This document shows, piece after piece, positions 1-64,000 of a stretch of DNA of 64,000 nt. Numbering within the stretch: the first letter of the stretch is position 1; every line of letters starts with the position of its first letter. The translations under genes were made by a program, and so were the position numbers. The notes beneath the pieces are model-generated. The model was not told the DNA's origin. It made no database searches and worked only from the letters and a program-made list of their open reading frames with translations. This stretch comes from Chondrosia reniformis (Eukaryota; Porifera; Demospongiae; Chondrillida; Chondrillidae): contig OX359190.1 in the NCBI GenBank assembly GCA_947172415.1, forward strand, positions 3,224,001 to 3,288,000, read 5' to 3'.

Positions 1-359
1 TTCCAAGCAATTTTACACACATACGCAGTATTTCCAATACATCTCAAAACTGTGGCAAATGGGTAAAAGCCTGTACGTGTCTTGGTGGAGGGAGGAGAGC
101 GACTTTTCATGATACAGAAAACTGGATATAGTGCGAGGTCCGATATTTATCGCCTTGACGATATTAATGTTTATGATCGATATTTCAACTGACACGGCTG
201 TATGAATTACTCTCAGTCTAATTCCAAACTTAAGTTTTAGCGTATATAAATAGATTCAAATTTCTATATATATATGCTAAATAATGTTTTTAAGGAAACT
301 ATTGCTCCAAAAATGCTTTTAATTATTCTTTCTATATGTAAATAGCTATGTATTGTGAG

Positions 360-960
360 AGATAGGGAAATATGAACATACATTTTAAACTTCAAAAACG
401 TTTTGTAAATGTTTCATACATGCCTGTGAATGTTGACATCAAGTATTAGCCTCATATGTTAGTGTTTGATAAATTTTTAGTTACATCAAAATTTCAAAAA
501 CACATTGGACATACTCCAAAGGTGTCTGTGAATGCTGATACAAAGTCACAGCTTCATATCTTTCAAATTTATAGAGTTACAGCCCTCAATGTACATTAGA
601 TTCTTGTATACAAAGTTAATGTATGGTGAGAGATAGGGTAAATCTTAAGTTCAATTAAAATTTTAAATACTCATTGGACATACTCCATCAGTGTTTGTGA
701 ATGGTTACACAAAGTCACAGCTTCATATGTTTCCATTAGATAGAGTTACAGCACTCAATGTAAATTAAATTCTTGTATATATACAAAGTTAATGTATGGT
801 AAGAGATACGTAGGGCAAATTTTTAGTTTCATCAAAATTTTCAAACACTCATTGGACATACTCCAAAGGTGTCTGTGAATGCTGACACAAATGTACAGCT
901 TCATATCTTTCAAATTTATAGAGTTACAGTCCTCAATGTACATTAAATTCTGGTATAGTT
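360..960. repeat. Tandem satellite, ~170-bp period
   Basis: The phrase attggacatactcc recurs at about 506, 675 and 852. Each time it is followed by a g-tgtctgtgaatgctgacaca block, then agtcacagcttcatat, then atagagttacag and ttaatgtatggtgagagatag. The period is about 170-177 bp. The same family forms arrays at 12800-13610 and 14830-15110, so it belongs to the duplicated module and not to this site alone. No open frame persists across it. Confidence 0.85.
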
Positions 961-1225
961 AATGTACGTATGGTGAGATTCATCCACAGCCAAGGGAATA
1001 ATATTTACTTTTATCAATCAATAAGAGAAATTAAACAACAACTTTACAACTAAATAAATAGCAATTTTACAAACTACACAGAGGGGAGTATGGTGAGCAC
1101 TAGGTTGCCATGGAAACAACTTAAACAGACCTCCTCTATGAAATGAAGGATTGGGTACATCTTCACAAACCACTTCCACTGATGTGGTACAGTCTCTCCA
1201 CTGTCCTGCTGATCACAAGACTGAT

Positions 1226-2175
1226 CAGGGCCGTACCTAGCTATGGGGCAGGGGGGGCAACTGCCCCCCCAGAGAAACTGGCTTCAGAGTATAATGAAAT
1301 ATTATTTGTATTCATAGCAGCTAGCTACTGAGCTATCATGGACTTACCTGCCCCAATGAGCTGCTTCAGTCGAGGTTTCACTCGTCCGACATCCAGCTAC
1401 CGGGTATATACGTACGCACAAGTACCGCTGTTCACTGTTCTAAATAATGCACACTTTTAGTTGCGCATAATTTATGCACATACGCATGCAGGGTACACGT
1501 GTACCTGTTATAGTGGTGATTTTGGTCGAAGAAGTGCCCATTGCAACAGCTCAGCCAGGACAAAATTGACTCTCTTGAAGGTTACTATGGAAAGTTTTTA
1601 ACTTGTGAGGAAAATGAACACCTTGATGTTGAAGTTGCTAAGTGGAAAAAGTGTTTTGAAGGAATGTCAATTCAAGAGAGGCCGAAGACTGCTACTTCAG
1701 CACTTTCCAACTGCAGCCCACAAACTTTCCCTTCACTACATAAGATGTTTGTAATTTTTCTTACTACTCCGGTTGGTAGTGTTTCTTGTGAACGATCCTT
1801 CTCTGCACTCCGGCGCCTTAAACTGTGTCAATGAAAGAGGAGAGACTAAGCGGCCTCGATATGCTGCTAATCCATAGGGAAACCGAGTTCATCCCAACAC
1901 CAGAAGAAATCTATTCTCGAAAAACTAATTGAAAACAGTTAAAGAGCAATTAACAATTTTGTATTGTAACAATGTTTTTGTGTTGTGGCTTCTAAACTAG
2001 TATTTTGATGACTACAATGATATTATGGCTCTAACACTGAGAGAGCTTGTGCATGTAGATCTAGACTGCCACTGCATGACTCAACAATCTCGAACAATCT
2101 CAACAATAATATTAATCTGTTAGACAGATTTCCTCCTGGTTGCCCCCCCTTGCAAAGAAGTTATGTACGGCCCTG
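1226..2175. mobile_element. hAT-type DNA transposon remnant, 950 bp, with empty-site partner
   Basis: The ends are CAGGGCCGTAC at 1226-1236 and its exact reverse complement GTACGGCCCTG at 2165-2175. Runs of G and C lie just inside both ends (GGGGGGGCAAC and CCCCCCC). The element is flanked by ctgat at 1221-1225 and 2176-2180. The duplicated flank near 15330 reads through without the insertion (cacaagattgatgatta), so this is a filled/empty pair with an apparent 5-bp target duplication. Inside is a hAT dimerisation-domain fragment. A 5-bp duplication is shorter than the usual 8 bp of hAT elements; I recall hAT subgroups with 5 bp, but did not check this. Confidence 0.85.
1541..1932 (+). pseudogene. 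hAT transposase C-terminal dimerisation fragment (ZMYM1-like), frameshifted
   Basis: The open frame to 1834 ends in FPSLHKMFVIFLTTPVGSVS followed by CERSFSALRRLK, the signature of the hAT C-terminal dimerisation region (Dimer_Tnp_hAT) as seen in ZMYM1-like proteins. The frame then breaks. A second frame from 1828 carries the expected continuation (KEERLSGLDMLLIHRET...) to a stop at 1930-1932. The catalytic DDE part and N-terminal zinc fingers are missing, so it cannot act alone. It lies inside the 1226-2175 element with TIRs and is best read as an internally deleted, dead copy. Confidence 0.85.
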
Positions 2176-2499
2176 CTGATGATTATAAAATGTACCTTTT
2201 TAATTGTGCTGATGTAGCATTTTTATTGATTATAGATGCCATAGATGTTATCTACATCACTCAGTTCTTCAACTAACTTCTCTCTTTTAGTCTCATTGTC
2301 ACTGTTTTCAGTTACAAACCCTTCAATCTATTCGGGTGAAAATATAATGAAGTGTTTGTGGTATTCATGGAGTTACAATAAAACACAAAGACATGCAGTG
2401 TCCCCCCACGAGGTCATGTGATCACCATTATAACAGCCTCATAAACTTCTCCTGAATTCAAATTACAAAATTGAATCAGAATTGGCTCCTTCTTTTCAA

Positions 2500-2610
2500 C
2501 CATTCATCCCTTGTCCGACCATCCATCCCTCTATCCAACCATTCATCCCTCTATCCAACCATTTATCCCTATATACAACTATCCATCCCTCTATCCAACT
2601 GTATGTCCAG
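2500..2610. repeat. Short CCATCC minisatellite
   Basis: There are about five copies of a (c)caaccatycatccctctat unit. The partner copy at 15675-15915 has expanded to about twelve regular 20-bp units, so the locus is length-variable between duplicates. Confidence 0.8.
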
Positions 2611-2669
2611 TATATATAAGCAGTTATTGTATGTTCAGGTATAAGAACTGAAAATGAGTGCACACATTT

Positions 2670-2852
2670 TCAGTTCTTTGTCACTTTGGCTGCAATACCT
2701 ATTTTTACCAGGACCTCCAGGAGCCATCTTGTTAGGATGTCAGCATTGATGCCTAGCTGTCGAAACAAATCTTCAGAAGTTGCTTCAGAAATCACATCTT
2801 TTTCAATGAATATGCGTAGCTCTGGTCTTGAAGATTTACTTGGGCCACACAT
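2670..2852 (-). pseudogene. Unidentified coding remnant, copy 1
   Basis: The minus-strand frame includes PELRIFIEKDVISEATSEDL and ends ...TRWLLEVLVKIG. The same peptide, with few changes, is encoded at about 16090-16280, where more upstream sequence is also present. Conservation between duplicates could reflect recent duplication only. I do not recognise the family. The end looks like an exon with a possible donor after CTG (gtaaaa). Confidence 0.4.
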
Positions 2853-3137
2853 TCAGTATATAAGTATTCAGTATACTCTTGTAAATTATTGTATAACAAT
2901 TATCATGTAGTTTTGTAAACTATATACAATGTACATGGTTTATAGTTGTATATATATTTAGAAGTTGTTGCATAATAACTTGTACAGGACTATATAACTT
3001 ATTAAAATCTATTTTTTCACATATTGCAAATATGCATTCAGTATGTAAATGTATTATATATTTGTCAACTGTATATTACAACTCTAAAATCATGATTATC
3101 ACAGAAACAGTTCAAAGTTTTAAGAGTCAAACAACTG

Positions 3138-3490
3138 CTAAATGTTGATAATCCTGCTCAACTTCTGTAATCTCTTCAGTAACAGGTCTCCCTGCTTGAT
3201 GGTCGTCTAATTAGAGGACAAGAAGAAGGAAATGTTACATGTATATAGTACACTGGAAGGAGTACCACAAAAATATAAAGACTTTAAAGACTTTAAAGAC
3301 TATTATAGATCTCTTAGATCCCCTCAACAAAACATGGAGGACTGGAGGGTCTTCCTCACGTTAGTAGTGCTCACCTGATAGTAGTAGTTCTTCTGGTCTG
3401 GTCTGTTAGTTTATATTAATTTCCACTGCTCCAGCTACTCTGCAGTTCAAATGTCCCATTGCCACAAATCTGGAGAGGTCTCTATCCAGG
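3138..3490 (-). pseudogene. PSMD6: PSMD6/Rpn7 3' end, copy A (two exons)
   Basis: The last exon (3138-3206) reads TTIKQGDLLLKRLQKLSRII followed by NI and stop, which fits the C-terminal tail of proteasome regulatory subunit Rpn7/PSMD6 beyond its PCI domain. The previous exon (about 3376-3490) has the DLSRFVAMG part of the PCI end, but has lost bases around ctgcag and gained bases in the gttagtttatattaattt stretch, so the frame is broken. The copy stops abruptly at a minisatellite to its right. This is a hitch-hiking fragment of a housekeeping gene within the TRIM cassette. Confidence 0.8.
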
Positions 3491-3760
3491 AATATAAATA
3501 GAGGGGGAGTGGTCAAGGAAGAGGGGGAGCGGTCAAGTAAGAGGAGGGTGTGGTCAATGACAAGAGGGGAGTGGGAGTGGTCAAGTGGGAGGAGGGTGTG
3601 ACTGAGGACAACAGGGCTTAGCTACTCTAACTGTTAAAGCCAACATTGCCACAAATCTGGAGAGGTCTCTGTCCAGGGATATAAATAGAGGGGGAGTGGT
3701 CAAGTAAGGAGGGCGTGGTCAAGGACAAGAGGGGAGTGGTCAAGTATAAAAGGTAAATTA
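3490..3760. repeat. Minisatellite at PSMD6 truncation point, copy A
   Basis: Degenerate units of the type gtggtcaagtaagaggaggg / cgtggtcaaggacaagaggg repeat here, interrupted by a second partial copy of the PSMD6 exon start (cacaaatctggagaggtctc at 3651). The same minisatellite sits at the same place in copies B, D and E and near 58250, so it appears to mark a recurrent breakpoint. Confidence 0.8.
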
Positions 3761-5047
3761 GCCATTGCTATACCAGATACAAATCTACTGGTTGTCAGAA
3801 TGAATTCACATAAAAGTGATGTGGATAGTAAAGCACTTAAATTTCAGTATGTCACTTCTGTATGGTTAGCCTTATCACGTGCTAATCAGTTACTAATTGG
3901 TCCCTCACACTTGACCTGTAACAAACTCTAAATGGAGCTATTGTTTATGTCAAATAATTTCCACAAACACTTAAAAGATTCAAACCAATTTTAAAGCATA
4001 CAAATCACTCCAACTAATACTGTATGACACAGTCTCTTTACAGATGATATATAACACAATTGCACACTCTCTAATTCTAAAAAAAACTTGTATTTTTTCT
4101 ATAAAGAATTGATAGCATCCTATAGAATGAACATGGACTTCTACATTGCCCTTCCCAATAATTTCATAACTACAAATAATATCATAGCAGTACCTAAAAC
4201 TAAAACTACATAGTAACAACTGTAATTAATTTAAGTCCAGCTTTTGAACACTTAACTTTTTCAGGGTAATCTTAGAACTTGCATACATACAATATACACA
4301 GAATTTATAATCCAAATATCAGGTGCTCAATTTCTTACAAAGTATTATTCAAATGTGCTTCTGAAATGTCTACAGTACGTACAGATTAATTAAACAAAAT
4401 GTTACATCAGTTGTCATATTCCTAAATGTCAAAACTCACACTCAAAGCAGAACTATTTGTAACATATCACTTCATTAAACAAACATTATCCATCAAAGCG
4501 CACTAGAAAAATTATTGAGTATCCTCCAACTAAATATTCACAACGTTCTGAAAAGATTGCTACAAGTACAAAAAGGAAACATATATAATGTAATCTAAAA
4601 TAATGCAGACTTTATCAACGTTTATGTAATATAAAACAATGCAGACTTTATCAACGTTTAGATTACACTAAAAGGCAAATACAAGTTGCGAGTGTGAGAC
4701 AAGTAGAAAGAAATGAATCAATTGCAAACTTAAAAAGAAACGCTATAATTAAGTTGGTATTCAATTTGCAAAAACCTTTACCTGATGGCTGCCATTTTAA
4801 TCTGCATATGTCAATTTACCTATGTACACAAAAATGAATAATATTTCATCATATTCTTCTAATTTACTGTTAGTTTGCCATGACAAGTTTTAAGAATGAT
4901 TTAAGCAACACAAAAACAAAATACTAAAATCGATCTACATAAACAATAAAACTTAACTAAAATCGATCTATAGATTGCTACATAACAACTGAAACTGATT
5001 ACTAAAATTAACATTTACCGAATACAGCAATTAGGCGAGGTCTGCAA
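3761..5047 (+). other. Conserved upstream region of TRIM-NHL copy A
   Basis: No gene is visible. The segment repeats upstream of copies B and D: ttgtcagaatgaattcacataaaagtgatgtgg, cttctgtatggttagccttatcacgtgctaatcag, then acaagttgcgagtgtgagacaagtag and a 5' UTR ending gaatacagcaattaggcgaggtctgcaa. The part nearest the ATG is shared with all cassettes that retain a start and probably holds the promoter. I saw no convincing TATA box or initiator and infer promoter function only from position and conservation. Confidence 0.5.
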
Positions 5048-6736
5048 ATGGCGGAGCTTCCAGCGGTCCCAGCCCTTCAGTCCAGCGAGTTTAGTCACTC
5101 TTGTGTCGGTTGCGAAGAAAAAGTAGAAAAGTTGAAATGTCTACCATGTCTCCACTCGCAGTGCCTTTCATCCTTGAGGACTCAGAGGAAGGCAATCAGA
5201 TCTGCTCTCCAAGAAGTGCAGGACAGCAAAGCTAGTCTCCAACAGCAGTCTGAGAATGCATTGGGAGAGATTGCTGGAATGAAGGAGCATCTGTTTGCCA
5301 TGGTGACAGCCCGCTGTGATGGTCTTGCTGCTGAAGTGAGGGAAGTAGAAGACAAGGGAAGAAGAGAACTTGAGAGACGCGAGAGAGAATTGAAGGTCAG
5401 TCTGAAGAAGCTTGATGTATTCCATTGTCTGTCAGAAGAGATGAGTTTGAATGGAACAATAGAAGAGCAGTTATCAGTGACAAAGAAGATTGTCAGTCGC
5501 ATGTCATCTCTCAGCAGCAGTATCTCAATGCCAAGAGCCTCCATCCAACCTACTGTTGGTCTGAAGAGCTGTGATCGAGAAGAAGTGGAAAAGTACATCT
5601 CATCACTTAGAAACATCCATCACGGTCCCCATCTATCAAACTGCACAATGGAAGGAGTGGTAGTGAAGGATAGCGTCATTACCTGCAGAAGCTTTGCCAA
5701 GAAACCTTTTCACTTTAAGGTGATGACAAGAGGCGAGAGAGGCAATGAGTGCAGAGGAGGAGAGAAAGTGTTGGCAGTCCTTCGTCCTGTGACAGCAGGT
5801 GTTCCTGTGTTTGGTAAAGTAGCAGACATGAGAGATGGCACATTTGAGGTGCAGTTTGCGAGTGTTTCGTCGGAGAAGTGCCATCTGAGTGTGACTGTTG
5901 GAGGACATGATGTAGCAGGCAGTCCAGTAGAGGTGAAGGTAGTTGGTGGTAGTGTAATTACTGCAGTCAAGCAGGAGTTCAAGCATCCAGCAGGTTCTAA
6001 GTATTTGGGTGTTGCAGTAGGTCCGGATGGTTTGCTATACTGTTCAGATAACAGAGGACAAATGACTATCCTAAACAGACAAGGTCAAGTTATAAGAAGC
6101 TTCAAAGTCAAGAGTGGTGGTAGATTGTTTGGAATTTCACTAAGTAGAACAGGGAATGTGAAAGTTAGTGACTATTGGAATGGCTACATCAGTATCTACA
6201 CAGCATGCAGGAGGTGAATTTGTAAGGCAGTTTAGAGGAAAAGGTAAAGATCAAGGTCAACTTAGAAATCCATGTGGTCTGGCAGTTAACAAGGAGGGAC
6301 ATATATTTGTGGCAGAGTGTGGAGGTCATTGTGTTTCTCTGTTTACAGAAGAAGGTACATTCCTGTACAGGTTTGGTCACGAGGGTAAAGCTGTAGGAGA
6401 GTTTAATCACCCAAATTACATTCTCATAACACCTGATGATTTGGTGCATGTCACAGATGAAGGAAATCATTGCATTCAAGTGTTTCAGCAGAATGGTCAG
6501 TTTATTAGGCAGTTTGGGAATAGCATTGTGAAGGTATAACAGTCACAAGTGATGAACATATAGTGGTAGCTTTATATGATGCTAATAAACTCAGCATCTT
6601 CACACAAGATGGACAGTGTGTCCATGAAGTGACTGATATTGGATTGAATCATCCTTTTGGTGTAGCAGTTGATAGTGATGCATTGTTTGTCTTTTACATA
6701 GCAGATTGTAATAACAGTAGAGTAGTAGTACTTTGA
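5048..6736 (+). pseudogene. TRIM-NHL copy A: B-boxes deleted, frameshifts in the propeller
   Basis: The start MAELPAVPALQSSE matches the intact copies. After ...CLPCLHS the frame jumps straight to the coiled coil (QCLSSLRTQRKAIRS), removing the second half of the RING-like region and both B-boxes without shifting the frame. The coiled coil, filamin-type Ig domain and first NHL blades follow. The frame breaks at about 6205 (extra bases in acagcatgcaggaggtgaat) and again at about 6533, where bases before the gtataacagtc are missing; a small insertion lies near 6690. The final RVVVL stop is at 6734-6736. A 389-residue protein could still be made. Decay is likely, though the single in-frame deletion could have produced a ligase-dead variant first. 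Confidence 0.85.
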
Positions 6737-7011
6737 GAACTTTTAGAGAACAAGTTTGTTAACTGTGAACAATTTCTTCAAATTTATAGAAATTATTAGT
6801 TGTACAATGATTTATTCAGTTTCAATTATAAAGTTCAATTCATGTTTATTTACAAATTATATTCAAGTGTTTTCCTTATTTGGTAACCTACCACCCACTC
6901 AGTACAATGTGTTATTCAAATGAAAATGGACAACAAATTAAAAATAACTTGAGTTAAAGTAAATTTTCATAGAAATAGTTATTGTCCCATGTCAATATAG
7001 ATATTTATACA

Positions 7012-7800
7012 TTAGCTATGTGTTGGAAGTCTAATTGAAAACATTGCAATTCCAGTGTTTGTATATAGTCGTATCAAAGGAAAAGATTGGTGTTGTCGAA
7101 CGTGAGGAATGATACATGAGTAGCAATATAGGACATATCCTGAGGTAGTGAGGGTGGTTGGGGTTGCTATGGCAACTGTGACACATAGGACACACATTTG
7201 CAGGAAAGAGACTCTGGACCTGTTAAGACAAGAATCAGTAGTTTTAGATGGTTGCCTAGCAACCATTAAGACAATCCTACCTGTGTGTCCCTGGGTGGGG
7301 GAGGGTTTGGTAAGGTAGTCACAGCCTGTCGTGTGGTGCATCCCTCCTCTGCCATCCACCAGTCGAGGAACCTCATCACGTAGGCTGCACCCAACATGGC
7401 CACAGAGAGACACCTAAAGTAGAGAGCTCTACTAGTAACTAGAAAGAGCAGTTGGAGTTTCTAGTCTGTTACTTCAGCATACTCAAAAGTATATACAGCT
7501 AAACACACTCCAGAAAGTGATGGAAAATATTCTATATATAGTAATTTATACATGACCTAAGTCAATTATAATTTTATTTTCCCTTATATACAAGAATATA
7601 CAAGAATATACAAGAATATACAAGAATATACAAGAATATACAAGTGGTGTCTCAGCTGACGAGTGTCCCTTTACATGACACTCAATAACAGTACTACTAG
7701 TCCCAGCTTACATGACACTTCCTCCTACCCTCTAGTGGGACCATTCAGACACACTCCGCCCATCCACAGCTCAAGGGAATAATATTTACTTTTGTCAATA
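7012..7800 (-). pseudogene. PEX12: PEX12 3' exons, copy A
   Basis: Minus-strand exons, in order: part of the exon containing the ...SLELWMSG... segment (about 7740-7800), the exon with MLGAAYVMRFLDWW and a proline-rich PNPPPP linker (about 7282-7413), and the RING exon (7012 to about 7218) with ...SGYV..CYSCIIPHVRQHQS. These match the C-terminal half of peroxin-12, a peroxisomal membrane RING-type protein of the PEX2/PEX10/PEX12 complex that ubiquitinates the PEX5 receptor. An extra base in the AGCAACCCCAAC stretch and an insertion near 7125 shift the RING frame, and upstream exons are absent, so this copy is dead. Confidence 0.8.
7589..7646. repeat. 10-bp tandem repeat in PEX12 intron
   Basis: The unit caagaatata is repeated about five times. 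Shorter runs of the same unit occur at the same intron position in the other PEX12 copies (near 12665, 22535, 28515, 41325 and 47905), so the length varies between copies. Confidence 0.85.
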
Positions 7801-8690
7801 GTTATATAAGCATTCAGTATACTCTTGTAAATTATTGTATAACAAGCATGTAGTTTTGTATATAATCTTTATACACCGTATACATGCGTCGTTGTATATA
7901 TATAGTTGTTGCATTATAACTTCCACAGGACTAACTTATTAAAGTCAATATTTTGACATAATGCTAATTTGCATTCAGTATGTAAATGTATTATATTATT
8001 ATTGTTATTATTATTATTATTATTATTATTAGGTCATATGTCAGTCAGGTACGCTGGACATGCAACTTCTCTTACGACGCCAGTAGTAAGTACTTCCACC
8101 TCCTCTTGGTGTACCCTGGGGTCACTCAGTAAAGTGATGCGAAGCGAAGTACTGTTCCAATCCAATAGTCACTAGAGGAGAAGATGCATGCTAGGAACAT
8201 GGTCTTTTCACAACCTTGAAGAACTAAAACCTACTTTGTTTGAACATTTTTTCTTTTTTATAAAAATGTATTATTACAGAATTGTCAAGCAAAAATGACC
8301 ATTTACAATATCCCAATTGGTGAAATTGATATATAGAAATGAATTAATGTATTATAGTGAATTCAAACATCTATATATTAAAAATATAAGCCATGCAGCA
8401 TTTACCTATATAAGCATTCAGTATATTCTTGTAAATTATTGTATAACAAGCATGTAGGTTTGTAATCTATATACACCGTACAATGCATGGTTTATAGTAG
8501 TATATATTTAGAAGTTGTTGCATTATTACTTGTGCAGCTTATTAAAATCAATTTTTTCACATATTGCAAATATACATTCAGTATGTAAATGTATTATATA
8601 TTTGTCAACTGAACATTACAACTCTAAAATTATGATTATCACATGTAAAGACAGTTCTAAATTTTAGGAGTCAAATAACTGCTAAATGTT
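7800..8690. repeat. Cassette junction with TTA microsatellite and a possible SINE-like module
   Basis: An (ATT)n run lies at about 7996-8031. The block at 8031-8235 (gtcagtcaggtacgc ... tacttccacctcctc ... gaagtactgttccaatcc ... aagaactaaaacctac) recurs at about 38590-38815. Its gttccaatcc resembles a tRNA-type B box (GTTCnAnnC), which would fit a tRNA-derived SINE, but I found no clear A box. No coding region is evident. Confidence 0.5.
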
Positions 8691-8691
8691 G

Positions 8692-9048
8692 ATAATCCTG
8701 CTCAACTTCTGTCATCTGTTCAGTAACAAGTCTCCCTGCTTGATGGTCGCCTAATTAGAGGACAAGGAGAAGGAAACGTTACATGTATATAGTACACTGG
8801 AAGGAGTAACGACAAAAATAAAGACTTTAATATAAACTTTAAGACTATTAGATTTCTGAGATCTGACATTTCCCTCAACAAAACATGGAGGACTGGAGGG
8901 TCTGCCTCACGTTAGTAGAGCTCACCTGATAGTAGTAGTTCTTCTGGTCCAGTCTGTTAGTTTCCACTACTCCAGCTACTCTGTCTATTCTGCAGTTCAA
9001 ACGTCCCATTGCCACAAATCTGGAGAGGTCCCGGTCCAGGAATATAAA
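8692..9048 (-). pseudogene. PSMD6: PSMD6/Rpn7 3' end, copy B
   Basis: The penultimate exon (8926 to about 9048) is open and reads [20 protein letters not shown] followed by a [12 protein letters not shown] end with a good gtgagc donor. The last exon (8692-8750) has a TTA-to-TGA change after GDLLLNR, removing the final nine residues. The upstream edge runs straight into the minisatellite and no acceptor is visible, so this is a truncated fragment. Confidence 0.8.
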
Positions 9049-10049
9049 CAGAGGAGGAGTGGTCAAGTAAGAGGAGGGCGTGGTCAAGGACAAGAGGGGA
9101 GTGGTCAAGTATAAAAAGCAAATTGGCAATTGCTATATCAGATGCACATCTAATGGTTGTCAGAATTATAATGGATGAATTCACATAAAAGTGATGTGGA
9201 TAGTAAAGCACTTAAATTTTAGTATGCCACTTCTGTATGGTTAGCCTTATCACGTGCTAATCAGTTACTAATTGGTCCCACACACTTGACCTGTAACAAA
9301 CTCTAAATGGAGCTATTGTTTATGTCAAATAATTGACAAACTAATATAAACCACATGCACAAATCACTCCAAGTAATACTGCAATATAAGTAATACTTTA
9401 CAGAGGATATATAAACAATTGCACACTCTATACTTCTAAAAAACTTGTATTTTTTCTATAAAGAACTTATGATAGGAACTTTAAATGCACATGGTCTTCT
9501 ACATTGCCCTTCCCAATAATTTTATAAGTACAAATAATATCATAGCAGCACCTAAAACTACATAGTAACAGCTGTAATTAATTTAAGTCCAGCTTTTGAA
9601 AACTTAACTTTTTCAGGTAATCTTAGAACTTGCATACATACAATGTACATAGACTTTGAGATCCAAATATCATGTACTTGTGAAATGTCTACAGTACGTA
9701 CAGATTAATTTAACAAAATGTTACATCAGTTGCCATATTCCAAAATGTCAAAACTCACACTCAAAGCAGACATATCACTTCATCAAACAAAGAGACAATG
9801 TCCATCAAAGCAGACTAGAAAAACTATTGAGAATCCTCCTAATAAATATCCACAGCGTTCTGAATAGATTGCTCAGATAAGTACAGAAAGGAAACACTTT
9901 TAATGTAATATATAATAATGCAGACTTTATCAACGTTTAGGTTACACTAAAAGGCAAAATACAAGTTGCGAGTGTGAGACAAGTAGAAGGAAATGAAGCA
10001 ACTTCAATCTTAAAAAGAAACGCTATAATTAAGTTCGTATTCAATTTGC

Positions 10050-11615
10050 AAACAACAAGGAAGGCAATCAGATCTGCTCTCCAAGAAGTGCAGGACAGCA
10101 AAGCTAGTCTCCAACAGCAGTCTGAGAATGCGTTAGGAGAGATTGCTGGAATGAAGGAGCATCTGTTTGCCATGGTGACAGCCCGCTGTGATGGTCTTGC
10201 CGCTGAAGTGAGGGAAGCAGAAGACAAGGGAAGAGAGAACTTGAGATCGAGACGCGAAAGAGAATTGAAGGTCAGTCTGAAGAAGCTTGATGCATTCCAT
10301 TGTCTGTCAGAAGAGATGAGTTTGAATGGAACAACAGAAGAGCAGTTATCAGTGACAAAGAAGATTGTCAGTCGCATGTCATCTCTTAGCAGCAGTATCT
10401 CAATGCCAAGAGCCTCCATCCAACCTTCTGTTGGTCTGAAGAGCTGTGATTGAGAAGAAGTGAAAAAGTACATTTTATCACTCGGAAGCGTCCATCACAG
10501 TCCCCATCCACCAAACTGCACTATGGATGAAGTGGAAGTTAAGGATGACGTCATTACCTGCAGAAGCTTTGCCAAGAAACCTCTTCACTTTAAGGTGATG
10601 ACAAGAGACGAGAGAGGCAATGAGTGCAGAGGAGGAGAGAAAGTGTTGGCTGTCCTTCGTCCTGTGACAGCAGGTGTTCCTGTGTTTGGTAAAGTAGCAG
10701 ACATGAGAGATGGCACATATGAGGTGCAGTTTACGAGTGTTCCATCAGAGAAGTGCCATCTGAGTGTGACAGTTGGAGGAAACGATGTAGCAGGCAGTCC
10801 AGTAGAGGTGAAGGTAGTTGGTGGTAGTGTAATTACTACAGTCAAGCAGGAGTTCAAACATCCATCAGGTTCTAAGTATTTGGGTGTTGCAATAGGTCTG
10901 GATGGTTTGCTCTACTGTTCAGATAGTAGAGGACAAGTGACTATCCTAAACAGACAAGGTCAAGTTATAAGAAGCTTCAAAGTCAAGAGTGGTGGTTCGT
11001 TGTTTGGAATAGCACTAAGTAGAACAGGGAATGTGATAGTTAGTGACTATAGTAATGGCTACATCAGTATCTACACAGCAGTTGGTGAATTTGTAAGGCA
11101 CTTTGGAGGAAAAGATAAAAATCAAAGTCAACTTAATTATCCATTTGGTCTGGCAGTTACCAAGGAGGGACATATATTTGCGGTAGAGTATTGGGGTCAT
11201 TGTTTTTTGTGTTTACAGAAGAAGGTACATTCCTGTACAGGTTTGATCACTTGGGTAAAGCTGAAGGAGAGTTTTATCACCCAAGTTACATTCTCATAAC
11301 ACCTGATGATTTGGTGCATGTCACAGATAGAGGAAATGATTGAATTCAAGTGTTTCAGCAGAATGGTCAGTTTTTAGGCAGTTTGGTAATGGCATTGTGA
11401 AGCATCCAGAAGGTATAGCAGTCACAATTGATGAACATATAGTGGTAGCTTTATATGATGCTAATAAGCTCAGCATCTTCACACAAGATGGACAGTACTA
11501 GTGTGTCCATGAAGTGACTGATATTGGATTGAATTGTCCTTATGGTGTAGCAGTTGATAGTGATGGACTCATTTACATAGCGGATCGTTATAACAGTAGA
11601 GTAGTAGTACTTTGA
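10050..11615 (+). pseudogene. TRIM-NHL copy B: 5' truncated, nonsense and frameshifts
   Basis: Homology begins inside the coiled coil (KAIRSALQEVQDSKASLQQQ). Immediately upstream is ordinary cassette upstream sequence (acaagttgcgagtgtgagac...), so a deletion has fused the intergenic region to the middle of the gene and removed RING and B-boxes. CGA has become TGA at about 10451 in the linker before the filamin domain. A base run at 11200 shifts the NHL frame, another TGA occurs at about 11341 and a few bases are inserted near 11497. An open frame from 9974 would append intergenic codons to the coiled coil, but nothing suggests it is used. The final stop is at 11613-11615. Confidence 0.88.
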
Positions 11616-12059
11616 GAACTTTTAGAGAACAAGTTTGTTAAATGTGAACATTTTATTCAAATTTATAGAAATTATGAAATTATTATTTGATTTATTTATT
11701 TTCGATTAAAAATTCAATTCCAAATGTTTATTTACAAACTCCATAATAATACCCAGTGTTTATTCACTAATAATGAATATCTTCATATGTGAAGTGTGTA
11801 ATTTGACTTTAATATTAAAACTAAAAATTAACATTGTACATGCAGTTAATTATTATAATATTGTATTGATGAATATGAATATAATATGAAATGTATATAT
11901 AAAAAGATAATTGATGCAAGTTTCAAAGAGTTCATACAATATTTACAAACACATCGTTCAATTAAAATGGACAAATAAATTTATAAACGTATTGACAATC
12001 AGTTAAATAACAGTAAATTTCATAGAAATAGTTAATGTCACACGACAATGTAGATATTT

Positions 12060-12800
12060 ATACAGTAGCTATGTGTTGGAAGTGTATATATAATCTAATA
12101 CATTGCCATTCCCGTGTAGGTATATATATATAGTCTTGTCAGAGGACAAGATTGGTGCTGTCGAACGTAAGGAATGATACATGAGTAGCAATAGACATAT
12201 CCTGAGGTAGTGAGGTGGTGGGGTTGCTATGGCAACTGTGGCACATAGGACACACATTTGCAGGAATAGACTCTGGACCTGTAAACATCAGAAAACATTA
12301 GTTTTAGATGGTTGCCTAGCAACCATTTAAGACAATCCTACCTGTGTGTCCCTGGACGTGGGAGGGTTTGGTAAGACAGTCACAGACTGTCACAGTCATG
12401 CGGTGCATCCCTCCTTTGCCATCCACCAGTCAAGGAACCTCGTCACATAGGCTGAACCCAACATTGCCACAGAGAGACACGTAAAGTAGAGAGCTCTATT
12501 AGTAACTAGAAAGAGTAGTTGGAGTTTCTAGTCTGTTATTTCAGCATTCTCTAAAGTACAGCTAAACATACTCCAGAAAGTGATGGGAAATATTCTATAT
12601 ATAGTAATTTATACATGACCTCAGTCAATTATAACTTATATTTTCCCTCCAATACACAAGCATATACAAGAATATACAAGAATATACAAGTGGTGTCTTA
12701 GCTGACGAGTGTCCCTTTACATGACACTCAATAACAGTACTACTAGTCCCAGCTCACCTGACACTTCCTCGTACCCTCTCCCTAGTGTGACCATTCAAAT
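12060..12800 (-). pseudogene. PEX12: PEX12 3' exons, copy B
   Basis: The RING exon (with [11 protein letters not shown] and YHSLRSTAP in the shifted frame) and the FLDWWM exon (about 12360-12480) are recognisable, as is the intron block before 12790. Bases are missing in the AGCAACCCC..ACC stretch, so the SGYVYCYSC zinc-binding part is out of frame. Upstream exons are replaced by satellite from about 12800. Confidence 0.75.
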
Positions 12801-13610
12801 TTAAAGTTCCATCAAAATTTCTATTACTCATTGGACATACTCTATAGGTGTCTGTGAATGCTGACACAAAGTCACAGTTTCATATCTTTAAATTCGATAG
12901 AGTTACAGCCTTCAATGTATATTAAATTCTTGTATACAAAGTTAATGAATGGTGAAAGATAGGGCAATTTTTTAGTTTCATTAAAATTGCATAACCTCAT
13001 TGGACACACTCTATAGAAGTCGTTAAATGCTGACACAAAGTCACAGCTTCATATTTTTCCATTTGATAGAGTTACAGCCGTCAATGTATATTTAATTCTT
13101 GTATACAAAGTTAATATATGGTGAAAGATAGAGCATTTTGTTTGTTTCATCAAAATTGCATACCTCATTGGACATACTCCATAGGTGTCTGTGAATGCTG
13201 ACACAAGGTATTAGCTTCATAACTTTCCGATTGATAGAGTTACAGCCTTCAATGTACATAAAATTCTAGTATATATAACGTATATACGTATGGTGAGAGA
13301 TAGGGCAAATTTTATGTTGCATCAAAATTTCAAAAACCCATTGGACATACTCCATAGGTGTCCGTGAATGCTGAAACAAAGTATTAGCTTCATATATTTA
13401 AAGTTGATAGAGTTACAGTCCTCAATGTACTTTAAATTCTGGTATACACAGTTAATGTATGGTGAGATATAGGGCAAATTTTAAGTTCCATCTAAATTTC
13501 AAAGACGCGTTGGATATACTCCATAGGTGTCTGTGAATGCTGACACAAAGTCACAGATTCATATCCTTCCATTTGATAGAGTTACAGAACTATAGTTAAT
13601 GTATTGTTAG
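12800..13610. repeat. Tandem satellite, ~170-bp period
   Basis: This is the second array of the family at 360-960. The attggacatactcc / attggacacactc phrase recurs at about 12830, 12999, 13170, 13340 and 13510. It directly abuts the truncated PEX12 copy B. Confidence 0.85.
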
Positions 13611-14467
13611 AGAAAATTCCATAATACCATATATGGCGACCGTTAGAAGTTGTATTTAAAGATAAAATTCGACACTATATCCGAAAATCTATATAGAAGA
13701 CTTTCTAAATTTTATTACACATTGAGAAATGCACTGTGTAGCACTTGATTGTTATTGAAGCACTATCTATCCAAATATAATATATGGATCTGGTTAAAGT
13801 GAAATTTCTCAATCAACAGCCAACGAAACTCCAAAGAAAAAAGTTGGGCCATACCGAACGCTACCATCCTCGACGCTCAGAGGCCAGGATTGGTGGTAAC
13901 GTTCAGCTTATCGAATCTGCCGAAGCAAATTACTGCCGAGTTGAGCATTGGGTGTCACTTGCATGAGAAGAACCAGTTCTTCTCGATATGGCCGACTCAT
14001 ATGAATCCTAAGATAACAGATGTCAATCCCACATTACGTGGAACCCCCCCCTCCCCCCCCAGAAATCCGGATTATTGGTGAGCATGTCTCTATGGCACCA
14101 ACCAATTAGGAGACAGCTTCAGAGTCTAAGCGCTACCAACCCTTATGGGAGCTGCAACCACCATGGAGATGTGTCCAGGTAGGCCTACAATATAAGGTTT
14201 TTCGCTTCTATTTATATGAAGTTTTGTCCAAAGAAAATGGTTGTGCTTGGGGCTTTTTTTATAAATTTCTCATTATTTCCAGATCAGTGAACTGTTCCAA
14301 GCAAGTTTAAAGACATAGGCAGTATTTGTAGTTCATCTGAAAACTGCGGAAAGCGGAAATAGTCCTGTAAGTGTCTTGATGGGCTGAGGAGAACAACTTT
14401 TCTGATCCCAATTATTTTTGAGAAATCGTCAATTTATTCCACTCTAATTCCAGACCAGTAAATCATT
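13611..14467. other. No gene recognised
   Basis: The stretch contains AT-rich sequence and a run of C residues at 14046-14060. Short open frames near 13784-14081 show no recognisable domain or codon pattern. It leads into the second copy of the 1-2852 duplication. Confidence 0.5.
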
Positions 14468-16280
14468 TCAAGCAATTTACACACATACACAGTATTTCCA
14501 ATACATTTCAAATCTGTGGCAAATGGATAAAGGCCTGTATGTGTCTTGGTGGAGGGAGGAGAGCGACTTTTCATGATACAGAAAACTGGAAATAGTGCGA
14601 GGTCCGATATTTATCGACTTGACGATATTAATGTTTATGATCGATATTTCAACTGACACGGCTGTATGAATTATACTCTCAGTCTAATTCCAAACTTAAT
14701 AAGTTTTAGCGTATATAAATGGATTCAAATTTCTATATATATGCTAAATAATGTTTTTAAGGAGGCTGTACGTAGTTCCAAAAATGTTTTTAATTATTCT
14801 TTCTATACGTAAATAGCTATGTATTGTGAGAGATAGGACAAATGTTAGTGTTTGATAGAATTACACCACTAAATGTACATTAAATTCTAGTGTACACAGT
14901 TAATATATTATGGTGAGAGATAAGGCAAATTTTAAGTTCCATCAAAATGCCAAAAACTCATTGAACATACATGTACTCTATATATAGGTGTTTGTGAATG
15001 CTGCATGACACAAAGTCACAGCTTCATATCTTTAAATTCAATAGAGTTATAGTCCTGAATGTACATTTAATTCTGGTATACAAAGTTAATGAATATACGT
15101 ATGGTGAGACTCATCCTCAGCTGAAGGGAATAATATTTACTTTTCTTAATCAAATAAGAGAAATTAAACAACAACTTTACAAACTACACAGAATAGGGAG
15201 TAGGGTGAGGACTAGGTTGCCATGGTAACAACTTAAACAGACTTCCTCTATGAAGTGAAGGATGTGGTACATCTTCACAAACCACTTCCACTGATGTGGT
15301 ACAGTCTCTCCACTGTCCTGCTGCTCACAAGATTGATGATTATAAAATGTATAAAATGTACCTTTTTAATTGTGCTGATGTAGCATTTCCATTGATGTAA
15401 GATGCCATAGATGTCATCTACATCAGTTCTTCAACTAGCTTCTCTCTATTATAATTAGTCTCATTGTCACTGTTTTCAGTTACAAACCCTTCAATCTATT
15501 TGGGTGAAAATATAATGAAGTGTGTGTGGTATTCAGGGAGTTACAATAAAACACAAAGACATGCAGTATCCCCCATGGGGTCATATATATGATCACCATT
15601 ATAACAGCCTAATAAACTTCTCCTGAATTCAAATTACAAAATTGAATCAGAATTGGTTCCCTCTATATATTCAACCATCCATCTCTTATCCAACCATCCA
15701 TCCCTCTATTCAACCATCCATCCCTCTCTCCAACCATCCATCCCTATATACAACCATCCATCCCTATATACAACCATCCATCCCTATATACAACCATCCA
15801 TCCCTATATACAACCATCCATCCCTATATACAACCATCCATCCCTATATACAACTATCCATCCCTATATACAACCATCCATCCCTATATACAACTGTCCA
15901 TCCCTCTATCCAACTGTATGTCTACTCTGTTTTCTGGTATAAATGTAGTTAATAAGCACCTGTCCCAGACACATTTTGCCCAAATGTGCACTTAAAACTA
16001 TTTAAATTGTCTTACCTGTTAGAACTTGCGTAGTAAAGACAAAGAAAGTCATCATTGTCTGCAGCTATGTGCCTTTGTGCCCAGAGTACACACATTTTCA
16101 GTTCTTTGTCACTTTGGCTGCAATACCTATTTTACCAGGACCTCCAGGAGCCATCTTGTTAGGATGTTAGCATTGATGCCTAGCTGTCGAAACAAATCTT
16201 CAGAAGTTGCTTCAGAAATCACACCTTTTTCAATGAATATGCGTAGCTCTGGACTTTGAGATTTACTTGGGCCATACTGG
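14468..16280. repeat. Segmental duplication, copy 2
   Basis: This is the partner of 1-2852. The order of satellite, PEX12-derived fragment (about 15100-15330), expanded minisatellite and unknown coding remnant is the same. The insertion point of the hAT-type element is unoccupied here (around 15330). Confidence 0.85.
15675..15915. repeat. 20-bp minisatellite, about 12 units
   Basis: Head-to-tail caaccatccatccctatata units with few variants. They create two overlapping open frames rich in repeated Ile-Pro-Ser/Tyr, which are a by-product of the repeat and are not annotated as genes. Confidence 0.95.
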
Positions 16281-16770
16281 ACTGATAGCACTTTGGACAT
16301 TTCCTTGTATAGAAAGGTTGCATCTGTACAGATCCACTGCTCTTTGTACTCACTCAGGTCAAAGTACCCAAGTTAGTTTCCTTTATCTGCCGTTCTTTAG
16401 ACTTTTGAGGATATTTAAGGGTCAAAAACGTTATATAGAATAATCCCAACAAAGTGGCCAAGCAATTCGAGTGCAGCAGCCCCACTGATTTTAAACCTAA
16501 TTACTTGTAAAATGTTGTTTTTCACAAATTCCCGATGTATACATCTTTTAGCTATGCTGCCGAATTGAATTGCTGACATTTTGGCATTTACTAAATGTAC
16601 TGTTTACTGCAACCACTAATACATAATCAAAATCTTGGATTTTAAAGTTTAAAAGGTCCTCCAGTTGACTGGTGGAAGATTGTAGAATGTAATGCTTCAG
16701 TGACACTCCACCAATGGGACCTTCTGTGTTGCCAGATGTGGAGTCCTCTTTCATATACATCACTGATCAG
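16090..16770 (-). pseudogene. Unidentified coding remnant, copy 2 (longer)
   Basis: The minus strand shows a chain of coding-like pieces: from 16763 a frame with LEDLLNFKIQDFDYVLVVAV, then after a frameshift near 16580 a piece with IAKRCIHREFVKNN and GAAALELLGHFVGIILYN. Then about 16359-16130 gives KEQWICTDATFLYKEMSKVL and PELRIFIEKGVISEATSEDL with the same ending as 2670-2852. The composition looks protein-coding, but the frame is broken at least twice. I cannot assign a family; a domesticated or dead transposon protein is one possibility. Confidence 0.4.
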
Positions 16771-17236
16771 TAGATAGATCCTTAATTTCCTCCTAAATGA
16801 ATGGATGGATGGATATATAGAGATACAGTGTACAAACTTCTGAAATATCATGCCTTTGCATGTCTGAAATATTTACATAAGATCTCCTCTCTAATAGTGC
16901 CATCACGAGACATAAAGTTAAATATGACTGCAGAGTAATTAAAAAGAACACAATTGTAATTTCTATATGTGTGAGTGGACATTTTATATAGGTGATAGTA
17001 CCCTGCAATGAAAGGGCTATTTAACATGAAATTTATTTCCTCATTTGCATATGTAGCACAGCATTGTGATATATAGTCAGACAATAGAGTGACATAATCA
17101 GTCAATTAGTAATTATAGTAATGGTAATATAAAATGACAATAGTCAGATCCACTATTAAGTTCAATTGTGTGAATATGTACTTGACCTCAAATTATACAG
17201 AGGTGTGTCTACCTCAGTGGAGGGGGGTGGGAGTAC

Positions 17237-17700
17237 TTGGATGACTTCAATGGATAAAATGGCTCCCTCCTTTCTGGCAAGTTATATTTTTAACAGTTGA
17301 GCATTCTGAGCAGATTTGAGAGCACGAGACAACTGTTCTAAATTGCATTCCAAATAAATCTCATTTCTCTCGTCTCTTCCCTCAATATGATAATCATCAA
17401 AGTACTTGTTCTACAGTGAGACAAACGACCAGAGAGTGTAAACCCATTTTATATACTATTCTATGCAATAGTAACACCCATTTTATATATTAGTCAATGC
17501 ATAGTTACATCAGTCATCACTACTCTAACATCACGACCACTCGTAGCTATATAGATGGGGACAGCGACCTACTTGCTGTATCTCGCTCCACAAACTGATT
17601 CCTCCCAGCACACCAGACTCCACTCCGATGAAACACACTTTCGTTAGAGACAGTTTGATACCGCAGTCCTTCTTCGCTTTGCTCAATGAAGTCACAACTC
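17237..17700 (-). pseudogene. HUS1: HUS1 fragment, copy C (two exons)
   Basis: The exon at 17573-17700 reads ...TSLSKAKKDCGIKLSLTKVC and ends ...GGISLWSEIQQ before a gtaggt donor. The exon from about 17395 to 17237 carries the EIYLECNLEQLSRALKSAQN-type segment. Both fit the N-terminal half of HUS1, a subunit of the 9-1-1 checkpoint clamp. The acceptor before the second exon appears damaged (ctttg instead of cttag in copy F), and no start or C-terminal exons are present. The intronic minisatellite that is ninefold in copy F is represented by one unit here (about 17200-17236). Confidence 0.75.
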
Positions 17701-17836
17701 CTGCAGCAACAGCAAACGATCTGCAAACTATATATATGAACCTGTATTACATATTTATCGACGTATAAATAAAGTGTTATAATAGTTACATGTATAATAT
17801 CTTTCCGTAACATGAAGCCGTACAACGTATATATAA

Positions 17837-18210
17837 AGTAAATAAAAAACATTTACAAAAATGATGTAAGAAGTAGAAATGGCAGTGTTCACTAATACAT
17901 CTGCAAAAAGTATCGAAACAAGACACTGATTATATGATAAGGCTAATCATACAGAAGTTGCATATATACTGAAATTTAAGTAACTTAACCATACACTTCT
18001 GTGTTTGGGCGCACTAACCTTAAGTAGGAATGGTGCGCCCAAACACAGAAGTGTATGGTTAAGTTACTTAAATTTCAGTATATATGCAACTTCTGTATGA
18101 TTAGCCTTATCATATAATCAGTGTCTTGTTTCGATACTTTTTGCAGATGTATTAGTGAACACTGCCATTTCTACTTCTTACATCATTTTTGTAAATGTTT
18201 TTTATTTACT
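17837..18210. repeat. Perfect inverted repeat, 178-bp arms, 18-bp spacer
   Basis: Read against each other by eye, the left arm (17837-18014) and right arm (18033-18210) are identical in inverted orientation with no mismatch. They are separated by taaccttaagtaggaatg. The arms contain cttctgtatgattagccttatca, a variant of the TRIM cassette upstream sequence, so host array DNA was captured or inverted. A transcript would form a long double-stranded hairpin. Confidence 0.95.
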
Positions 18211-18815
18211 TGTATTCCCCCCTTTTTCCTCTTAATATTACTTGTTTTAAATTGATTTGAAAGTTTTCTTGGCGAAGATCTCAAAATAACGTCTTAGACA
18301 AGAGAAATATGCCGAAAACCATGATCTCTTAATTAAAAAATGGCGTCCGAGAAGACCACAATTTTCGCTCTTCACAATTAACATGCTTATTGTAGAGCGC
18401 ATTCAGATTTAGGGCTGTCTATTCCCTAGTTTCGAAATATTTATGACGATTTATAACTAGTACGTGCCCGCACAAGTTCGCATATTAGCGCTAGTCTATT
18501 CAATAAAAGAAGAAGAAGAAGAAGAAGAAGAAGAAGAAGAAGAAGAAGAAGAAGAAGAAGAAAAAATGAATTTTGGAAGTGGGTCTATTCCTAGTTAGCC
18601 GCTTTTTGAACGCTATAGAGCGTGTAGAGCGTCGAAACATGTTTTGGCATTTAGGAAAGCGTGCATTAATCGCTGCAAATAACCGAATATAACCGAAAAT
18701 CGCTTCGTTGGCGATTTATTAGGTGTTGATTGCTAATACATTGGATAGGGCGGCCATTTTTTTTCCGGCCATTCCTACTTAGAGAGTACTACCGTACTCT
18801 CTGATAATCGGCTAA
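18211..18815 (-). mobile_element. Fold-back element body with (AAG)n and terminal palindrome
   Basis: Contains an (AAG)n run at about 18507-18561 and ends in the palindrome agagagtactaccgtactct (18781-18802 including the last ct) preceded by ggccattcctactt. The same palindrome, in the opposite orientation and followed by atgtagggatgg, begins the elements at 35027 and 35776, which also contain the complementary CTT/CAT-rich run and a large hairpin. I read this as a member of the same fold-back family in inverse orientation. It encodes no protein. Confidence 0.6.
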
Positions 18816-18883
18816 TAAAAACAATATAGAAGGGGCTGCGGCAGCCCCTAACAACAGACAGATAGAATACACAGCAACTAGGC

Positions 18884-19073
18884 GAGGTCCGACTCGCGAG
18901 AAATCTCATACACCGTCTCAGAAATCCAGCCCGAAATTCAGAAATCTATACGAAATCCAGAAATCCGATGGATTTCGAAATCTCGTACGTTTGCGTGTCA
19001 GACCCCTCGGTGAGGTCTGCAAATGACGGAGCTTCCAGCGGACCCACCACTTCAGTCCACTGATGAAAACTAG
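18884..19073 (+). pseudogene. Aborted TRIM start with 122-bp insertion in its 5' UTR
   Basis: A second copy of the TRIM 5' end lies 330 bp upstream of copy C: gaggtctgcaaATGACGGAGC encodes MTELPADPPLQST, then leaves homology and stops at 19071-19073. Its 5' UTR is interrupted at gaggtc: the hexamer occurs at 18884-18889 and again at 19012-19017 around 122 bp of unrelated sequence (cgactcgcgag ... gacccctcggt). This looks like an insertion with a 6-bp target duplication. If transcribed with copy C it would add an upstream short reading frame. Confidence 0.65.
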
Positions 19074-19352
19074 AATTAATGCTGGTTTTCACATACGTAT
19101 ATAGATGTCTTTCCTTGTTCAAGTTCTAACAGGTAGACAATTAGTAGCATATTAAGGCAAAAACATAACTCAAAATACTATTAAAAATCGATCTATATAA
19201 ACAATAAAGCTTAACTAAAATCGATCTATAGATTGCTACATAAACCATAAAGTACCAAAATAGTAACAACTGAACTGATTACTAAAATTAGACAAACAAC
19301 AGACAGATTAAATAAATATTTACCGAATACAGCAACTAGGCGAGGTCTGCAA

Positions 19353-21530
19353 ATGGCGGAGCTTCCAGCCCTTCAGTCCAGCGTGCTTGGTCTCTCTTGT
19401 GTCGGTTGCGGAGAGAAAGTAAAAGAGTTGAAATGTCTACCGTGTCTGCACTCGTTAGCTTTGTGCGAGAAGGTAGAATGTCGAGAGAAGATTCTCCATC
19501 GCAGCGTCTCCTGCAAGATTTGCGAGGAAGTGTTCTCCTTGTCTCTCAAGGATCTCTCTGACCATCCGTTCGCTCTGAGGAAGGCTTTGAGCAACCAGTA
19601 CCGGAAGGAAGGCGTCATCTGTCAAGTGGAACACGAAGAAGAGAGATCGGCCGTAAGTTTCTGCTCGACTTGCGATGCGTTCATTTGCCAGGAATGCGTC
19701 GATGAACACAAATCTCACAAGTTCCTTAAAAAACACGAATTAAAGCCTTTGCAAGGAGTGTTTGAGCAAGGCGGTAAGAAAGAGGATTTGTTCAAATGCT
19801 CGAAACACAAAGAGAATTGCAAACTTTACTGTCACACGTGTGAAGAAATGATTTGTCACATTTGTCGATCGATCGAACCTCACCATTCCCACAAAGTGTC
19901 GTACATTGACGATGAGCTGGGAGAGTCCAACAAGACCACTCTGACACAGTGCCTTTCATCCGTGAGGACTCAAAGGAAGGCAATCAGATCTGCTCTCCAA
20001 GAAGTGCAGGACAGCAAAGCTAGTCTCCAACAGCAGTCTGAGAATGCGTTAGGAGAGATTGCTGGAATGAAGGAGCATCTGTTTGCCATGGTGACAGCCC
20101 GCTGTGATGGTCTTGCTGCTGAAGTGAGGGAAGCAGAAGACAAGGGAAGAAGAGAACTTGAGAGACGTGAGAGAGAATTGAAGATCAGTCTGAAGAAGCT
20201 TGATGCATTCCATTGCCTGGCAGAAGAGATGAGTTTGAATGGAACAACAGAAGAGCAGTTATCAGTGACAAAGAAGATTGTCAGTCGCATGTCATCTCTC
20301 AGCAGCAGTATCTCAATGCCAAGAGCCTCCATCCAACCTTCTGTTGGTCTGAAGAGCTGGGATCGAGAAGAAGTGGAAAAGTACATCTCATCACTTGGAA
20401 GCATCCATCACAGTTCCCATCCACCAAACTGCACTATGGAAGGAGTGGTAGTGAAGGATAACGTCATTACCTGCAGAATTATACCTTGGATAAAGAAACC
20501 TCCTTTGCAATTTAAGGTGATGACAAGAGATGAAAGAGGTAATGAGTGTAGAGGAGGAGAGAAAATGTTGGCTGTCCTTCGTCCTGTGACAGCAGGTGTT
20601 CCTGTGTTTGGTAAAGTAGCAGACATGAGAGATGGTACATATGAGGTGCAGTTTGCAAGTGTTCCATCAGAGAAGTGCCATCTGAGTGTGACTGTTGGAG
20701 GACATGATGTAGCAGGCAGTCCAATAGAGGTGAAGGTAGTTGGTGGTAACGTATATACTGCAGTCAAGCAGGAGTTCAAGCATCCTTCACGTTCTCAGTA
20801 TTTGGGTGTTGCAGTAGGTCCGGATGGTTTGCTATACTGTTCAGATAGTAGAGGACAAGTGACTATCCTAAACAGACAAGGCCAAGTTATTAGAAGCTTC
20901 AAAGTCAAGAATGGTGGTTGGTTGTGTGGAATAGCACTAAGTAGAACAGGGAATGTGATAGTTAGTGCTACTAATGGATACATCAGTATCTACACAGCAG
21001 CTGGTGAATTTGTAAGGCAGTTTGGAGGAAAAGGTAAAGATCAAGGTCAACTTAGTGATCCATTTGGTGTCGCAGTTAACAAGGAGGGACATATATTTGT
21101 GACAGAGTGTGGAGGTCATCGTGTTTCTGTGTTTACAGAAGAAGGTACATTCCTGTACAGGTTTGGTCACGAGGGTAAAGCTGAAGGAGAGTTTATTTTC
21201 CCTCATTACATCCTTATAACACCTGATGATTTGGTGTATGTCACAGATGGTGATAATCATTGCATTCAAGTGTTTCAGCAGAATGGTCAGTTTATTAGGC
21301 AGTTTGGTAATGGCATTGTGAAGTATCCACAAGGTATAGCAGTCACAAGTGATGGACATATAGTGGTAGCTTCATATAGTGCTAATAAGCTCAGCATCTT
21401 CACACAAGATGGACAGTGTGTCCATGAAGTGACTGATATTGGGTTGAATGGTCCTTTTGGTGTAGCAGTTGATAGTGATGGACTCATTTACATAGCAGAT
21501 TGCAATAACAGTAGAGTAGTAATACTTTGA
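19353..21530 (+). CDS. TRIM-NHL protein, copy C, intact (725 aa)
   Basis: Single-exon TRIM-NHL protein, probably a cytoplasmic ubiquitin-ligase-type or adaptor protein. It has an unusual RING-like cysteine/histidine cluster at residues 16-57 (C16, C19, C28, C31, H33, C38, C43, C54, C57) and B-box 1 at about 90-122 (C90, H94, C104, C107, C112, C115). B-box 2 is at about 149-180 (C149, H152, C160, C163, C168, C171, H178, H180). A coiled coil (about 195-320), a filamin/ABP280-type Ig domain (about 360-465) and six NHL blades (about 475-725) follow. The ATG was chosen because copies A, D and F share it, preceded by the conserved gcgaggtctgcaa leader. The linker has the CRIIPWIKKPP variant, shared with F but not A, B or D. 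Differences from D cluster at two positions of each blade. The substrate or ligand is unknown. Confidence 0.93.
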   Translation: MAELPALQSSVLGLSCVGCGEKVKELKCLPCLHSLALCEKVECREKILHRSVSCKICEEVFSLSLKDLSDHPFALRKALSNQYRKEGVICQVEHEEERSAVSFCSTCDAFICQECVDEHKSHKFLKKHELKPLQGVFEQGGKKEDLFKCSKHKENCKLYCHTCEEMICHICRSIEPHHSHKVSYIDDELGESNKTTLTQCLSSVRTQRKAIRSALQEVQDSKASLQQQSENALGEIAGMKEHLFAMVTARCDGLAAEVREAEDKGRRELERRERELKISLKKLDAFHCLAEEMSLNGTTEEQLSVTKKIVSRMSSLSSSISMPRASIQPSVGLKSWDREEVEKYISSLGSIHHSSHPPNCTMEGVVVKDNVITCRIIPWIKKPPLQFKVMTRDERGNECRGGEKMLAVLRPVTAGVPVFGKVADMRDGTYEVQFASVPSEKCHLSVTVGGHDVAGSPIEVKVVGGNVYTAVKQEFKHPSRSQYLGVAVGPDGLLYCSDSRGQVTILNRQGQVIRSFKVKNGGWLCGIALSRTGNVIVSATNGYISIYTAAGEFVRQFGGKGKDQGQLSDPFGVAVNKEGHIFVTECGGHRVSVFTEEGTFLYRFGHEGKAEGEFIFPHYILITPDDLVYVTDGDNHCIQVFQQNGQFIRQFGNGIVKYPQGIAVTSDGHIVVASYSANKLSIFTQDGQCVHEVTDIGLNGPFGVAVDSDGLIYIADCNNSRVVIL

Positions 21531-21989
21531 CAACTTTTAGAGAACAACTTAAGTTTGTTAACTGTGAACATTTTACAAATTTAAATGATTTATTCAGTTT
21601 CAATGTAAAGTTCAAAATATGTTTATTTACAAATTATATTCAAGTATTTTCTTTATTTGGTAACTTTTCTTTGTTTGGTAACCAAAGAATTGACAATGAA
21701 TAAAATAACAGTAATAAAGTAAAATTTCATAGAAATAGTTGTCACATTTCAATGTAGATATAATAGAAATTTAAATAGTTGTGCAATGATTAATGATGAT
21801 GTTTCCATTTAAGTTTATTTACATTAGAAAGATACTTGATGCAAGCTCCTCGCCATTTCCTTATTTGGTAACCTAGAGCCAGTACAATATTTACAAACAA
21901 ATTAATAAAAGAATTAAAAGAAAATATTTGTCACTTGTCAATATAGATATTTATACAGTAGCTATGTGTTGGAAGTGTATAATCAAACA

Positions 21990-23090
21990 CATTACCATTC
22001 CAGTGTAGGTAGTCGTGTCAGAGGACAAGATTAGTACTGTCGAACGTGAGGAATGATACATGAGTAGCAATAGACATATCCTGAGGTAATGAGGGTGGTG
22101 GGGTTGCTATGGCAACTGTGGCACATAGGACAGACATTTGCAGGAAAGAGACTCTGGACCTGTAAACACCAGAATCAGTAGTTTTAGATGGTTGGGTTGC
22201 CTAGCAACCTTTAAGACAATCCTACCTGTGTATCCCTGAGTGGGGGAGGGTTTGGTAAGGCAGTCACAGCCTGTAGTGCAGTGCATCCCTCCTCTGCCAT
22301 CCACCAGTCAAGGAACCTCAGCACGTAGGCTGCACCCAACATGGCCACAAAGGGACACCTAAAGTAGAGAGCTCTACTAGTAACTAGAAAGAGCAGTTGG
22401 AGTTTCTAGTCTGTTATTTCAGCATTCTCAAAAGTACAGCTAAAGATACTACAGAAAGTGATGGGAAATATTCTATATATAGTAATTTATACGTGACCTC
22501 AGTTAATTATAACTTTTATTTCCCCTTCAATATACAAGAATATACAAGAATATACAAGTGGTGTCTCAGCTGGCGAGTGTCCCTTTACATGACACTCAAT
22601 AACAGTACTACTAGTTCCAGCTCACCTGACACTTCCTCCTACCCTCTCCCTAGTGTGACCATTCAGACACATTCCACTCATCCACAGCTCAAGGGAATAA
22701 TATTTACTTTTCTCAATCAAATAAGAGACAATAAACAACAACTTTACAACCTCCACAGAATGGAGAGTAGGTGAAGACTAGTTTGCCATGGTAACAACTT
22801 AAACTGACCTCCTCTATGAAATGAAGTATTGGGTATATCTTTACAAACCACTTCCACTGATGTGGTACAATCTCTCCACTGTCCTGCTGCTCACAAGACT
22901 GATGATAAATGTCCTCCCTTTTCATTTTGATATAAGGAAGTCCTACCTACTGATACAGACAATGTCGCAACATTTGAACTGTACAAGTTGGAAGTGTTTA
23001 TGTCCAACCACAAAGAGTAGAGAGAGCAGGCGGTTCCTCAGAGGTAGGCGTGTTTGGGGGAGTGGCTTCAATCTTTCTAGCTACAATTGG
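21990..23090 (-). pseudogene. PEX12: PEX12 exons 3-7, copy C
   Basis: Minus-strand order: truncated exon 3 with the ...RNRLLSLLFVV end (up to about 23085), exon 4 (about 22817-22950) with KMKREDIYHQSCEQQDSGEI and ...HQWKWFVKIYPILHFIE. Exon 5 (about 22628-22760) carries VVKLLFIVSYLIEKSKYYSL and exon 6 carries FLDWWM...PNPPP. The RING exon starts near 22160. The RING exon reads ...CYSCIIPHVRQY then a stop, where other copies have HQ (tactaa against caccaa), so the last zinc-binding residues are lost. Exons 1 and 2 are missing. The peptide order and splice sites identify the gene; the copy is not functional as read. Confidence 0.8.
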
Positions 23091-23260
23091 TATTATTAAA
23101 ATTTAGGTCAGCCTCATATTATTATAGAGTAAGGATTTCTTCTACCTACGTCGAAATTATCTTTGGAAAGGGTCATCTTTCGACTTTGGGAGCATCTAGA
23201 GACATAGTTTTTTTATTCTTCTTTCTGCCAGACGTTTCGACCCTGGGGGTCTTCTTCAGT
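23091..23260. other. Foreign junction sequence between PEX12 copy C and PSMD6 copy D
   Basis: About 170 bp have no counterpart in the other cassettes. The end reads ccagacgtttcgaccctggg / ggtcttcttcag, resembling the gtttcgac...ggtcttcatcag core of the inverted-repeat element at 37808. It may be a transposon scar at the breakpoint. Confidence 0.45.
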
Positions 23261-23334
23261 GAACATTACAACTCTAAAATTATGATTGATAATTATCACA
23301 AAGACAGTTCAAAGTTTTAAGAGTCAAACAACTG

Positions 23335-23695
23335 CTAAATGTTGATAATCCTGCTCAACTTCTGTAATCTGTTCAGTAACAGGTCTCCCTGCTTGATGGT
23401 TGCCTAATTAGAGGACAAGAAGAAGGAAACATTACATGTAGTACATTGGAAGGAGTAACCACAAAAATAAAGACTTTTAAGACTTCATAAGACTATTAGA
23501 TTTCTGAGATCTGACATTTCCTCTCAACAAAACATGGAGGACTGGAGGGTCTGCCTCATGTTAGTAGTGCTCACCTGATAGTGGTAGTTCTTCTGGTCCT
23601 GTCTGTTAGTTTCCACTACTCCAACTACTCTGTCTATTCTGCAGTTCAAACGTCCCATTGCCACAAACCTGGAGAGGTCTCTGTCCAGGAATATA
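23335..23695 (-). pseudogene. PSMD6: PSMD6/Rpn7 3' end, copy D
   Basis: The last exon (23335-23403) is open with ...GDLLLNRLQKLSRIINI and stop. The penultimate exon (23575 to about 23693) is open with [17 protein letters not shown] and [14 protein letters not shown]. Both match the C-terminus of proteasome lid subunit Rpn7. The left-hand part of the gene is absent, and the exon runs into the minisatellite at 23695. Confidence 0.8.
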
Positions 23696-24050
23696 AATAG
23701 AGGGGGAGTGGTCAAGTAAGAGGAGGTGTGGTCAAGGATAAGAGGGAAGTGGGAGTGGTCAAGTAAGAGGAGGGCGTGGTCAGGAACAAGAGGGGAAGTG
23801 GTCAAGTAAGAGGAGGGCATGGTCAAGGATAAGAGGGGAGTGGGAGTGGTCAAGTAAGAGGAGGGCGTGGTCAGGAACAAGAGGGGGAGTGGTCAAGTAA
23901 GAGGAGGGCATGGTCAAGGATAAGAGGGGAGTGGGAGTGGTCAAGTAAGAGGAGGGCGTGGTCAGGAACAAGAGGGGGAGTGTTCAAGTAAGAGGAGGGC
24001 GTGGTCGAGGACAAGAGGGGAGTGGGAGAGGTCAAGTATACAAGACACAA
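23695..24050. repeat. Expanded minisatellite at PSMD6 truncation point, copy D
   Basis: Alternating gtggtcaagtaagaggaggg and cgtggtcaggaacaagaggg units form a higher-order repeat of about 110-120 bp, present about three times. It is the longest version of the breakpoint minisatellite in the window. Confidence 0.9.
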
Positions 24051-25451
24051 ATCTAGTGGTTTCGGTATGCCACTTCTGTATGGTTAGCCTTATCACGTGC
24101 TAATCAGTTACTACTAATTTTATATATAATTGTTCCACACACTTGGCCTGTAACAAATCTAAAAGGAGCTATTGTTTATGTCAAATAATTGCCACAAACA
24201 TTTAAAAGATTCTTTGTTCAAGCCAATTTTAAACCATACAAATCACTCCAATTAATACTGTATGATGTCTCTTTACAGATGATATATAAAACAATTACAC
24301 ACTCTATAATTCTAAAAATGATGTCTCTTTACAGATGATATATAAAACAATTACACACTCTATAATTCTAAAAAACTTGTATTTTCTTCATTAAAGAACT
24401 TATGATAGCATCCTATAGAATTAACATGGACTTCTACATTGCCCTTCCCAATAATTTCATAAGTTCTTTAATCTTAGGATTTGCATACATACAGTGTACA
24501 CAGAATTTGAAATCCAAATACCGTGTGCTCAATTTCCTACAAAGTATTATTCAAATGTACTTGTGAAATGTCTACAGTACGTACAGATTAATTAAACAAA
24601 ATGTTACATCAGTTGTCATATTCCAAAATTCACACTTAAAGCAGAACTATTTGTAACATATCACTTCATTAAACAGACATTGTCCATCAAAGCGCACTAG
24701 AAAAACTATAGAGAATCATCCAACTAAATATCCACAACGTTCTGAAAAGATTGCTATAAAAGTGCAAAAAGGAAACACTTTTAACGTAATATAATAATGC
24801 AGACTATCCTGCAGACTTTATCAACGTTACGTTTAGGTTACACTAAAAGGCATATACAAGTTGCGAGTGTGAGACAAGTAGAAAGAAATGAAACAAGTTC
24901 AATCTTAAAAACGCTATAATTAAGTTTGTAAACAATATAATATAAGTTTGTAAACAATTTGCAAGCAACTTTACCTGACGGCTGCCATTTCGATCTACAT
25001 AAAATGAATAGGTTATCTCTGTGCATATTCTTCCGTCTCAATTTACATTAGATGACTGTCACGTGAGACTGTGTATTCTTGCTCATTCGAGGTTGCAATG
25101 TCTATAATACAACTGGATGTGTTAACTGCACGAAACTGATACAAAACTAGAATTATTTATAGTTTGTATATACCTAGCTATATAGACAATGATGACTCTC
25201 CTTGTCTTTACTACGCAAGTTCTAACAGGTATATAGACAATTTAAAGTTAAGTTAGTAGTTAGTTAGTATTAACACAAAAACATACGTAATTCAAAATAC
25301 TAATTATATAAAATCGATCTATACGTAAACTATATATAAAGTACCAAAATAGTAACAACTGAACTGATTACTAAAATTATATAGACAAACAACAGACAGA
25401 TAGAATAAACATTTACCAAATACAGTAACTAGCTATAGGCGAGGCCGGCAA
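24051..25451 (+). other. Conserved upstream region of TRIM-NHL copy D
   Basis: No gene is visible. The order of motifs matches 3761-5047, including the cttctgtatggttagcctta block, the acaagttgcgagtgtgagac block and a leader ending ggcgaggccggcaa. A roughly 60-bp segment is tandemly repeated at about 24260-24370 (atgatgtctctttacagatg). Promoter function is inferred from position only. Confidence 0.5.
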
Positions 25452-27623
25452 ATGGCGGAGCTTCCAGCGGTCCCACCCCTTCAGTCCAGTGAGCTTAGTC
25501 TCTCTTGTGTCGGTTGCGGAGAGGAAGTAGAAGAATTGAAATGTCTACCGTGTCTCCACTCGTTAGCTTTGTGCGAGAAGGTAGAATGTCGAGAGAAGAT
25601 TCTCCATCGCAGCGTCTCCTGCAAGATTTGCGAGGAAGTGTTCTTCTTGTCTCTCAAGGATCTTTCTGACCATCCGTTCGCTCTGAGGAAGGCTTTGAGC
25701 AACCAGTACCGGGAGGAAGGCGTCATCTGTCAGGAGGAACACGAAGAAGAGAGATCGGCCGTTAGTTTCTGCTCGACTTGCGATGCCTTCATTTGCCAGG
25801 AATGCGTCGATCTTCATAAAACTCGAAAAGTCTTCAAGAAACACGAAATGAAACCGTTGCAAGGAGTGTTTGAGCAAGGCGGTAAGAAGGTGAATTTGTT
25901 CAAATGCTCGAAACACAGTAAGAATTGCGAAGTTTACTGTCACACTTGTGAAGAAATGATTTGTCACATTTGCTCTTCTATCGAACCACATCGTTCCCAC
26001 AAAGTGTCGTACATTGACAATGAGCTGGGAGAGTCGAACAAGACCACTCTGACACAGTGCCTTTCATCCGTGAGGACTCAAAGGAAGGCAATCAGATCTG
26101 CTCTCCAAGAAGTGCAGGACAGCAAAGCTAGTCTCCAACAGCAGTCTGTGAATGCGTTAGGAGAGATTGCTGGAATGAAGAAGCATCTGTTTGCCATTGT
26201 GACAGCCCGCTGTGATGGTCTTGCTGCTGAAGTGAGGGAAGCAGAAGACAAGGGAAGAAGAGAACTTGAGAGACGCGAGAGAGAATTGAAGGTCAGTCTA
26301 AAGAAGCTTGATGCATTCCATTGCCTGTCAGAAGAGATGAGTTTGAATGGAACAACAGAAGAGCAGTTATCAATGACAAAGAAGATTGTCAGTCGCATGT
26401 CATCTCTCAGCAGCAGTATCTCAACGCCAAGAGCCTCCATCCAACCTTCTGTTGGTCTGAAGAACTGTGATCGAGAAGAAGTGGAAAAGTACATCTCATC
26501 ACTTGGAAGCATCCATCACGGTCCCCATCCACCAAACTGCACTATGGAAGGAGTGGAAGTGAAGGATAACGTCATTACCTGCAGGAGCTTTGCCAAGAAA
26601 CCTCTTCAATTTAAGGTGATGACAAGAGGCAATGAGTGCAGAGGAGGAGAGAAAGTGTTGGCTGTCCTTCGTCCTGTGACAGCAGGTGTTCCCGTGTTTG
26701 GTAAAGTAGAAGACATGAGAGATGGCACATATGAGGTGCGGTGTGCAAGCGTTCCATCAGAGAAGTGCCATCTGAGTGTGACTGTTGGAGGACATGATGT
26801 AGCAGGCATTCCAGTAGAGGTGAAAGTAGTTGGTGCTAGTGGAATTACTGCAGTCAAGCAGGAGTTCAAGCATCCATCAGGTGATATGTATTACGGTGTT
26901 GCAGTAGGTCCGGATGGTTTGCTATACTGTTCAGATAAGAGAGGACAAGTGACTATCCTAAACAGACAAGGTCAAGTTATAAGAAGCTTCAAAGTCAAGA
27001 GTGGTGGTTCGTTGTTTGGAATAGCACTAAATAGAACAGGGAATGTGATAGTTAGCGACATTGATAATGACTACATCAGTATCTACACAGCAGGTGGTAA
27101 ATTTGTAAGGCAGTTTGGAGGAAAAGGTAAAGATCAAGGTCAACTTAGTATTCCATGTGGTGTGGCAGTTAACAAGGAGGGACATATATTTGTGGTAGAG
27201 AGGGGAGGCCATTGTGTTTCTGTGTTTACAGAAGAAGGTACATTCCTGTACAAGTTTGGTCACGAAGGTGAAGCTGAAGGAGAGTTTTATTACCCTCGCT
27301 ACATTCTCATAACACCTGATGATTTGGTGCATGTCACAGATACAGGAAATCATCGCATTCAAGTGTTTCAGCAGAATGGTCAGTTTATTAGGCAGTTTGG
27401 TAATGGCATTGTGAAGAGTCCAGAAGGTATAGCAGTCACAAGTGATGGACATATAGTGGTAGCTTCATGGAGTGCTAATAAGTTCAGCATCTTCACACAA
27501 GATGGACAGTGTGTCCATGAAGTGACTGATATTGGATTGACTGGTCCTCGTAGTGTAACAGTTGATAGTGATGGACTCATTTACATAGCAGATTATTTTA
27601 ACAGTAGAGTAGTAGTATTTTGA
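25452..27623 (+). CDS. TRIM-NHL protein, copy D, intact (723 aa)
   Basis: Single-exon TRIM-NHL protein collinear with copy C: RING-like cluster, two B-boxes, coiled coil, filamin-type domain and six NHL blades, ending ...YFNSRVVVF. The linker has the CRSFAKKP variant shared with A and B, and the gene lies beside PSMD6 rather than HUS1, so it belongs to the PSMD6-linked subgroup. B-box 1 contains DLHKTRK where C has DEHKSHK. Blade residues before each GxAV strand and in the (A/S)D-x-x-N turns differ from C, whereas long stretches of the coiled coil are identical. It is open from ATG to TGA with no internal damage and is probably expressed. Ligand unknown. Confidence 0.93.
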   Translation: MAELPAVPPLQSSELSLSCVGCGEEVEELKCLPCLHSLALCEKVECREKILHRSVSCKICEEVFFLSLKDLSDHPFALRKALSNQYREEGVICQEEHEEERSAVSFCSTCDAFICQECVDLHKTRKVFKKHEMKPLQGVFEQGGKKVNLFKCSKHSKNCEVYCHTCEEMICHICSSIEPHRSHKVSYIDNELGESNKTTLTQCLSSVRTQRKAIRSALQEVQDSKASLQQQSVNALGEIAGMKKHLFAIVTARCDGLAAEVREAEDKGRRELERRERELKVSLKKLDAFHCLSEEMSLNGTTEEQLSMTKKIVSRMSSLSSSISTPRASIQPSVGLKNCDREEVEKYISSLGSIHHGPHPPNCTMEGVEVKDNVITCRSFAKKPLQFKVMTRGNECRGGEKVLAVLRPVTAGVPVFGKVEDMRDGTYEVRCASVPSEKCHLSVTVGGHDVAGIPVEVKVVGASGITAVKQEFKHPSGDMYYGVAVGPDGLLYCSDKRGQVTILNRQGQVIRSFKVKSGGSLFGIALNRTGNVIVSDIDNDYISIYTAGGKFVRQFGGKGKDQGQLSIPCGVAVNKEGHIFVVERGGHCVSVFTEEGTFLYKFGHEGEAEGEFYYPRYILITPDDLVHVTDTGNHRIQVFQQNGQFIRQFGNGIVKSPEGIAVTSDGHIVVASWSANKFSIFTQDGQCVHEVTDIGLTGPRSVTVDSDGLIYIADYFNSRVVVF

Positions 27624-27926
27624 GAACTTTTAGAGAACAAGTTTGTTAACTGTGAACAATTTATAGAGATTATTAAATAATTAGTTGTACAATGATTTAT
27701 TCAGTTTCAATTTAAAGTTATTTATGTTTATTTACAAATTATATTCAAGTGTTTTCCTTATTTGGTAACTTTGTTAAATTTAAAATAAACAAATAATAAA
27801 TTATTATTATAATAAAATTAAAATAAATGAAAGTCTTTCTACACATGAAATACTATTTAAACAATTAAAATAATAACATGTTTCATAGAAACAGTTAATG
27901 TCGACGTCATCTTTCAATATAGATAT

Positions 27927-29485
27927 TTATACAGTAGCTACGTATGTGTTGCAAATGTATAATCTAACACATTGCCATTCCAGTGTTGGTAATTGTGTCA
28001 GAGGACAAGATTGCTGCTGTCGAACGTGAGGAATGTTACATGAGTAGCAATAGACATATCCTGAGGTAGTGAGGGTGGTGGGGTTGCTATGGCAACTGTG
28101 GAACATAGGACACACATTTGCAGGAGAGAGACTCTGGACCTGTAAACACAAGAATCAGTAGTTTTAGATGGTTGCCTAGCAACCATTAAGACAATCCTAC
28201 CTGTGTGTCCCTGGGTGGGGGAGGTATGGTAAGGCAGTCACAGCCTGTCGTGTGGTGCGTCCCTCCTCCGCCATCCACCAGTCAAGGAACCTCATCACGT
28301 AGGCTACACTCAACATGGCCACAGAGAGACACCTAAAGTAGAGAGCTCTATATACTAGTAACTAGAAAGAGCAGTTGGAATTTCTAAACTGTTATTTCAG
28401 CACTCTCAAAAGTACAGCTAAACACACTCCAAAAAGCGATGGGGAATATATTCTATATATAGTAATTTATACGTGACCTCAGTCAATTATAACTTTTATT
28501 TCCCCTTCAATATACAAGAATATACAAGAATACAAGTGGTGTCTCAGCTGACGAGTGTCCCTTTACAGGACACTCAATAACAGTACTACTAGTCCCAGCT
28601 CACCTGACACTTCCTCGTACCCTCTCCCTAGTGTGACCATTCAGACACACTCCACTCATCCACAGCTCAAGGGAATAATATTTACTTTTCTCAATCAAAT
28701 AATAGAAATTAAACAACAACTTTACAACCTACACAGAATAGAGAGTAGGGTGAGGACTAGGTTGCCATGGTAACAACTTAAACTGACCTCCTCTATAAAA
28801 TGAAGAATGGGGTACATCTTCACAAACCACTTTCACTGATGTGGTACAGTCTCTCCACTGTCCTGCTGCTCACAAGACTGACAATAAATGTCCTCCATTT
28901 TCATATTGATATAAGGAAGTCCTACCTACTGAGACGGACAATGTCACTACATTTGAACTGCACAAGTTGAAAGTGTTTAATGACCAACTACAAAGAGTTG
29001 AGAGAGCAGGCGGTTCCTCAGAGGTAGGCGTGGTTGGGGGAGTGGATTCAATCTTTCTAAAATGTAAAAGTACTCCACTAACGATCCTCTTAATAACACA
29101 AAATCTAATAAACTGTCGAAAGAGACAGTTAACTGAATACTGTGCAAAGGTTGCGATATATTACGGATTATTGATGTAACATCTTCCAGTGCTATTTCGT
29201 ATTATAATTGCGAAATTGCTACATCGCACGACTCGCATGTAGCGTACATACCTTGAGTCAAAATGTTCGAAGATTCCATCAACTGCTGCTTGAACGATCT
29301 CACTGTACTGTTCGGTACTAGTAAAGTAGACCGCAGCGGTGCGACAAAGCGGAACACACTACTTTAGTGGCGAATTGAATCGGCTTTCTTAGCGCCCCTT
29401 CCAGTCCATCCTTTGCTAGTAGCTCGAAGAAGGTTGGGAGGGAGAGAGAAAGCAAGCGATTGTCGAGAGGCGTATCGTCAGCCAT
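27927..29485 (-). pseudogene. PEX12: PEX12, copy D: full exon set but disabled
   Basis: All seven exons can be placed: 29485-29363 (MADDTPLDNR... to ATK), 29307-29252 (YSEIVQAAVDGIFEHF), 29112-28989 (LLDFVLLRGSLVEYFYILER), exon 4 (about 28940-28800), exon 5 (about 28745-28610), 28332-28201 (FLDWW) and 28140-27927 (RING). The first three join in frame across short gt-ag introns of about 55-140 bp. Three lesions are seen: TGG to TGA in exon 4 (CAG TGA AAG TGG), one base missing in the PNPPPP linker, and the second RING cysteine changed to Phe (CPMF instead of CPMC). PEX12 is normally a peroxisomal membrane ubiquitin ligase subunit. A functional copy must lie elsewhere if it is needed. Confidence 0.82.
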
Positions 29486-29521
29486 TTTTATTTTGGCATT
29501 TTCCCTTCCTTCTCGGCAGCC
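29486..29521. promoter_or_regulatory. Bidirectional promoter region between PEX12 and FBXO7 starts
   Basis: Only 36 bp separate the two divergent ATGs. Both strands show AAAATGGC/GGCAGCCATG-type sequence, and the minus-strand AAAATGGCTGACG resembles a YY1 site overlapping the PEX12 start. Head-to-head pairing is visible; factor binding is inference. Transcription starts must lie inside the neighbouring coding or leader sequence. Confidence 0.5.
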
Positions 29522-31605
29522 ATGAAGATTCGGATCAAAAGTATACAAGTCAAACGAACCATTTCCTTACAAGTGGATCAGGAGGCGACTCTAAGAGAAC
29601 TGAAAAGAAACATTTTCCAGCATCTGGGAATCCCGATAGAGTAAGCTAGACGCTTATATTACCTTTTAATAGCCCATCACTTTATGTCTCTTATCTGGTA
29701 GTTCCAAACACGAATTATCACTCAATGGGAGAGATGTACTGAGTGACGAGGGAAAGTCCCCAGTCTCTCTCGGACTGGTGCACGGGGACGTGATTTGGAT
29801 GCTGGGGGACTGGACAGCAGAAAGTGAAAAGGTTGCTAGACAAGAGGAAATGGTTGAAATAGCTTCATGTTCCCAGAGTATTGCCACACCTACCAGAGAT
29901 AGGACACGCCCACTAGAACACACCCCCAAAGAGGGCAGTGTCACAGAACCACTCCCACCTGGTCCAGATCTGAGTGGTGCATGTGAAGATGGTCTCTCCG
30001 AGAGCAGCTCTATAGCAGTGCCATGTCTGTCACGCAAGGGGGAGATCCTCCAATCAGTATACAGGTCCAACCCTCCACGTAACACTGTGGAGGCCATTTT
30101 TTTCTCCCTCATGTGAAACTCTGTTACAGATGTTTTGAAGCAGATAGCAATGAAGGAAGTGTGTTACCAAGGGATTTCCCCTCAAATGGTCTGTATCAGA
30201 TGAAATACATTTACAAAGGTGTGACTGAGAGAAAGGATAAAGAAGGTGTGGATGAAGAAGGCGTGTCTCAGCAGAGGTGCAAGATAGTTTGTACTACAAT
30301 GGGCAGTACCTGTATCCTCCATGGTAAGTTAAGAGAGAGACTTGCTGAAACAGCTTGTACTTGTGTGTGTCTCTGCAGGTAAAGTGAAAGGACAAGTGTT
30401 TAGCTGTCAAGTGAAGCCAAATCAGTTTAGTGATGAGAGTGTAGCCTTTAATAAAGGTATTCTACAGACTGTAATTAATGCATTATTATTATTAGAATAA
30501 AGTGTACAGTTCCATTAATGATTTTGATTTTGAACAATAAGATTGTAGGTAGCAGATAATTATCGGAAAAACTTGAGGTAAAATGTGACGAGAGTATTCA
30601 TTCTCCTCGACCTATATCAAGACACCTACAGAATATTATCCACTTTCCCCAGTGTCGAGATGAACCAGTAATAATCTACTGTGTCTACATGTAAAATTGC
30701 ACAGTTTATCAACTTCTCTTCTCATTCTCCTTTGTGAAGATTTTCTACCAAATTTGGATATAAAATCTTGTAAAATTCAGCATAAATTGGAGAGTCTACT
30801 AGTTGAACCCCAAGGGGGCCCTAAAGGCCATCTGATCCAGTGAGTACATGATGCACTATATGATCAATGTTCTAAATGATGCCCACTACTTCTCCAAGAC
30901 TTAGGTTGGATTGTGCAAGGAACATTTTCAGGTGTTCCTATTGAACTAAAGGTACTGACATTGTTATACAGTAATCATTGTTCCAAGCAGATTTTTAAAT
31001 TGTGTAGTTTAAAGTGTTGAAGCATTTAGATTGTCAGAGTTTGGTTGCCATGGAAATGGTAAACAGAGAATTCAATCAGCTGTGCAAAGAGGACTTCTCT
31101 TGGAAAAACTTGTTAATGAGAGACTTTGGATCTCAATGTAAGTCAAATTGGTTTGAAATTAAGGGTTTTACCCACACACATAATTTTCAATGTGATAGAT
31201 GCAGTGTTAAAGTCCCAATTGGAATTTAAGACTGTAAATTGGAAGTCTGAATATACGTAAAGCTACATTTACAAAAGATTGAAATGTTGAAGAATAAATT
31301 GATTTTGTACAGAAATATGGAATTGTACAGTAACTGTTTGACACTGCCACCTGTTGCACCACCCCACCCCCCTGGGATTATAGGTAAAGATTCCATACTC
31401 CCCCCTCCCTGGTTATAATATAATTTTGTCGCTTCATTTTTATAAATAAATTTTTGCTAAAGTACTTGTTGTACATGTGTATTTAGGTGGAGAGTTTGAT
31501 CTTTTTCCTGGGACACGCCCACCAGGTGTTGGAGGAATATACTCAGATCCATTCAGTTACTTTTTTAGATCAAAGTCTCGACATTTAGGCACTTTTCACT
31601 TTTAA
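29522..31605 (+). pseudogene. FBXO7: FBXO7-like F-box protein gene (possibly disabled)
   Basis: Exons: 29522-29640 and from 29702 a ubiquitin-like domain (MKIRIKSIQVKRTISL ... HELSLNGRDVLSDEG), an acidic/Ser-rich linker, then the PI31/FBXO7 'FP' region (LPRDFPSNGLYQMKY, 30116-30323; exon 30379-30456; exon 30740-30839). The F-box (GVPIELK then KVLKHLDCQSLVAMEMVNRE, exons ending 30951 and 31008-31137) is followed by 31199-31383 and a last exon 31487-31605. The last two carry PPGIIG and GEFDLFPGTRPPG, typical of the FBXO7/PSMF1 C-terminus. FBXO7 is an SCF substrate adaptor that also binds proteasome-related partners. Two breaks are visible: ATG-TGA at 30111-30116, where two extra bases disrupt the FP domain, and an extra AC near 31255 that is absent from the decayed copy at 49350. 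The exon 5/6 phase also does not fit as read. Either this copy is decaying or these are assembly errors. Confidence 0.75.
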
Positions 31606-32740
31606 ACTTTTAACTGTATTGAAACAGTTGCAATTGCTTATAATTCATGCAAATTATAAATTACTTGCTTATAATTGTAATATCCATTCATATCCAAGTG
31701 CATGATAAAATCAAAAGTTATGACGTATATAACATGCATACTGTAAATGTAACTGTAATGCATGCGCAGTTCCAAGAGTCTGAAACTCTTTGAATATAAC
31801 AGAATGTCTCCATTATAATTGACTCCATGAGGTGTGTCATAAAGTAAACCTTACTTAACCAGGTTACACTAAAAGGCAAATACAAGTTGCGAGTGTGAGA
31901 CAAGTAAGAAAATGAAACAACTTTAATCTTAACAAAGAAATAAAGTTCCGTATTCAACTTGCAATTACATGATGGCTGCCATTTTGAACTGCACCCCTAT
32001 ATACACAAAAATGAACATATTATCTCTGTACATATTCTTCCGTGTCAATTTACATTAGATGACCGTGTGATCTTGCTCATTCGAGTGCAATTTGTAACTG
32101 GTCTATATTAAGCATGTTGACATTGATATATTACAAATACGTGAATTATTGTTTCCCTGAGCTTGAGATCTCAGAAGGATAAGACGATAATGACGTCACA
32201 TCAGAGCGATACTACAACCGGGTCAGAGCTTGTGTCGCCCCGCCAAATGTTACTATAAGAGACCGGAAAAGTGTCGGTCGATCGTCGGCCTACGGGCCAT
32301 TACTTATGTGTATACATGCATCTACATTATCTACATTATCCACATCGTCCCACTCTGTAAATCACCCTTCACCTTATGCACGTGTTAATTGAAGTCAATT
32401 GGACACGCCTCTTCAGCAACGGAAAATCGAGGTAAGCCGTCAGACCTTATCACCTCGATAAGGTCTGATAGTTCCAAATTAGTATGGCCGGCCGATTTTA
32501 GCACGTGCAACGTGAACCTGTATCAGCATTAAAGGACAATACAAGTTCGGTTAAATTAGTTCGGCGTATAGTTATCAGAAATCTTGAATGAAATGGGTTT
32601 TGGAAAAGAAATAGAAGGTACAGAGAGTGTACTATATTTTCATGTAGTTTAACTAATTCGGACACTCTAATCTTGCCTGAATAGTTTAGTATTCCTGTAT
32701 CAAAGTCTTTCTTGTATAATATATAGTGATAAGAACCAAC
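31606..32740. other. Relic of a TRIM upstream region and 5' region of the Kelch gene
   Basis: From about 31860 to 32115 the sequence matches TRIM upstream DNA (ggttacactaaaaggcaaat, ttgcgagtgtgagacaag, gatggctgccattttgaa, attagatgaccgtg), but no TRIM coding part follows. A tgacgtca motif lies near 32191, and an inverted repeat tcagaccttat / ataaggtctga spans 32440-32468 with a 7-bp loop. The Kelch gene may have adopted a TRIM-derived promoter; this is inference from position. Confidence 0.5.
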
Positions 32741-34432
32741 ATGGATAATGGCGAGGTAAAATGTGACTTTAATGGCCACTGCTCGTCTCTCCTGAACTCC
32801 TTCAAAAAGATGTCAGAGAACAGAGAATTGTGCGATGTGATACTGACCGTTGGAATGAAGCAGTTTCACGTTCACAAAGTCATACTAGCGGCCAGTAGCC
32901 CATATTTCCAAGCTATGTTTACTAGTGCACTTCAGGAGAGTGCTCAGAAAGAAATTAATTTGAAAGGAACCAATGCGGAGACTGTTGAGACCCTTATCAA
33001 CTGTGTGTATGAATCTACTCTAACTATCACTGTAGAGAATGCCACTTCAGTCCTCGCTTTAGCAGCTCAGTGGCAGATGGAGAAGGTTGTGGAAGTCTGC
33101 AGTCAATTTCTCATCAAACATCTGGACATTGAAAATTGCCTTGAAATGCTTTTTTTTGCTGATGTACATGGCTGTGATGTCCTGAAGAAAGCGACCACAG
33201 ATGTTTCAATTGTCAATTTTTCAGGTGTTTGTCAAACAGAAGCATTTGTCAATGCTCCCGTGGAAATATTGTTGGAATTTCTGAAATCAGACATTTTGGT
33301 GGTTCAGTCGGAAGAGAAGCTATTTGAAGGCCTTCTAAAGTGGTTTAATCACAGCCCTGAGCTCCGAAGAAGTGACATACTAACGATGTTAGATCTTATC
33401 AAGTTCCCCTTAATACCCTGGGAGGTCATCGAAGAGAAACTGAAACAGAATAAATTATATTCGGAGCAAAAATGTAAGAGGATGCTTACAAATGCACGTA
33501 ACTTTCAGATGCATCCTAAAAAGGGAGCAGACTACAACAGGGAAGATCCCCTATATATTCCACGTAGTTGGAGTAAGCCGATTTATGTGATTGTATACGA
33601 TTACTCTAATACCGGAAAATACTTTGTAGAACAGTATGATCCAACATTAAATCAGTGGAAAAGACTTATATCTCTTCCTACTGAAAGGCATAACTTTGAA
33701 GTGTGCACCCATCAGGGGTTACTGTATGTCATTGGTGGTAGAGATGCATTTGATGGTAGTCCTCTAAACCTTGTGGAATGCTATGATCTAAAGAGTGGTC
33801 AGTGGAGCAGGCATGCTGATATGCTGAAAAGGCGTACATCGTTTGGGGTTGGAGTAGTTGATGGATATTTGTATGCTGTTGGAGGGGATGAAGGGATTTG
33901 GGTTGTAGGGATATCTGTAGAAAGGTATGACCCAGAAAAGAATCAGTGGTCTTTTGTGGCTCCTTTGAATACCAAGCGTTATGGGTTGACCGTTGTTACA
34001 GATAACACTACTATGTATGCTGTTGGTGGGATAGGTATAGGGGGGGGATATCTGCCCAACTGCGAGGTGTACAATTCTGTCAAAAACGAATGGAGTGTCA
34101 TTGCCCCCATGAACGTTCCAAGGTGTTATGCTGGTGCTTGTATGGTAGATAGATTGCTCTATGTTTTTTGTGGGTACAAACGTGAAGATGCAGAAGTGTT
34201 CAATCCAGCTAATAAAACTTGGAAAATGATCTCAGGAATGTCCAAACCTCAAACTTTTCCAAACTGCAAGAATCTGTTAGCATATCAGGGAAATATTGTT
34301 GTCATTGACAGGTCTATCAAGGAATGTTCTAGAACTGTTCAATATTATAATTCACAAACAATGAATTGGTATATTTTGTCAGAAATTAAATCTGAACAGA
34401 AGTTTGGGGGTATACGTGCCTGCTGTCTTTAA
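32741..34432 (+). CDS. BTB-BACK-Kelch (KLHL-type) protein, single exon, 563 aa
   Basis: Predicted CUL3 substrate adaptor. The BTB domain is at about 20-125 (LCDVILTVG, FHVHKVILAASSPYFQAMFT), BACK at about 130-240 (CLEMLFFADVHGC, then the FLKSDILVVQSEEKLFEGLL part), and Kelch repeats at about 270-555 with blade signatures YVIGGRDAFDG, YAVGGDEGIW and YAVGGIGIGGG. Length and order fit KLHL proteins. The ATG at 32741 (aaccaacATGG) is used; the frame extends upstream only without a better ATG. The absence of introns next to multi-exon neighbours suggests an ancestral single-exon family or retrocopy; no poly(A) tract is obvious. The substrate is unknown. Confidence 0.93.
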   Translation: MDNGEVKCDFNGHCSSLLNSFKKMSENRELCDVILTVGMKQFHVHKVILAASSPYFQAMFTSALQESAQKEINLKGTNAETVETLINCVYESTLTITVENATSVLALAAQWQMEKVVEVCSQFLIKHLDIENCLEMLFFADVHGCDVLKKATTDVSIVNFSGVCQTEAFVNAPVEILLEFLKSDILVVQSEEKLFEGLLKWFNHSPELRRSDILTMLDLIKFPLIPWEVIEEKLKQNKLYSEQKCKRMLTNARNFQMHPKKGADYNREDPLYIPRSWSKPIYVIVYDYSNTGKYFVEQYDPTLNQWKRLISLPTERHNFEVCTHQGLLYVIGGRDAFDGSPLNLVECYDLKSGQWSRHADMLKRRTSFGVGVVDGYLYAVGGDEGIWVVGISVERYDPEKNQWSFVAPLNTKRYGLTVVTDNTTMYAVGGIGIGGGYLPNCEVYNSVKNEWSVIAPMNVPRCYAGACMVDRLLYVFCGYKREDAEVFNPANKTWKMISGMSKPQTFPNCKNLLAYQGNIVVIDRSIKECSRTVQYYNSQTMNWYILSEIKSEQKFGGIRACCL

Positions 34433-35021
34433 ACTTGAAACAATTTGTATTTTGTCAAAAAGTAATGTATCTATAGTAGTTTGCAACTTATATTATCATT
34501 TTGCAAAGCCTACATGCATGTACTCCCATTGCATTGGACTACATTTTTATAAGTATCAGAGATATAGAGAAAATGTTAATTACAACTGTATATATTTGTA
34601 CTATTCAAACGTATATTCAATCTTGGCTACAAAAAATGAAATTAATTGTATACAGACTTCTGTGTTTATATGTAACCTTCCTATATATGTCTAGTCCACC
34701 TCTTTCTGAATGGGTGTTTACAATATAATGATAGAGAGGTGTTTGTTGTGTAATTAAAGTGAGCCTCAGCAACACAATTATTTCAGCAAGTGAACATTTC
34801 AACCCGGACCGGAGTCTTCATATCAGTATAGTGCTGATGAAGATCTCCGGGTTTAAATGTTCAGGTACGTATATTGTGAGCTATCTGTATATAGAACATC
34901 CAGGAAGAATCTCATAATACACCATTAAATTTGAATAAATGCATACTACATGTATAAGCTGACAAATTAAATCTTAATCAGTGATTTCAAAAGTAAACAT
35001 ACAAAAAGTAAATATATATAG
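34433..35021. other. Kelch 3' flank with short inverted-repeat element
   Basis: No gene is seen. At 34792-34862 there is an imperfect palindrome (gaacatttcaacccgg ... ccgggtttaaatgttc) whose centre contains cttcatatcag and ctgatgaag. It is preceded by gagcctcagcaaca, as in the element at 37766, so it is probably a member of the same short element family. Confidence 0.5.
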
Positions 35022-35774
35022 ATACGTATCAGAGAGTACGGTAGTACTCTCTATGTAGGGATGGTACTGGTTGTTTCGTTTTCCCCATACATTTGGTATA
35101 GGAGCGAAATTCCGAATTAGGCTGAAAATCGCCGATACGAGACTATGTAGAGTTAAATATAGAACAGCCATGCTATAAATTGGCCTTGAAGGTAAGCGAC
35201 CGTGTATCGTTGGCAAATGAACGAACTTTGAAATCTCCCATTTTCGTTTCTTCTTCTTCATCTTCTTCGCCCGCTGTAACTAAAAAACGAAATAAGCCTT
35301 CGGACTACTTCATAAGCGAAAATACTCTAAATTTTCCGAGCTGTATTCTTTTGTAGAAGCGAGAGCGATAACGCTATTATTGAGTATGACAGTTTTCATG
35401 GCCCCAGAGTCAAGACCTCAATAAAGTCGCCATTTTAATGACGTCATATTTAGTCGTAAATTGCAAAACCAAAGTGGTTTAAAATAAAACAAATTCCTAG
35501 CTTATGCTCCATAAAAAGTACAGAAACTAGAGAACAATAAAAATTTTCTACAAAAATTGTGAAAATGTAGGGATGGCACAAAAAGCAGTGAAACAAGAAA
35601 GGGATGTTACACAGTGAAGCATTAGCTATGCATGAATCCTACAAGCAAGGGTGTTGTATGATTCATGCATATATAGCTAATGCTTCACTGTGTAACATCC
35701 CTTTCTTGTTTCTCTGCTTTTTGTGCCATCCCTACATCTTCACAATTTTCGTAGAAAATTTTTATTGTTCTCTT
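35022..35774 (+). mobile_element. Fold-back element, tandem unit 1
   Basis: Begins with tatcagagagtacggtagta / ctctctatgtaggg and ends with a large hairpin. Its arms start at 35529 (agagaacaataaaaattttc) and end at about 35774, flanking the centre cctacaagcaagggtgttgt. The arms are about 110-120 bp with few mismatches. Interior landmarks are tccgaattaggctgaaaatc, a cttcttcat run and gccattttaatgacgtcat. There is no credible protein. The open frame from 35604 runs through the hairpin and is an artefact. Confidence 0.7.
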
Positions 35775-36553
35775 ATCAGAGAGTACGGTAGTACTCTCTA
35801 TGTAGGGATGGTACTGGTTGTTTCGTTTTCCCCATACATTGGTATAGGAGCGAAATTCCGAATTAGGCTGAAAATCGCCGAAACGGGACTATGTAGAGTT
35901 AAATATAGAACAGCCATGCTATAAATTGGCCTTGAAGGCAAGCGACCGTGTATCGTTGGCAAATGAACGAACTTTGAAATCTCCCATTTTCGTTTTCTTC
36001 TTCTTCATCTTCTTCATCTTCTTCTTCATCTTCTTCTTCATCTTCTTCGCCCGCTGTAACTAAAAAACGAAATAAGCCTTCGGACTACTTCTTAAGCGAA
36101 AATACTCTAAATTTTCCGAGCTGTATTCTTTTGTAGAAGCGAGAGCGATAACGCTATTATTGAGTATGACAGTTTTCATGGCCCCAGAGTCAAGACCTCA
36201 ATAAATTCGCCATTTTAATGACGTCATATTCAGTCGAACATTGCAAAACCAAAGTGGTTTAAAATACACGAATTCCTAGCTTATGCTCCATAAAAAGTAC
36301 AGAAACTAGAGAACAATAAAAATTTTCTACAAAAATAGTAAAGATGTAGGGATGGCACAAAAAGCAGAGAAACAAGAAAGGGATGTTACACAGTGAAGCA
36401 TTAGCTATGCATGAATCCTACAAGCAAGGGTGTTGTATGATTCATGCATATATAGCTAATGCTTCACTGTGTAACATCCCTTTCTTGTTTCTCTGCTTTT
36501 TGTGCCATCCCTACATCTTTACTATTTTTGTAGAAAATTTTTATTGTTCTCTA
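35775..36553 (+). mobile_element. Fold-back element, tandem unit 2
   Basis: Nearly identical to unit 1 over the body, with a longer (cttcttcat)n run at 35997-36048. The hairpin spans 36308 to about 36553 and its arms are closer to perfect than in unit 1. It joins directly to unit 1 at the shared agagagtacggtagtactct palindrome. Confidence 0.7.
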
Positions 36554-37207
36554 GTATGTAGAGGGATGATGCGTTTTTTATACATCGGTATAGGAGCAAA
36601 ATCCCGAAATATGCCGAAAATCGACAAAACAAGGCTATGTATAGCTAAATATACAATATACATACTCTATAAATAGACCTTACAGGCAAGCGAATATGTC
36701 CCGCTGGCGAAATAATACACTTTAAAAATTCCCATTTTCATCTTCATCTTCTTATTCTTCTTCGCCAGCCATAACTAAAAAACTATAAAAGTTTTTGGAC
36801 TAATTGTTAAGCGAAACTATTGCAAATTTTCCGAGCGGTATTCTTTTGTAGAAGCGAGAGCGATAACGCTATTATTGAGTATGACCGTTTTCATGGCCCA
36901 AGAGTGAAGGCCTCAATAAAGTCGCCATTTTAATGACGTCATACAGTCGAAGATTGCGAAACCAAAATGCATGGGCTGAAATACAATCGAATTCCTAAAC
37001 TTATGCTCCATAATTTACAGTACAAAAACTAGAGAAACAACAAAGGGGTGTTACACAGTGAAGCATTAGCTATGCATGAATCATACAAGCAAGGGTGTTG
37101 TATGATTCATGCATATATAGCTAATGCTTCACTGTGTAACATCCCTTTCTTGTTTCTATGCTTTTTGTGCCATCCCTAATTTTTGTAGAAATTTTTTATT
37201 CTCTAGT
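36554..37207 (+). mobile_element. Fold-back element, tandem unit 3 (diverged)
   Basis: Lacks the starting palindrome and is more diverged in the body (tcccgaaatatgccgaaaat, tttttggactaattg). It keeps a hairpin from about 37029 to 37207 with the same caagcaagggtgttgt centre. It is presumably the oldest unit. Confidence 0.65.
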
Positions 37208-37354
37208 TATATATCAGATCAACAGCACTTCTTTTTGGGTGTTGTGTCCATGCATGTCAACTCTAATTGTTGTCTTTGTCCCCTCTTTATTACTTGATTT
37301 ACAAGATAGTGACTGATGCATATACTAACCACCAGCTTTTCAAGCCCTTTCTTT

Positions 37355-37690
37355 ACATTTTATCCCGTTTTAACAGATGTCAATAGGAAGTCAAAGCGAT
37401 CAATTTTGTACTTGGATGATAGTGTCACCTTAGAAGACTCTATAGATTGGCTTGCACCATTCTTGGTTCTAAATCACATTTATTTCCGAAAACAGCAAAG
37501 GAATAGTCATCAAACTCTCGATCCATGTAATCCAGGGCCGAGTCCAACCACTCTCTCAAATCCCTACAGGAAACTTCACTATCCAAACTAAACACTAAAA
37601 TGGCTCCCACTGACTCCCTGTAGTAAGCATCTGTTATGCTACGAAACCTTTCTACCCCTCCAGAGATTGACCTGTGCATGCGATATAATC
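37355..37690 (-). pseudogene. Rab-type small GTPase fragment, frameshifted
   Basis: The minus strand encodes GGVERFRSITDAYYRESVGA, the end of the G3/switch II region, then ...FAVFGNKCDLEP with the G4 NKxD motif. After a frameshift near 37440 it continues KYKIDRFDFLLTSVKTG, the G5 SAK-like part (SVK here), and then stops. The P-loop exon and prenylated C-terminus are absent. Identity as a Rab-family GTPase is clear; the subfamily is not. It is a dead single-exon fragment. Confidence 0.75.
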
Positions 37691-37765
37691 TTCAATCATC
37701 TTAAAAAGGAACGTATATATATTATATATAATAGTTAAGTATTAGCTTTATTGCATTTAATTCAT

Positions 37766-37892
37766 GAGCCTCAGCAACAATTGTATATATTCACAAAATT
37801 GAATTATGTTTCGACGCGTAGGTCTTCATCAGCATAAGACCTCTGGGTTGAAACTTTCAACTTTGTACGTATACATATGTTGCTGAGGATCA
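37766..37892. mobile_element. Short inverted-repeat element with hammerhead-like core
   Basis: The outer ends are cctcagcaaca (37768) and tgttgctgagg (about 37878-37888). The core 37808-37854 is an imperfect palindrome, gtttcgacgcgtaggtcttc / aagacctctgggttgaaac, containing catcagcat. On the minus strand this gives CTGATGA, then GAC-loop-GTC, then GAAAC, which matches the conserved core order of a hammerhead ribozyme. Stems I and III are not convincing by eye. Confidence 0.5.
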
Positions 37893-38585
37893 CTAAAATC
37901 TAATACTTATCATGAATGCAACAAACTCCCCATATCAATTCATGTAATAGTTATAGATCAGAGAAAATGGGCTATAACTAATTATACTACACCTTTGTTA
38001 TGGTAAATTAGGGTATATAACTCCGGATTGAAATTGCTAAAAAATACAAAGAAATACGTGAATTTTACTTCTGGGACTAAAGAAATTGCTGGTAAGATAG
38101 AAAACGAATACATAATATGATTTATTTCACTTCCTGTTTAAACAATGCAAGTTAGTATATACTGTACAATTCATTCTATATATTGTAGATAATGCCCCTG
38201 TATATATATCAAGTTGCAATTGGTTATAATGTTGTTGACCATTTATTGTAATGTATATAGCGTGGGTCCAGTGCCACTACGTAAGCGGTCAGGAACCCCT
38301 GTTGTAGGATGCAGCTTCAGGTTGGTTTGAAAGGAATTTGCTTTTGTATTCAGTTTTTGCACTTCTCTGTTGTTTATCATGTATTTTCAATTCTTTTCTT
38401 GTAGTTCAGTGAACTGCATGATGGGTCCCTACTTAAAAGCGCATGGCCAATCCCAATGAGCTAAAGTCTGTGTGCAGTGTTCTCAAGCTACGTTGTGTGC
38501 ACATGATGATTCTCATTGGTGGGAGTTTGTGGTCCGTCAGGGTCGGGTTTGTTCTGTTCGTAGCATGGCAGAGCAAGTATAGTAA
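37893..38585. other. No gene recognised
   Basis: AT-rich to 38230, then more balanced sequence (gcgtgggtccagtgccacta ... gtgcacatgatgattctcat). I found no open frame with recognisable domains and no clear repeat partner in the window. Confidence 0.4.
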
Positions 38586-38815
38586 CTGGTCATAGGTCAG
38601 TCAGGTACGCCGGACTGTTCCTGTGTGTCAAACAGAGTTGAAAACAGTTTTTGTGGTACAATGTACTTCCACCTCCTCGTGGTGTGCCCTGTGGGGTCAC
38701 TCAGTAAAGTGATGCGAAGTGAAGTACTGTTCCAATCCAATAGTCACTAGAGGAGAAGATGTATGCTAGGAACATGGTCTTTTCACAACCTTGAAGAACT
38801 AAAACCTACTTTATT
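38586..38815. repeat. Second copy of the 8031-8235 module
   Basis: gtcagtcaggtacgc, tacttccacctcctc, gaagtactgttccaatccaa and aagaactaaaacctac occur in the same order as at 8031-8235. It marks the left edge of the cassette holding TRIM copy E. Confidence 0.8.
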
Positions 38816-39230
38816 TTCTTTTTTGTAAAATTAATTTGATTATTTCAGAATTGTCGAGCAAATTTGATCATTTACAATCCCAATTGGTGAAATTGATAGA
38901 AATGAATAATGTATTATAGTGAATTAAAAATCTATATAAAACTATAAGCCATGCAGCATTTAGCTATATATATAAGCATACTCTTGTAAATTATTGTATA
39001 TATATAACAAGCCTGTAAAGTTTTGTAATCTATGTACATGGTTTATAGAAGTAGTTGCATTATATCTTGCGCAGGACTAACTTATCATGATTATTTAAAT
39101 CAATTTTTTCACATATTGTAAATATGCATTCAATATGTAAATGTATTATATATTTGTCAACTGAAACATTACACCTCTAAAATTATGATTAACGCAGAGA
39201 TAGTTCAAAGTTTTAAGAGTCAAACAACTG

Positions 39231-39600
39231 CTAAATGTTGATAATCCTGCTCAACATCTGTAATCTGTTCAGTAACAGGTCTCCCTGCTTGATGGTCATC
39301 TAATGAGAGGACAAGAAGAAGGAAACGTTACATGTATATAGTACATTGGAAGGAGTAACCACAAAAATAAAGACTTTAAAGACTTGAAGACAATTAGATT
39401 TCTGAGATCTGACATTTCCCTTCAACAAAACATGGAGGACTAGAGGGTCTGCCTCACGTTAGTAGTGCTCACATGATAGTGGTAGTTCTTCTGGTTCAGT
39501 CTGTTAGTTTCCACTACTCCAACTACTCTGTCTATTCTGCAGTTCAAACGTCCCATTGCCACAAATCTGGAGAGGTCTCTGTCCAGGAATATAAATAGAG
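39231..39600 (-). pseudogene. PSMD6: PSMD6/Rpn7 3' end, copy E
   Basis: Last exon from 39231 (stop) to about 39299 and penultimate exon about 39471-39590. The peptide is as in copies B and D ([30 protein letters not shown]). The donor acatga differs from the cacctga of other copies (tcaTGTGAG against tcaGGTGAG), so splicing may be damaged. Truncated at the minisatellite. Confidence 0.75.
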
Positions 39601-39651
39601 GGGAAGTGGTCAAGTAAGAGGAGGGCGTGGTCAAGGACAAGAGGGGAGTAG

Positions 39652-40384
39652 TTATTTGGGTGTTGCAGTAGTTCGGATGGTTTGCTATACTATTCAGATA
39701 ACAGTGGACAATTGACTATCCTAAACAGACAAGATCACGTTATTAGGAGCTTCAAAGTAGAGTGGTGGTTGGTTGTTTGGAATAGCACTAAATAGAACAG
39801 GGAATGTGATAGTTAGCGACATTGATAATGACTACATCAGTATCTACACAGCAGCTGGTGAATTTGTAAGGCAGTTTAGAGGAAAAGGTAAAGATCAAGG
39901 TCAACTTAGTAATCCAGTTGGTTTGGCAGTTAACAAGGAGGGACATATATTTGTGGCAGAGAATAAAGGTCATTGTGTTTCTGTGTTTACAGAAGAAGGT
40001 ACATTCCTATACAGGTTTGGTAACAGGGGTAAAGCTGAAGGAAAGTTTAAATACCCTCGTTATATTCTCATCACAGCTGATGATTTGGTGCATGTCACAG
40101 ATGGAAGAAATGATCACATTCAAGTGTTTCAGCAGAACTGTCAGTTTTTTAGTCAGTTTGGTAATGGCATTGTGAAGGGTCCACAAGGTATAACAGTCAC
40201 AAGTGATGGACATATAGTGGTAGCCTCAGATGGTATTAATAAGCTCAGCATCTTCACACAAGATGGACAGTGTGTCCATGAGGTCACTGATATTGGATTG
40301 AATCGTCCTTATGGTGTAGCAGTTGATAGTGATGGACTCATTTACATAGCAGATTATTTTAACAGTAGAGTAGTAGTACTTTGA
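39652..40384 (+). pseudogene. TRIM-NHL copy E: propeller only, fused to minisatellite
   Basis: The minisatellite gaggggagta runs straight into tatttgggtgttgcagta, the first NHL blade. The missing part between that minisatellite and the NHL region is the whole upstream region, RING, B-boxes, coiled coil and filamin domain. One G is missing near 39674 (gtagttcggatgg), shifting blade 1. From about 39773 the frame is open through blades 2-6 to RVVVL and the TGA at 40382-40384. The blade residues differ from all other copies (for example SNPVGLAV, AENKGH, TDGRND, ASDGIN), so it could donate variation by gene conversion. Confidence 0.85.
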
Positions 40385-40757
40385 AAACTTTTAGTGAACA
40401 AGTTTGTTAACTGTGAACATTTTTACAAATTTATAGAAATTATTAGTTGTACAATGAATTATTCAGTTTCAATTTGAAGTTCAATTCCAAATATTTATTT
40501 GCAAGTATATTCAAGTGTTTATGTCACTAATATATATGATTAGTGGAGTGTGGCAAGAACTGTATTGTATATACAAAGATACTTGATGTTAGCTCCATTT
40601 ACTTATTTGGTAACTTTGGTAACTTACTACCCACTACAATGTCACTTTGTTCAATTGAAAATGGACAAATTAATAAAAAGGACAAAAAAATAAATAAAAT
40701 GTTCATGGAAATAGTTAATGTCACATGTCAATATAGATATAGATATTTACACAGTAG

Positions 40758-41914
40758 CTATGTGTTAAAAGTGTATAATCTAACACATTGCCATTCCAGT
40801 GTAGGTATTCGTGTCGAAGGACAAGATTGGTGCTGTCGAACATGAGGAATGATACATGAGTAGCAATAGACATATTGTAAGGTAGTGAGGGTGGTGGGGT
40901 TGCTATGGCAACTGTGGCACATAGGACACACATTTGCGGTAAAGAGACTCTGGACCTGTAAACACAATTAAGTATCAGTTGTTTTAGATGGTTGCCTAGC
41001 AACCTTTAAGACAATCCTCCCTGTGTGTCCCTGGGTGGGGGAGGGTTTGGTAAGGCAGTCACAGCCCGTCTGAGGTGTGTCCCTCCTCTGCCATCCACCA
41101 GTCAAGGAACCTCAGCACGTAGGCTGCTCCCAACATGGCCACAGAGAGACATCTAAAGTAGAGAGCTCTACTAGTAACTAGAAAGAGCAGTTGAAGCTTC
41201 TAGTCTGTTATTTCAGCACTCTCAAAGCACAGCTAAAAAAGTGATGGGAAATATTCTATATATAGTAATTTATAAGTGACCTCAGTCAATTATAACTTTA
41301 TTTCCCCTTCAATGTACAAGAATATACAAGAATATACAAGTGGTGTCTCAGCTGACGAGTGTCCCTTTACAGGACACTCAATAACAGTACTACTAGTCCC
41401 AGCTCACCTTATAGTTCCTTGTACCCCCACCCTAGTGTGACCATTCAGACACACTCCACTCATCCACAGCTCAAGGGAATAATATTTACTTTTCTCAATC
41501 AATAAGAGAAATTAAACAACAATTTTACAACCTACACAGAATAGAGAGTAGGGTGAGGACTAGGTTGCCATGGAAACAACTTAAACTGACCTCCTCTATG
41601 AAATGAAGGATTGGGTACATCTTCACAAACCACTTCCACTGATGTGGTACAGTCTCTCCACTGTCCTGCTGCTCAGAAGACTGATGATAAACGTCCTCCC
41701 TTTTCACCTTGACATAAGGAAGTCCTACCTACTGAGACGGACAATGTCACTACATTTGAACTGCTCAAGTTGAAAGTGTTTAATGACCAACCACAAAGAG
41801 TAGAGAGAGCAGGCGGTTCCTCAGAGGTAGGCATGGTTGGGGGAGTGGCTTCAATCTTTCTAACTTGTAAAGTACTCTACAAACGATCCTCCTAATAACA
41901 CAAAATCTAATAAA
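40758..41914 (-). pseudogene. PEX12: PEX12 exons 3-7, copy E
   Basis: Exon 3 (41914 to about 41791) has lost one base in the GAGTACTTT stretch. Exon 4 (about 41735-41600) is open with VGLPYVKVKREDVYHQ. Exon 5 is about 41410-41540, exon 6 about 41032-41155, and the RING exon (about 40960 down to a stop at 40758) is open with [20 protein letters not shown] and ...EWQCVRLY. However, TSGYV has become TLQYV. Exons 1 and 2 are replaced from about 41995 by other sequence. Without the N-terminus it should not make a working peroxin. Confidence 0.8.
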
Positions 41915-42138
41915 CTGTCGAAAGAGAAAGTCAACTGAACACTGTACAAAGGTTGTAATGTATTACGGATTATCAATGTATGATCTTCCAGTGATATTCT
42001 GTATTACAATTGGTATTAGGAATATTAAAATATTCGTGTGGTCCAGTAAGATGGGGGTGTGGTCCAGTAAGATGGGGTGTAGTCCAGTAAGATGGGGTGT
42101 GGTCCAGTAAGATGGGGCCTGTAATAAGCACAACTCAC

Positions 42139-42255
42139 CTTTACATGTTGGCTGGGTATGCCGGCAACACCACAACTGGCAATATACTGCTTCAGGTCGT
42201 AGTCCAGAAACTCAAACACGAGTTCGAGATACAGTTTCTGGTCCAAGTGCAGTGA
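42139..42255 (-). pseudogene. Cyclin-dependent-kinase exon fragment
   Basis: The minus strand reads LDQKLYLELVFEFLDYDLKQ then YIASCGVAGIPSQHVK before a gtgagt donor. This matches the kinase N-lobe/hinge segment of the CDK1/CDK2/CDK5 group (LVFEFxDxDLKxY). Only this exon is present; the glycine loop and catalytic loop are absent. To its left are four short gtggtccagtaagatgggg repeats (42036-42118). Confidence 0.65.
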
Positions 42256-42344
42256 CTCAGTTCTCTCACCAAAGAGATTTAATGTATTGTGGTGGAAGGA
42301 ACACCTTCAAAGTCACTACACATGTGTTGAGAAGAAGAGAAGGT

Positions 42345-42575
42345 GAGGGAGAAGACTCTTGTATCCTCATCCAAAGCTCCCACTAGGTTTAGTTCCCTAT
42401 AGACCTTTATTCTAAGGTAGATGTAGCATGTAAGAAAAATGATGTATTCGATATACACTAGCTATGAGTAAAAACACCTTCCTACATACAACATCATTTC
42501 TACAGTAGAAGGTCTATAGAGAACTAAACCTAGCTAGTGAGAGCTTTGGATGAGGAAACAAGAGGTTTCTGACAT
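42345..42575. mobile_element. Short inverted-repeat (MITE-like) element
   Basis: Left arm tcatccaaagctcccactag / gtttagttccctatagacct and right arm aggtctatagagaactaaac / ctagctagtgagagctttgg are inverted copies with some mismatches, flanking about 100 bp. A single arm of the same element lies at about 63040-63110 (cctataggggaactaaacct ... gagctttagatgaag). Confidence 0.7.
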
Positions 42576-42589
42576 GCATGGTCAAATTT

Positions 42590-42725
42590 AACAATAATAT
42601 ATTTAATGGGTTTATAAATTCTATCTTCTTCAAATTGTTCAAGTTCAGTCATACCAAGTCGAAGTCTACTGCATAAAGCATCAAAATATCCACAACAATA
42701 GTGCTGCAAAGGTGACAGTCTATTT
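42590..42725 (-). other. Unidentified coding-like segment
   Basis: The minus strand carries an open segment with LSPLQHYCCGYFDALCSRLR followed by LGMTELEQFEEDRIYK. Composition looks like protein, but I do not recognise it. It may be another captured exon, like the CDK and HUS1 pieces on either side. Confidence 0.3.
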
Positions 42726-42740
42726 AGTTGTTTCGCCTTG

Positions 42741-44020
42741 CTAATAAAGTGTCACAATATGCGTCCTTTCTCCAACTTCTCTCGCAATTGTCCATTTCAT
42801 CCTCCTGGTAGTCCCCCACAGTCGAGGAGGAACTAGCACTCCAGGGACCTCGTGGACCAGCTGCCACTGCATGCTGGACAGGGTGGGCTAGAAAGAGAAG
42901 GAACACCTTTCAGCAAGAGTTAGTGTGAAATGTCTAATGAGGTCAGTGGACGATAGAGAAATGTAGTCTACCGGGGGTGGGAGTACCTGGATGACTGGAC
43001 TATATACAGAAGTGTGTCTACCCCAGGGGAGGGGGGTGGGAGTACCTGGATGACTGGACTATATACAGAAGTGTGTCTACCCCAGGGGAGGGGGTGGGAG
43101 TACCTGGATGACTGGACTATATACAGAAGTGTGTCTACCCCAGGGTAGGGGGGTGGGAGCACCTGGATGACTGGACTATATACAGAAGCGTGTCTACCCC
43201 AGGGGAGGGGGTGGGAGTATATACCTGGATGACTGGACTATATACAGAAGTGTGTCTACCCCAGGGGAGGGGGGTGGGAGTACCTAGATGACTGGACTGT
43301 ATACAGAGGTGTGTCTACCCCAGGGGAGGGGGGTGGGAGTACCTGGATGACTGGACTATATACAGAAGTGTGTCTACCCCAGGGGAGGGGGGTGGGAGTA
43401 CTTGGATGACTGGACTGTATACAGAAGTGTGTCTACCCCAGGGGAGGGGGGTGGGAGTACCTAGATGACTGGACTATATACAGAGGTGTGTCTACCCCAG
43501 GGGAGGGGGGTGGGAGTACTTGAATGACTTCAATGGATAAAATGGCTCCCTCCTTCCCGGCAAGTTTTATTTTTAACAGTTGACCATTCTGAGCAGATTT
43601 AAGAGCGCGAGACAACTGCTCTAAATTGCATTCCAAATAAATCTCGATTTCTCTCGTCTCTTCCCTCAGTATGATAATCATCTAAGAACTTGTTCTACAG
43701 TGAGACACACGTTAAGAGAGTATAAACCCATTTTATATACCATTCTATGAAATAGTAACACCCATTTTATATACTAGTTAATGCAATAGTAACACCACTA
43801 AATACCATTTGAGTAACATAAGTCATCGCTACTCTAACATCACGACCACTCTTAGCTATATATAGTTGGGGACAGCTGCTACCAGAGACCTACTTGCTGT
43901 ATCTCGCTCCACAAACTGATTTCTTCCAGCACACAGACTCCACTCTGATGAAACACACTTTCGTTAGAGACAGTTTGATACCGCAGTTCTTCTTGGATTT
44001 GCTCAATGAAGTCATAACTC
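42741..44020 (-). pseudogene. HUS1: HUS1 fragment, copy F (three exons)
   Basis: Exon 44020-43894 carries SLSKSKKNCGIKLSLTKVCF and then loses one base (cagcacacagac against cagcacaccagac in copy C), shifting the GxxSLWSEIQQ end. Exon about 43678-43516 is open with EIEIYLECNLEQLSRALKSA and ...EGAILSIEVIQ before a gtac donor. The exon from about 42890 to the stop at 42741 has SMQWQLVHEVPGVLVPPRLW, matching the IPxKVxPRxLW strand of HUS1. HUS1 normally forms the 9-1-1 clamp with RAD9 and RAD1. The C-terminal half is missing. Confidence 0.75.
42965..43520. repeat. 57-bp minisatellite in HUS1 intron, about nine units
   Basis: The unit gtgggagtacctggatgact / ggactatatacagaagtgtg / tctaccccaggggagggg includes the exon's own donor region (gtacctggatgac). 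The repeat therefore seems to have grown from the exon-intron boundary. Copy C (17200-17236) has one unit. Confidence 0.95.
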
Positions 44021-44325
44021 CTGTAGCAACAGCAAATGATCTACACACTCACAAACACGCACTAAGGAAGTGAATCATTACATGTTAGTAGTATTGGCAA
44101 CATTTCCAAGCTTGCCTCTAAAACGTATCTTCTTAAATTAATTAGCCAGCAGCCATTTTCTTAATTATAAATGCTCTTTACCTATGACTTACTTTCTTCT
44201 ACGGTATTTGCCATCTGTATAATAATGATATATCGATCTGATTGATACATAAACCATATAGTAACAACTGAAACTGATTACTATTACTGATTAGACAAAC
44301 TTATACCTATAGGCGATGTCTGCAA

Positions 44326-46992
44326 ATGGCGGAGCTTCCAGCCCTTCAGTCCAGCGAGCTTAGTCTCTCTTGTGTCGGTTGCGGAGAGAAAGTAGATAAG
44401 TTGAAATGTTTACCGTGTCTCCACTCGTTAGCTTTGTGCGAGAAGGTAGAATGTCGAGAGAAGATTGATTCTCCATCGCAGCGTCTCCTGCAAGATTTGC
44501 GAGGAATCTTTCTCGTTGTCTCTCAAGAATCTTTCTGACCATCCGTTCGTTCTGAGGAAGGCTTTGAGCAACCAGTACCGGAAGGAAGGCGTCATCTGTC
44601 AGGAGGAACACGAAGAAGAGAAATCGGCCGTAAGTTTCTGTTCGACTTGCGATGCGTTCATTTGCCAGGAATGCATCGATCTTCATAAAACTCGAAAAAT
44701 CTTCAAGAAACACGAAATGAAGCCGTTGCAAGAAGTGTTTGAGCAAGGCGGTAAGAAAGAGGATTTGTTCAAATGCTCCACTGTAAGAATTGCAAACTTT
44801 ATTGTCACACTTGTGAAGAAATGATTTGTCACATTTGCTCTTCTATCGAACCACATCGTTCCCACAAAGTGTCGTACATTGACGATAAGCTTGGAGAGTC
44901 CAACAAGACCACTCTGACGCAGTGTCTTTCATCCGTGAGGACTCAAAGTAAGGCAATCAGATCTGCTATCCAAGAAGTGCAGAACAGCAAAGCTACTCTC
45001 CAACAGCAGTCTGAAAATGCGTTGGGAGAGATTGCTGGAATGAAGGAGCATCTGTTTGCCATGGTGACAGCCCGCTGTGATGATCTTGCTGCTGGAGTGA
45101 GGGAAGCAGTAGACAAGGGAAGAAGAGAACTTGAGAGACGCGAGAGAGAATTGAAGGTCAGTCTGAAGAAGCTTGATGCATTCCATTGCCTATCAGAAGA
45201 GATGAGTTTGAATGGAACAACAGAAGAGCAGTTTTCAGTGACAAAGAAGATTCAGTCTCATATCATTTCTCAGCAGCAGTATCTCAATGCCAAGAGCCTC
45301 CATCCAACCTTCCGTTGGTCTGAAGAGCTGTGATCGAGAAGAAGTGGAAAAGTACATCTCATCACTTGGAAGCATCCATCATAGTCCCCATCCACTAAAC
45401 TGTACTATGAAAGGAGTGAAAGTGAAGGATAACGTCATTATCTGCAGAATGAGACCTTGGATAAAGAAACCTCCTTTGCAGTTGAAGGTGGTGACAAAAG
45501 ACGAGAGAGGCAATGAGTGTAGAGGAGGAGAGAAAGTGTTGGCTGTCCTTCGTCCTGTGACAGCAGGTGTTCCTATATCTGGTAAAGTAGCAGACATGAG
45601 AGATGGCACATATGAGGTGCAGTTTGCGAGTGTTCCATCAGAGAAGTGCCATCTGAGTGTGACTGTTGGAGGACATGATGTAGCAGGCAGTCCAGTAGAG
45701 GTGAAGGTAGTTGGTGCTAGTGTAATTACTGCAGTCAAGCAGGAGTTCAAGCATCCATCAGGTTCTTGGTATTTTGGTGTTGCAGTAGGCCCGGATGGTT
45801 TGCTATACTATTCAGATATCAGTGGACAAGTGACTATCCTAAACAGACAAGGTCAAGTTATAAGAAGCTTCAAAGTCAAGAATGGTAGTTGTTTGTGTGG
45901 AATAGTACTAAGTAGAACAGGGAATGTGATAGTTGGTGACTATGGTAATGGCTACATCAGTATCTACACAGCACCTGGTGAATTTGTAAGGCAGTTTAGA
46001 GGAAAAGGTAAAGATCAAGGTCAACTTAGTAATCCATGTGGTGTGGCAGTTAACAAGGAGGGACATATATTTGTGGCAGAGAATTGGGGTCATTGTGTTT
46101 CTGTATTTACAGAAGAAGGTACATTCCTATACAAGTTTGGTCACAAGGGTAAAGCTGAAGGAGAGTTTATTTTCCCTCGTTACATTCTCATAACACCTGA
46201 TGATTTGGTGCATGTCACAGATGGTAATAATCATCGCATTCAAGTGTTTCAGCAGAATGGTCAGTTTATTAGACAGTTTGGTAATGGCATTTTGAAGGAT
46301 CCAGAAGGTATATATAGCAGTCACAAGTGATGGACATATAGTTGTAGCTTCATGTACTAATAAGCTCAGCATCTTCACACAAGATGGACAGTGTGTCCAT
46401 GAAGTGACTGATATTGGATTGAATGGTCCTTTTGGTGTAGCAGTTGATAGTGATGGACTCATTTACATAGCAGATAGTGATAACAGTAGAGTAGTAGTAC
46501 AGTGGAACCTCACAAATGCGACCACCTTTGGGACCACATTTTTTGGTCTTAATTTTGAGGTGGTCCTAATTCTGAAATTATTACGTACATGTACACGTAG
46601 GAAATATCTGTCAACAAAATGGCGGACACTCGGCTGGCTTTGTTTTCTACCTTAAAAATAAGCTTTTTCTTCCTTAACGTCGAGCATTGAACCAGTGAAA
46701 GGGATTTAGAAAGCACTTTTAATAAGGTAAAGCTTGCATAAACGTTTTCTATGAGATATGGCATTGGCAACGACCGGAACTCGAACTTTGGTTTCACACC
46801 TGGTCGTTATACCGAGGTTATTTGCCGGTTGCTTTAATAATATCCGTCCGAAAAGAGTGGTCGTAAAAGAGGTGGTCGCTTTTCTGAACACCTAAAGTAT
46901 AGCGCGAGATACAAGAATTACTCGGGACCAAAAAAATCTTTGAGGTGGTCTTAATACTGAGGTGGTCATTAAGCGAGGTTCCACTGTACTTT
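44326..46992 (+). pseudogene. TRIM-NHL copy F: at least four frameshifts and a transposon before the stop
   Basis: The same domain order as C and the same CRMRPWIKKPP linker type place it with the HUS1-linked subgroup. Breaks visible against C: extra gatt at about 44465 in the RING, missing bases at about 44780 in B-box 2 (tgctccactgtaag), altered bases at about 45252 before the linker, and an extra tata at about 46312 in blade 5. A 487-bp pogo-like element is inserted two codons before the end, so the original Leu-stop now lies at 46988-46992. Many NHL-blade codons remain readable and show distinct residues (SNPCGVAV, AENWGH, TDGNNH). Confidence 0.88.
46500..46986. mobile_element. Pogo/Tigger-like non-autonomous element, 487 bp
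   Basis: The ends CAGTGGAACCTC and GAGGTTCCACTG are exact inverted repeats, and similarity extends inward (gcgaccacc / ggtggtcat). The element is flanked by TA at 46498-46499 and 46987-46988, while intact TRIM copies read gtagtagtactttga without it. TA duplication and a CAGT..AACCTC terminus are typical of the pogo/Tigger branch of Tc1/mariner. No transposase is encoded. A related decayed piece lies at 52243-52420. Confidence 0.9.
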
Positions 46993-47329
46993 GAGAACTT
47001 TTAGAGAACAAGTTTGTCAACTGTGAACAATTTCTTTAAATTTATAGAAATTATTTCAATTATTAGTTGTATATACAATGATTTATTCAGTTTCAATTTA
47101 AAGTTCAATCCTATTGTTTTTTTTACAAATTATATTCAAGTGTTTTCCTTATTTGGTAACCTACCACCCACTAAAAGAACCAATACAATGTCACTTTGTT
47201 CAATTGGAAATGGAATTAATAAAAAGGACAATTAAATAAAATGCTTCTTTAAAAACATTAGTTACATATGCATGTCAATATAGATGTTGTAATAAAATAT
47301 ATAATAATAATAATATAGATATTAATACA

Positions 47330-48160
47330 GTAGTTATGTGTTGGAAGTGTACAATATAACACATTGCCATTCCATGCAGTGTAGATAGTCAAAGGACAAG
47401 ATTGGTGCTGTCGAACGTGAGGAATGATACATGAGTAGCAATAGACATATCCTGAGGTAGTGAGGGTGGTGGGATTGCTATGGCAACTATGGCACATAGA
47501 ACACATATTTGCAGGAGAGAGACTCTGGACCTGTAAACACAAGAATTAGTAGTTTTAGATGGTTACCTAGCAACTATTAAGACAATCCTACCTGTGTGCC
47601 CCACACCCAGGATTGTTTGGTAAGGCAGTCACAGCCTGTCGTGCGGTGCGTCCTTCCTCTGTCATCCATGCACCAGTCAAGGAACCTCAGCACGTAGGCT
47701 GCACCCAACATGGCCACAGAGAGACACCTAAAGTAGAGAGCTCTACTAGTAACTAGAAAGAGAAGGTGGAGTTTCTAGTCTCTTATTTCAACATTCTCAA
47801 AAGTACAGCTAAAGATACTCCAGAAAGTGATGGAAAATATTCTATATATAGTAATTTATACGTGATCTCGGTCAATTATAACTTTTATATACTTCCCCTT
47901 TAATATATAAGAATATACAAGAATATACAAGAATATACAAGTGGTGTCTCAGCTGACGAGTGTCCCTTTACATGACACTCAATAACAGTACTACTAGTCA
48001 CAGCTCACCTGACACTTCCTCGTACCCTCTCCCTAGTGTGACCATTCAGACACACTCCACTCATCCACAGCTCAAGGGAATAATATTTATAATTACTTTT
48101 GTCAATCAAATAAGAGATACGTATTAACAACAACTTTACAACCTACACCAAATGGACAAA
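47330..48160 (-). pseudogene. PEX12: PEX12 exons 5-7, copy F
   Basis: RING exon (about 47534-47340) with the [20 protein letters not shown] core, then frameshifted after PLT. Exon 6 (about 47592-47728) has a changed proline linker, and exon 5 is about 48005-48140. Exons 1-4 and the first half of FBXO7 are missing because the sequence jumps to FBXO7-derived DNA near 48290. Confidence 0.75.
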
Positions 48161-48295
48161 GTTTAGTGTGGACAATTCGAATCAAGGTTTTATAAATTAT
48201 TGTATTATTTTAAAACATTTTGTTGTTTAGCCAGACCTTGTTCGTTTGACTAACATGCACATTTCAACACAGCAAAATTCCTACATTGCACAAAG

Positions 48296-49500
48296 ATTTT
48301 GAAGCAGATATAGCAATGAAGGAAGGGTATTACCAAGGGATTTCCCCTAAAGTGGTCTGTGTAAGATGGTATTTGGTAGTGTGATGAAGGACAAAGTGGG
48401 CATGGCAGTCGAGGGTCAGATGAAGTCTAACATATATAGTCTGCAATAGGCAGTACCTGTATCCTCCATGGTAAGTTGAGAGAGAGAAATTGTTGAAAAA
48501 ACTTATACTTGTGTGTCTCTGCAGGTAAAGTGAATGGTGATGGAAAAGTGTTTAGCTGTCAAGATCAGTGATTATGATGCATGAGAGTGTAGCCTTTAGT
48601 AAACTACAGACTGTAATTAAAGTATTAATTTCATTAGAAAGAAGTGTACAGTTCCAGTACTGCAGATACCAATTTGAATAATAAAGAGTGTATGTAGTAT
48701 AATACAGCCAATAAACAGAAAAGTTGTTCTGCTTGGCCTATCAAGATATTTATTGGATTTTATACACATTCCCAGTTTCGAGATGAACCAGTAATACTGT
48801 GTATACGTGTTACGTGTTAAATTGCTATTATACAGTTTATCCAATATTTTTGTCATTTTCAAAGACTTTCTACCAAATTTAATTATAAAAAACCTTTTGT
48901 ATAAATTGGTGAGTTTACTATAGTTCAACCACTTCTAAAGGTCATCTGGTCCATGAGTACATGGTGCACTATATTATCAATGTTCTAAATGTTGCTCACT
49001 AATTCTCCAAAATTTAGGTTTGATTATGCAAGGAACATTTATTTAGGTATTCTTGTGGAACTAAAGATATTTTACTCAAGTACACTGTTATACAGTAATC
49101 ATTGTTAACGTTCCTACCAGATTGTTACAATTGTATATATAGTTTGAAGTGTTGAAACATTTAGATTGTCAGAGTGTGGTTGCCGTGGAAATGGTAACAC
49201 AGAGAATTCAATCAGCTGTACAAAGAGGACTTCTTTTAGAAAAACTTGAGAGACTTTGGATCCAAATGTAAGGGTTTACCCACATACATACTTTTTAATG
49301 TGATAGATGCAGTGTTGAAGTCACAATTGGAACTGAAGACTGTAAATTGGAAGTCTGAATATGTAAAGCTACACTTATAGAAGATGTTAAAGAATAAAGA
49401 GATTTTGTACAGAAATATGGAATTGTATATAAAGTACCAGTATAACACTGCCACCTGTTACACCACCCTACCCCCCTGGGATTATAGGTAAAATTCCATA
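48296..49500 (+). pseudogene. FBXO7: FBXO7 second copy, degenerate
   Basis: It follows 30120-31390 in order: agattttgaagcagata..gcaatgaaggaag, ggcagtacctgtatcctcca|tggtaag, gtgtctctgcaggtaaagtg, tttctaccaaattt, ttgaagtgttgaaacattta (F-box exon), gactgtaaattggaagtctg and ccccctgggattataggtaa. Many codons are lost and no exon is fully open. It follows the same TRIM-PEX12-FBXO7 order as copy D, showing that the cassette once included FBXO7. Confidence 0.85.
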
Positions 49501-50619
49501 CTATGTATCACCTTGGGTTATAAGCAAAAAAGATTTGTCCAATTCCATTTTTAACTTTTTGTCGAGAGTAATATTATTTGCTGAAATGGATGCATGTGGT
49601 TACTCCAGATGTACAAATCCTTTATTAAACATTTCTTAGGATGTTAAAATTGATATAGATATGTATTCTATATTCCAGACTAACCAATTTTCTCATACTA
49701 GATAGTGTTCATAAAATTGTACATTCACATTCAGTTCATTTTTATATTGCCACCAGTTTCCATGTGTCCCACAATGATTTCATTGGAATTAGGGGCACAA
49801 GTGTATGTATATGGCTGCGTGCCTGCCAAATTGAATGCATTCTTGAAAGACTAATTTGTAATAGGTATACACTGGCTTTTTGTGGGATAACACTAGCTTT
49901 TAGACATTTACTGAGTTATCGGTGGGATATCGCATTGTATGAGGCCAAAGTGCCTTTTATTATAGTTATACACCAGTTGTGGAATATAATTTGCCTTGGT
50001 TGGCCCACTTTAGACTACTTCCTTTTTGTGGTGTAGTCCTATTTCACCAGCAACTCTCAGTGCAGTCTACACAAGTGACAGTGCACAATACTGCCTCAAT
50101 AAATCTATTAGTTATAGTGTTTCCTATATGGCATTGCAGGCCTGTTTTTAGTGTGTGCTCTATATGCACGTATATGCTCTTTATTTCCTTAGGTTTTGGA
50201 ATACAGTGTTTTAGATAGTAATTCGTGCATACATATACAGTACGACTGCAAGCTAATTTATACATGTATATACCTTATAATTGTTAAGAACACAGCAGAA
50301 AAAGCCACACATAATCCGCCAAAAATAAATGGCTGACGGGCGCGGGTGGGGTCTGGTTCGCGAGACTAAAGAATTAGTTAATGAGGTCGGCGCCATTTAT
50401 ATCCTCAGTTTCTCCCTTTCGAAGTGAAAGAATAAGCATTTTTACGAACCAAATTGTATTGCTTGTAAATTCCAGTGGATAACTGGGTCCTAACAAGGTG
50501 TGTTGCAGTCTAGACCAGGTTATTTCAGCCGTACTTCATTGCTACACAATACATGATAACTATCAATATATTACTTTATTTGAGATTTCACGTGTTCATA
50601 TTTTCAATCAGGTATTATT
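49501..50619. other. No gene recognised; presumed promoter side of the death-fold/Kelch gene
   Basis: To about 50280 there is AT-rich sequence with open frames of no recognisable content. From 50335 the composition changes (gacgggcgcgggtggggtct, gaggtcggcgccatttatat, cctttcgaagtgaaag), which may be the proximal promoter and first exon of the gene at 50620. No further signal can be defended. Confidence 0.35.
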
Positions 50620-53600
50620 ATGACAAGTACGCTTAGTTCATCAGATAAACATGAAGGCACTCCAACAACTACTGCTGAATTTATCAAGAGCAAGCGTTTT
50701 CATAATCACGTGATAGAAAGATGCAACATGAAAGGTTTTCATACCTTTCTCGAAGTAGAAGGAACTATTTCTTCTCATGATTTCCAGTTGATGTCAAACT
50801 GTCAAACACCAAGGGATGCTAATGGTAAGGTGTATGAAATTCTCTCTAATGATCCTTCTATTAAGAAGCTGAGGGTCCTCTGTAAGGTTCTTCGGGAGTG
50901 CCATCCCACTCATGACAATAACAAAGAATTAGCTGACTTGATAGAGGAATTCCTTAACGGGACTAGTAAGTATAAGTATGTCTTCATCCTATTTCAAATC
51001 TAACTCAACATCCATGCATTGACAACGTAGTCTTTGAGTACATGCTCTTACCTAGAATACTTCAACTACACGAAGTGCCAGGATTAGGCATTTCTTCCTC
51101 CCAAGAGGAAAAAATACCTTGATTTGACTTCATTGTTATTTTTTACACCTTCCTTATTTGGCCATTATATAGCCGGATTTAAGTGCCCCTGTGATGATAT
51201 TCATATATGTGTATGTATACATGTATATGTATATCTGCCAATGCATGGGATATATATCATAAATTGTATAAATTATATACCGTAAAGCGAGCGTGAGTTT
51301 TGTTTATGCGAATTATGCGAGTCAATTCCTGGGCGCATAATTTTCTATTTGCACTATATTAGTAAGGCATAAAAGTATGTCATCATATTTGCAACTGATT
51401 TTCACACGTACGTACGTTAGCACAGTGAATGATGGCTTTGTTTCGTTACTTCCAACCTGTGAATTCTTTGTCAATAGCCAGAGAAACACAACCGTTCTAA
51501 GCGAGGTACAACACATCAAAGCAGTCGAGAAAGCGTATAAGGCTTACACGGTGTTTACCGTAGAACAGAGAGCTGCCATAGGGATGGAAATGTAGCGGCA
51601 GTCAGTCAGTAATAAAAGATGTTGCTTAATCTTGATAGACAAAAACACATAAATAAGAAGCGCATAAATTTGTTCAGAGGCTAAATTTTCCAAATTTGCA
51701 TAAATTTTCTCACACATACAATTGTACCTTTACAGTAATACAAACCAACCCATGTAATAAACCAATGTGATAAGAGAGGAAAGGTATCTCTTCTTATGCC
51801 TCCTGTTTTAGAACTAGAAGATCAAATTGGCGAATCTGAAATGTTCACTGAAGAACAGAAAGCTGCCGAATTAACTAACGACTATGTTACCCTCCAAAAA
51901 GAAAATCAGGAACTGAAATTGGTAAATTTAAATGCATCATTATAACTGTGCTCTGTTCACTTTGAGGAGGTTGTAAAACCTGTTTTGCAGTTCATCTGCT
52001 GTATAACTACGCATACTGTATAAGACATTCATCTGGACAATTACATATACTGTGTACAAAGCAGGTAAAATCAGGAGACTACCTTTCAAGGATGTCTTGT
52101 GTAATTTATTTACAAAATTATTCAAAACTTTATTGTACTGTTTTAAATCATAATATAGTCAATATTTGGGGTGTTTTCAGAAATTATGTTAATGTATGGC
52201 TTCCTGTTCGTAACCTTGTATATATTATATTTATTTATATCTGTCACCAAAATGACGGATGCTCGGCTGGCTTTCGTTTTCTACCACATCTAACATTGAA
52301 CGAACGAAAAGGATTTTAAAACTGCCTTAGGCTTGCGCAAAACATTTTCTACGAGATATGGCTTTGAAATTGATGGCAATTAAGCAACGACTGGAATCGG
52401 TTAACCGGATATCTAAGCAAGTAGTTTGAGTTTGTATGGGGGCGCCTGGCACTCCACAAGTTCTTTAAGCTTAAACTACTTCTTTTGATTCAGTTTTTCT
52501 ATCTGATTTGTATAAAGTAATTGAAATTTTGTAAGGCCACAGCAACTTATTTTACTGTTTCTCATCATGGGAATTGGCTTTGGAGCCACTCAGGCTCTGG
52601 CTTGGCCTAGCACATATATATGTTGCATGTGTCACGATATCTTTCCTTAATAAAATTTATTGTTGATCGTATATTAATATAGGCTTTGATTTTTTCCTAC
52701 AGAACCTACTGAGAAAGTCTGCATTGAGTGCTTTACCCAGTTTGCCAGTGAAAGCAGTTTGTTCATCCATAGCTAAAATTAATGGGACACTTTATATTGG
52801 AGGAGGATTTACTGAGAAGACTTCAAAACGGTTTAAAGTATTCAATAAAATAAAGTACTGTTCATCTCCAGCTGTCTTTAAACATGTGAAAAACTCCAGG
52901 TCTTGGAAAGAAATTTCTATCCCACCACACAAATGCATTCATTTTGCCTTAGCTTCAGTTGAAGAAAAGTTACACTTGATTGGTGGCGAATTTGTTACAA
53001 AACAAGACATTCCACCTAAGTATGACAAAGGACTCTATTCAAACCTTGTGATGACCTATGACACTGTAACTGGTAAATGGACCAGTGATCTCCCACCTCT
53101 CAATCACCCTAGGAGGCTGCCTTCAGCTACTGCAACAGAGACCCACCTTATTGTAGCTGGTGGAGTTGATGAAAAGGGAAATGCTGTGAACTCAGTTGAA
53201 GTTTTGGATCTCACAGTTGAAAATGTAAGCTGGGTTGACTTTACCATTACAAATTGTTCAATGCATTACCCTCAGATAGTAGTAATTGATGAGGTTCTTT
53301 ATTGGGGTCAAGATCGGGCTGATTGCTTGCAATACAATGAAGATATTATCAATGAGAATTGGGATATTTTCTCCATTCCATTACATGAATTAATGCAACC
53401 CAAATCTGACTCAACAACTGAGTCACTTTCCACCAGAATAAATTACGCTTCCTTTATAAAATTGCCCCCTCCACCTAAAGCAGGAGCCACTATGATTGCA
53501 TTTGAAGGCAATCTTCTTTTGGTTGGTGGAAGATATTTAAGTAACAGGAAAAGTTCCTGGCAGTGTTATACCTTCAATTTAAGTGGTACTTTTAGTTGGC

Positions 53601-53806
53601 AACCTGTTTGTGATCTTCCCCAATCAGTGCTGCAATGTTTTTCCAGTTGTATAATACCAACAGTTGTCTATCAAGACGGAACACTCTATTTTGGTGGTGG
53701 TTTTTTATACAACAAAATATACTCTCAATTAGAGCGTGGTCTAACAGTAATTACTTGGATTTGGTTTATAATGTACTTACTATTCCAAACGACTTTAAAC
53801 TACTAA
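50620..53806 (+). CDS. Death-fold-like/coiled-coil/Kelch protein (three exons, about 519 aa)
   Basis: CDS exons 50620-50965, 51812-51921 and 52703-53806 join in frame (phases 1 and 0) across gt-ag introns. Residues about 24-105 form a helical module with alternating hydrophobics (VIERCNMKGFHTFLEVEG ... KVYEILSNDPSIKKLRVLCK), resembling a CARD or death-fold domain. Residues about 116-152 are a coiled coil (EEQKAAELTNDYVTLQKENQ). The rest are Kelch repeats (LYIGGGF, LHLIGGEF, LIVAGGVDE, LLLVGGRYL, LYFGGGF). Death-fold plus propeller suggests a signalling sensor. The partner and ligand are unknown. The last 20 residues are hydrophobic and may reflect read-through of a final intron. A block of the Kelch part is nearly identical to the gene at 54818. 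Confidence 0.75.
51278..51737. mobile_element. TA-flanked MITE-like element in intron 1
   Basis: The termini taccgtaaag and ctttacagta are inverted with one mismatch, and both ends carry TA. The interior has gcgcataatttt / gcgcataaatttg-type inverted stretches. An internal frame ends KAYTVFTVEQRAAIGME, resembling the N-terminal motif of some pogo/Tigger-like transposases, but this is weak. It lies within the first intron of the death-fold/Kelch gene. Confidence 0.6.
52243..52420. mobile_element. Decayed fragment of the pogo-like element
   Basis: caaaatgacggatgctcggc / tggctttcgttttctacca and acattttctacgagatatgg match 46613-46765 with many changes. The terminal repeats are gone. It lies in intron 2 of the death-fold/Kelch gene. 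Confidence 0.7.
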
Positions 53807-54149
53807 TATTCATTTATATTTTGTTATTTTGCTTTTATTTGATTAGTAGGGTAAAGTCATCTTTTTATATTCATTTTAACTAAAAGATTGTATTCACTAT
53901 CTGTTAAAAATTAAATTGGTGTACAGTTTGTAGAGAATACACTCTAAAACATGGCTTCCTTATTCAATTTACAGGTTATCCATTAAATCATGTAGTTAGG
54001 TTAAAACAATCATGAATGCATAAGGATTTTTAGCTTTTTTGGCCTTTCATACAACTTTGTACAATTATAGCGAGTAACGGCTCCATGCAAGAGTACTATT
54101 GGTCATGCACTTAAGCTAGCGCGAAAATAGCCTAATACACTCTGTAAAT
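53807..54149. other. 3' flank of the first Kelch gene; no gene seen
   Basis: AT-rich sequence with no repeat partner or coding signal recognised, ending where the composition turns GC-rich at about 54130. Confidence 0.4.
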
Positions 54150-54560
54150 AAATGGGGCGAGCCGGAAGCGAGCCAGGCCCCACAAGCGAGATCGTCGACT
54201 TCCGGTGTATGTATGTATACGTATACGACCGTTTAGGCCACGAAGCGGCCCCGACGACCATGCACGATCGCGACATGGCTGATTTCGGCCCAGAACGACC
54301 GGCTCCGTGGAGGCTTCTTGCCATATCTCCCAATACCAACGCCAAAGCTTTGTCCAATACGTGGTTTGGTATGGCAGCAGAGCTAAACGGACGCTCCAGG
54401 AGGTGTGTTACCAATGGCCAGTGCTCACGGCTACAACTTCCATTGAAGCTTGCACAGGCTGTCACCATTCACAAATCACAAGTTCTTGCTGAGGCTCGCC
54501 CCCTGTATGTCATACATATGTCTAGTTTTTGGGTACATATCATCTAAACATTGTAGCACC
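54150..54560 (+). pseudogene. PIF1/Helitron-type helicase remnant
   Basis: One frame contains LQLPLKLAQAVTIHKSQ, the conserved C-terminal helicase motif of PIF1-like and Helitron helicases (PLxLAxAxTIHKxQG). GC content is visibly higher than in neighbours. Upstream helicase motifs and Rep domains are absent, so it is a fragment. It sits between the two Kelch genes and may have taken part in moving or copying them; that is speculation. Confidence 0.55.
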
Positions 54561-54817
54561 CATATAGGTAGACATAGGCTTGAACGCGCTCTATATACAC
54601 TACAGGAAGCTATGCATCTTAGTAGTTTAGACTTATTTTCTAGTAACGATAACGGTCAACCTGTGTACAGAATAAGCGCCTGACTTCGTTGTCGGCGTAG
54701 CTAAGTAGTACCACTATACCATAGCAGTTGTGCTGGAAAGAGTAACGTTTTGCTGGAAAACCTGCTCTCTTGTGATCGGAATTATACGGTGGCCCAGTAA
54801 GACGATATGCCTTTAAA

Positions 54818-56145
54818 ATGGACGACTCGTCAGAAAGTTTGTGGAATTCAAGAAAAGTTAGTTCGCTTTAACTGTTAAACCTAAAACCACGTATCTTTTG
54901 AATTGTATTTGGTATTGCTTTTAGGTTATTTTTAGACGATCCACTTGGGACCATGTTCCCCGCCTTCCCGTAGCTGGAGCTTGTTGTTCTTTAGTGAATA
55001 TTAATGAAGATTTATACGTCGGAGGAGGATACATTTGTTATATACCCGGCTTTATAAGGAAACATACAAATCGTCCATCGTCAAACATATACAGACTAGC
55101 ATTAGGGTCTTCAAAATGGGAGACTATCCCTTCTTGTCCTTCAAATATGGTCCATTTCACTTTGGTGACTTTTAGAAAAAAGTTACACTTGATTGGTGGC
55201 GAATTTGTTACAAAACAAGACATTCCACCTAAGTATGACAAAGGACTCTATTCAAACCTTGTGATGACCTATGACACTGTAACTGGTAAGTGGGCCAGTG
55301 ATCTCCCACCTCTCAATCACCCTAGGAGGCTGCCTTCAGCTACTGCAACAGAGACCCACCTTATTGTAGCTGGTGGAGTTGATGAAAAGGGAAATGCTGT
55401 GAACTCAATTGAAGTTTTGGATCTCACAGTTGAAAATTCACTATGGCAAGTCAGTGGAAGTCTACCAGAAATATTACGATATCCACAGATTGTTGCAATC
55501 AATGAAAGCGTTTACATTGGAGCTGATCGTGCAGATGGGATTGAATTTGAGAGTCCAAAATCTGTCCCTGATTGGAAAGTTAATTCCAAGATGAACCATG
55601 TATTTGAGGTACCTGTGAGTGTTATTACTAGTAAATTCTCTGATGTTATACCATATCAGAAAAGGAAGTTTCTACCACCTGTCCCATCTTCTGGCTGTGC
55701 CCTCATAAATGCATATGGTAAACTCCTTGCAGTTTGTGGTAGGCATAGTTCAGGTGTTTTTCGTGAGAGTCAATTCTATCTTTTCAATAAGAAATTGAGT
55801 CAGTGGGATACCATTATTGTACCTTATATCAGGAGGCTTACTCCAGCGGCAGTGTTTACAAAAGATACACTCTTTGTGGTTGGTGGTTATAGGCCATTAT
55901 GGAGGCATTTTCTATTTCTTCTCTTTTATCTAACTATTTTAGCATTTGGTCTAACACTAGATTTCATTAAGACCTGCAAAAAACAGGTATTGTACTGCCC
56001 CTGCTTTAAAGAATGGTTGTTTTCTACTGCTTCTCCTTCTTTTGTTTTTTCTGTGCTAATTATATTTTGGATGTTTAGGCTTGTAATGAAATATATTCCT
56101 CATGTAAGGGTTTCAGAATCTTGTTCAGCTTTGACTTTAAATTAA
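54818..56145 (+). CDS. Kelch protein with C-terminal hydrophobic segments (two exons, about 419 aa)
   Basis: Exon 1 54818-54856 (MDDSSESLWNSRK) and exon 2 54925-56145 join in phase 0 over a 68-bp gt-ag intron. The body consists of Kelch repeats (LYVGGGYICYI, LHLIGGEF, LIVAGGVDE, VYIGADRADG, LLAVCGRHSSG, LFVVGGYRP). After the last blade come two hydrophobic stretches, HFLFLLFYLTILAFGLTLDF and SFVFSVLIIFWMFRL, that could be membrane helices. Relative to the gene at 50620, it lacks the death-fold and coiled-coil exons. Codons 85-171 or so are in a block almost identical to that gene. Function unknown; a membrane-tethered Kelch propeller is inferred. The alternative is a missed intron at the 3' end. 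Confidence 0.75.
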
Positions 56146-56175
56146 AGTAAACTGTTTTTTACATGCATAAACTTA

Positions 56176-56207
56176 AACAATATCATATTACCCAATATGA
56201 TATTGTT
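56176..56207. other. Perfect hairpin just after the Kelch stop
   Basis: aacaatatcatatt and aatatgatattgtt are exact inverted repeats around accc, 30 bp after the stop codon. It could form in the 3' UTR, or be a trace of a small element (ttagcctca follows, as in the 34761 and 37766 elements). Confidence 0.6.
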
Positions 56208-56329
56208 AGCCTCAATTTTTTATATTAATATTATTAATTTTACTATACGTACAATTGATGTGTAATGTAATGTAATACACTGGAAGGAGCAACCACAAAG
56301 CATTAGATTTCTAGATCTGACATTTTCAC

Positions 56330-57898
56330 TTAACGAAACATGGAGGGCTGGAGGCCCTCCACTCTGTCTATTCTGCCGTTCAAATGTACCATTGCATGCC
56401 ACAAACCTGTTGAGTTTCCCTGTTCAGGAATATAGATAGAGAGTGTGAAAGACAAGAGGGGAGTGGTCAAGATAGATAGAGGGTGTGAAGGACAAGAGGG
56501 GAGTGGTGAAGTAAGAGGAGGGAGTGGTCAAGTAAGAGGAGGGTGTGACCAAGGCAGAAGAGTTTATTGTTGATAAACTAATATATGACTCCAAAATCTT
56601 CTAGTTCTGCCATTGCTTGTAGTGAAAGGGAATGATAGAAATTTATACTATCTGAGCATATTCCTTAATCCTAACCTCACGAATGTAGTAGTAGTAATGA
56701 ATTGAAAGGTAAGAGTTATTGAGTGATAGTGCAGCCACTGGAATTCACAAGCAATTGAAATCCAGGACGTTTTGATCTGTAGATCTTCCTCAACTAGTAT
56801 AAAACTGAGTAATAGTAGTAATGTATTTAGAAGAATCTGTCATGCTTGAGTTCTGATTTTACCCAAAATAAAATGGAGTGTGAATGCGATACTCACCCAT
56901 ACAATTTAAAACTCAAGAAGATTTCATAGTGAACCCCGAGGGTCTCACAAAAGTGATGAGTTTCATATTTTAGTGTAACACTTCTAGTACCTCAGCTCCC
57001 TTGATGATCAGAAGAGCAGATGGACACACATTACCTCTATAATTCAGGTTTGAGAAAATTACTGTCCATTGAAATATCACAAAATAGACAGTATATTTGA
57101 CAAATGTCTGATACTCCATCAGTTCTATGTAGGTGAAGGTTGCCATTGCATCAAAGAAGTCAACCGCAACCAACTTATAAAGTTCCTCATTGTCATAGCA
57201 TGCAATCCTTCAACTTGTGCTTTCTCTCCCAGTCTCCACCCTCCTAAGGTTACAGTGTTAGAGTCACATGACAAACACATGACATAATAATAATACAGTA
57301 CATACGTATGCCTACCTTTTGTGCTTTAGGATGTTGTGAGTGATAATGTTGTGATCCATGAAATCAGGTGGAACAGAAGGTCGAGACGTTGACCCAAAGA
57401 AACGGTCTTCTCAAATGCTTTGCGCAATGAAGAGACAGTTCAATACATGATGCACAATAGTGTGTAATGTACAACTGACCTACCTTATCGCATGTCATGG
57501 AGAGGTATTCCCTCTTGTTTAAAAACGGCGCGTCTCTCTGTTACACGTCTCAGAGATTCTCTTCTGAGTCCTCGAATTCCGAGAACTTTACCGCATTGCA
57601 TGTTCGTAACTCCTTCAGCATTCCAGACCCTCCTCAATACGTAGCTGCAGGTCGTGACACATTTGGATGTAAAAAGCTAGGTGTCATATCTGTGCTATCA
57701 GAAAGGAGACAATGTCCGATAATTAGTTCAAATGGTACTAAAACAAGCTGTCCTTTTCCAAAACAATTTACTAAATTACTTTTTCCTTAGTAATTTAACT
57801 TTCATATCCTCTTCATCTGCTTCATGTAGCGTTAACAAAAACAGTTTATTTGTGAGGTCGATGTTAGGAACGTTCCTCTCTTTCTCCTCATCCGCCAT
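56330..57898 (-). pseudogene. PSMD6: PSMD6/Rpn7, long degenerate copy
   Basis: The minus strand, from an ATG at 57898, reads MADEEKERNVPNIDLTNKLF, then pieces with FYIQMCHDLQLRIEE and FSEFEDSEENL (about 57680-57540), KAFEKTVSLGQRLDLLFH and FMDHNIITHN (about 57425-57320). GGDWERKHKLK (about 57240) and VDFFDAMATFTYIELMEYQT with IKGAEVLEVL (57173-56985) follow. A worn version of the LSRFVA exon lies near 56400-56340. The order follows Rpn7 from N-terminus to PCI domain. Frame changes occur between and within pieces, and the final exon is missing, so this is a pseudogene. It is the only copy here with 5' exons. Confidence 0.78.
56430..56545. repeat. Breakpoint minisatellite, worn copy
   Basis: gtgtgaaggacaagagggga / gtggtgaagtaagaggaggg units as in the other PSMD6-adjacent minisatellites. 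It lies immediately beyond the PSMD6 exon remnant, so the minisatellite association is older than the array copies. Confidence 0.75.
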
Positions 57899-58910
57899 CT
57901 TATTAGTTGCTGCAGGAATCGGTCAAACTGGGAATTCCCTTTCTCTGTATGCATAACAACCATTGAAAAATTAAGGGTTCATAGATATGCATGTACAAAA
58001 TAAGTGCTGCAACTAAAGTATGTAGTCATGTACGTATATATGTATCTCCAATAAGATGGAAGGTGCAAACAACACTAAAGTACAAGCTCTAGAATTGCTC
58101 GTGAAATCTTCAAAGCTTTGAGTTATAAGAGACTTAAGAAGCTTGAAGAATTTCTTCACCTGAACAATTGCTTTATACCTACTTAGCTAATCTAACTAAG
58201 CTAACATTGCCACAAATCTGGAGAGGTCTCTAACCAGGGATATAAATAGAGGGGGAGTGGTCAAGTAAGGAGGGCGTGGTCAAGGACAAGAGGGGAGTGG
58301 TCAAGTATAACAGGCAAATTGGCCATTGTCATACCAGATGCATATCGACTGGTTGTCAGAATTATATATAATGGATAAATTCAAATAAAAGTGATGTGGA
58401 TAGTCAAGCACCTAAATTTCAGTATGCCACTTCTGTATGGTTGCCATTTTGATCTGCAAACAATGAATATATTATCTCTGTATATACATATTCTTCCGTG
58501 TCAATTTACATTTGATGACCGTGCGATCTTGCACTGTCTATAATAAAACTGCATGTGTTAACCGTACAAAACTGATGCAAAACAAGAATAAAAGCTAGTA
58601 ACACAATCTGATATAAACCGTTAAAATATTTTTTATCAGATTTTTAAATGTTCAGATTCTATTCTCTGCGCATCATTTGCTCTGGGTCCAAAATGTCTTT
58701 AAAGATTTAGTCATCTTGTATGTTTCTTTTAAGAGTATAAGACAGCTCAGAAATTTGTAGTTTAATCTTACTGAATAAATAGTAAGTACATAAAATGATA
58801 AAATATGTTAAATAAGAAGTGTGTTTGATAAATTATATTAAAAAAAGGTTTACTTCTAGTCTATACTGTCCCTATCCTACTTTATTCTTCTATTTCTTCT
58901 ACTTCTTCGA
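57899..58910. repeat. Cassette relic: PSMD6 exon start, minisatellite, TRIM upstream DNA
   Basis: 58206-58250 matches the PSMD6 exon edge (cattgccacaaatctggaga). It is followed by the minisatellite to about 58305 and TRIM upstream sequence from 58310 (ccagatgcatatcgactggt ... cacttctgtatgg) with an internal jump to gatctgcaaacaatgaat and ttgatgaccgtgcgatct near 58450-58530. No TRIM coding follows. From 58620 there is AT-rich sequence without recognised content. Confidence 0.65.
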
Positions 58911-61900
58911 CTACTTCTTTATTTTAATTTTTTTATCTTCATCTAAAAGATACAAATACTCGGCAAGACTTCCGGTGGCTGTTGCCCCAATATCTGGGTC
59001 TTGGTAAAACACGATCCCATCTCTTCCCCCCCTCAGACAAGAAACGGCAAATTGACCTAAAGTTGGAGAAAGTACAAATTTGCACATGTGTATACATATA
59101 TACGTATTACTCAATGTGCAAATTTGCACTTGTAATTAATCAATTAGTAAACAGCATACAAATTTGCACAAGTGCTTGATGAAGCCATATATTTTCATAA
59201 TAGAATAATTGACTCAAGCCATAAAAGATGATTATACTGCAACATAATTACATAATTCTTACCATTTGTGGCATCCCCTGTCATGTTGATAACAGTGTTG
59301 CCGACAAAAGAAAAGGTGTCCAATATCTTGAACAGCAACTCTTCTTGAGTTGCGTGGTCCAAGACATTGGACACCTCTCCCCTAATGTGCTGTGGACTTA
59401 TCTTTCCATTTTGGGCCCAATGGCCAACAGTGATCAGTCTCAGAGCTTGCGACATCGTCAAGCCTGCTGACAGATTGCTGGCTGTACAATAATGTAAGCA
59501 AAAGTACAACTTTTCATATAGCGAAATATCAAGACAACATGCAGGATCAATAGATGCAACTTCTGTCAATTTGATTAATAGCCAAATTTAGGTAGCTAGA
59601 TCCAACATTGGACAACATTGACTTAAAATGTAAGTCATTTTTAACAATAATGGCCTAAATATATATATATTAAACACTAATTAAAGTTATGAGAGGCTTA
59701 TTATTTTCATTTTCACATTCTTTAATGCTTATGATGTAAGAATATATATTTCTGTCTAGCTGTGTCGAAAAAAATGATGTTCCAAAGCGTTAGTAACTTT
59801 CCCTTTGGGAAGAGTTTCCTTCGACAAAAATTTCAAACGAAAACGGATATATGAATGAATACCACTATAGTGTCCTTTGAATACTTAACATTTGTGTTTC
59901 ATAGCCTATAGCCCTTTATATTAAAGGAGATATAACAAAAAAGCAGTAAGATAATTTCTGGAAACGTCATCGCCATTTTACATTAAAAATAAAAATGGCT
60001 ACCGTAACAGTATAAGATACAGTGCTGGAATTGAAATAGTTTAAAGTGTTTTTCATAGTGATTAAGTTAGTTTTGAGTATTGTCATCTCTTGTATAGGAT
60101 GGTCATTGTTAATTGCCTTCATCAGAATCGAACCAATCATTATTCTCAAAGACATGACGTGTGATACGCCAAATCACCCTTTCTTAGGATTGGACACAGC
60201 CAGTAAGTTACAAATAGATGTATAAAGGCTTTTAAAAAGGTTTTATAGATCGTAAAGTTTGGAGGCTGTAAAAGCAAATATACATAATACTAAAAGCAGT
60301 GTTTACATACGCATACTAAGACAAAGATCTATTTATTCTTTTTTTAAATACCTGAAGCTTGTGCACCGTTAGCAAAGCTCTAAACTAAACGATTTGTTTT
60401 ACATAACTTTTGTAGCCAAAATAATGGCTGTTAATGACAACGGGTTAATATATGCAAAAGTGAAAAACGAAATTTATTGTTTATTCAAAGGTACTATGTA
60501 CCTACGTATATAGCTTTGTATATAGTAGGTGCTATAATATATTAGGCCATACAAATTTGATTCGCAGTTTATCGTCCAGCAGTTTCGAATCTATGTTTTA
60601 TGTTCCTTTTGATAAAAATGTCTACATGTTAATGACTCTTACTTAAGTTTCCTGTGGCCTTAGTATTGTAAGCATAGGCGTGTTCCACTGAATCAAAGCA
60701 GCTGAGGCTGGATTCTATCCTACTCTTGTCCTCCATGTCTGATAATATTATAAAGTTGAAGACCTCAATATTCGTCCAGATTCGATTAATCTCCCTGGCA
60801 GTGTAGGCCAGGGAGGTAATCTGCTCTGTCTCCATCTCCTGCATTAGGGAATTTCAAAGTTTATAAATGTACATTGGTAATAGATTATTTTAACTCTAAT
60901 TATACTGTATACCTCCTTGTACTATACTCTTTACACCTACGTAATACGTACGTATACTGCTATATAGACCTTATGGAAATTTATATTTAAATATCAAGAA
61001 ATGATAGAGAGTATTTGTTGTAGGTATGATGAGTTAGTGAGTGTCAACAACGAGGGTTGAAATGTTCTACTAAAGAATTCCTTGTTGTTGATGCTCAATA
61101 ACTTTTTAGCTCTTAAATGTGGAGGTATGGAAATCTGAATCTATACAGTATTTATTCTACAGGGGAGTAAGTAGTCACTCTAATAACCTTGGCAATGACT
61201 GCAAACACAAGATTTGCACCACAGAAGTCAGGTAGATGCCGCTTGATGTGCTCCCCTGTCTGAGATGTACTCTCAGCTTTTAAAAACGAAACTGTACAGC
61301 CATCTTGCGAAAAGGTTGTTTTTGTAGCAGTGTCCATGGATGCTGACTCTGTAGACAACATGGCACTGCGGCAGTAATCTTTAAATACGGAAGGCAGTCC
61401 ACCTGTTAAAAAAGAATTTCAGTTGTATTTTAATAGATTTTGTAAATTTGTATGCATTATTAAGAGTGACATAGGATGATCTCTTCTCTACATGATTACA
61501 AAGTTATGAGGTGGTACCTTTAAAGGAGAGGTTTGTGAATGTCTTCAATCTTTCCAGAACTGCATGGTGTGGAAACCTGTCTCTTGCTGTTTCCCAATTA
61601 TTGCTATCAGTAGTTCTTACGAAGGCACCCTTAACAGCCTCCAAAGCTCTAAAGCTCATTGCCCTCTGCCTCAGCTCTCCAAAAGATATTTTCTTTTGAA
61701 GCAGCATTTGTAGCATGTCCATCTTTGTACGGAAAGAGGTATAATATCATAAATTGGTAAGTTTGGGTCAATTGTGATCTGCATGTGTATATATTCGTCA
61801 TTTTTTGTGTTTATAGCATTACGGTACCTTTCAACAAGTCGGTCAGTTATTTAAAGGTACCGTAAATGAAGTGTTATGAGTATTATTTGGCTCAAACCTG

Positions 61901-62768
61901 GAAATCTTCTTCAAGGTGATGAAGAGGTTGTAAGTGATGCTGCTTTATGCTGTTGGTAAGTTGAGTTTTATTTGTGGGCTGAGATTGCCCCTTCAGCTGT
62001 TCCTTCTCGAAAGCATTCATAACCTGAGTGGTTAACATCCACACCTTTGACGAAAATGAGGCCTGATTTAGAATATTTTCTCTTTGGGTTTTTGACATGT
62101 TCTGCAAGTTGAAGTGAGGAGAGACATTCTACTTAAGAGCAACAACAAGACATGTAAGCTGAAGAGGTCAGTCTAATATGCTAATTTATGACACTATGTA
62201 CATACCGTTGGTAGGATGTACTGCTGACATCTTTTTTTCCACTCTGTGGAGGGAAATGGTGTTGCATCCTTTTCAGGATCTTTATTGGCCATAGTGAAAA
62301 GCCTTGCTCTGCAAGCATCAAGCTGTGTTAAAGTAGCAAACAGGACCAATAACATAGGTTAATTGTCTTGCGTATGTCTGTAACCTTGTTGCAAACTTAC
62401 ATAGTCATGGTGTGTCACCGCGTGTGTGAAGTGGCCATTTATATTATGTCTGGCAGCCAGACGCAAAGATTCATCATCTGTGAGACCACAGTAGATGATG
62501 CTTGAAACATCTTTGAATGCTTCGTATCCTGCATTGACAGTATAGGTGAGTTATGATGCTTGTTCACATAGGGGTGTTCATTTAAAATTAGCATAAACAT
62601 TAACACTGTATATGTCACCTGGATGGTCCTGTAATAACTCTTGCCTTGCTGTCACACTGCGTAATCCCCCGAGCACTTCATAGCGGTACACTTTCTTGTG
62701 TGTCAGGTTGAAATCATTTGTCTCCTTTATATGTATGTCCTTGCATAGTACAGCAATTAGTGGTATGC
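58911..62768 (-). CDS. ParB-like plus possible degenerate DNA-methyltransferase-like protein (nine exons, 5' end not found)
   Basis: Exons on the minus strand: 62768-62619, 62528-62401, 62322-62206, 62101-61898, 61722-61518, 61402-61188, 60838-60643, 59481-59263 and 59056-58911. All junctions are gt-ag and all phases match, giving about 525 residues with no stop. The first two exons read VYRYEVLGGLRSVTARQELL then IYCGLTDDESLRLAARHNIN, the pattern of a ParB/Srx-type fold (YxxxxGxRRxxA... lsd.ea..lA..eN). Exons four and five are helical and charged. The end reads LDTFSFVGNTVINMTGDATN then GQFAVSCLRGGRDGIVFYQD, which resembles motif I of beta-class N6/N4 DNA methyltransferases (DxFxGxGTxxxAxxxxGRxxxGxExD) with key residues changed. 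I saw no DPPY motif, so it may be catalytically inactive. ParB-methylase proteins occur in bacteria and phages; spliced introns show that this is a resident gene. The N-terminal exon(s) are missing from my reading. Confidence 0.6.
60092..60640 (+). other. Possible spliced + strand ORF inside an intron of the ParB-like gene
   Basis: Three segments could join with matching phases: about 60101-60190 (FIRIEPIIILKDMTCDTPNH then PFLGLDTA) to a gtaagt donor, about 60416-60490 (KIMAVNDNGLIYAKVKNEIY) to a gtac donor, and from about 60566 (VYRPAVSN...) to a stop near 60635. No start codon or family is recognised, and chance cannot be excluded. It lies in the long intron between the 60643 and 59481 exons, antisense to it. 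Confidence 0.28.
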
Positions 62769-63600
62769 CTATAGCAGTAGTAATCAGAAACTCTTTGAAT
62801 ATAACAGAACTATTTGTTTGAACATTTTATTATTACTTTTTTTCACATTGGTATTATATATTTCATGTTTAGCAAAAATGATCATTGTGTAGGGGTTATT
62901 TATATATATATGACATTGTATAATCCCAATTGGTGAAATTGATAGAGATGAATTCATAGTGAAACTGTATAAACGAAATTTGTATGTGATTGTACATGAA
63001 AAATCTAAGATACCATTTTCCTACATGCTATATGCCTATTCTGTAAAAAGAGCCTATAGGGGAACTAAACCTAAAGAGAGCTTTAGATGAAGATACAGTA
63101 GTCTTTTCTTCCTTCTTTTCCCTTCTTTCATCTTCTTTTCCACTGGGTCAGACAGCCGTTTCTGGGAATTCCACCCTTCATCAGTGATCCTGGGAGTCTT
63201 TGTCTTTTTCTTTATCTTGATCTTCTGTGAATCCTTGGCTCACTATGCTAAATCTAGGGGCCTTATATACACTATTTTGGCGCCAAAAGTTAAATAAGGT
63301 GTTAACTAAGACACATGATGAAATTTAATTTTATGAAAGGAATGTAGGTCCAATTAACTTTTATGAATTAATTATAAATCTATTAGTAATCTTGCTTGTA
63401 CAGGTATATAAAACAGACTCAGCATAACTATAGACACAAGTAGGACATATTACGTAAGTCTACCCTTAGGTCTTCTAGTAGTAACATTTCTTTGGAGGTT
63501 CATATTCTGGAAGGGGGCTATAAAATTATTCGATTTAAGCAGAAATTCGAGTCAAGCGAGTTCGACTTATATGGACTCAACTGTATATTAAAATCAATTT
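62769..63600. other. Possible 5' part of the ParB-like gene; otherwise no gene
   Basis: On the minus strand about 63235-63090 encodes a very Lys-rich stretch (DSQKIKIKKKTKTPRIT, DPVEKKMKEGKRRKK) that could be a nuclear-localisation-bearing N-terminal exon. Its splice sites are unclear and a stop lies just upstream in frame. 63040-63110 is one arm of the MITE-like element at 42345-42575. No other content is recognised. Confidence 0.3.
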
Positions 63601-63781
63601 TTCACATATTGAGTAGTAAATTAAAAACGAATATTACTCTAAAATACAGATTATACAAGTATATATATCACAGATGCATTCAGTATGTAAATGTATATTA
63701 TATATTTGTCAACTGAACATTAAAACTCTAAAATTATGATTATTACAGAGACAGTTCAAAGTTTCAAGAGTCAAACAACTG

Positions 63782-63850
63782 CTAAATGTTGATAATCCTG
63801 CTCAAATTCTGTAATCCGTTCAGTAACAGGTCTCCCTGCTTGATGGTCGC
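63782..63850 (-). pseudogene. PSMD6: PSMD6/Rpn7 last exon, copy G (cassette continues beyond window)
   Basis: Reads TIKQGDLLLNGLQNLSRIIN then I and stop. The intron that follows (to 64000) matches copies B and D (gacaagaagaaggaaacgtt, aacatgg..ggaggactggag), so another TRIM cassette very likely begins at the window's right edge. Confidence 0.8.
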
Positions 63851-64000
63851 CTAATTAGAGGACAAGAAGAAGGAAACGTTACATGTATATAGTACACTGG
63901 AAGGAGTAACCACAAAAATAAAGACTTTAAGACTATTTGATTTCTTCGATCCGACATTTCCCTCAACAAAACATGGCCATGGAGGACTGGAGGGTCTGCT

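Follow-up and report, generated by a model that had tools for sequence, protein, structure and literature searches.

The window, that is, the whole 64,000-nucleotide stretch of DNA analysed here, carries six TRIM-NHL copies detected by tblastn, all on the + strand:

5048..6733, + strand: copy 1, broken, with part of the B-box absent and with frameshifts (tblastn pieces in different frames)
10016..11612, + strand: copy 2, broken, without the N-terminus and with frameshifts and stops in the NHL region (tblastn pieces)
19353..21530, + strand: copy 3, a single open frame of 725 aa (ORF, domain scans; tblastn match 19353-21527)
25452..27623, + strand: copy 4, a single open frame of 723 aa (ORF, Pfam; tblastn match 25452-27620)
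39610..40369, + strand: copy 5, an NHL fragment alone (tblastn)
44326..46499, + strand: copy 6, full length, with several frameshifts (tblastn pieces)

Two of these six copies (copies 3 and 4) are intact, and the remaining four are frameshifted, interrupted or truncated; copy 1 includes an ORF at 5048-6217. The motifs quoted in a first-pass annotation of this DNA are all present in the translated pieces of the window copies, including the blade 6 motifs HPFG/CNN in copy 1 and CPYG/RYN in copy 2. An Rfam search and a tRNA scan of the window gave no match, and NCBIfam returned bacterial propeller models only, all under cut-off.

Copy 3 comprises, in order, a RING-like finger, two B-boxes, a putative coiled-coil region, a filamin domain and a six-blade NHL propeller. 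Pfam detected two B-box stretches (PF00643) above cut-off in each of the two intact window copies, together with filamin (PF00630) and NHL (PF01436), also above cut-off. Profile searches matched the NHL region to structures of TRIM71, Brat and TRIM2, residues 148-320 to TRIM3 (8amr, E 4.6e-6), and the RING-like N-terminus to RING structures of TRIM2 (E 9.4e-5) and TRIM56 (0.0038). The candidate zinc ligands C16, C19, C31, H33, C38, C43, C54 and C57 are invariant in the 10 copies aligned. The Pfam model zf-C3HC4_3 matched 8 of 10 members at E values up to 1 (best 0.0051; L009 0.0085), under cut-off, and the spacings H33-x4-C38 and C38-x4-C43 exceed those of the classic RING pattern. Because of this sub-threshold match and these longer spacings, catalysis by the finger is to be taken as putative. 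When scanned with Pfam, the two intact window copies showed no B30.2 domain but NHL instead, and neither NACHT nor WD40 was among the matches.

The array in the window belongs to a large, expanded TRIM-NHL family of Chondrosia reniformis. Genome-wide, we found about 100 or more related loci (62 + 42), spread over several chromosomes: 62 were scored with one query, and 42 others, at no less than 81% identity, were found with a query from a second array that is about 50% identical to the main family. Our main set consists of 52 intact (open-frame) copies, 50 of them outside the window. From the 62 loci we dropped L043, L052, L063 and L066, whose frames are interrupted or truncated, and L064, L065, L067, L068, L069 and L070, whose identity is below 83%. 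For the second array (C9), 18 loci were fetched and 17 used for site analysis after exclusion of the truncated L076; its pN/pS count was based on 15 loci, two near-identical ones also being excluded. Covariation was tested in 48 of the 52 copies.

The first-pass annotation had described two variable positions in every NHL repeat. Their recurrence in the same register holds, but they are really two pairs of codons per blade, P-1/P+1 flanking a conserved P and D+1/D+2 directly after D. In copy 3 these sites lie as follows (residues in brackets):

20796..20804, + strand: blade 1, P-1/P+1 equivalents (482, 484)
20847..20852, + strand: blade 1, D+1/D+2 (499, 500)
20919..20927, + strand: blade 2, P-1/P+1 equivalents (523, 525)
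20970..20972, + strand: blade 2, D+2 (540), the loop being one residue shorter in copy 3
21057..21065, + strand: blade 3, P-1/P+1 (569, 571)
21108..21113, + strand: blade 3, D+1/D+2 (586, 587)
21198..21206, + strand: blade 4, P-1/P+1 (616, 618)
21249..21254, + strand: blade 4, D+1/D+2 (633, 634)
21324..21332, + strand: blade 5, P-1/P+1 (658, 660)
21375..21380, + strand: blade 5, D+1/D+2 equivalents (675, 676)
21450..21458, + strand: blade 6, P-1/P+1 (700, 702)
21501..21506, + strand: blade 6, D+1/D+2 (717, 718)

Among the 247 NHL columns of the 52 intact copies, 23 codons reach an entropy of at least 1.8 bits, and 21 of these fall on the 24 template sites (hypergeometric 3e-25); blade 1 P+1, blade 3 D+2 and blade 4 D+1 are less variable. 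Change thus does recur at equivalent loop sites, as had been claimed. Two outcomes named in advance as contrary to that claim, variable codons spread evenly over the propeller and differences in dead copies only, were not found; the latter is rejected because the change is present in open-frame copies. The template itself came from the annotation, and the exact 24 columns were set after viewing the entropy profile; independent tests came from the copies outside the window and from the second array. In these 50 non-window copies, 21 of the 24 NHL codons that vary most are template sites, with a mean entropy of 2.23 bits vs 0.29 elsewhere in NHL. When the template was slid by 1-8 codons, its mean entropy, 2.24 in the original register, was at most 0.98. 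The 24 sites occur in 50 distinct combinations among the 52 copies. Relative to the rest of NHL, loop sites are enriched in W (about 107-fold, with pseudocount), C (4.4-fold), Y (3.2-fold), R (2.6-fold) and N (2.4-fold), and depleted in A, P, T, V and I.

Short tracts pass from one paralog to another by gene conversion, and the loops are shuffled like cassettes. Background r2 between paralogs drops to 0.029 at 50-100 bp (chance, 0.020), and the four-gamete fraction is 0.77-0.88 beyond 50 bp. Sites of the same blade covary (mean z 3.0 for D+1/D+2 and 1.9 for P-1/P+1), whereas sites of different blades show hardly any covariation on average (0.2-0.5). Blades within one gene stay distinct in the alignment, as assessed by eye.

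Replacement change exceeds silent change at the loop sites and not in the rest of NHL, which bears out the diversification suspected in the annotation. In a tree-free count over the 52 intact copies, pN/pS at the 24 loop codons is 2.53 (95% interval 1.72-4.30), against 0.73 at the remaining 223 codons of NHL and 0.44 at 479 upstream codons; with the sites slid by +5 and -5 codons it is 0.82 and 0.79. By site class, the intervals touch 1 for P-1 (0.95-9.2) and D+2 (1.00-3.8). pN at the loop codons, 0.455, is 2.5 times the local pS and about 7 times the pS of other NHL codons (0.062), and pS itself is 0.18 at loop codons vs 0.06 in other NHL, which is partly an effect of multi-hit counting.

We also applied our own likelihood grid for per-site beta/alpha on trees, including a background tree. 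On the latter, 23 of 23 hot codons had a posterior >0.95 (mean beta 14 vs alpha 1.7); three other trees gave 23, 21 and 23 of 23, and two half-domain trees 10 of 11 and 12 of 12. The posterior was >0.9 at 51 codons, 14 of which lie outside the NHL domain. Since a neutral null with topology scrambled every 10 codons gave many false positives (with rates of 1, 3 and 8, the posterior exceeded 0.95 at 27, 21 and 103 of 300 codons, respectively), the tree-based site test is not taken as sole proof; tree-based dN/dS is uncalibrated under such conversion, and the tree-free pN/pS is the safer number. At the level of single pairs, L015/L018 differ at 1.5% of background bases, yet at 12 of 23 hot codons, and L016/L021 at 2.5% of background bases, yet at 20 of 23. 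In some duplicates the loops are identical despite background divergence (L015/L019, 0 of 23, and L035/L053, 0 of 22 hot codons differ). The same site pattern is repeated in the second array, where nine codons have a posterior >0.9 (17 loci). Six of them belong to the template, two are homologous to 607 and 615, the two additional hot sites of the main family, and one lies elsewhere. Its pN/pS is 1.69 vs 0.73 (15 loci; point estimate).

We weighed two explanations in which selection for new residues is not the driver. That solvent-exposed loops merely tolerate change is hardly credible: the sites do lie in inter-strand turns by blade register and the rest of NHL is conserved, but the loop pN given above is more than relaxation alone gives, and the enrichment of W with depletion of A, P, T, V and I also speaks against it. 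With a loop pN/pS of 2.53, relaxed constraint was rejected. A targeted mutation mechanism, hypermutation or template-driven, that alters loop codons is very improbable. It is hinted at by codons whose first two bases vary and whose third base is often fixed; at residue 658, ten dinucleotides are followed by T in 52 of 52 copies, and residues 482 and 658 stay outliers as single sites, with 0 of 200 simulations reaching so low a value. When all 23 hot codons are taken together, however, the wobble share (0.195) agrees with that simulated for an ordinary codon model under selection (0.208, sd 0.016), and silent T/C third-base diversity at loop codons is ordinary (0.044, vs 0.026 in other NHL and 0.057 upstream, with positions 1+2 at 0.465). 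On these grounds a whole-codon hotspot and template-type hypermutation are disfavoured, and the ordinary T/C diversity indicates that the replacement excess comes from neither relaxed constraint nor a mutation hotspot. Silent A/G diversity is raised at loop codons (0.117 in 9 columns, vs 0.031 in other NHL and 0.056 upstream), as are fourfold diversity near the hot sites (0.074 at 1-2 codons vs 0.045 further off) and loop pS, so that a small mutational contribution may exist. We also rejected an old region with ancient alleles, as fourfold diversity is the same in NHL (0.058 over 87 columns) as upstream (0.061 over 171 columns).

The face on which the variable sites lie was assigned by homology to the contact residues of LIN41 and Brat. 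Of the LIN41 RNA contacts (list from the paper, mapped by homology), 13 of 14 fall on the four template sites, as do 4 of 4 named Brat contacts, so that the sites appear to occupy the NHL ligand face, in line with the annotation. By analogy, the family might be an RNA-binding repertoire, with faces that each read another RNA sequence or hairpin, be it of transposons, of viruses or of the sponge's own mRNA, and a scaffold that represses or degrades the RNA. This coincidence of positions speaks for such a repertoire, as do the argument that NHL RNA recognition evolves rapidly (PMC5908797) and the enriched N, Y and R, which Brat also employs. We nevertheless regard it as possible but doubtful: LIN41 binds RNA through a basic pocket (PMC5908797), whereas no constant basic face was found at the 24 sites, whose net charge ranges from -3 to +4 among the 52 copies (mean 1.4, from sequence only), and the strong W and C enrichment seems to us more like protein interfaces. 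It is quite unlikely that this early-branching animal maintains in its germline some 100 or more gene-converting TRIM-NHL loci with combinatorially diversified faces that read foreign (viral or transposon) RNA; if true, the binding mode of Brat and LIN41 would here underlie a repertoire for RNA surveillance that is sequence-specific and relies on protein alone. Allorecognition, in which copies or alleles would mark self among sponge individuals, is the weaker half of the annotation's immune or allorecognition reading and is improbable. Sponges do fuse or reject grafts. Fungal allorecognition genes, moreover, carry a propeller diversified in the same paired fashion (PMC1805685). Against this, the loci are scattered over several chromosomes rather than forming one polymorphic locus, and neither the Pfam scan of copies 3 and 4 nor inspection of the N-terminus by eye pointed to a membrane or secretion element; an intracellular protein is therefore the simpler reading.

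We consider it likely that the family presents a diversified NHL ligand-binding face on a little-changing TRIM scaffold, with 24 loop codons under diversifying selection, shuffling by conversion and a presumed function as a recognition repertoire. Selection and gene conversion seem to have shaped the TRIM-NHL set into a germline repertoire of recognition proteins, probably with an immune role. The RING-like zinc finger, the two B-boxes, the putative coiled-coil region, the filamin domain and the propeller frame form a near-constant scaffold; the 24 loop codons, four per blade, probably diversify under positive selection on the ligand-binding face, and short tracts are exchanged among paralogs. 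Each copy would recognise a different, fast-changing target through its propeller face, most likely an intracellular protein of foreign (viral or bacterial) origin, and recognition would lead to ubiquitination or sequestration, as in diversified vertebrate TRIM proteins. The 24 defined codons provide a concrete set for ligand-specificity tests.

Among known proteins, TRIM2 (PDB 7b96, 8a38) is the best profile match of both the sponge NHL region and the RING-like N-terminus. We know of no expansion or diversified face in TRIM2 or TRIM3. Our literature search, for which most subscription journals were beyond reach, showed no report of a diversified TRIM-NHL family in a sponge among the papers listed, and the main text of the genome paper contains neither 'TRIM' nor 'tripartite'. 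The sponge copies share the NHL fold with TRIM71/LIN41 and Brat, and with LIN41 also the filamin-NHL order; ligand contacts of LIN41 and Brat at P-1, P+1, D+1 and D+2 correspond to the sponge variable sites. LIN41 and Brat, however, are developmental regulators with basic RNA-binding faces (PMC5908797; PMC9070667), whereas the sponge family has about 100 or more loci and faces of mixed charge.

The finTRIM genes of teleost fish are a lineage-specific TRIM expansion, and both finTRIM and primate TRIM5alpha carry positively selected codons in ligand loops of the C-terminal domain (PMC2657112). The sponge set likewise combines TRIM expansion with positive selection in ligand loops, but its sites lie on an NHL six-blade propeller and are repeated per blade, unlike those in the beta-sandwich loops of B30.2. 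In the NWD/HNWD genes of Podospora anserina (het-d, het-e), each propeller repeat has four positively selected codons, which form two pairs and lie on the interaction face; paralogs exchange sequence, and repeats are also homogenised within one gene (PMC1805685). The sponge family resembles HNWD in its paired selected codons per blade on one face (by homology) and in exchange between paralogs. It differs in using NHL repeats on a TRIM scaffold rather than WD40 repeats on NACHT proteins, and in blades that remain distinct within a gene; moreover, each of the two HNWD pairs has a conserved residue between its codons (7/9 and 25/27; same source), whereas in the sponge this holds for the P pair only and the two D codons are neighbours. 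Diversification of TRIM proteins for recognition is known on the vertebrate B30.2 domain, and in this sponge the same logic is seen on NHL propellers, with paired sites in blade after blade much as in the fungal HNWD receptors. This points to repeat propellers having been recruited as recognition repertoires on more than one occasion.

The window carries six TRIM-NHL copies, numbered here in strand order, of which copies 3 and 4 have uninterrupted frames and the remaining four are broken. These and the Kelch-type frames lie as follows:

5048-46499, + strand: array of six TRIM-NHL copies
19353-21530, + strand: copy 3, 725 aa
25452-27623, + strand: copy 4, 723 aa
32726-34432, + strand: BTB-BACK-Kelch protein (KLHL type) frame, 568 aa, within the TRIM-NHL array
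52724-53806, + strand: Kelch-type frame, covered by the domain scan
54994-56145, + strand: adjacent Kelch-type frame

In both intact TRIM-NHL copies, NHL repeats, a filamin domain and two B-box stretches exceed Pfam cut-offs. Their N-terminus gives a profile match to TRIM2 RING structures (E 9.4e-5), with Pfam RING models below cut-off. By its domains this is a TRIM-NHL family, with a candidate RING-like finger and a putative coiled coil. The BTB-BACK-Kelch layout at 32726-34432 is that of Cul3 adaptors. The two adjacent Kelch-type frames share about 95 almost identical aa, starting KLHLIGGEFVTKQD, and have divergent ends; judged by sequence, the pair is a recent duplication or conversion. Repetitive frames at 15605-15995 and 42968-43237, with runs of HPSIPIYNHPSLYTT and SSRYSHPLPWGRHTSVYSPVIQ type, are probably minisatellites. 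Another repeat occurs in two plus-strand copies (35592-35924 and 36350-36676), fewer than 800 bases apart, with a common translation from NKKGMLHSEALAMHESYKQGCCMIHAYIANASLCNIPFLF.

We searched 117,379,552 bases in 15 contigs (the window being C2:3224001-3288000); the excerpted text of PMC12181767 describes the assembly, odChoReni1.1, as 14 chromosomes plus mitochondrion, 117.37 Mb in total, and names an alternate haplotype deposited as GCA_947172445.1. With the 725-aa copy 3 protein as query, at least 62 loci (63 matches) were found, a lower bound given that 62 of 249 initial candidates were scored. Of the 62 scored loci, 56 have at least 84% identity, and the set lies on contigs C1, C2, C4, C5, C6, C8, C12 and C14. 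A protein from a second array, on contig C9, recovered 42 additional loci with at least 81% identity, on C9, C3, C7, C8, C1, C14 and C5; it also recovered members of the copy 3-query set at about 50% identity, and the two sets do not overlap in position. In total the genome holds about 100 TRIM-NHL loci or more, broken and intact counted together. On C9, one neighbouring pair (L079/L080, 7172259-7178822) recurs nearly unchanged as another (L075/L082, 7219964-7226527), both members offset by 47,705 bases, a recent segmental duplication.

We aligned 58 open-frame copies and analysed those, 52 in all, whose identity to copy 3 was 83% or higher. Entropy is low across most of the protein and peaks in the NHL loops. 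The first-pass annotation had described two recurrently changing positions per NHL repeat; all the loop motifs it quoted were recovered in the translations, and the recurrence of the sites held, with each position refined to a pair. One pair (P-1/P+1) flanks a conserved P or its equivalent; the other (D+1/D+2) directly follows a D or its equivalent, giving 24 loop codons over six blades. Variation is concentrated rather than spread evenly over the propeller. Entropy reaches 1.8 bits or more at 23 NHL codons (hot codons), and 21 of them are loop sites of this template, as are 21 of the 24 top-entropy NHL codons when the 50 non-window copies are taken alone. The two hot codons outside the template, residues 607 and 615, both lie in the segment entering blade 4.

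Replacement exceeds silent change at these sites. From tree-free pairwise counts, with 95% intervals by codon bootstrap, pN/pS was 2.53 (1.72-4.30) at the 24 loop codons, compared with 0.73 for the remainder of the NHL region (223 codons) and 0.44 upstream of it (479 codons); shifting the template by five codons either way gave 0.82 and 0.79. By class, pN/pS was 5.2 (3.9-8.4) at P+1 and 2.3 (1.3-4.6) at D+1, with intervals including 1 at P-1 (2.4, 0.95-9.2) and D+2 (1.65, 1.0-3.8). A custom FUBAR-like likelihood grid was concordant for all six tree choices, but on null data with scrambled topology it yielded 27, 21 and 103 false positives of 300 at rates 1, 3 and 8, and we therefore take pN/pS as the main evidence.

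The excess most likely reflects selection rather than tolerance or mutation. Mere tolerance of change is disfavoured by a ratio of 2.53 where the rest of the NHL region gives 0.73. A mutation hotspot draws some support from silent A/G diversity (0.117 at nine loop columns, 0.031 in other NHL and 0.056 in upstream codons), from a third base that is invariant at certain hot sites, and from residues 482 and 658, outliers from a third-base simulation. However, third-base T/C diversity in loop codons is ordinary (0.044 over 19 columns, against 0.026 in other NHL and 0.057 in upstream codons), which argues against a hotspot, and diversity at codon positions 1 and 2 reaches 0.465, far above that value. 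The overall third-base share (0.195, against 0.208, sd 0.016, simulated) fits ordinary codon evolution under selection, and a hotspot is likewise disfavoured.

The pattern recurs in 17 C9 NHL sequences that share about 50% identity with the window family. Nine codons had posteriors above 0.9 in the same grid, likewise weak when conversion scrambles topology: six are template sites, two are homologous to residues 607 and 615, and one lies elsewhere. Among 15 non-redundant copies, the point estimate of pN/pS was 1.69 for the 24 homologous sites, against 0.73 for other NHL codons. Of the closest C9 pairs, L080/L082 match at all 268 codons. A single base in 268 codons separates L075 from L079, a Y-to-H replacement at blade 6 P+1, and the 17 base differences between L077 and L078 change one template codon.

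At 69 biallelic background sites, r2 falls from 0.31 at less than 15 bp to 0.029 at 50-100 bp, close to the 0.020 given by chance. Past 50 bp the four-gamete fraction lies at 0.77-0.88. These values indicate that paralogs swap short tracts. Among 48 copies, loop sites covary within pairs (mean z 3.0 for D+1/D+2, 1.9 for P-1/P+1) and hardly at all between blades (mean 0.2-0.5), indicating cassette-like assortment of loops. Loci L016 and L021 differ at 20 of 23 hot codons despite a background base difference of 2.5%; the loops of the duplicates L015/L019 and L035/L053 are wholly undiverged. Silent diversity across the 52 copies is mostly 0.04-0.08 and rises to 0.11-0.17 in two 40-codon bins at alignment columns 120-200 (about residues 106-186, the B-box region, for example in L009). 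Close pairs differ there in linked blocks, as if haplotype blocks circulated among paralogs by gene conversion.

In LIN41 and Brat, RNA contacts occupy positions predicted to be homologous to the sponge loop sites. Of the 14 LIN41 contacts in the excerpted source, 13 coincide with P-1, P+1, D+1 or D+2 (hypergeometric 2e-14); all 14 residue letters agree with the chain, and 26 of 276 positions were scored as template, one P pair being spurious. The exception, Cys563, is a P-2 site, the same class as residue 615. PMC9070667 mentions 15 Brat residues; the four named in its available text and mapped here (Asn800, Tyr829, Arg847 and Arg875) all fall on such sites, with numbering anchored at Tyr829 and the three other letters consistent.

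At the 24 sites W is enriched about 107-fold (computed with a pseudocount); C, Y, R and N are also enriched, and A, P, T and V are depleted; 50 distinct combinations occur among 52 copies, with net charge from -3 to +4. Such properties would suit a surface contacting many differing partners. Contacts in relatives make RNA a candidate ligand, but a constant basic face is not maintained among the copies, and a protein therefore seems likelier. The simplest mechanism for a TRIM scaffold would be that the propeller captures a target, which the RING-like, B-box and coiled-coil part would then ubiquitinate or sequester.

In mode of action the family may be likened to finTRIM and TRIM5alpha, in which, according to the part of PMC2657112 consulted, another domain is diversified. 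In site geometry it resembles the Podospora NWD propellers, whose repeats, as excerpted from PMC1805685, each have four positively selected codons in two pairs, each pair around a conserved residue.
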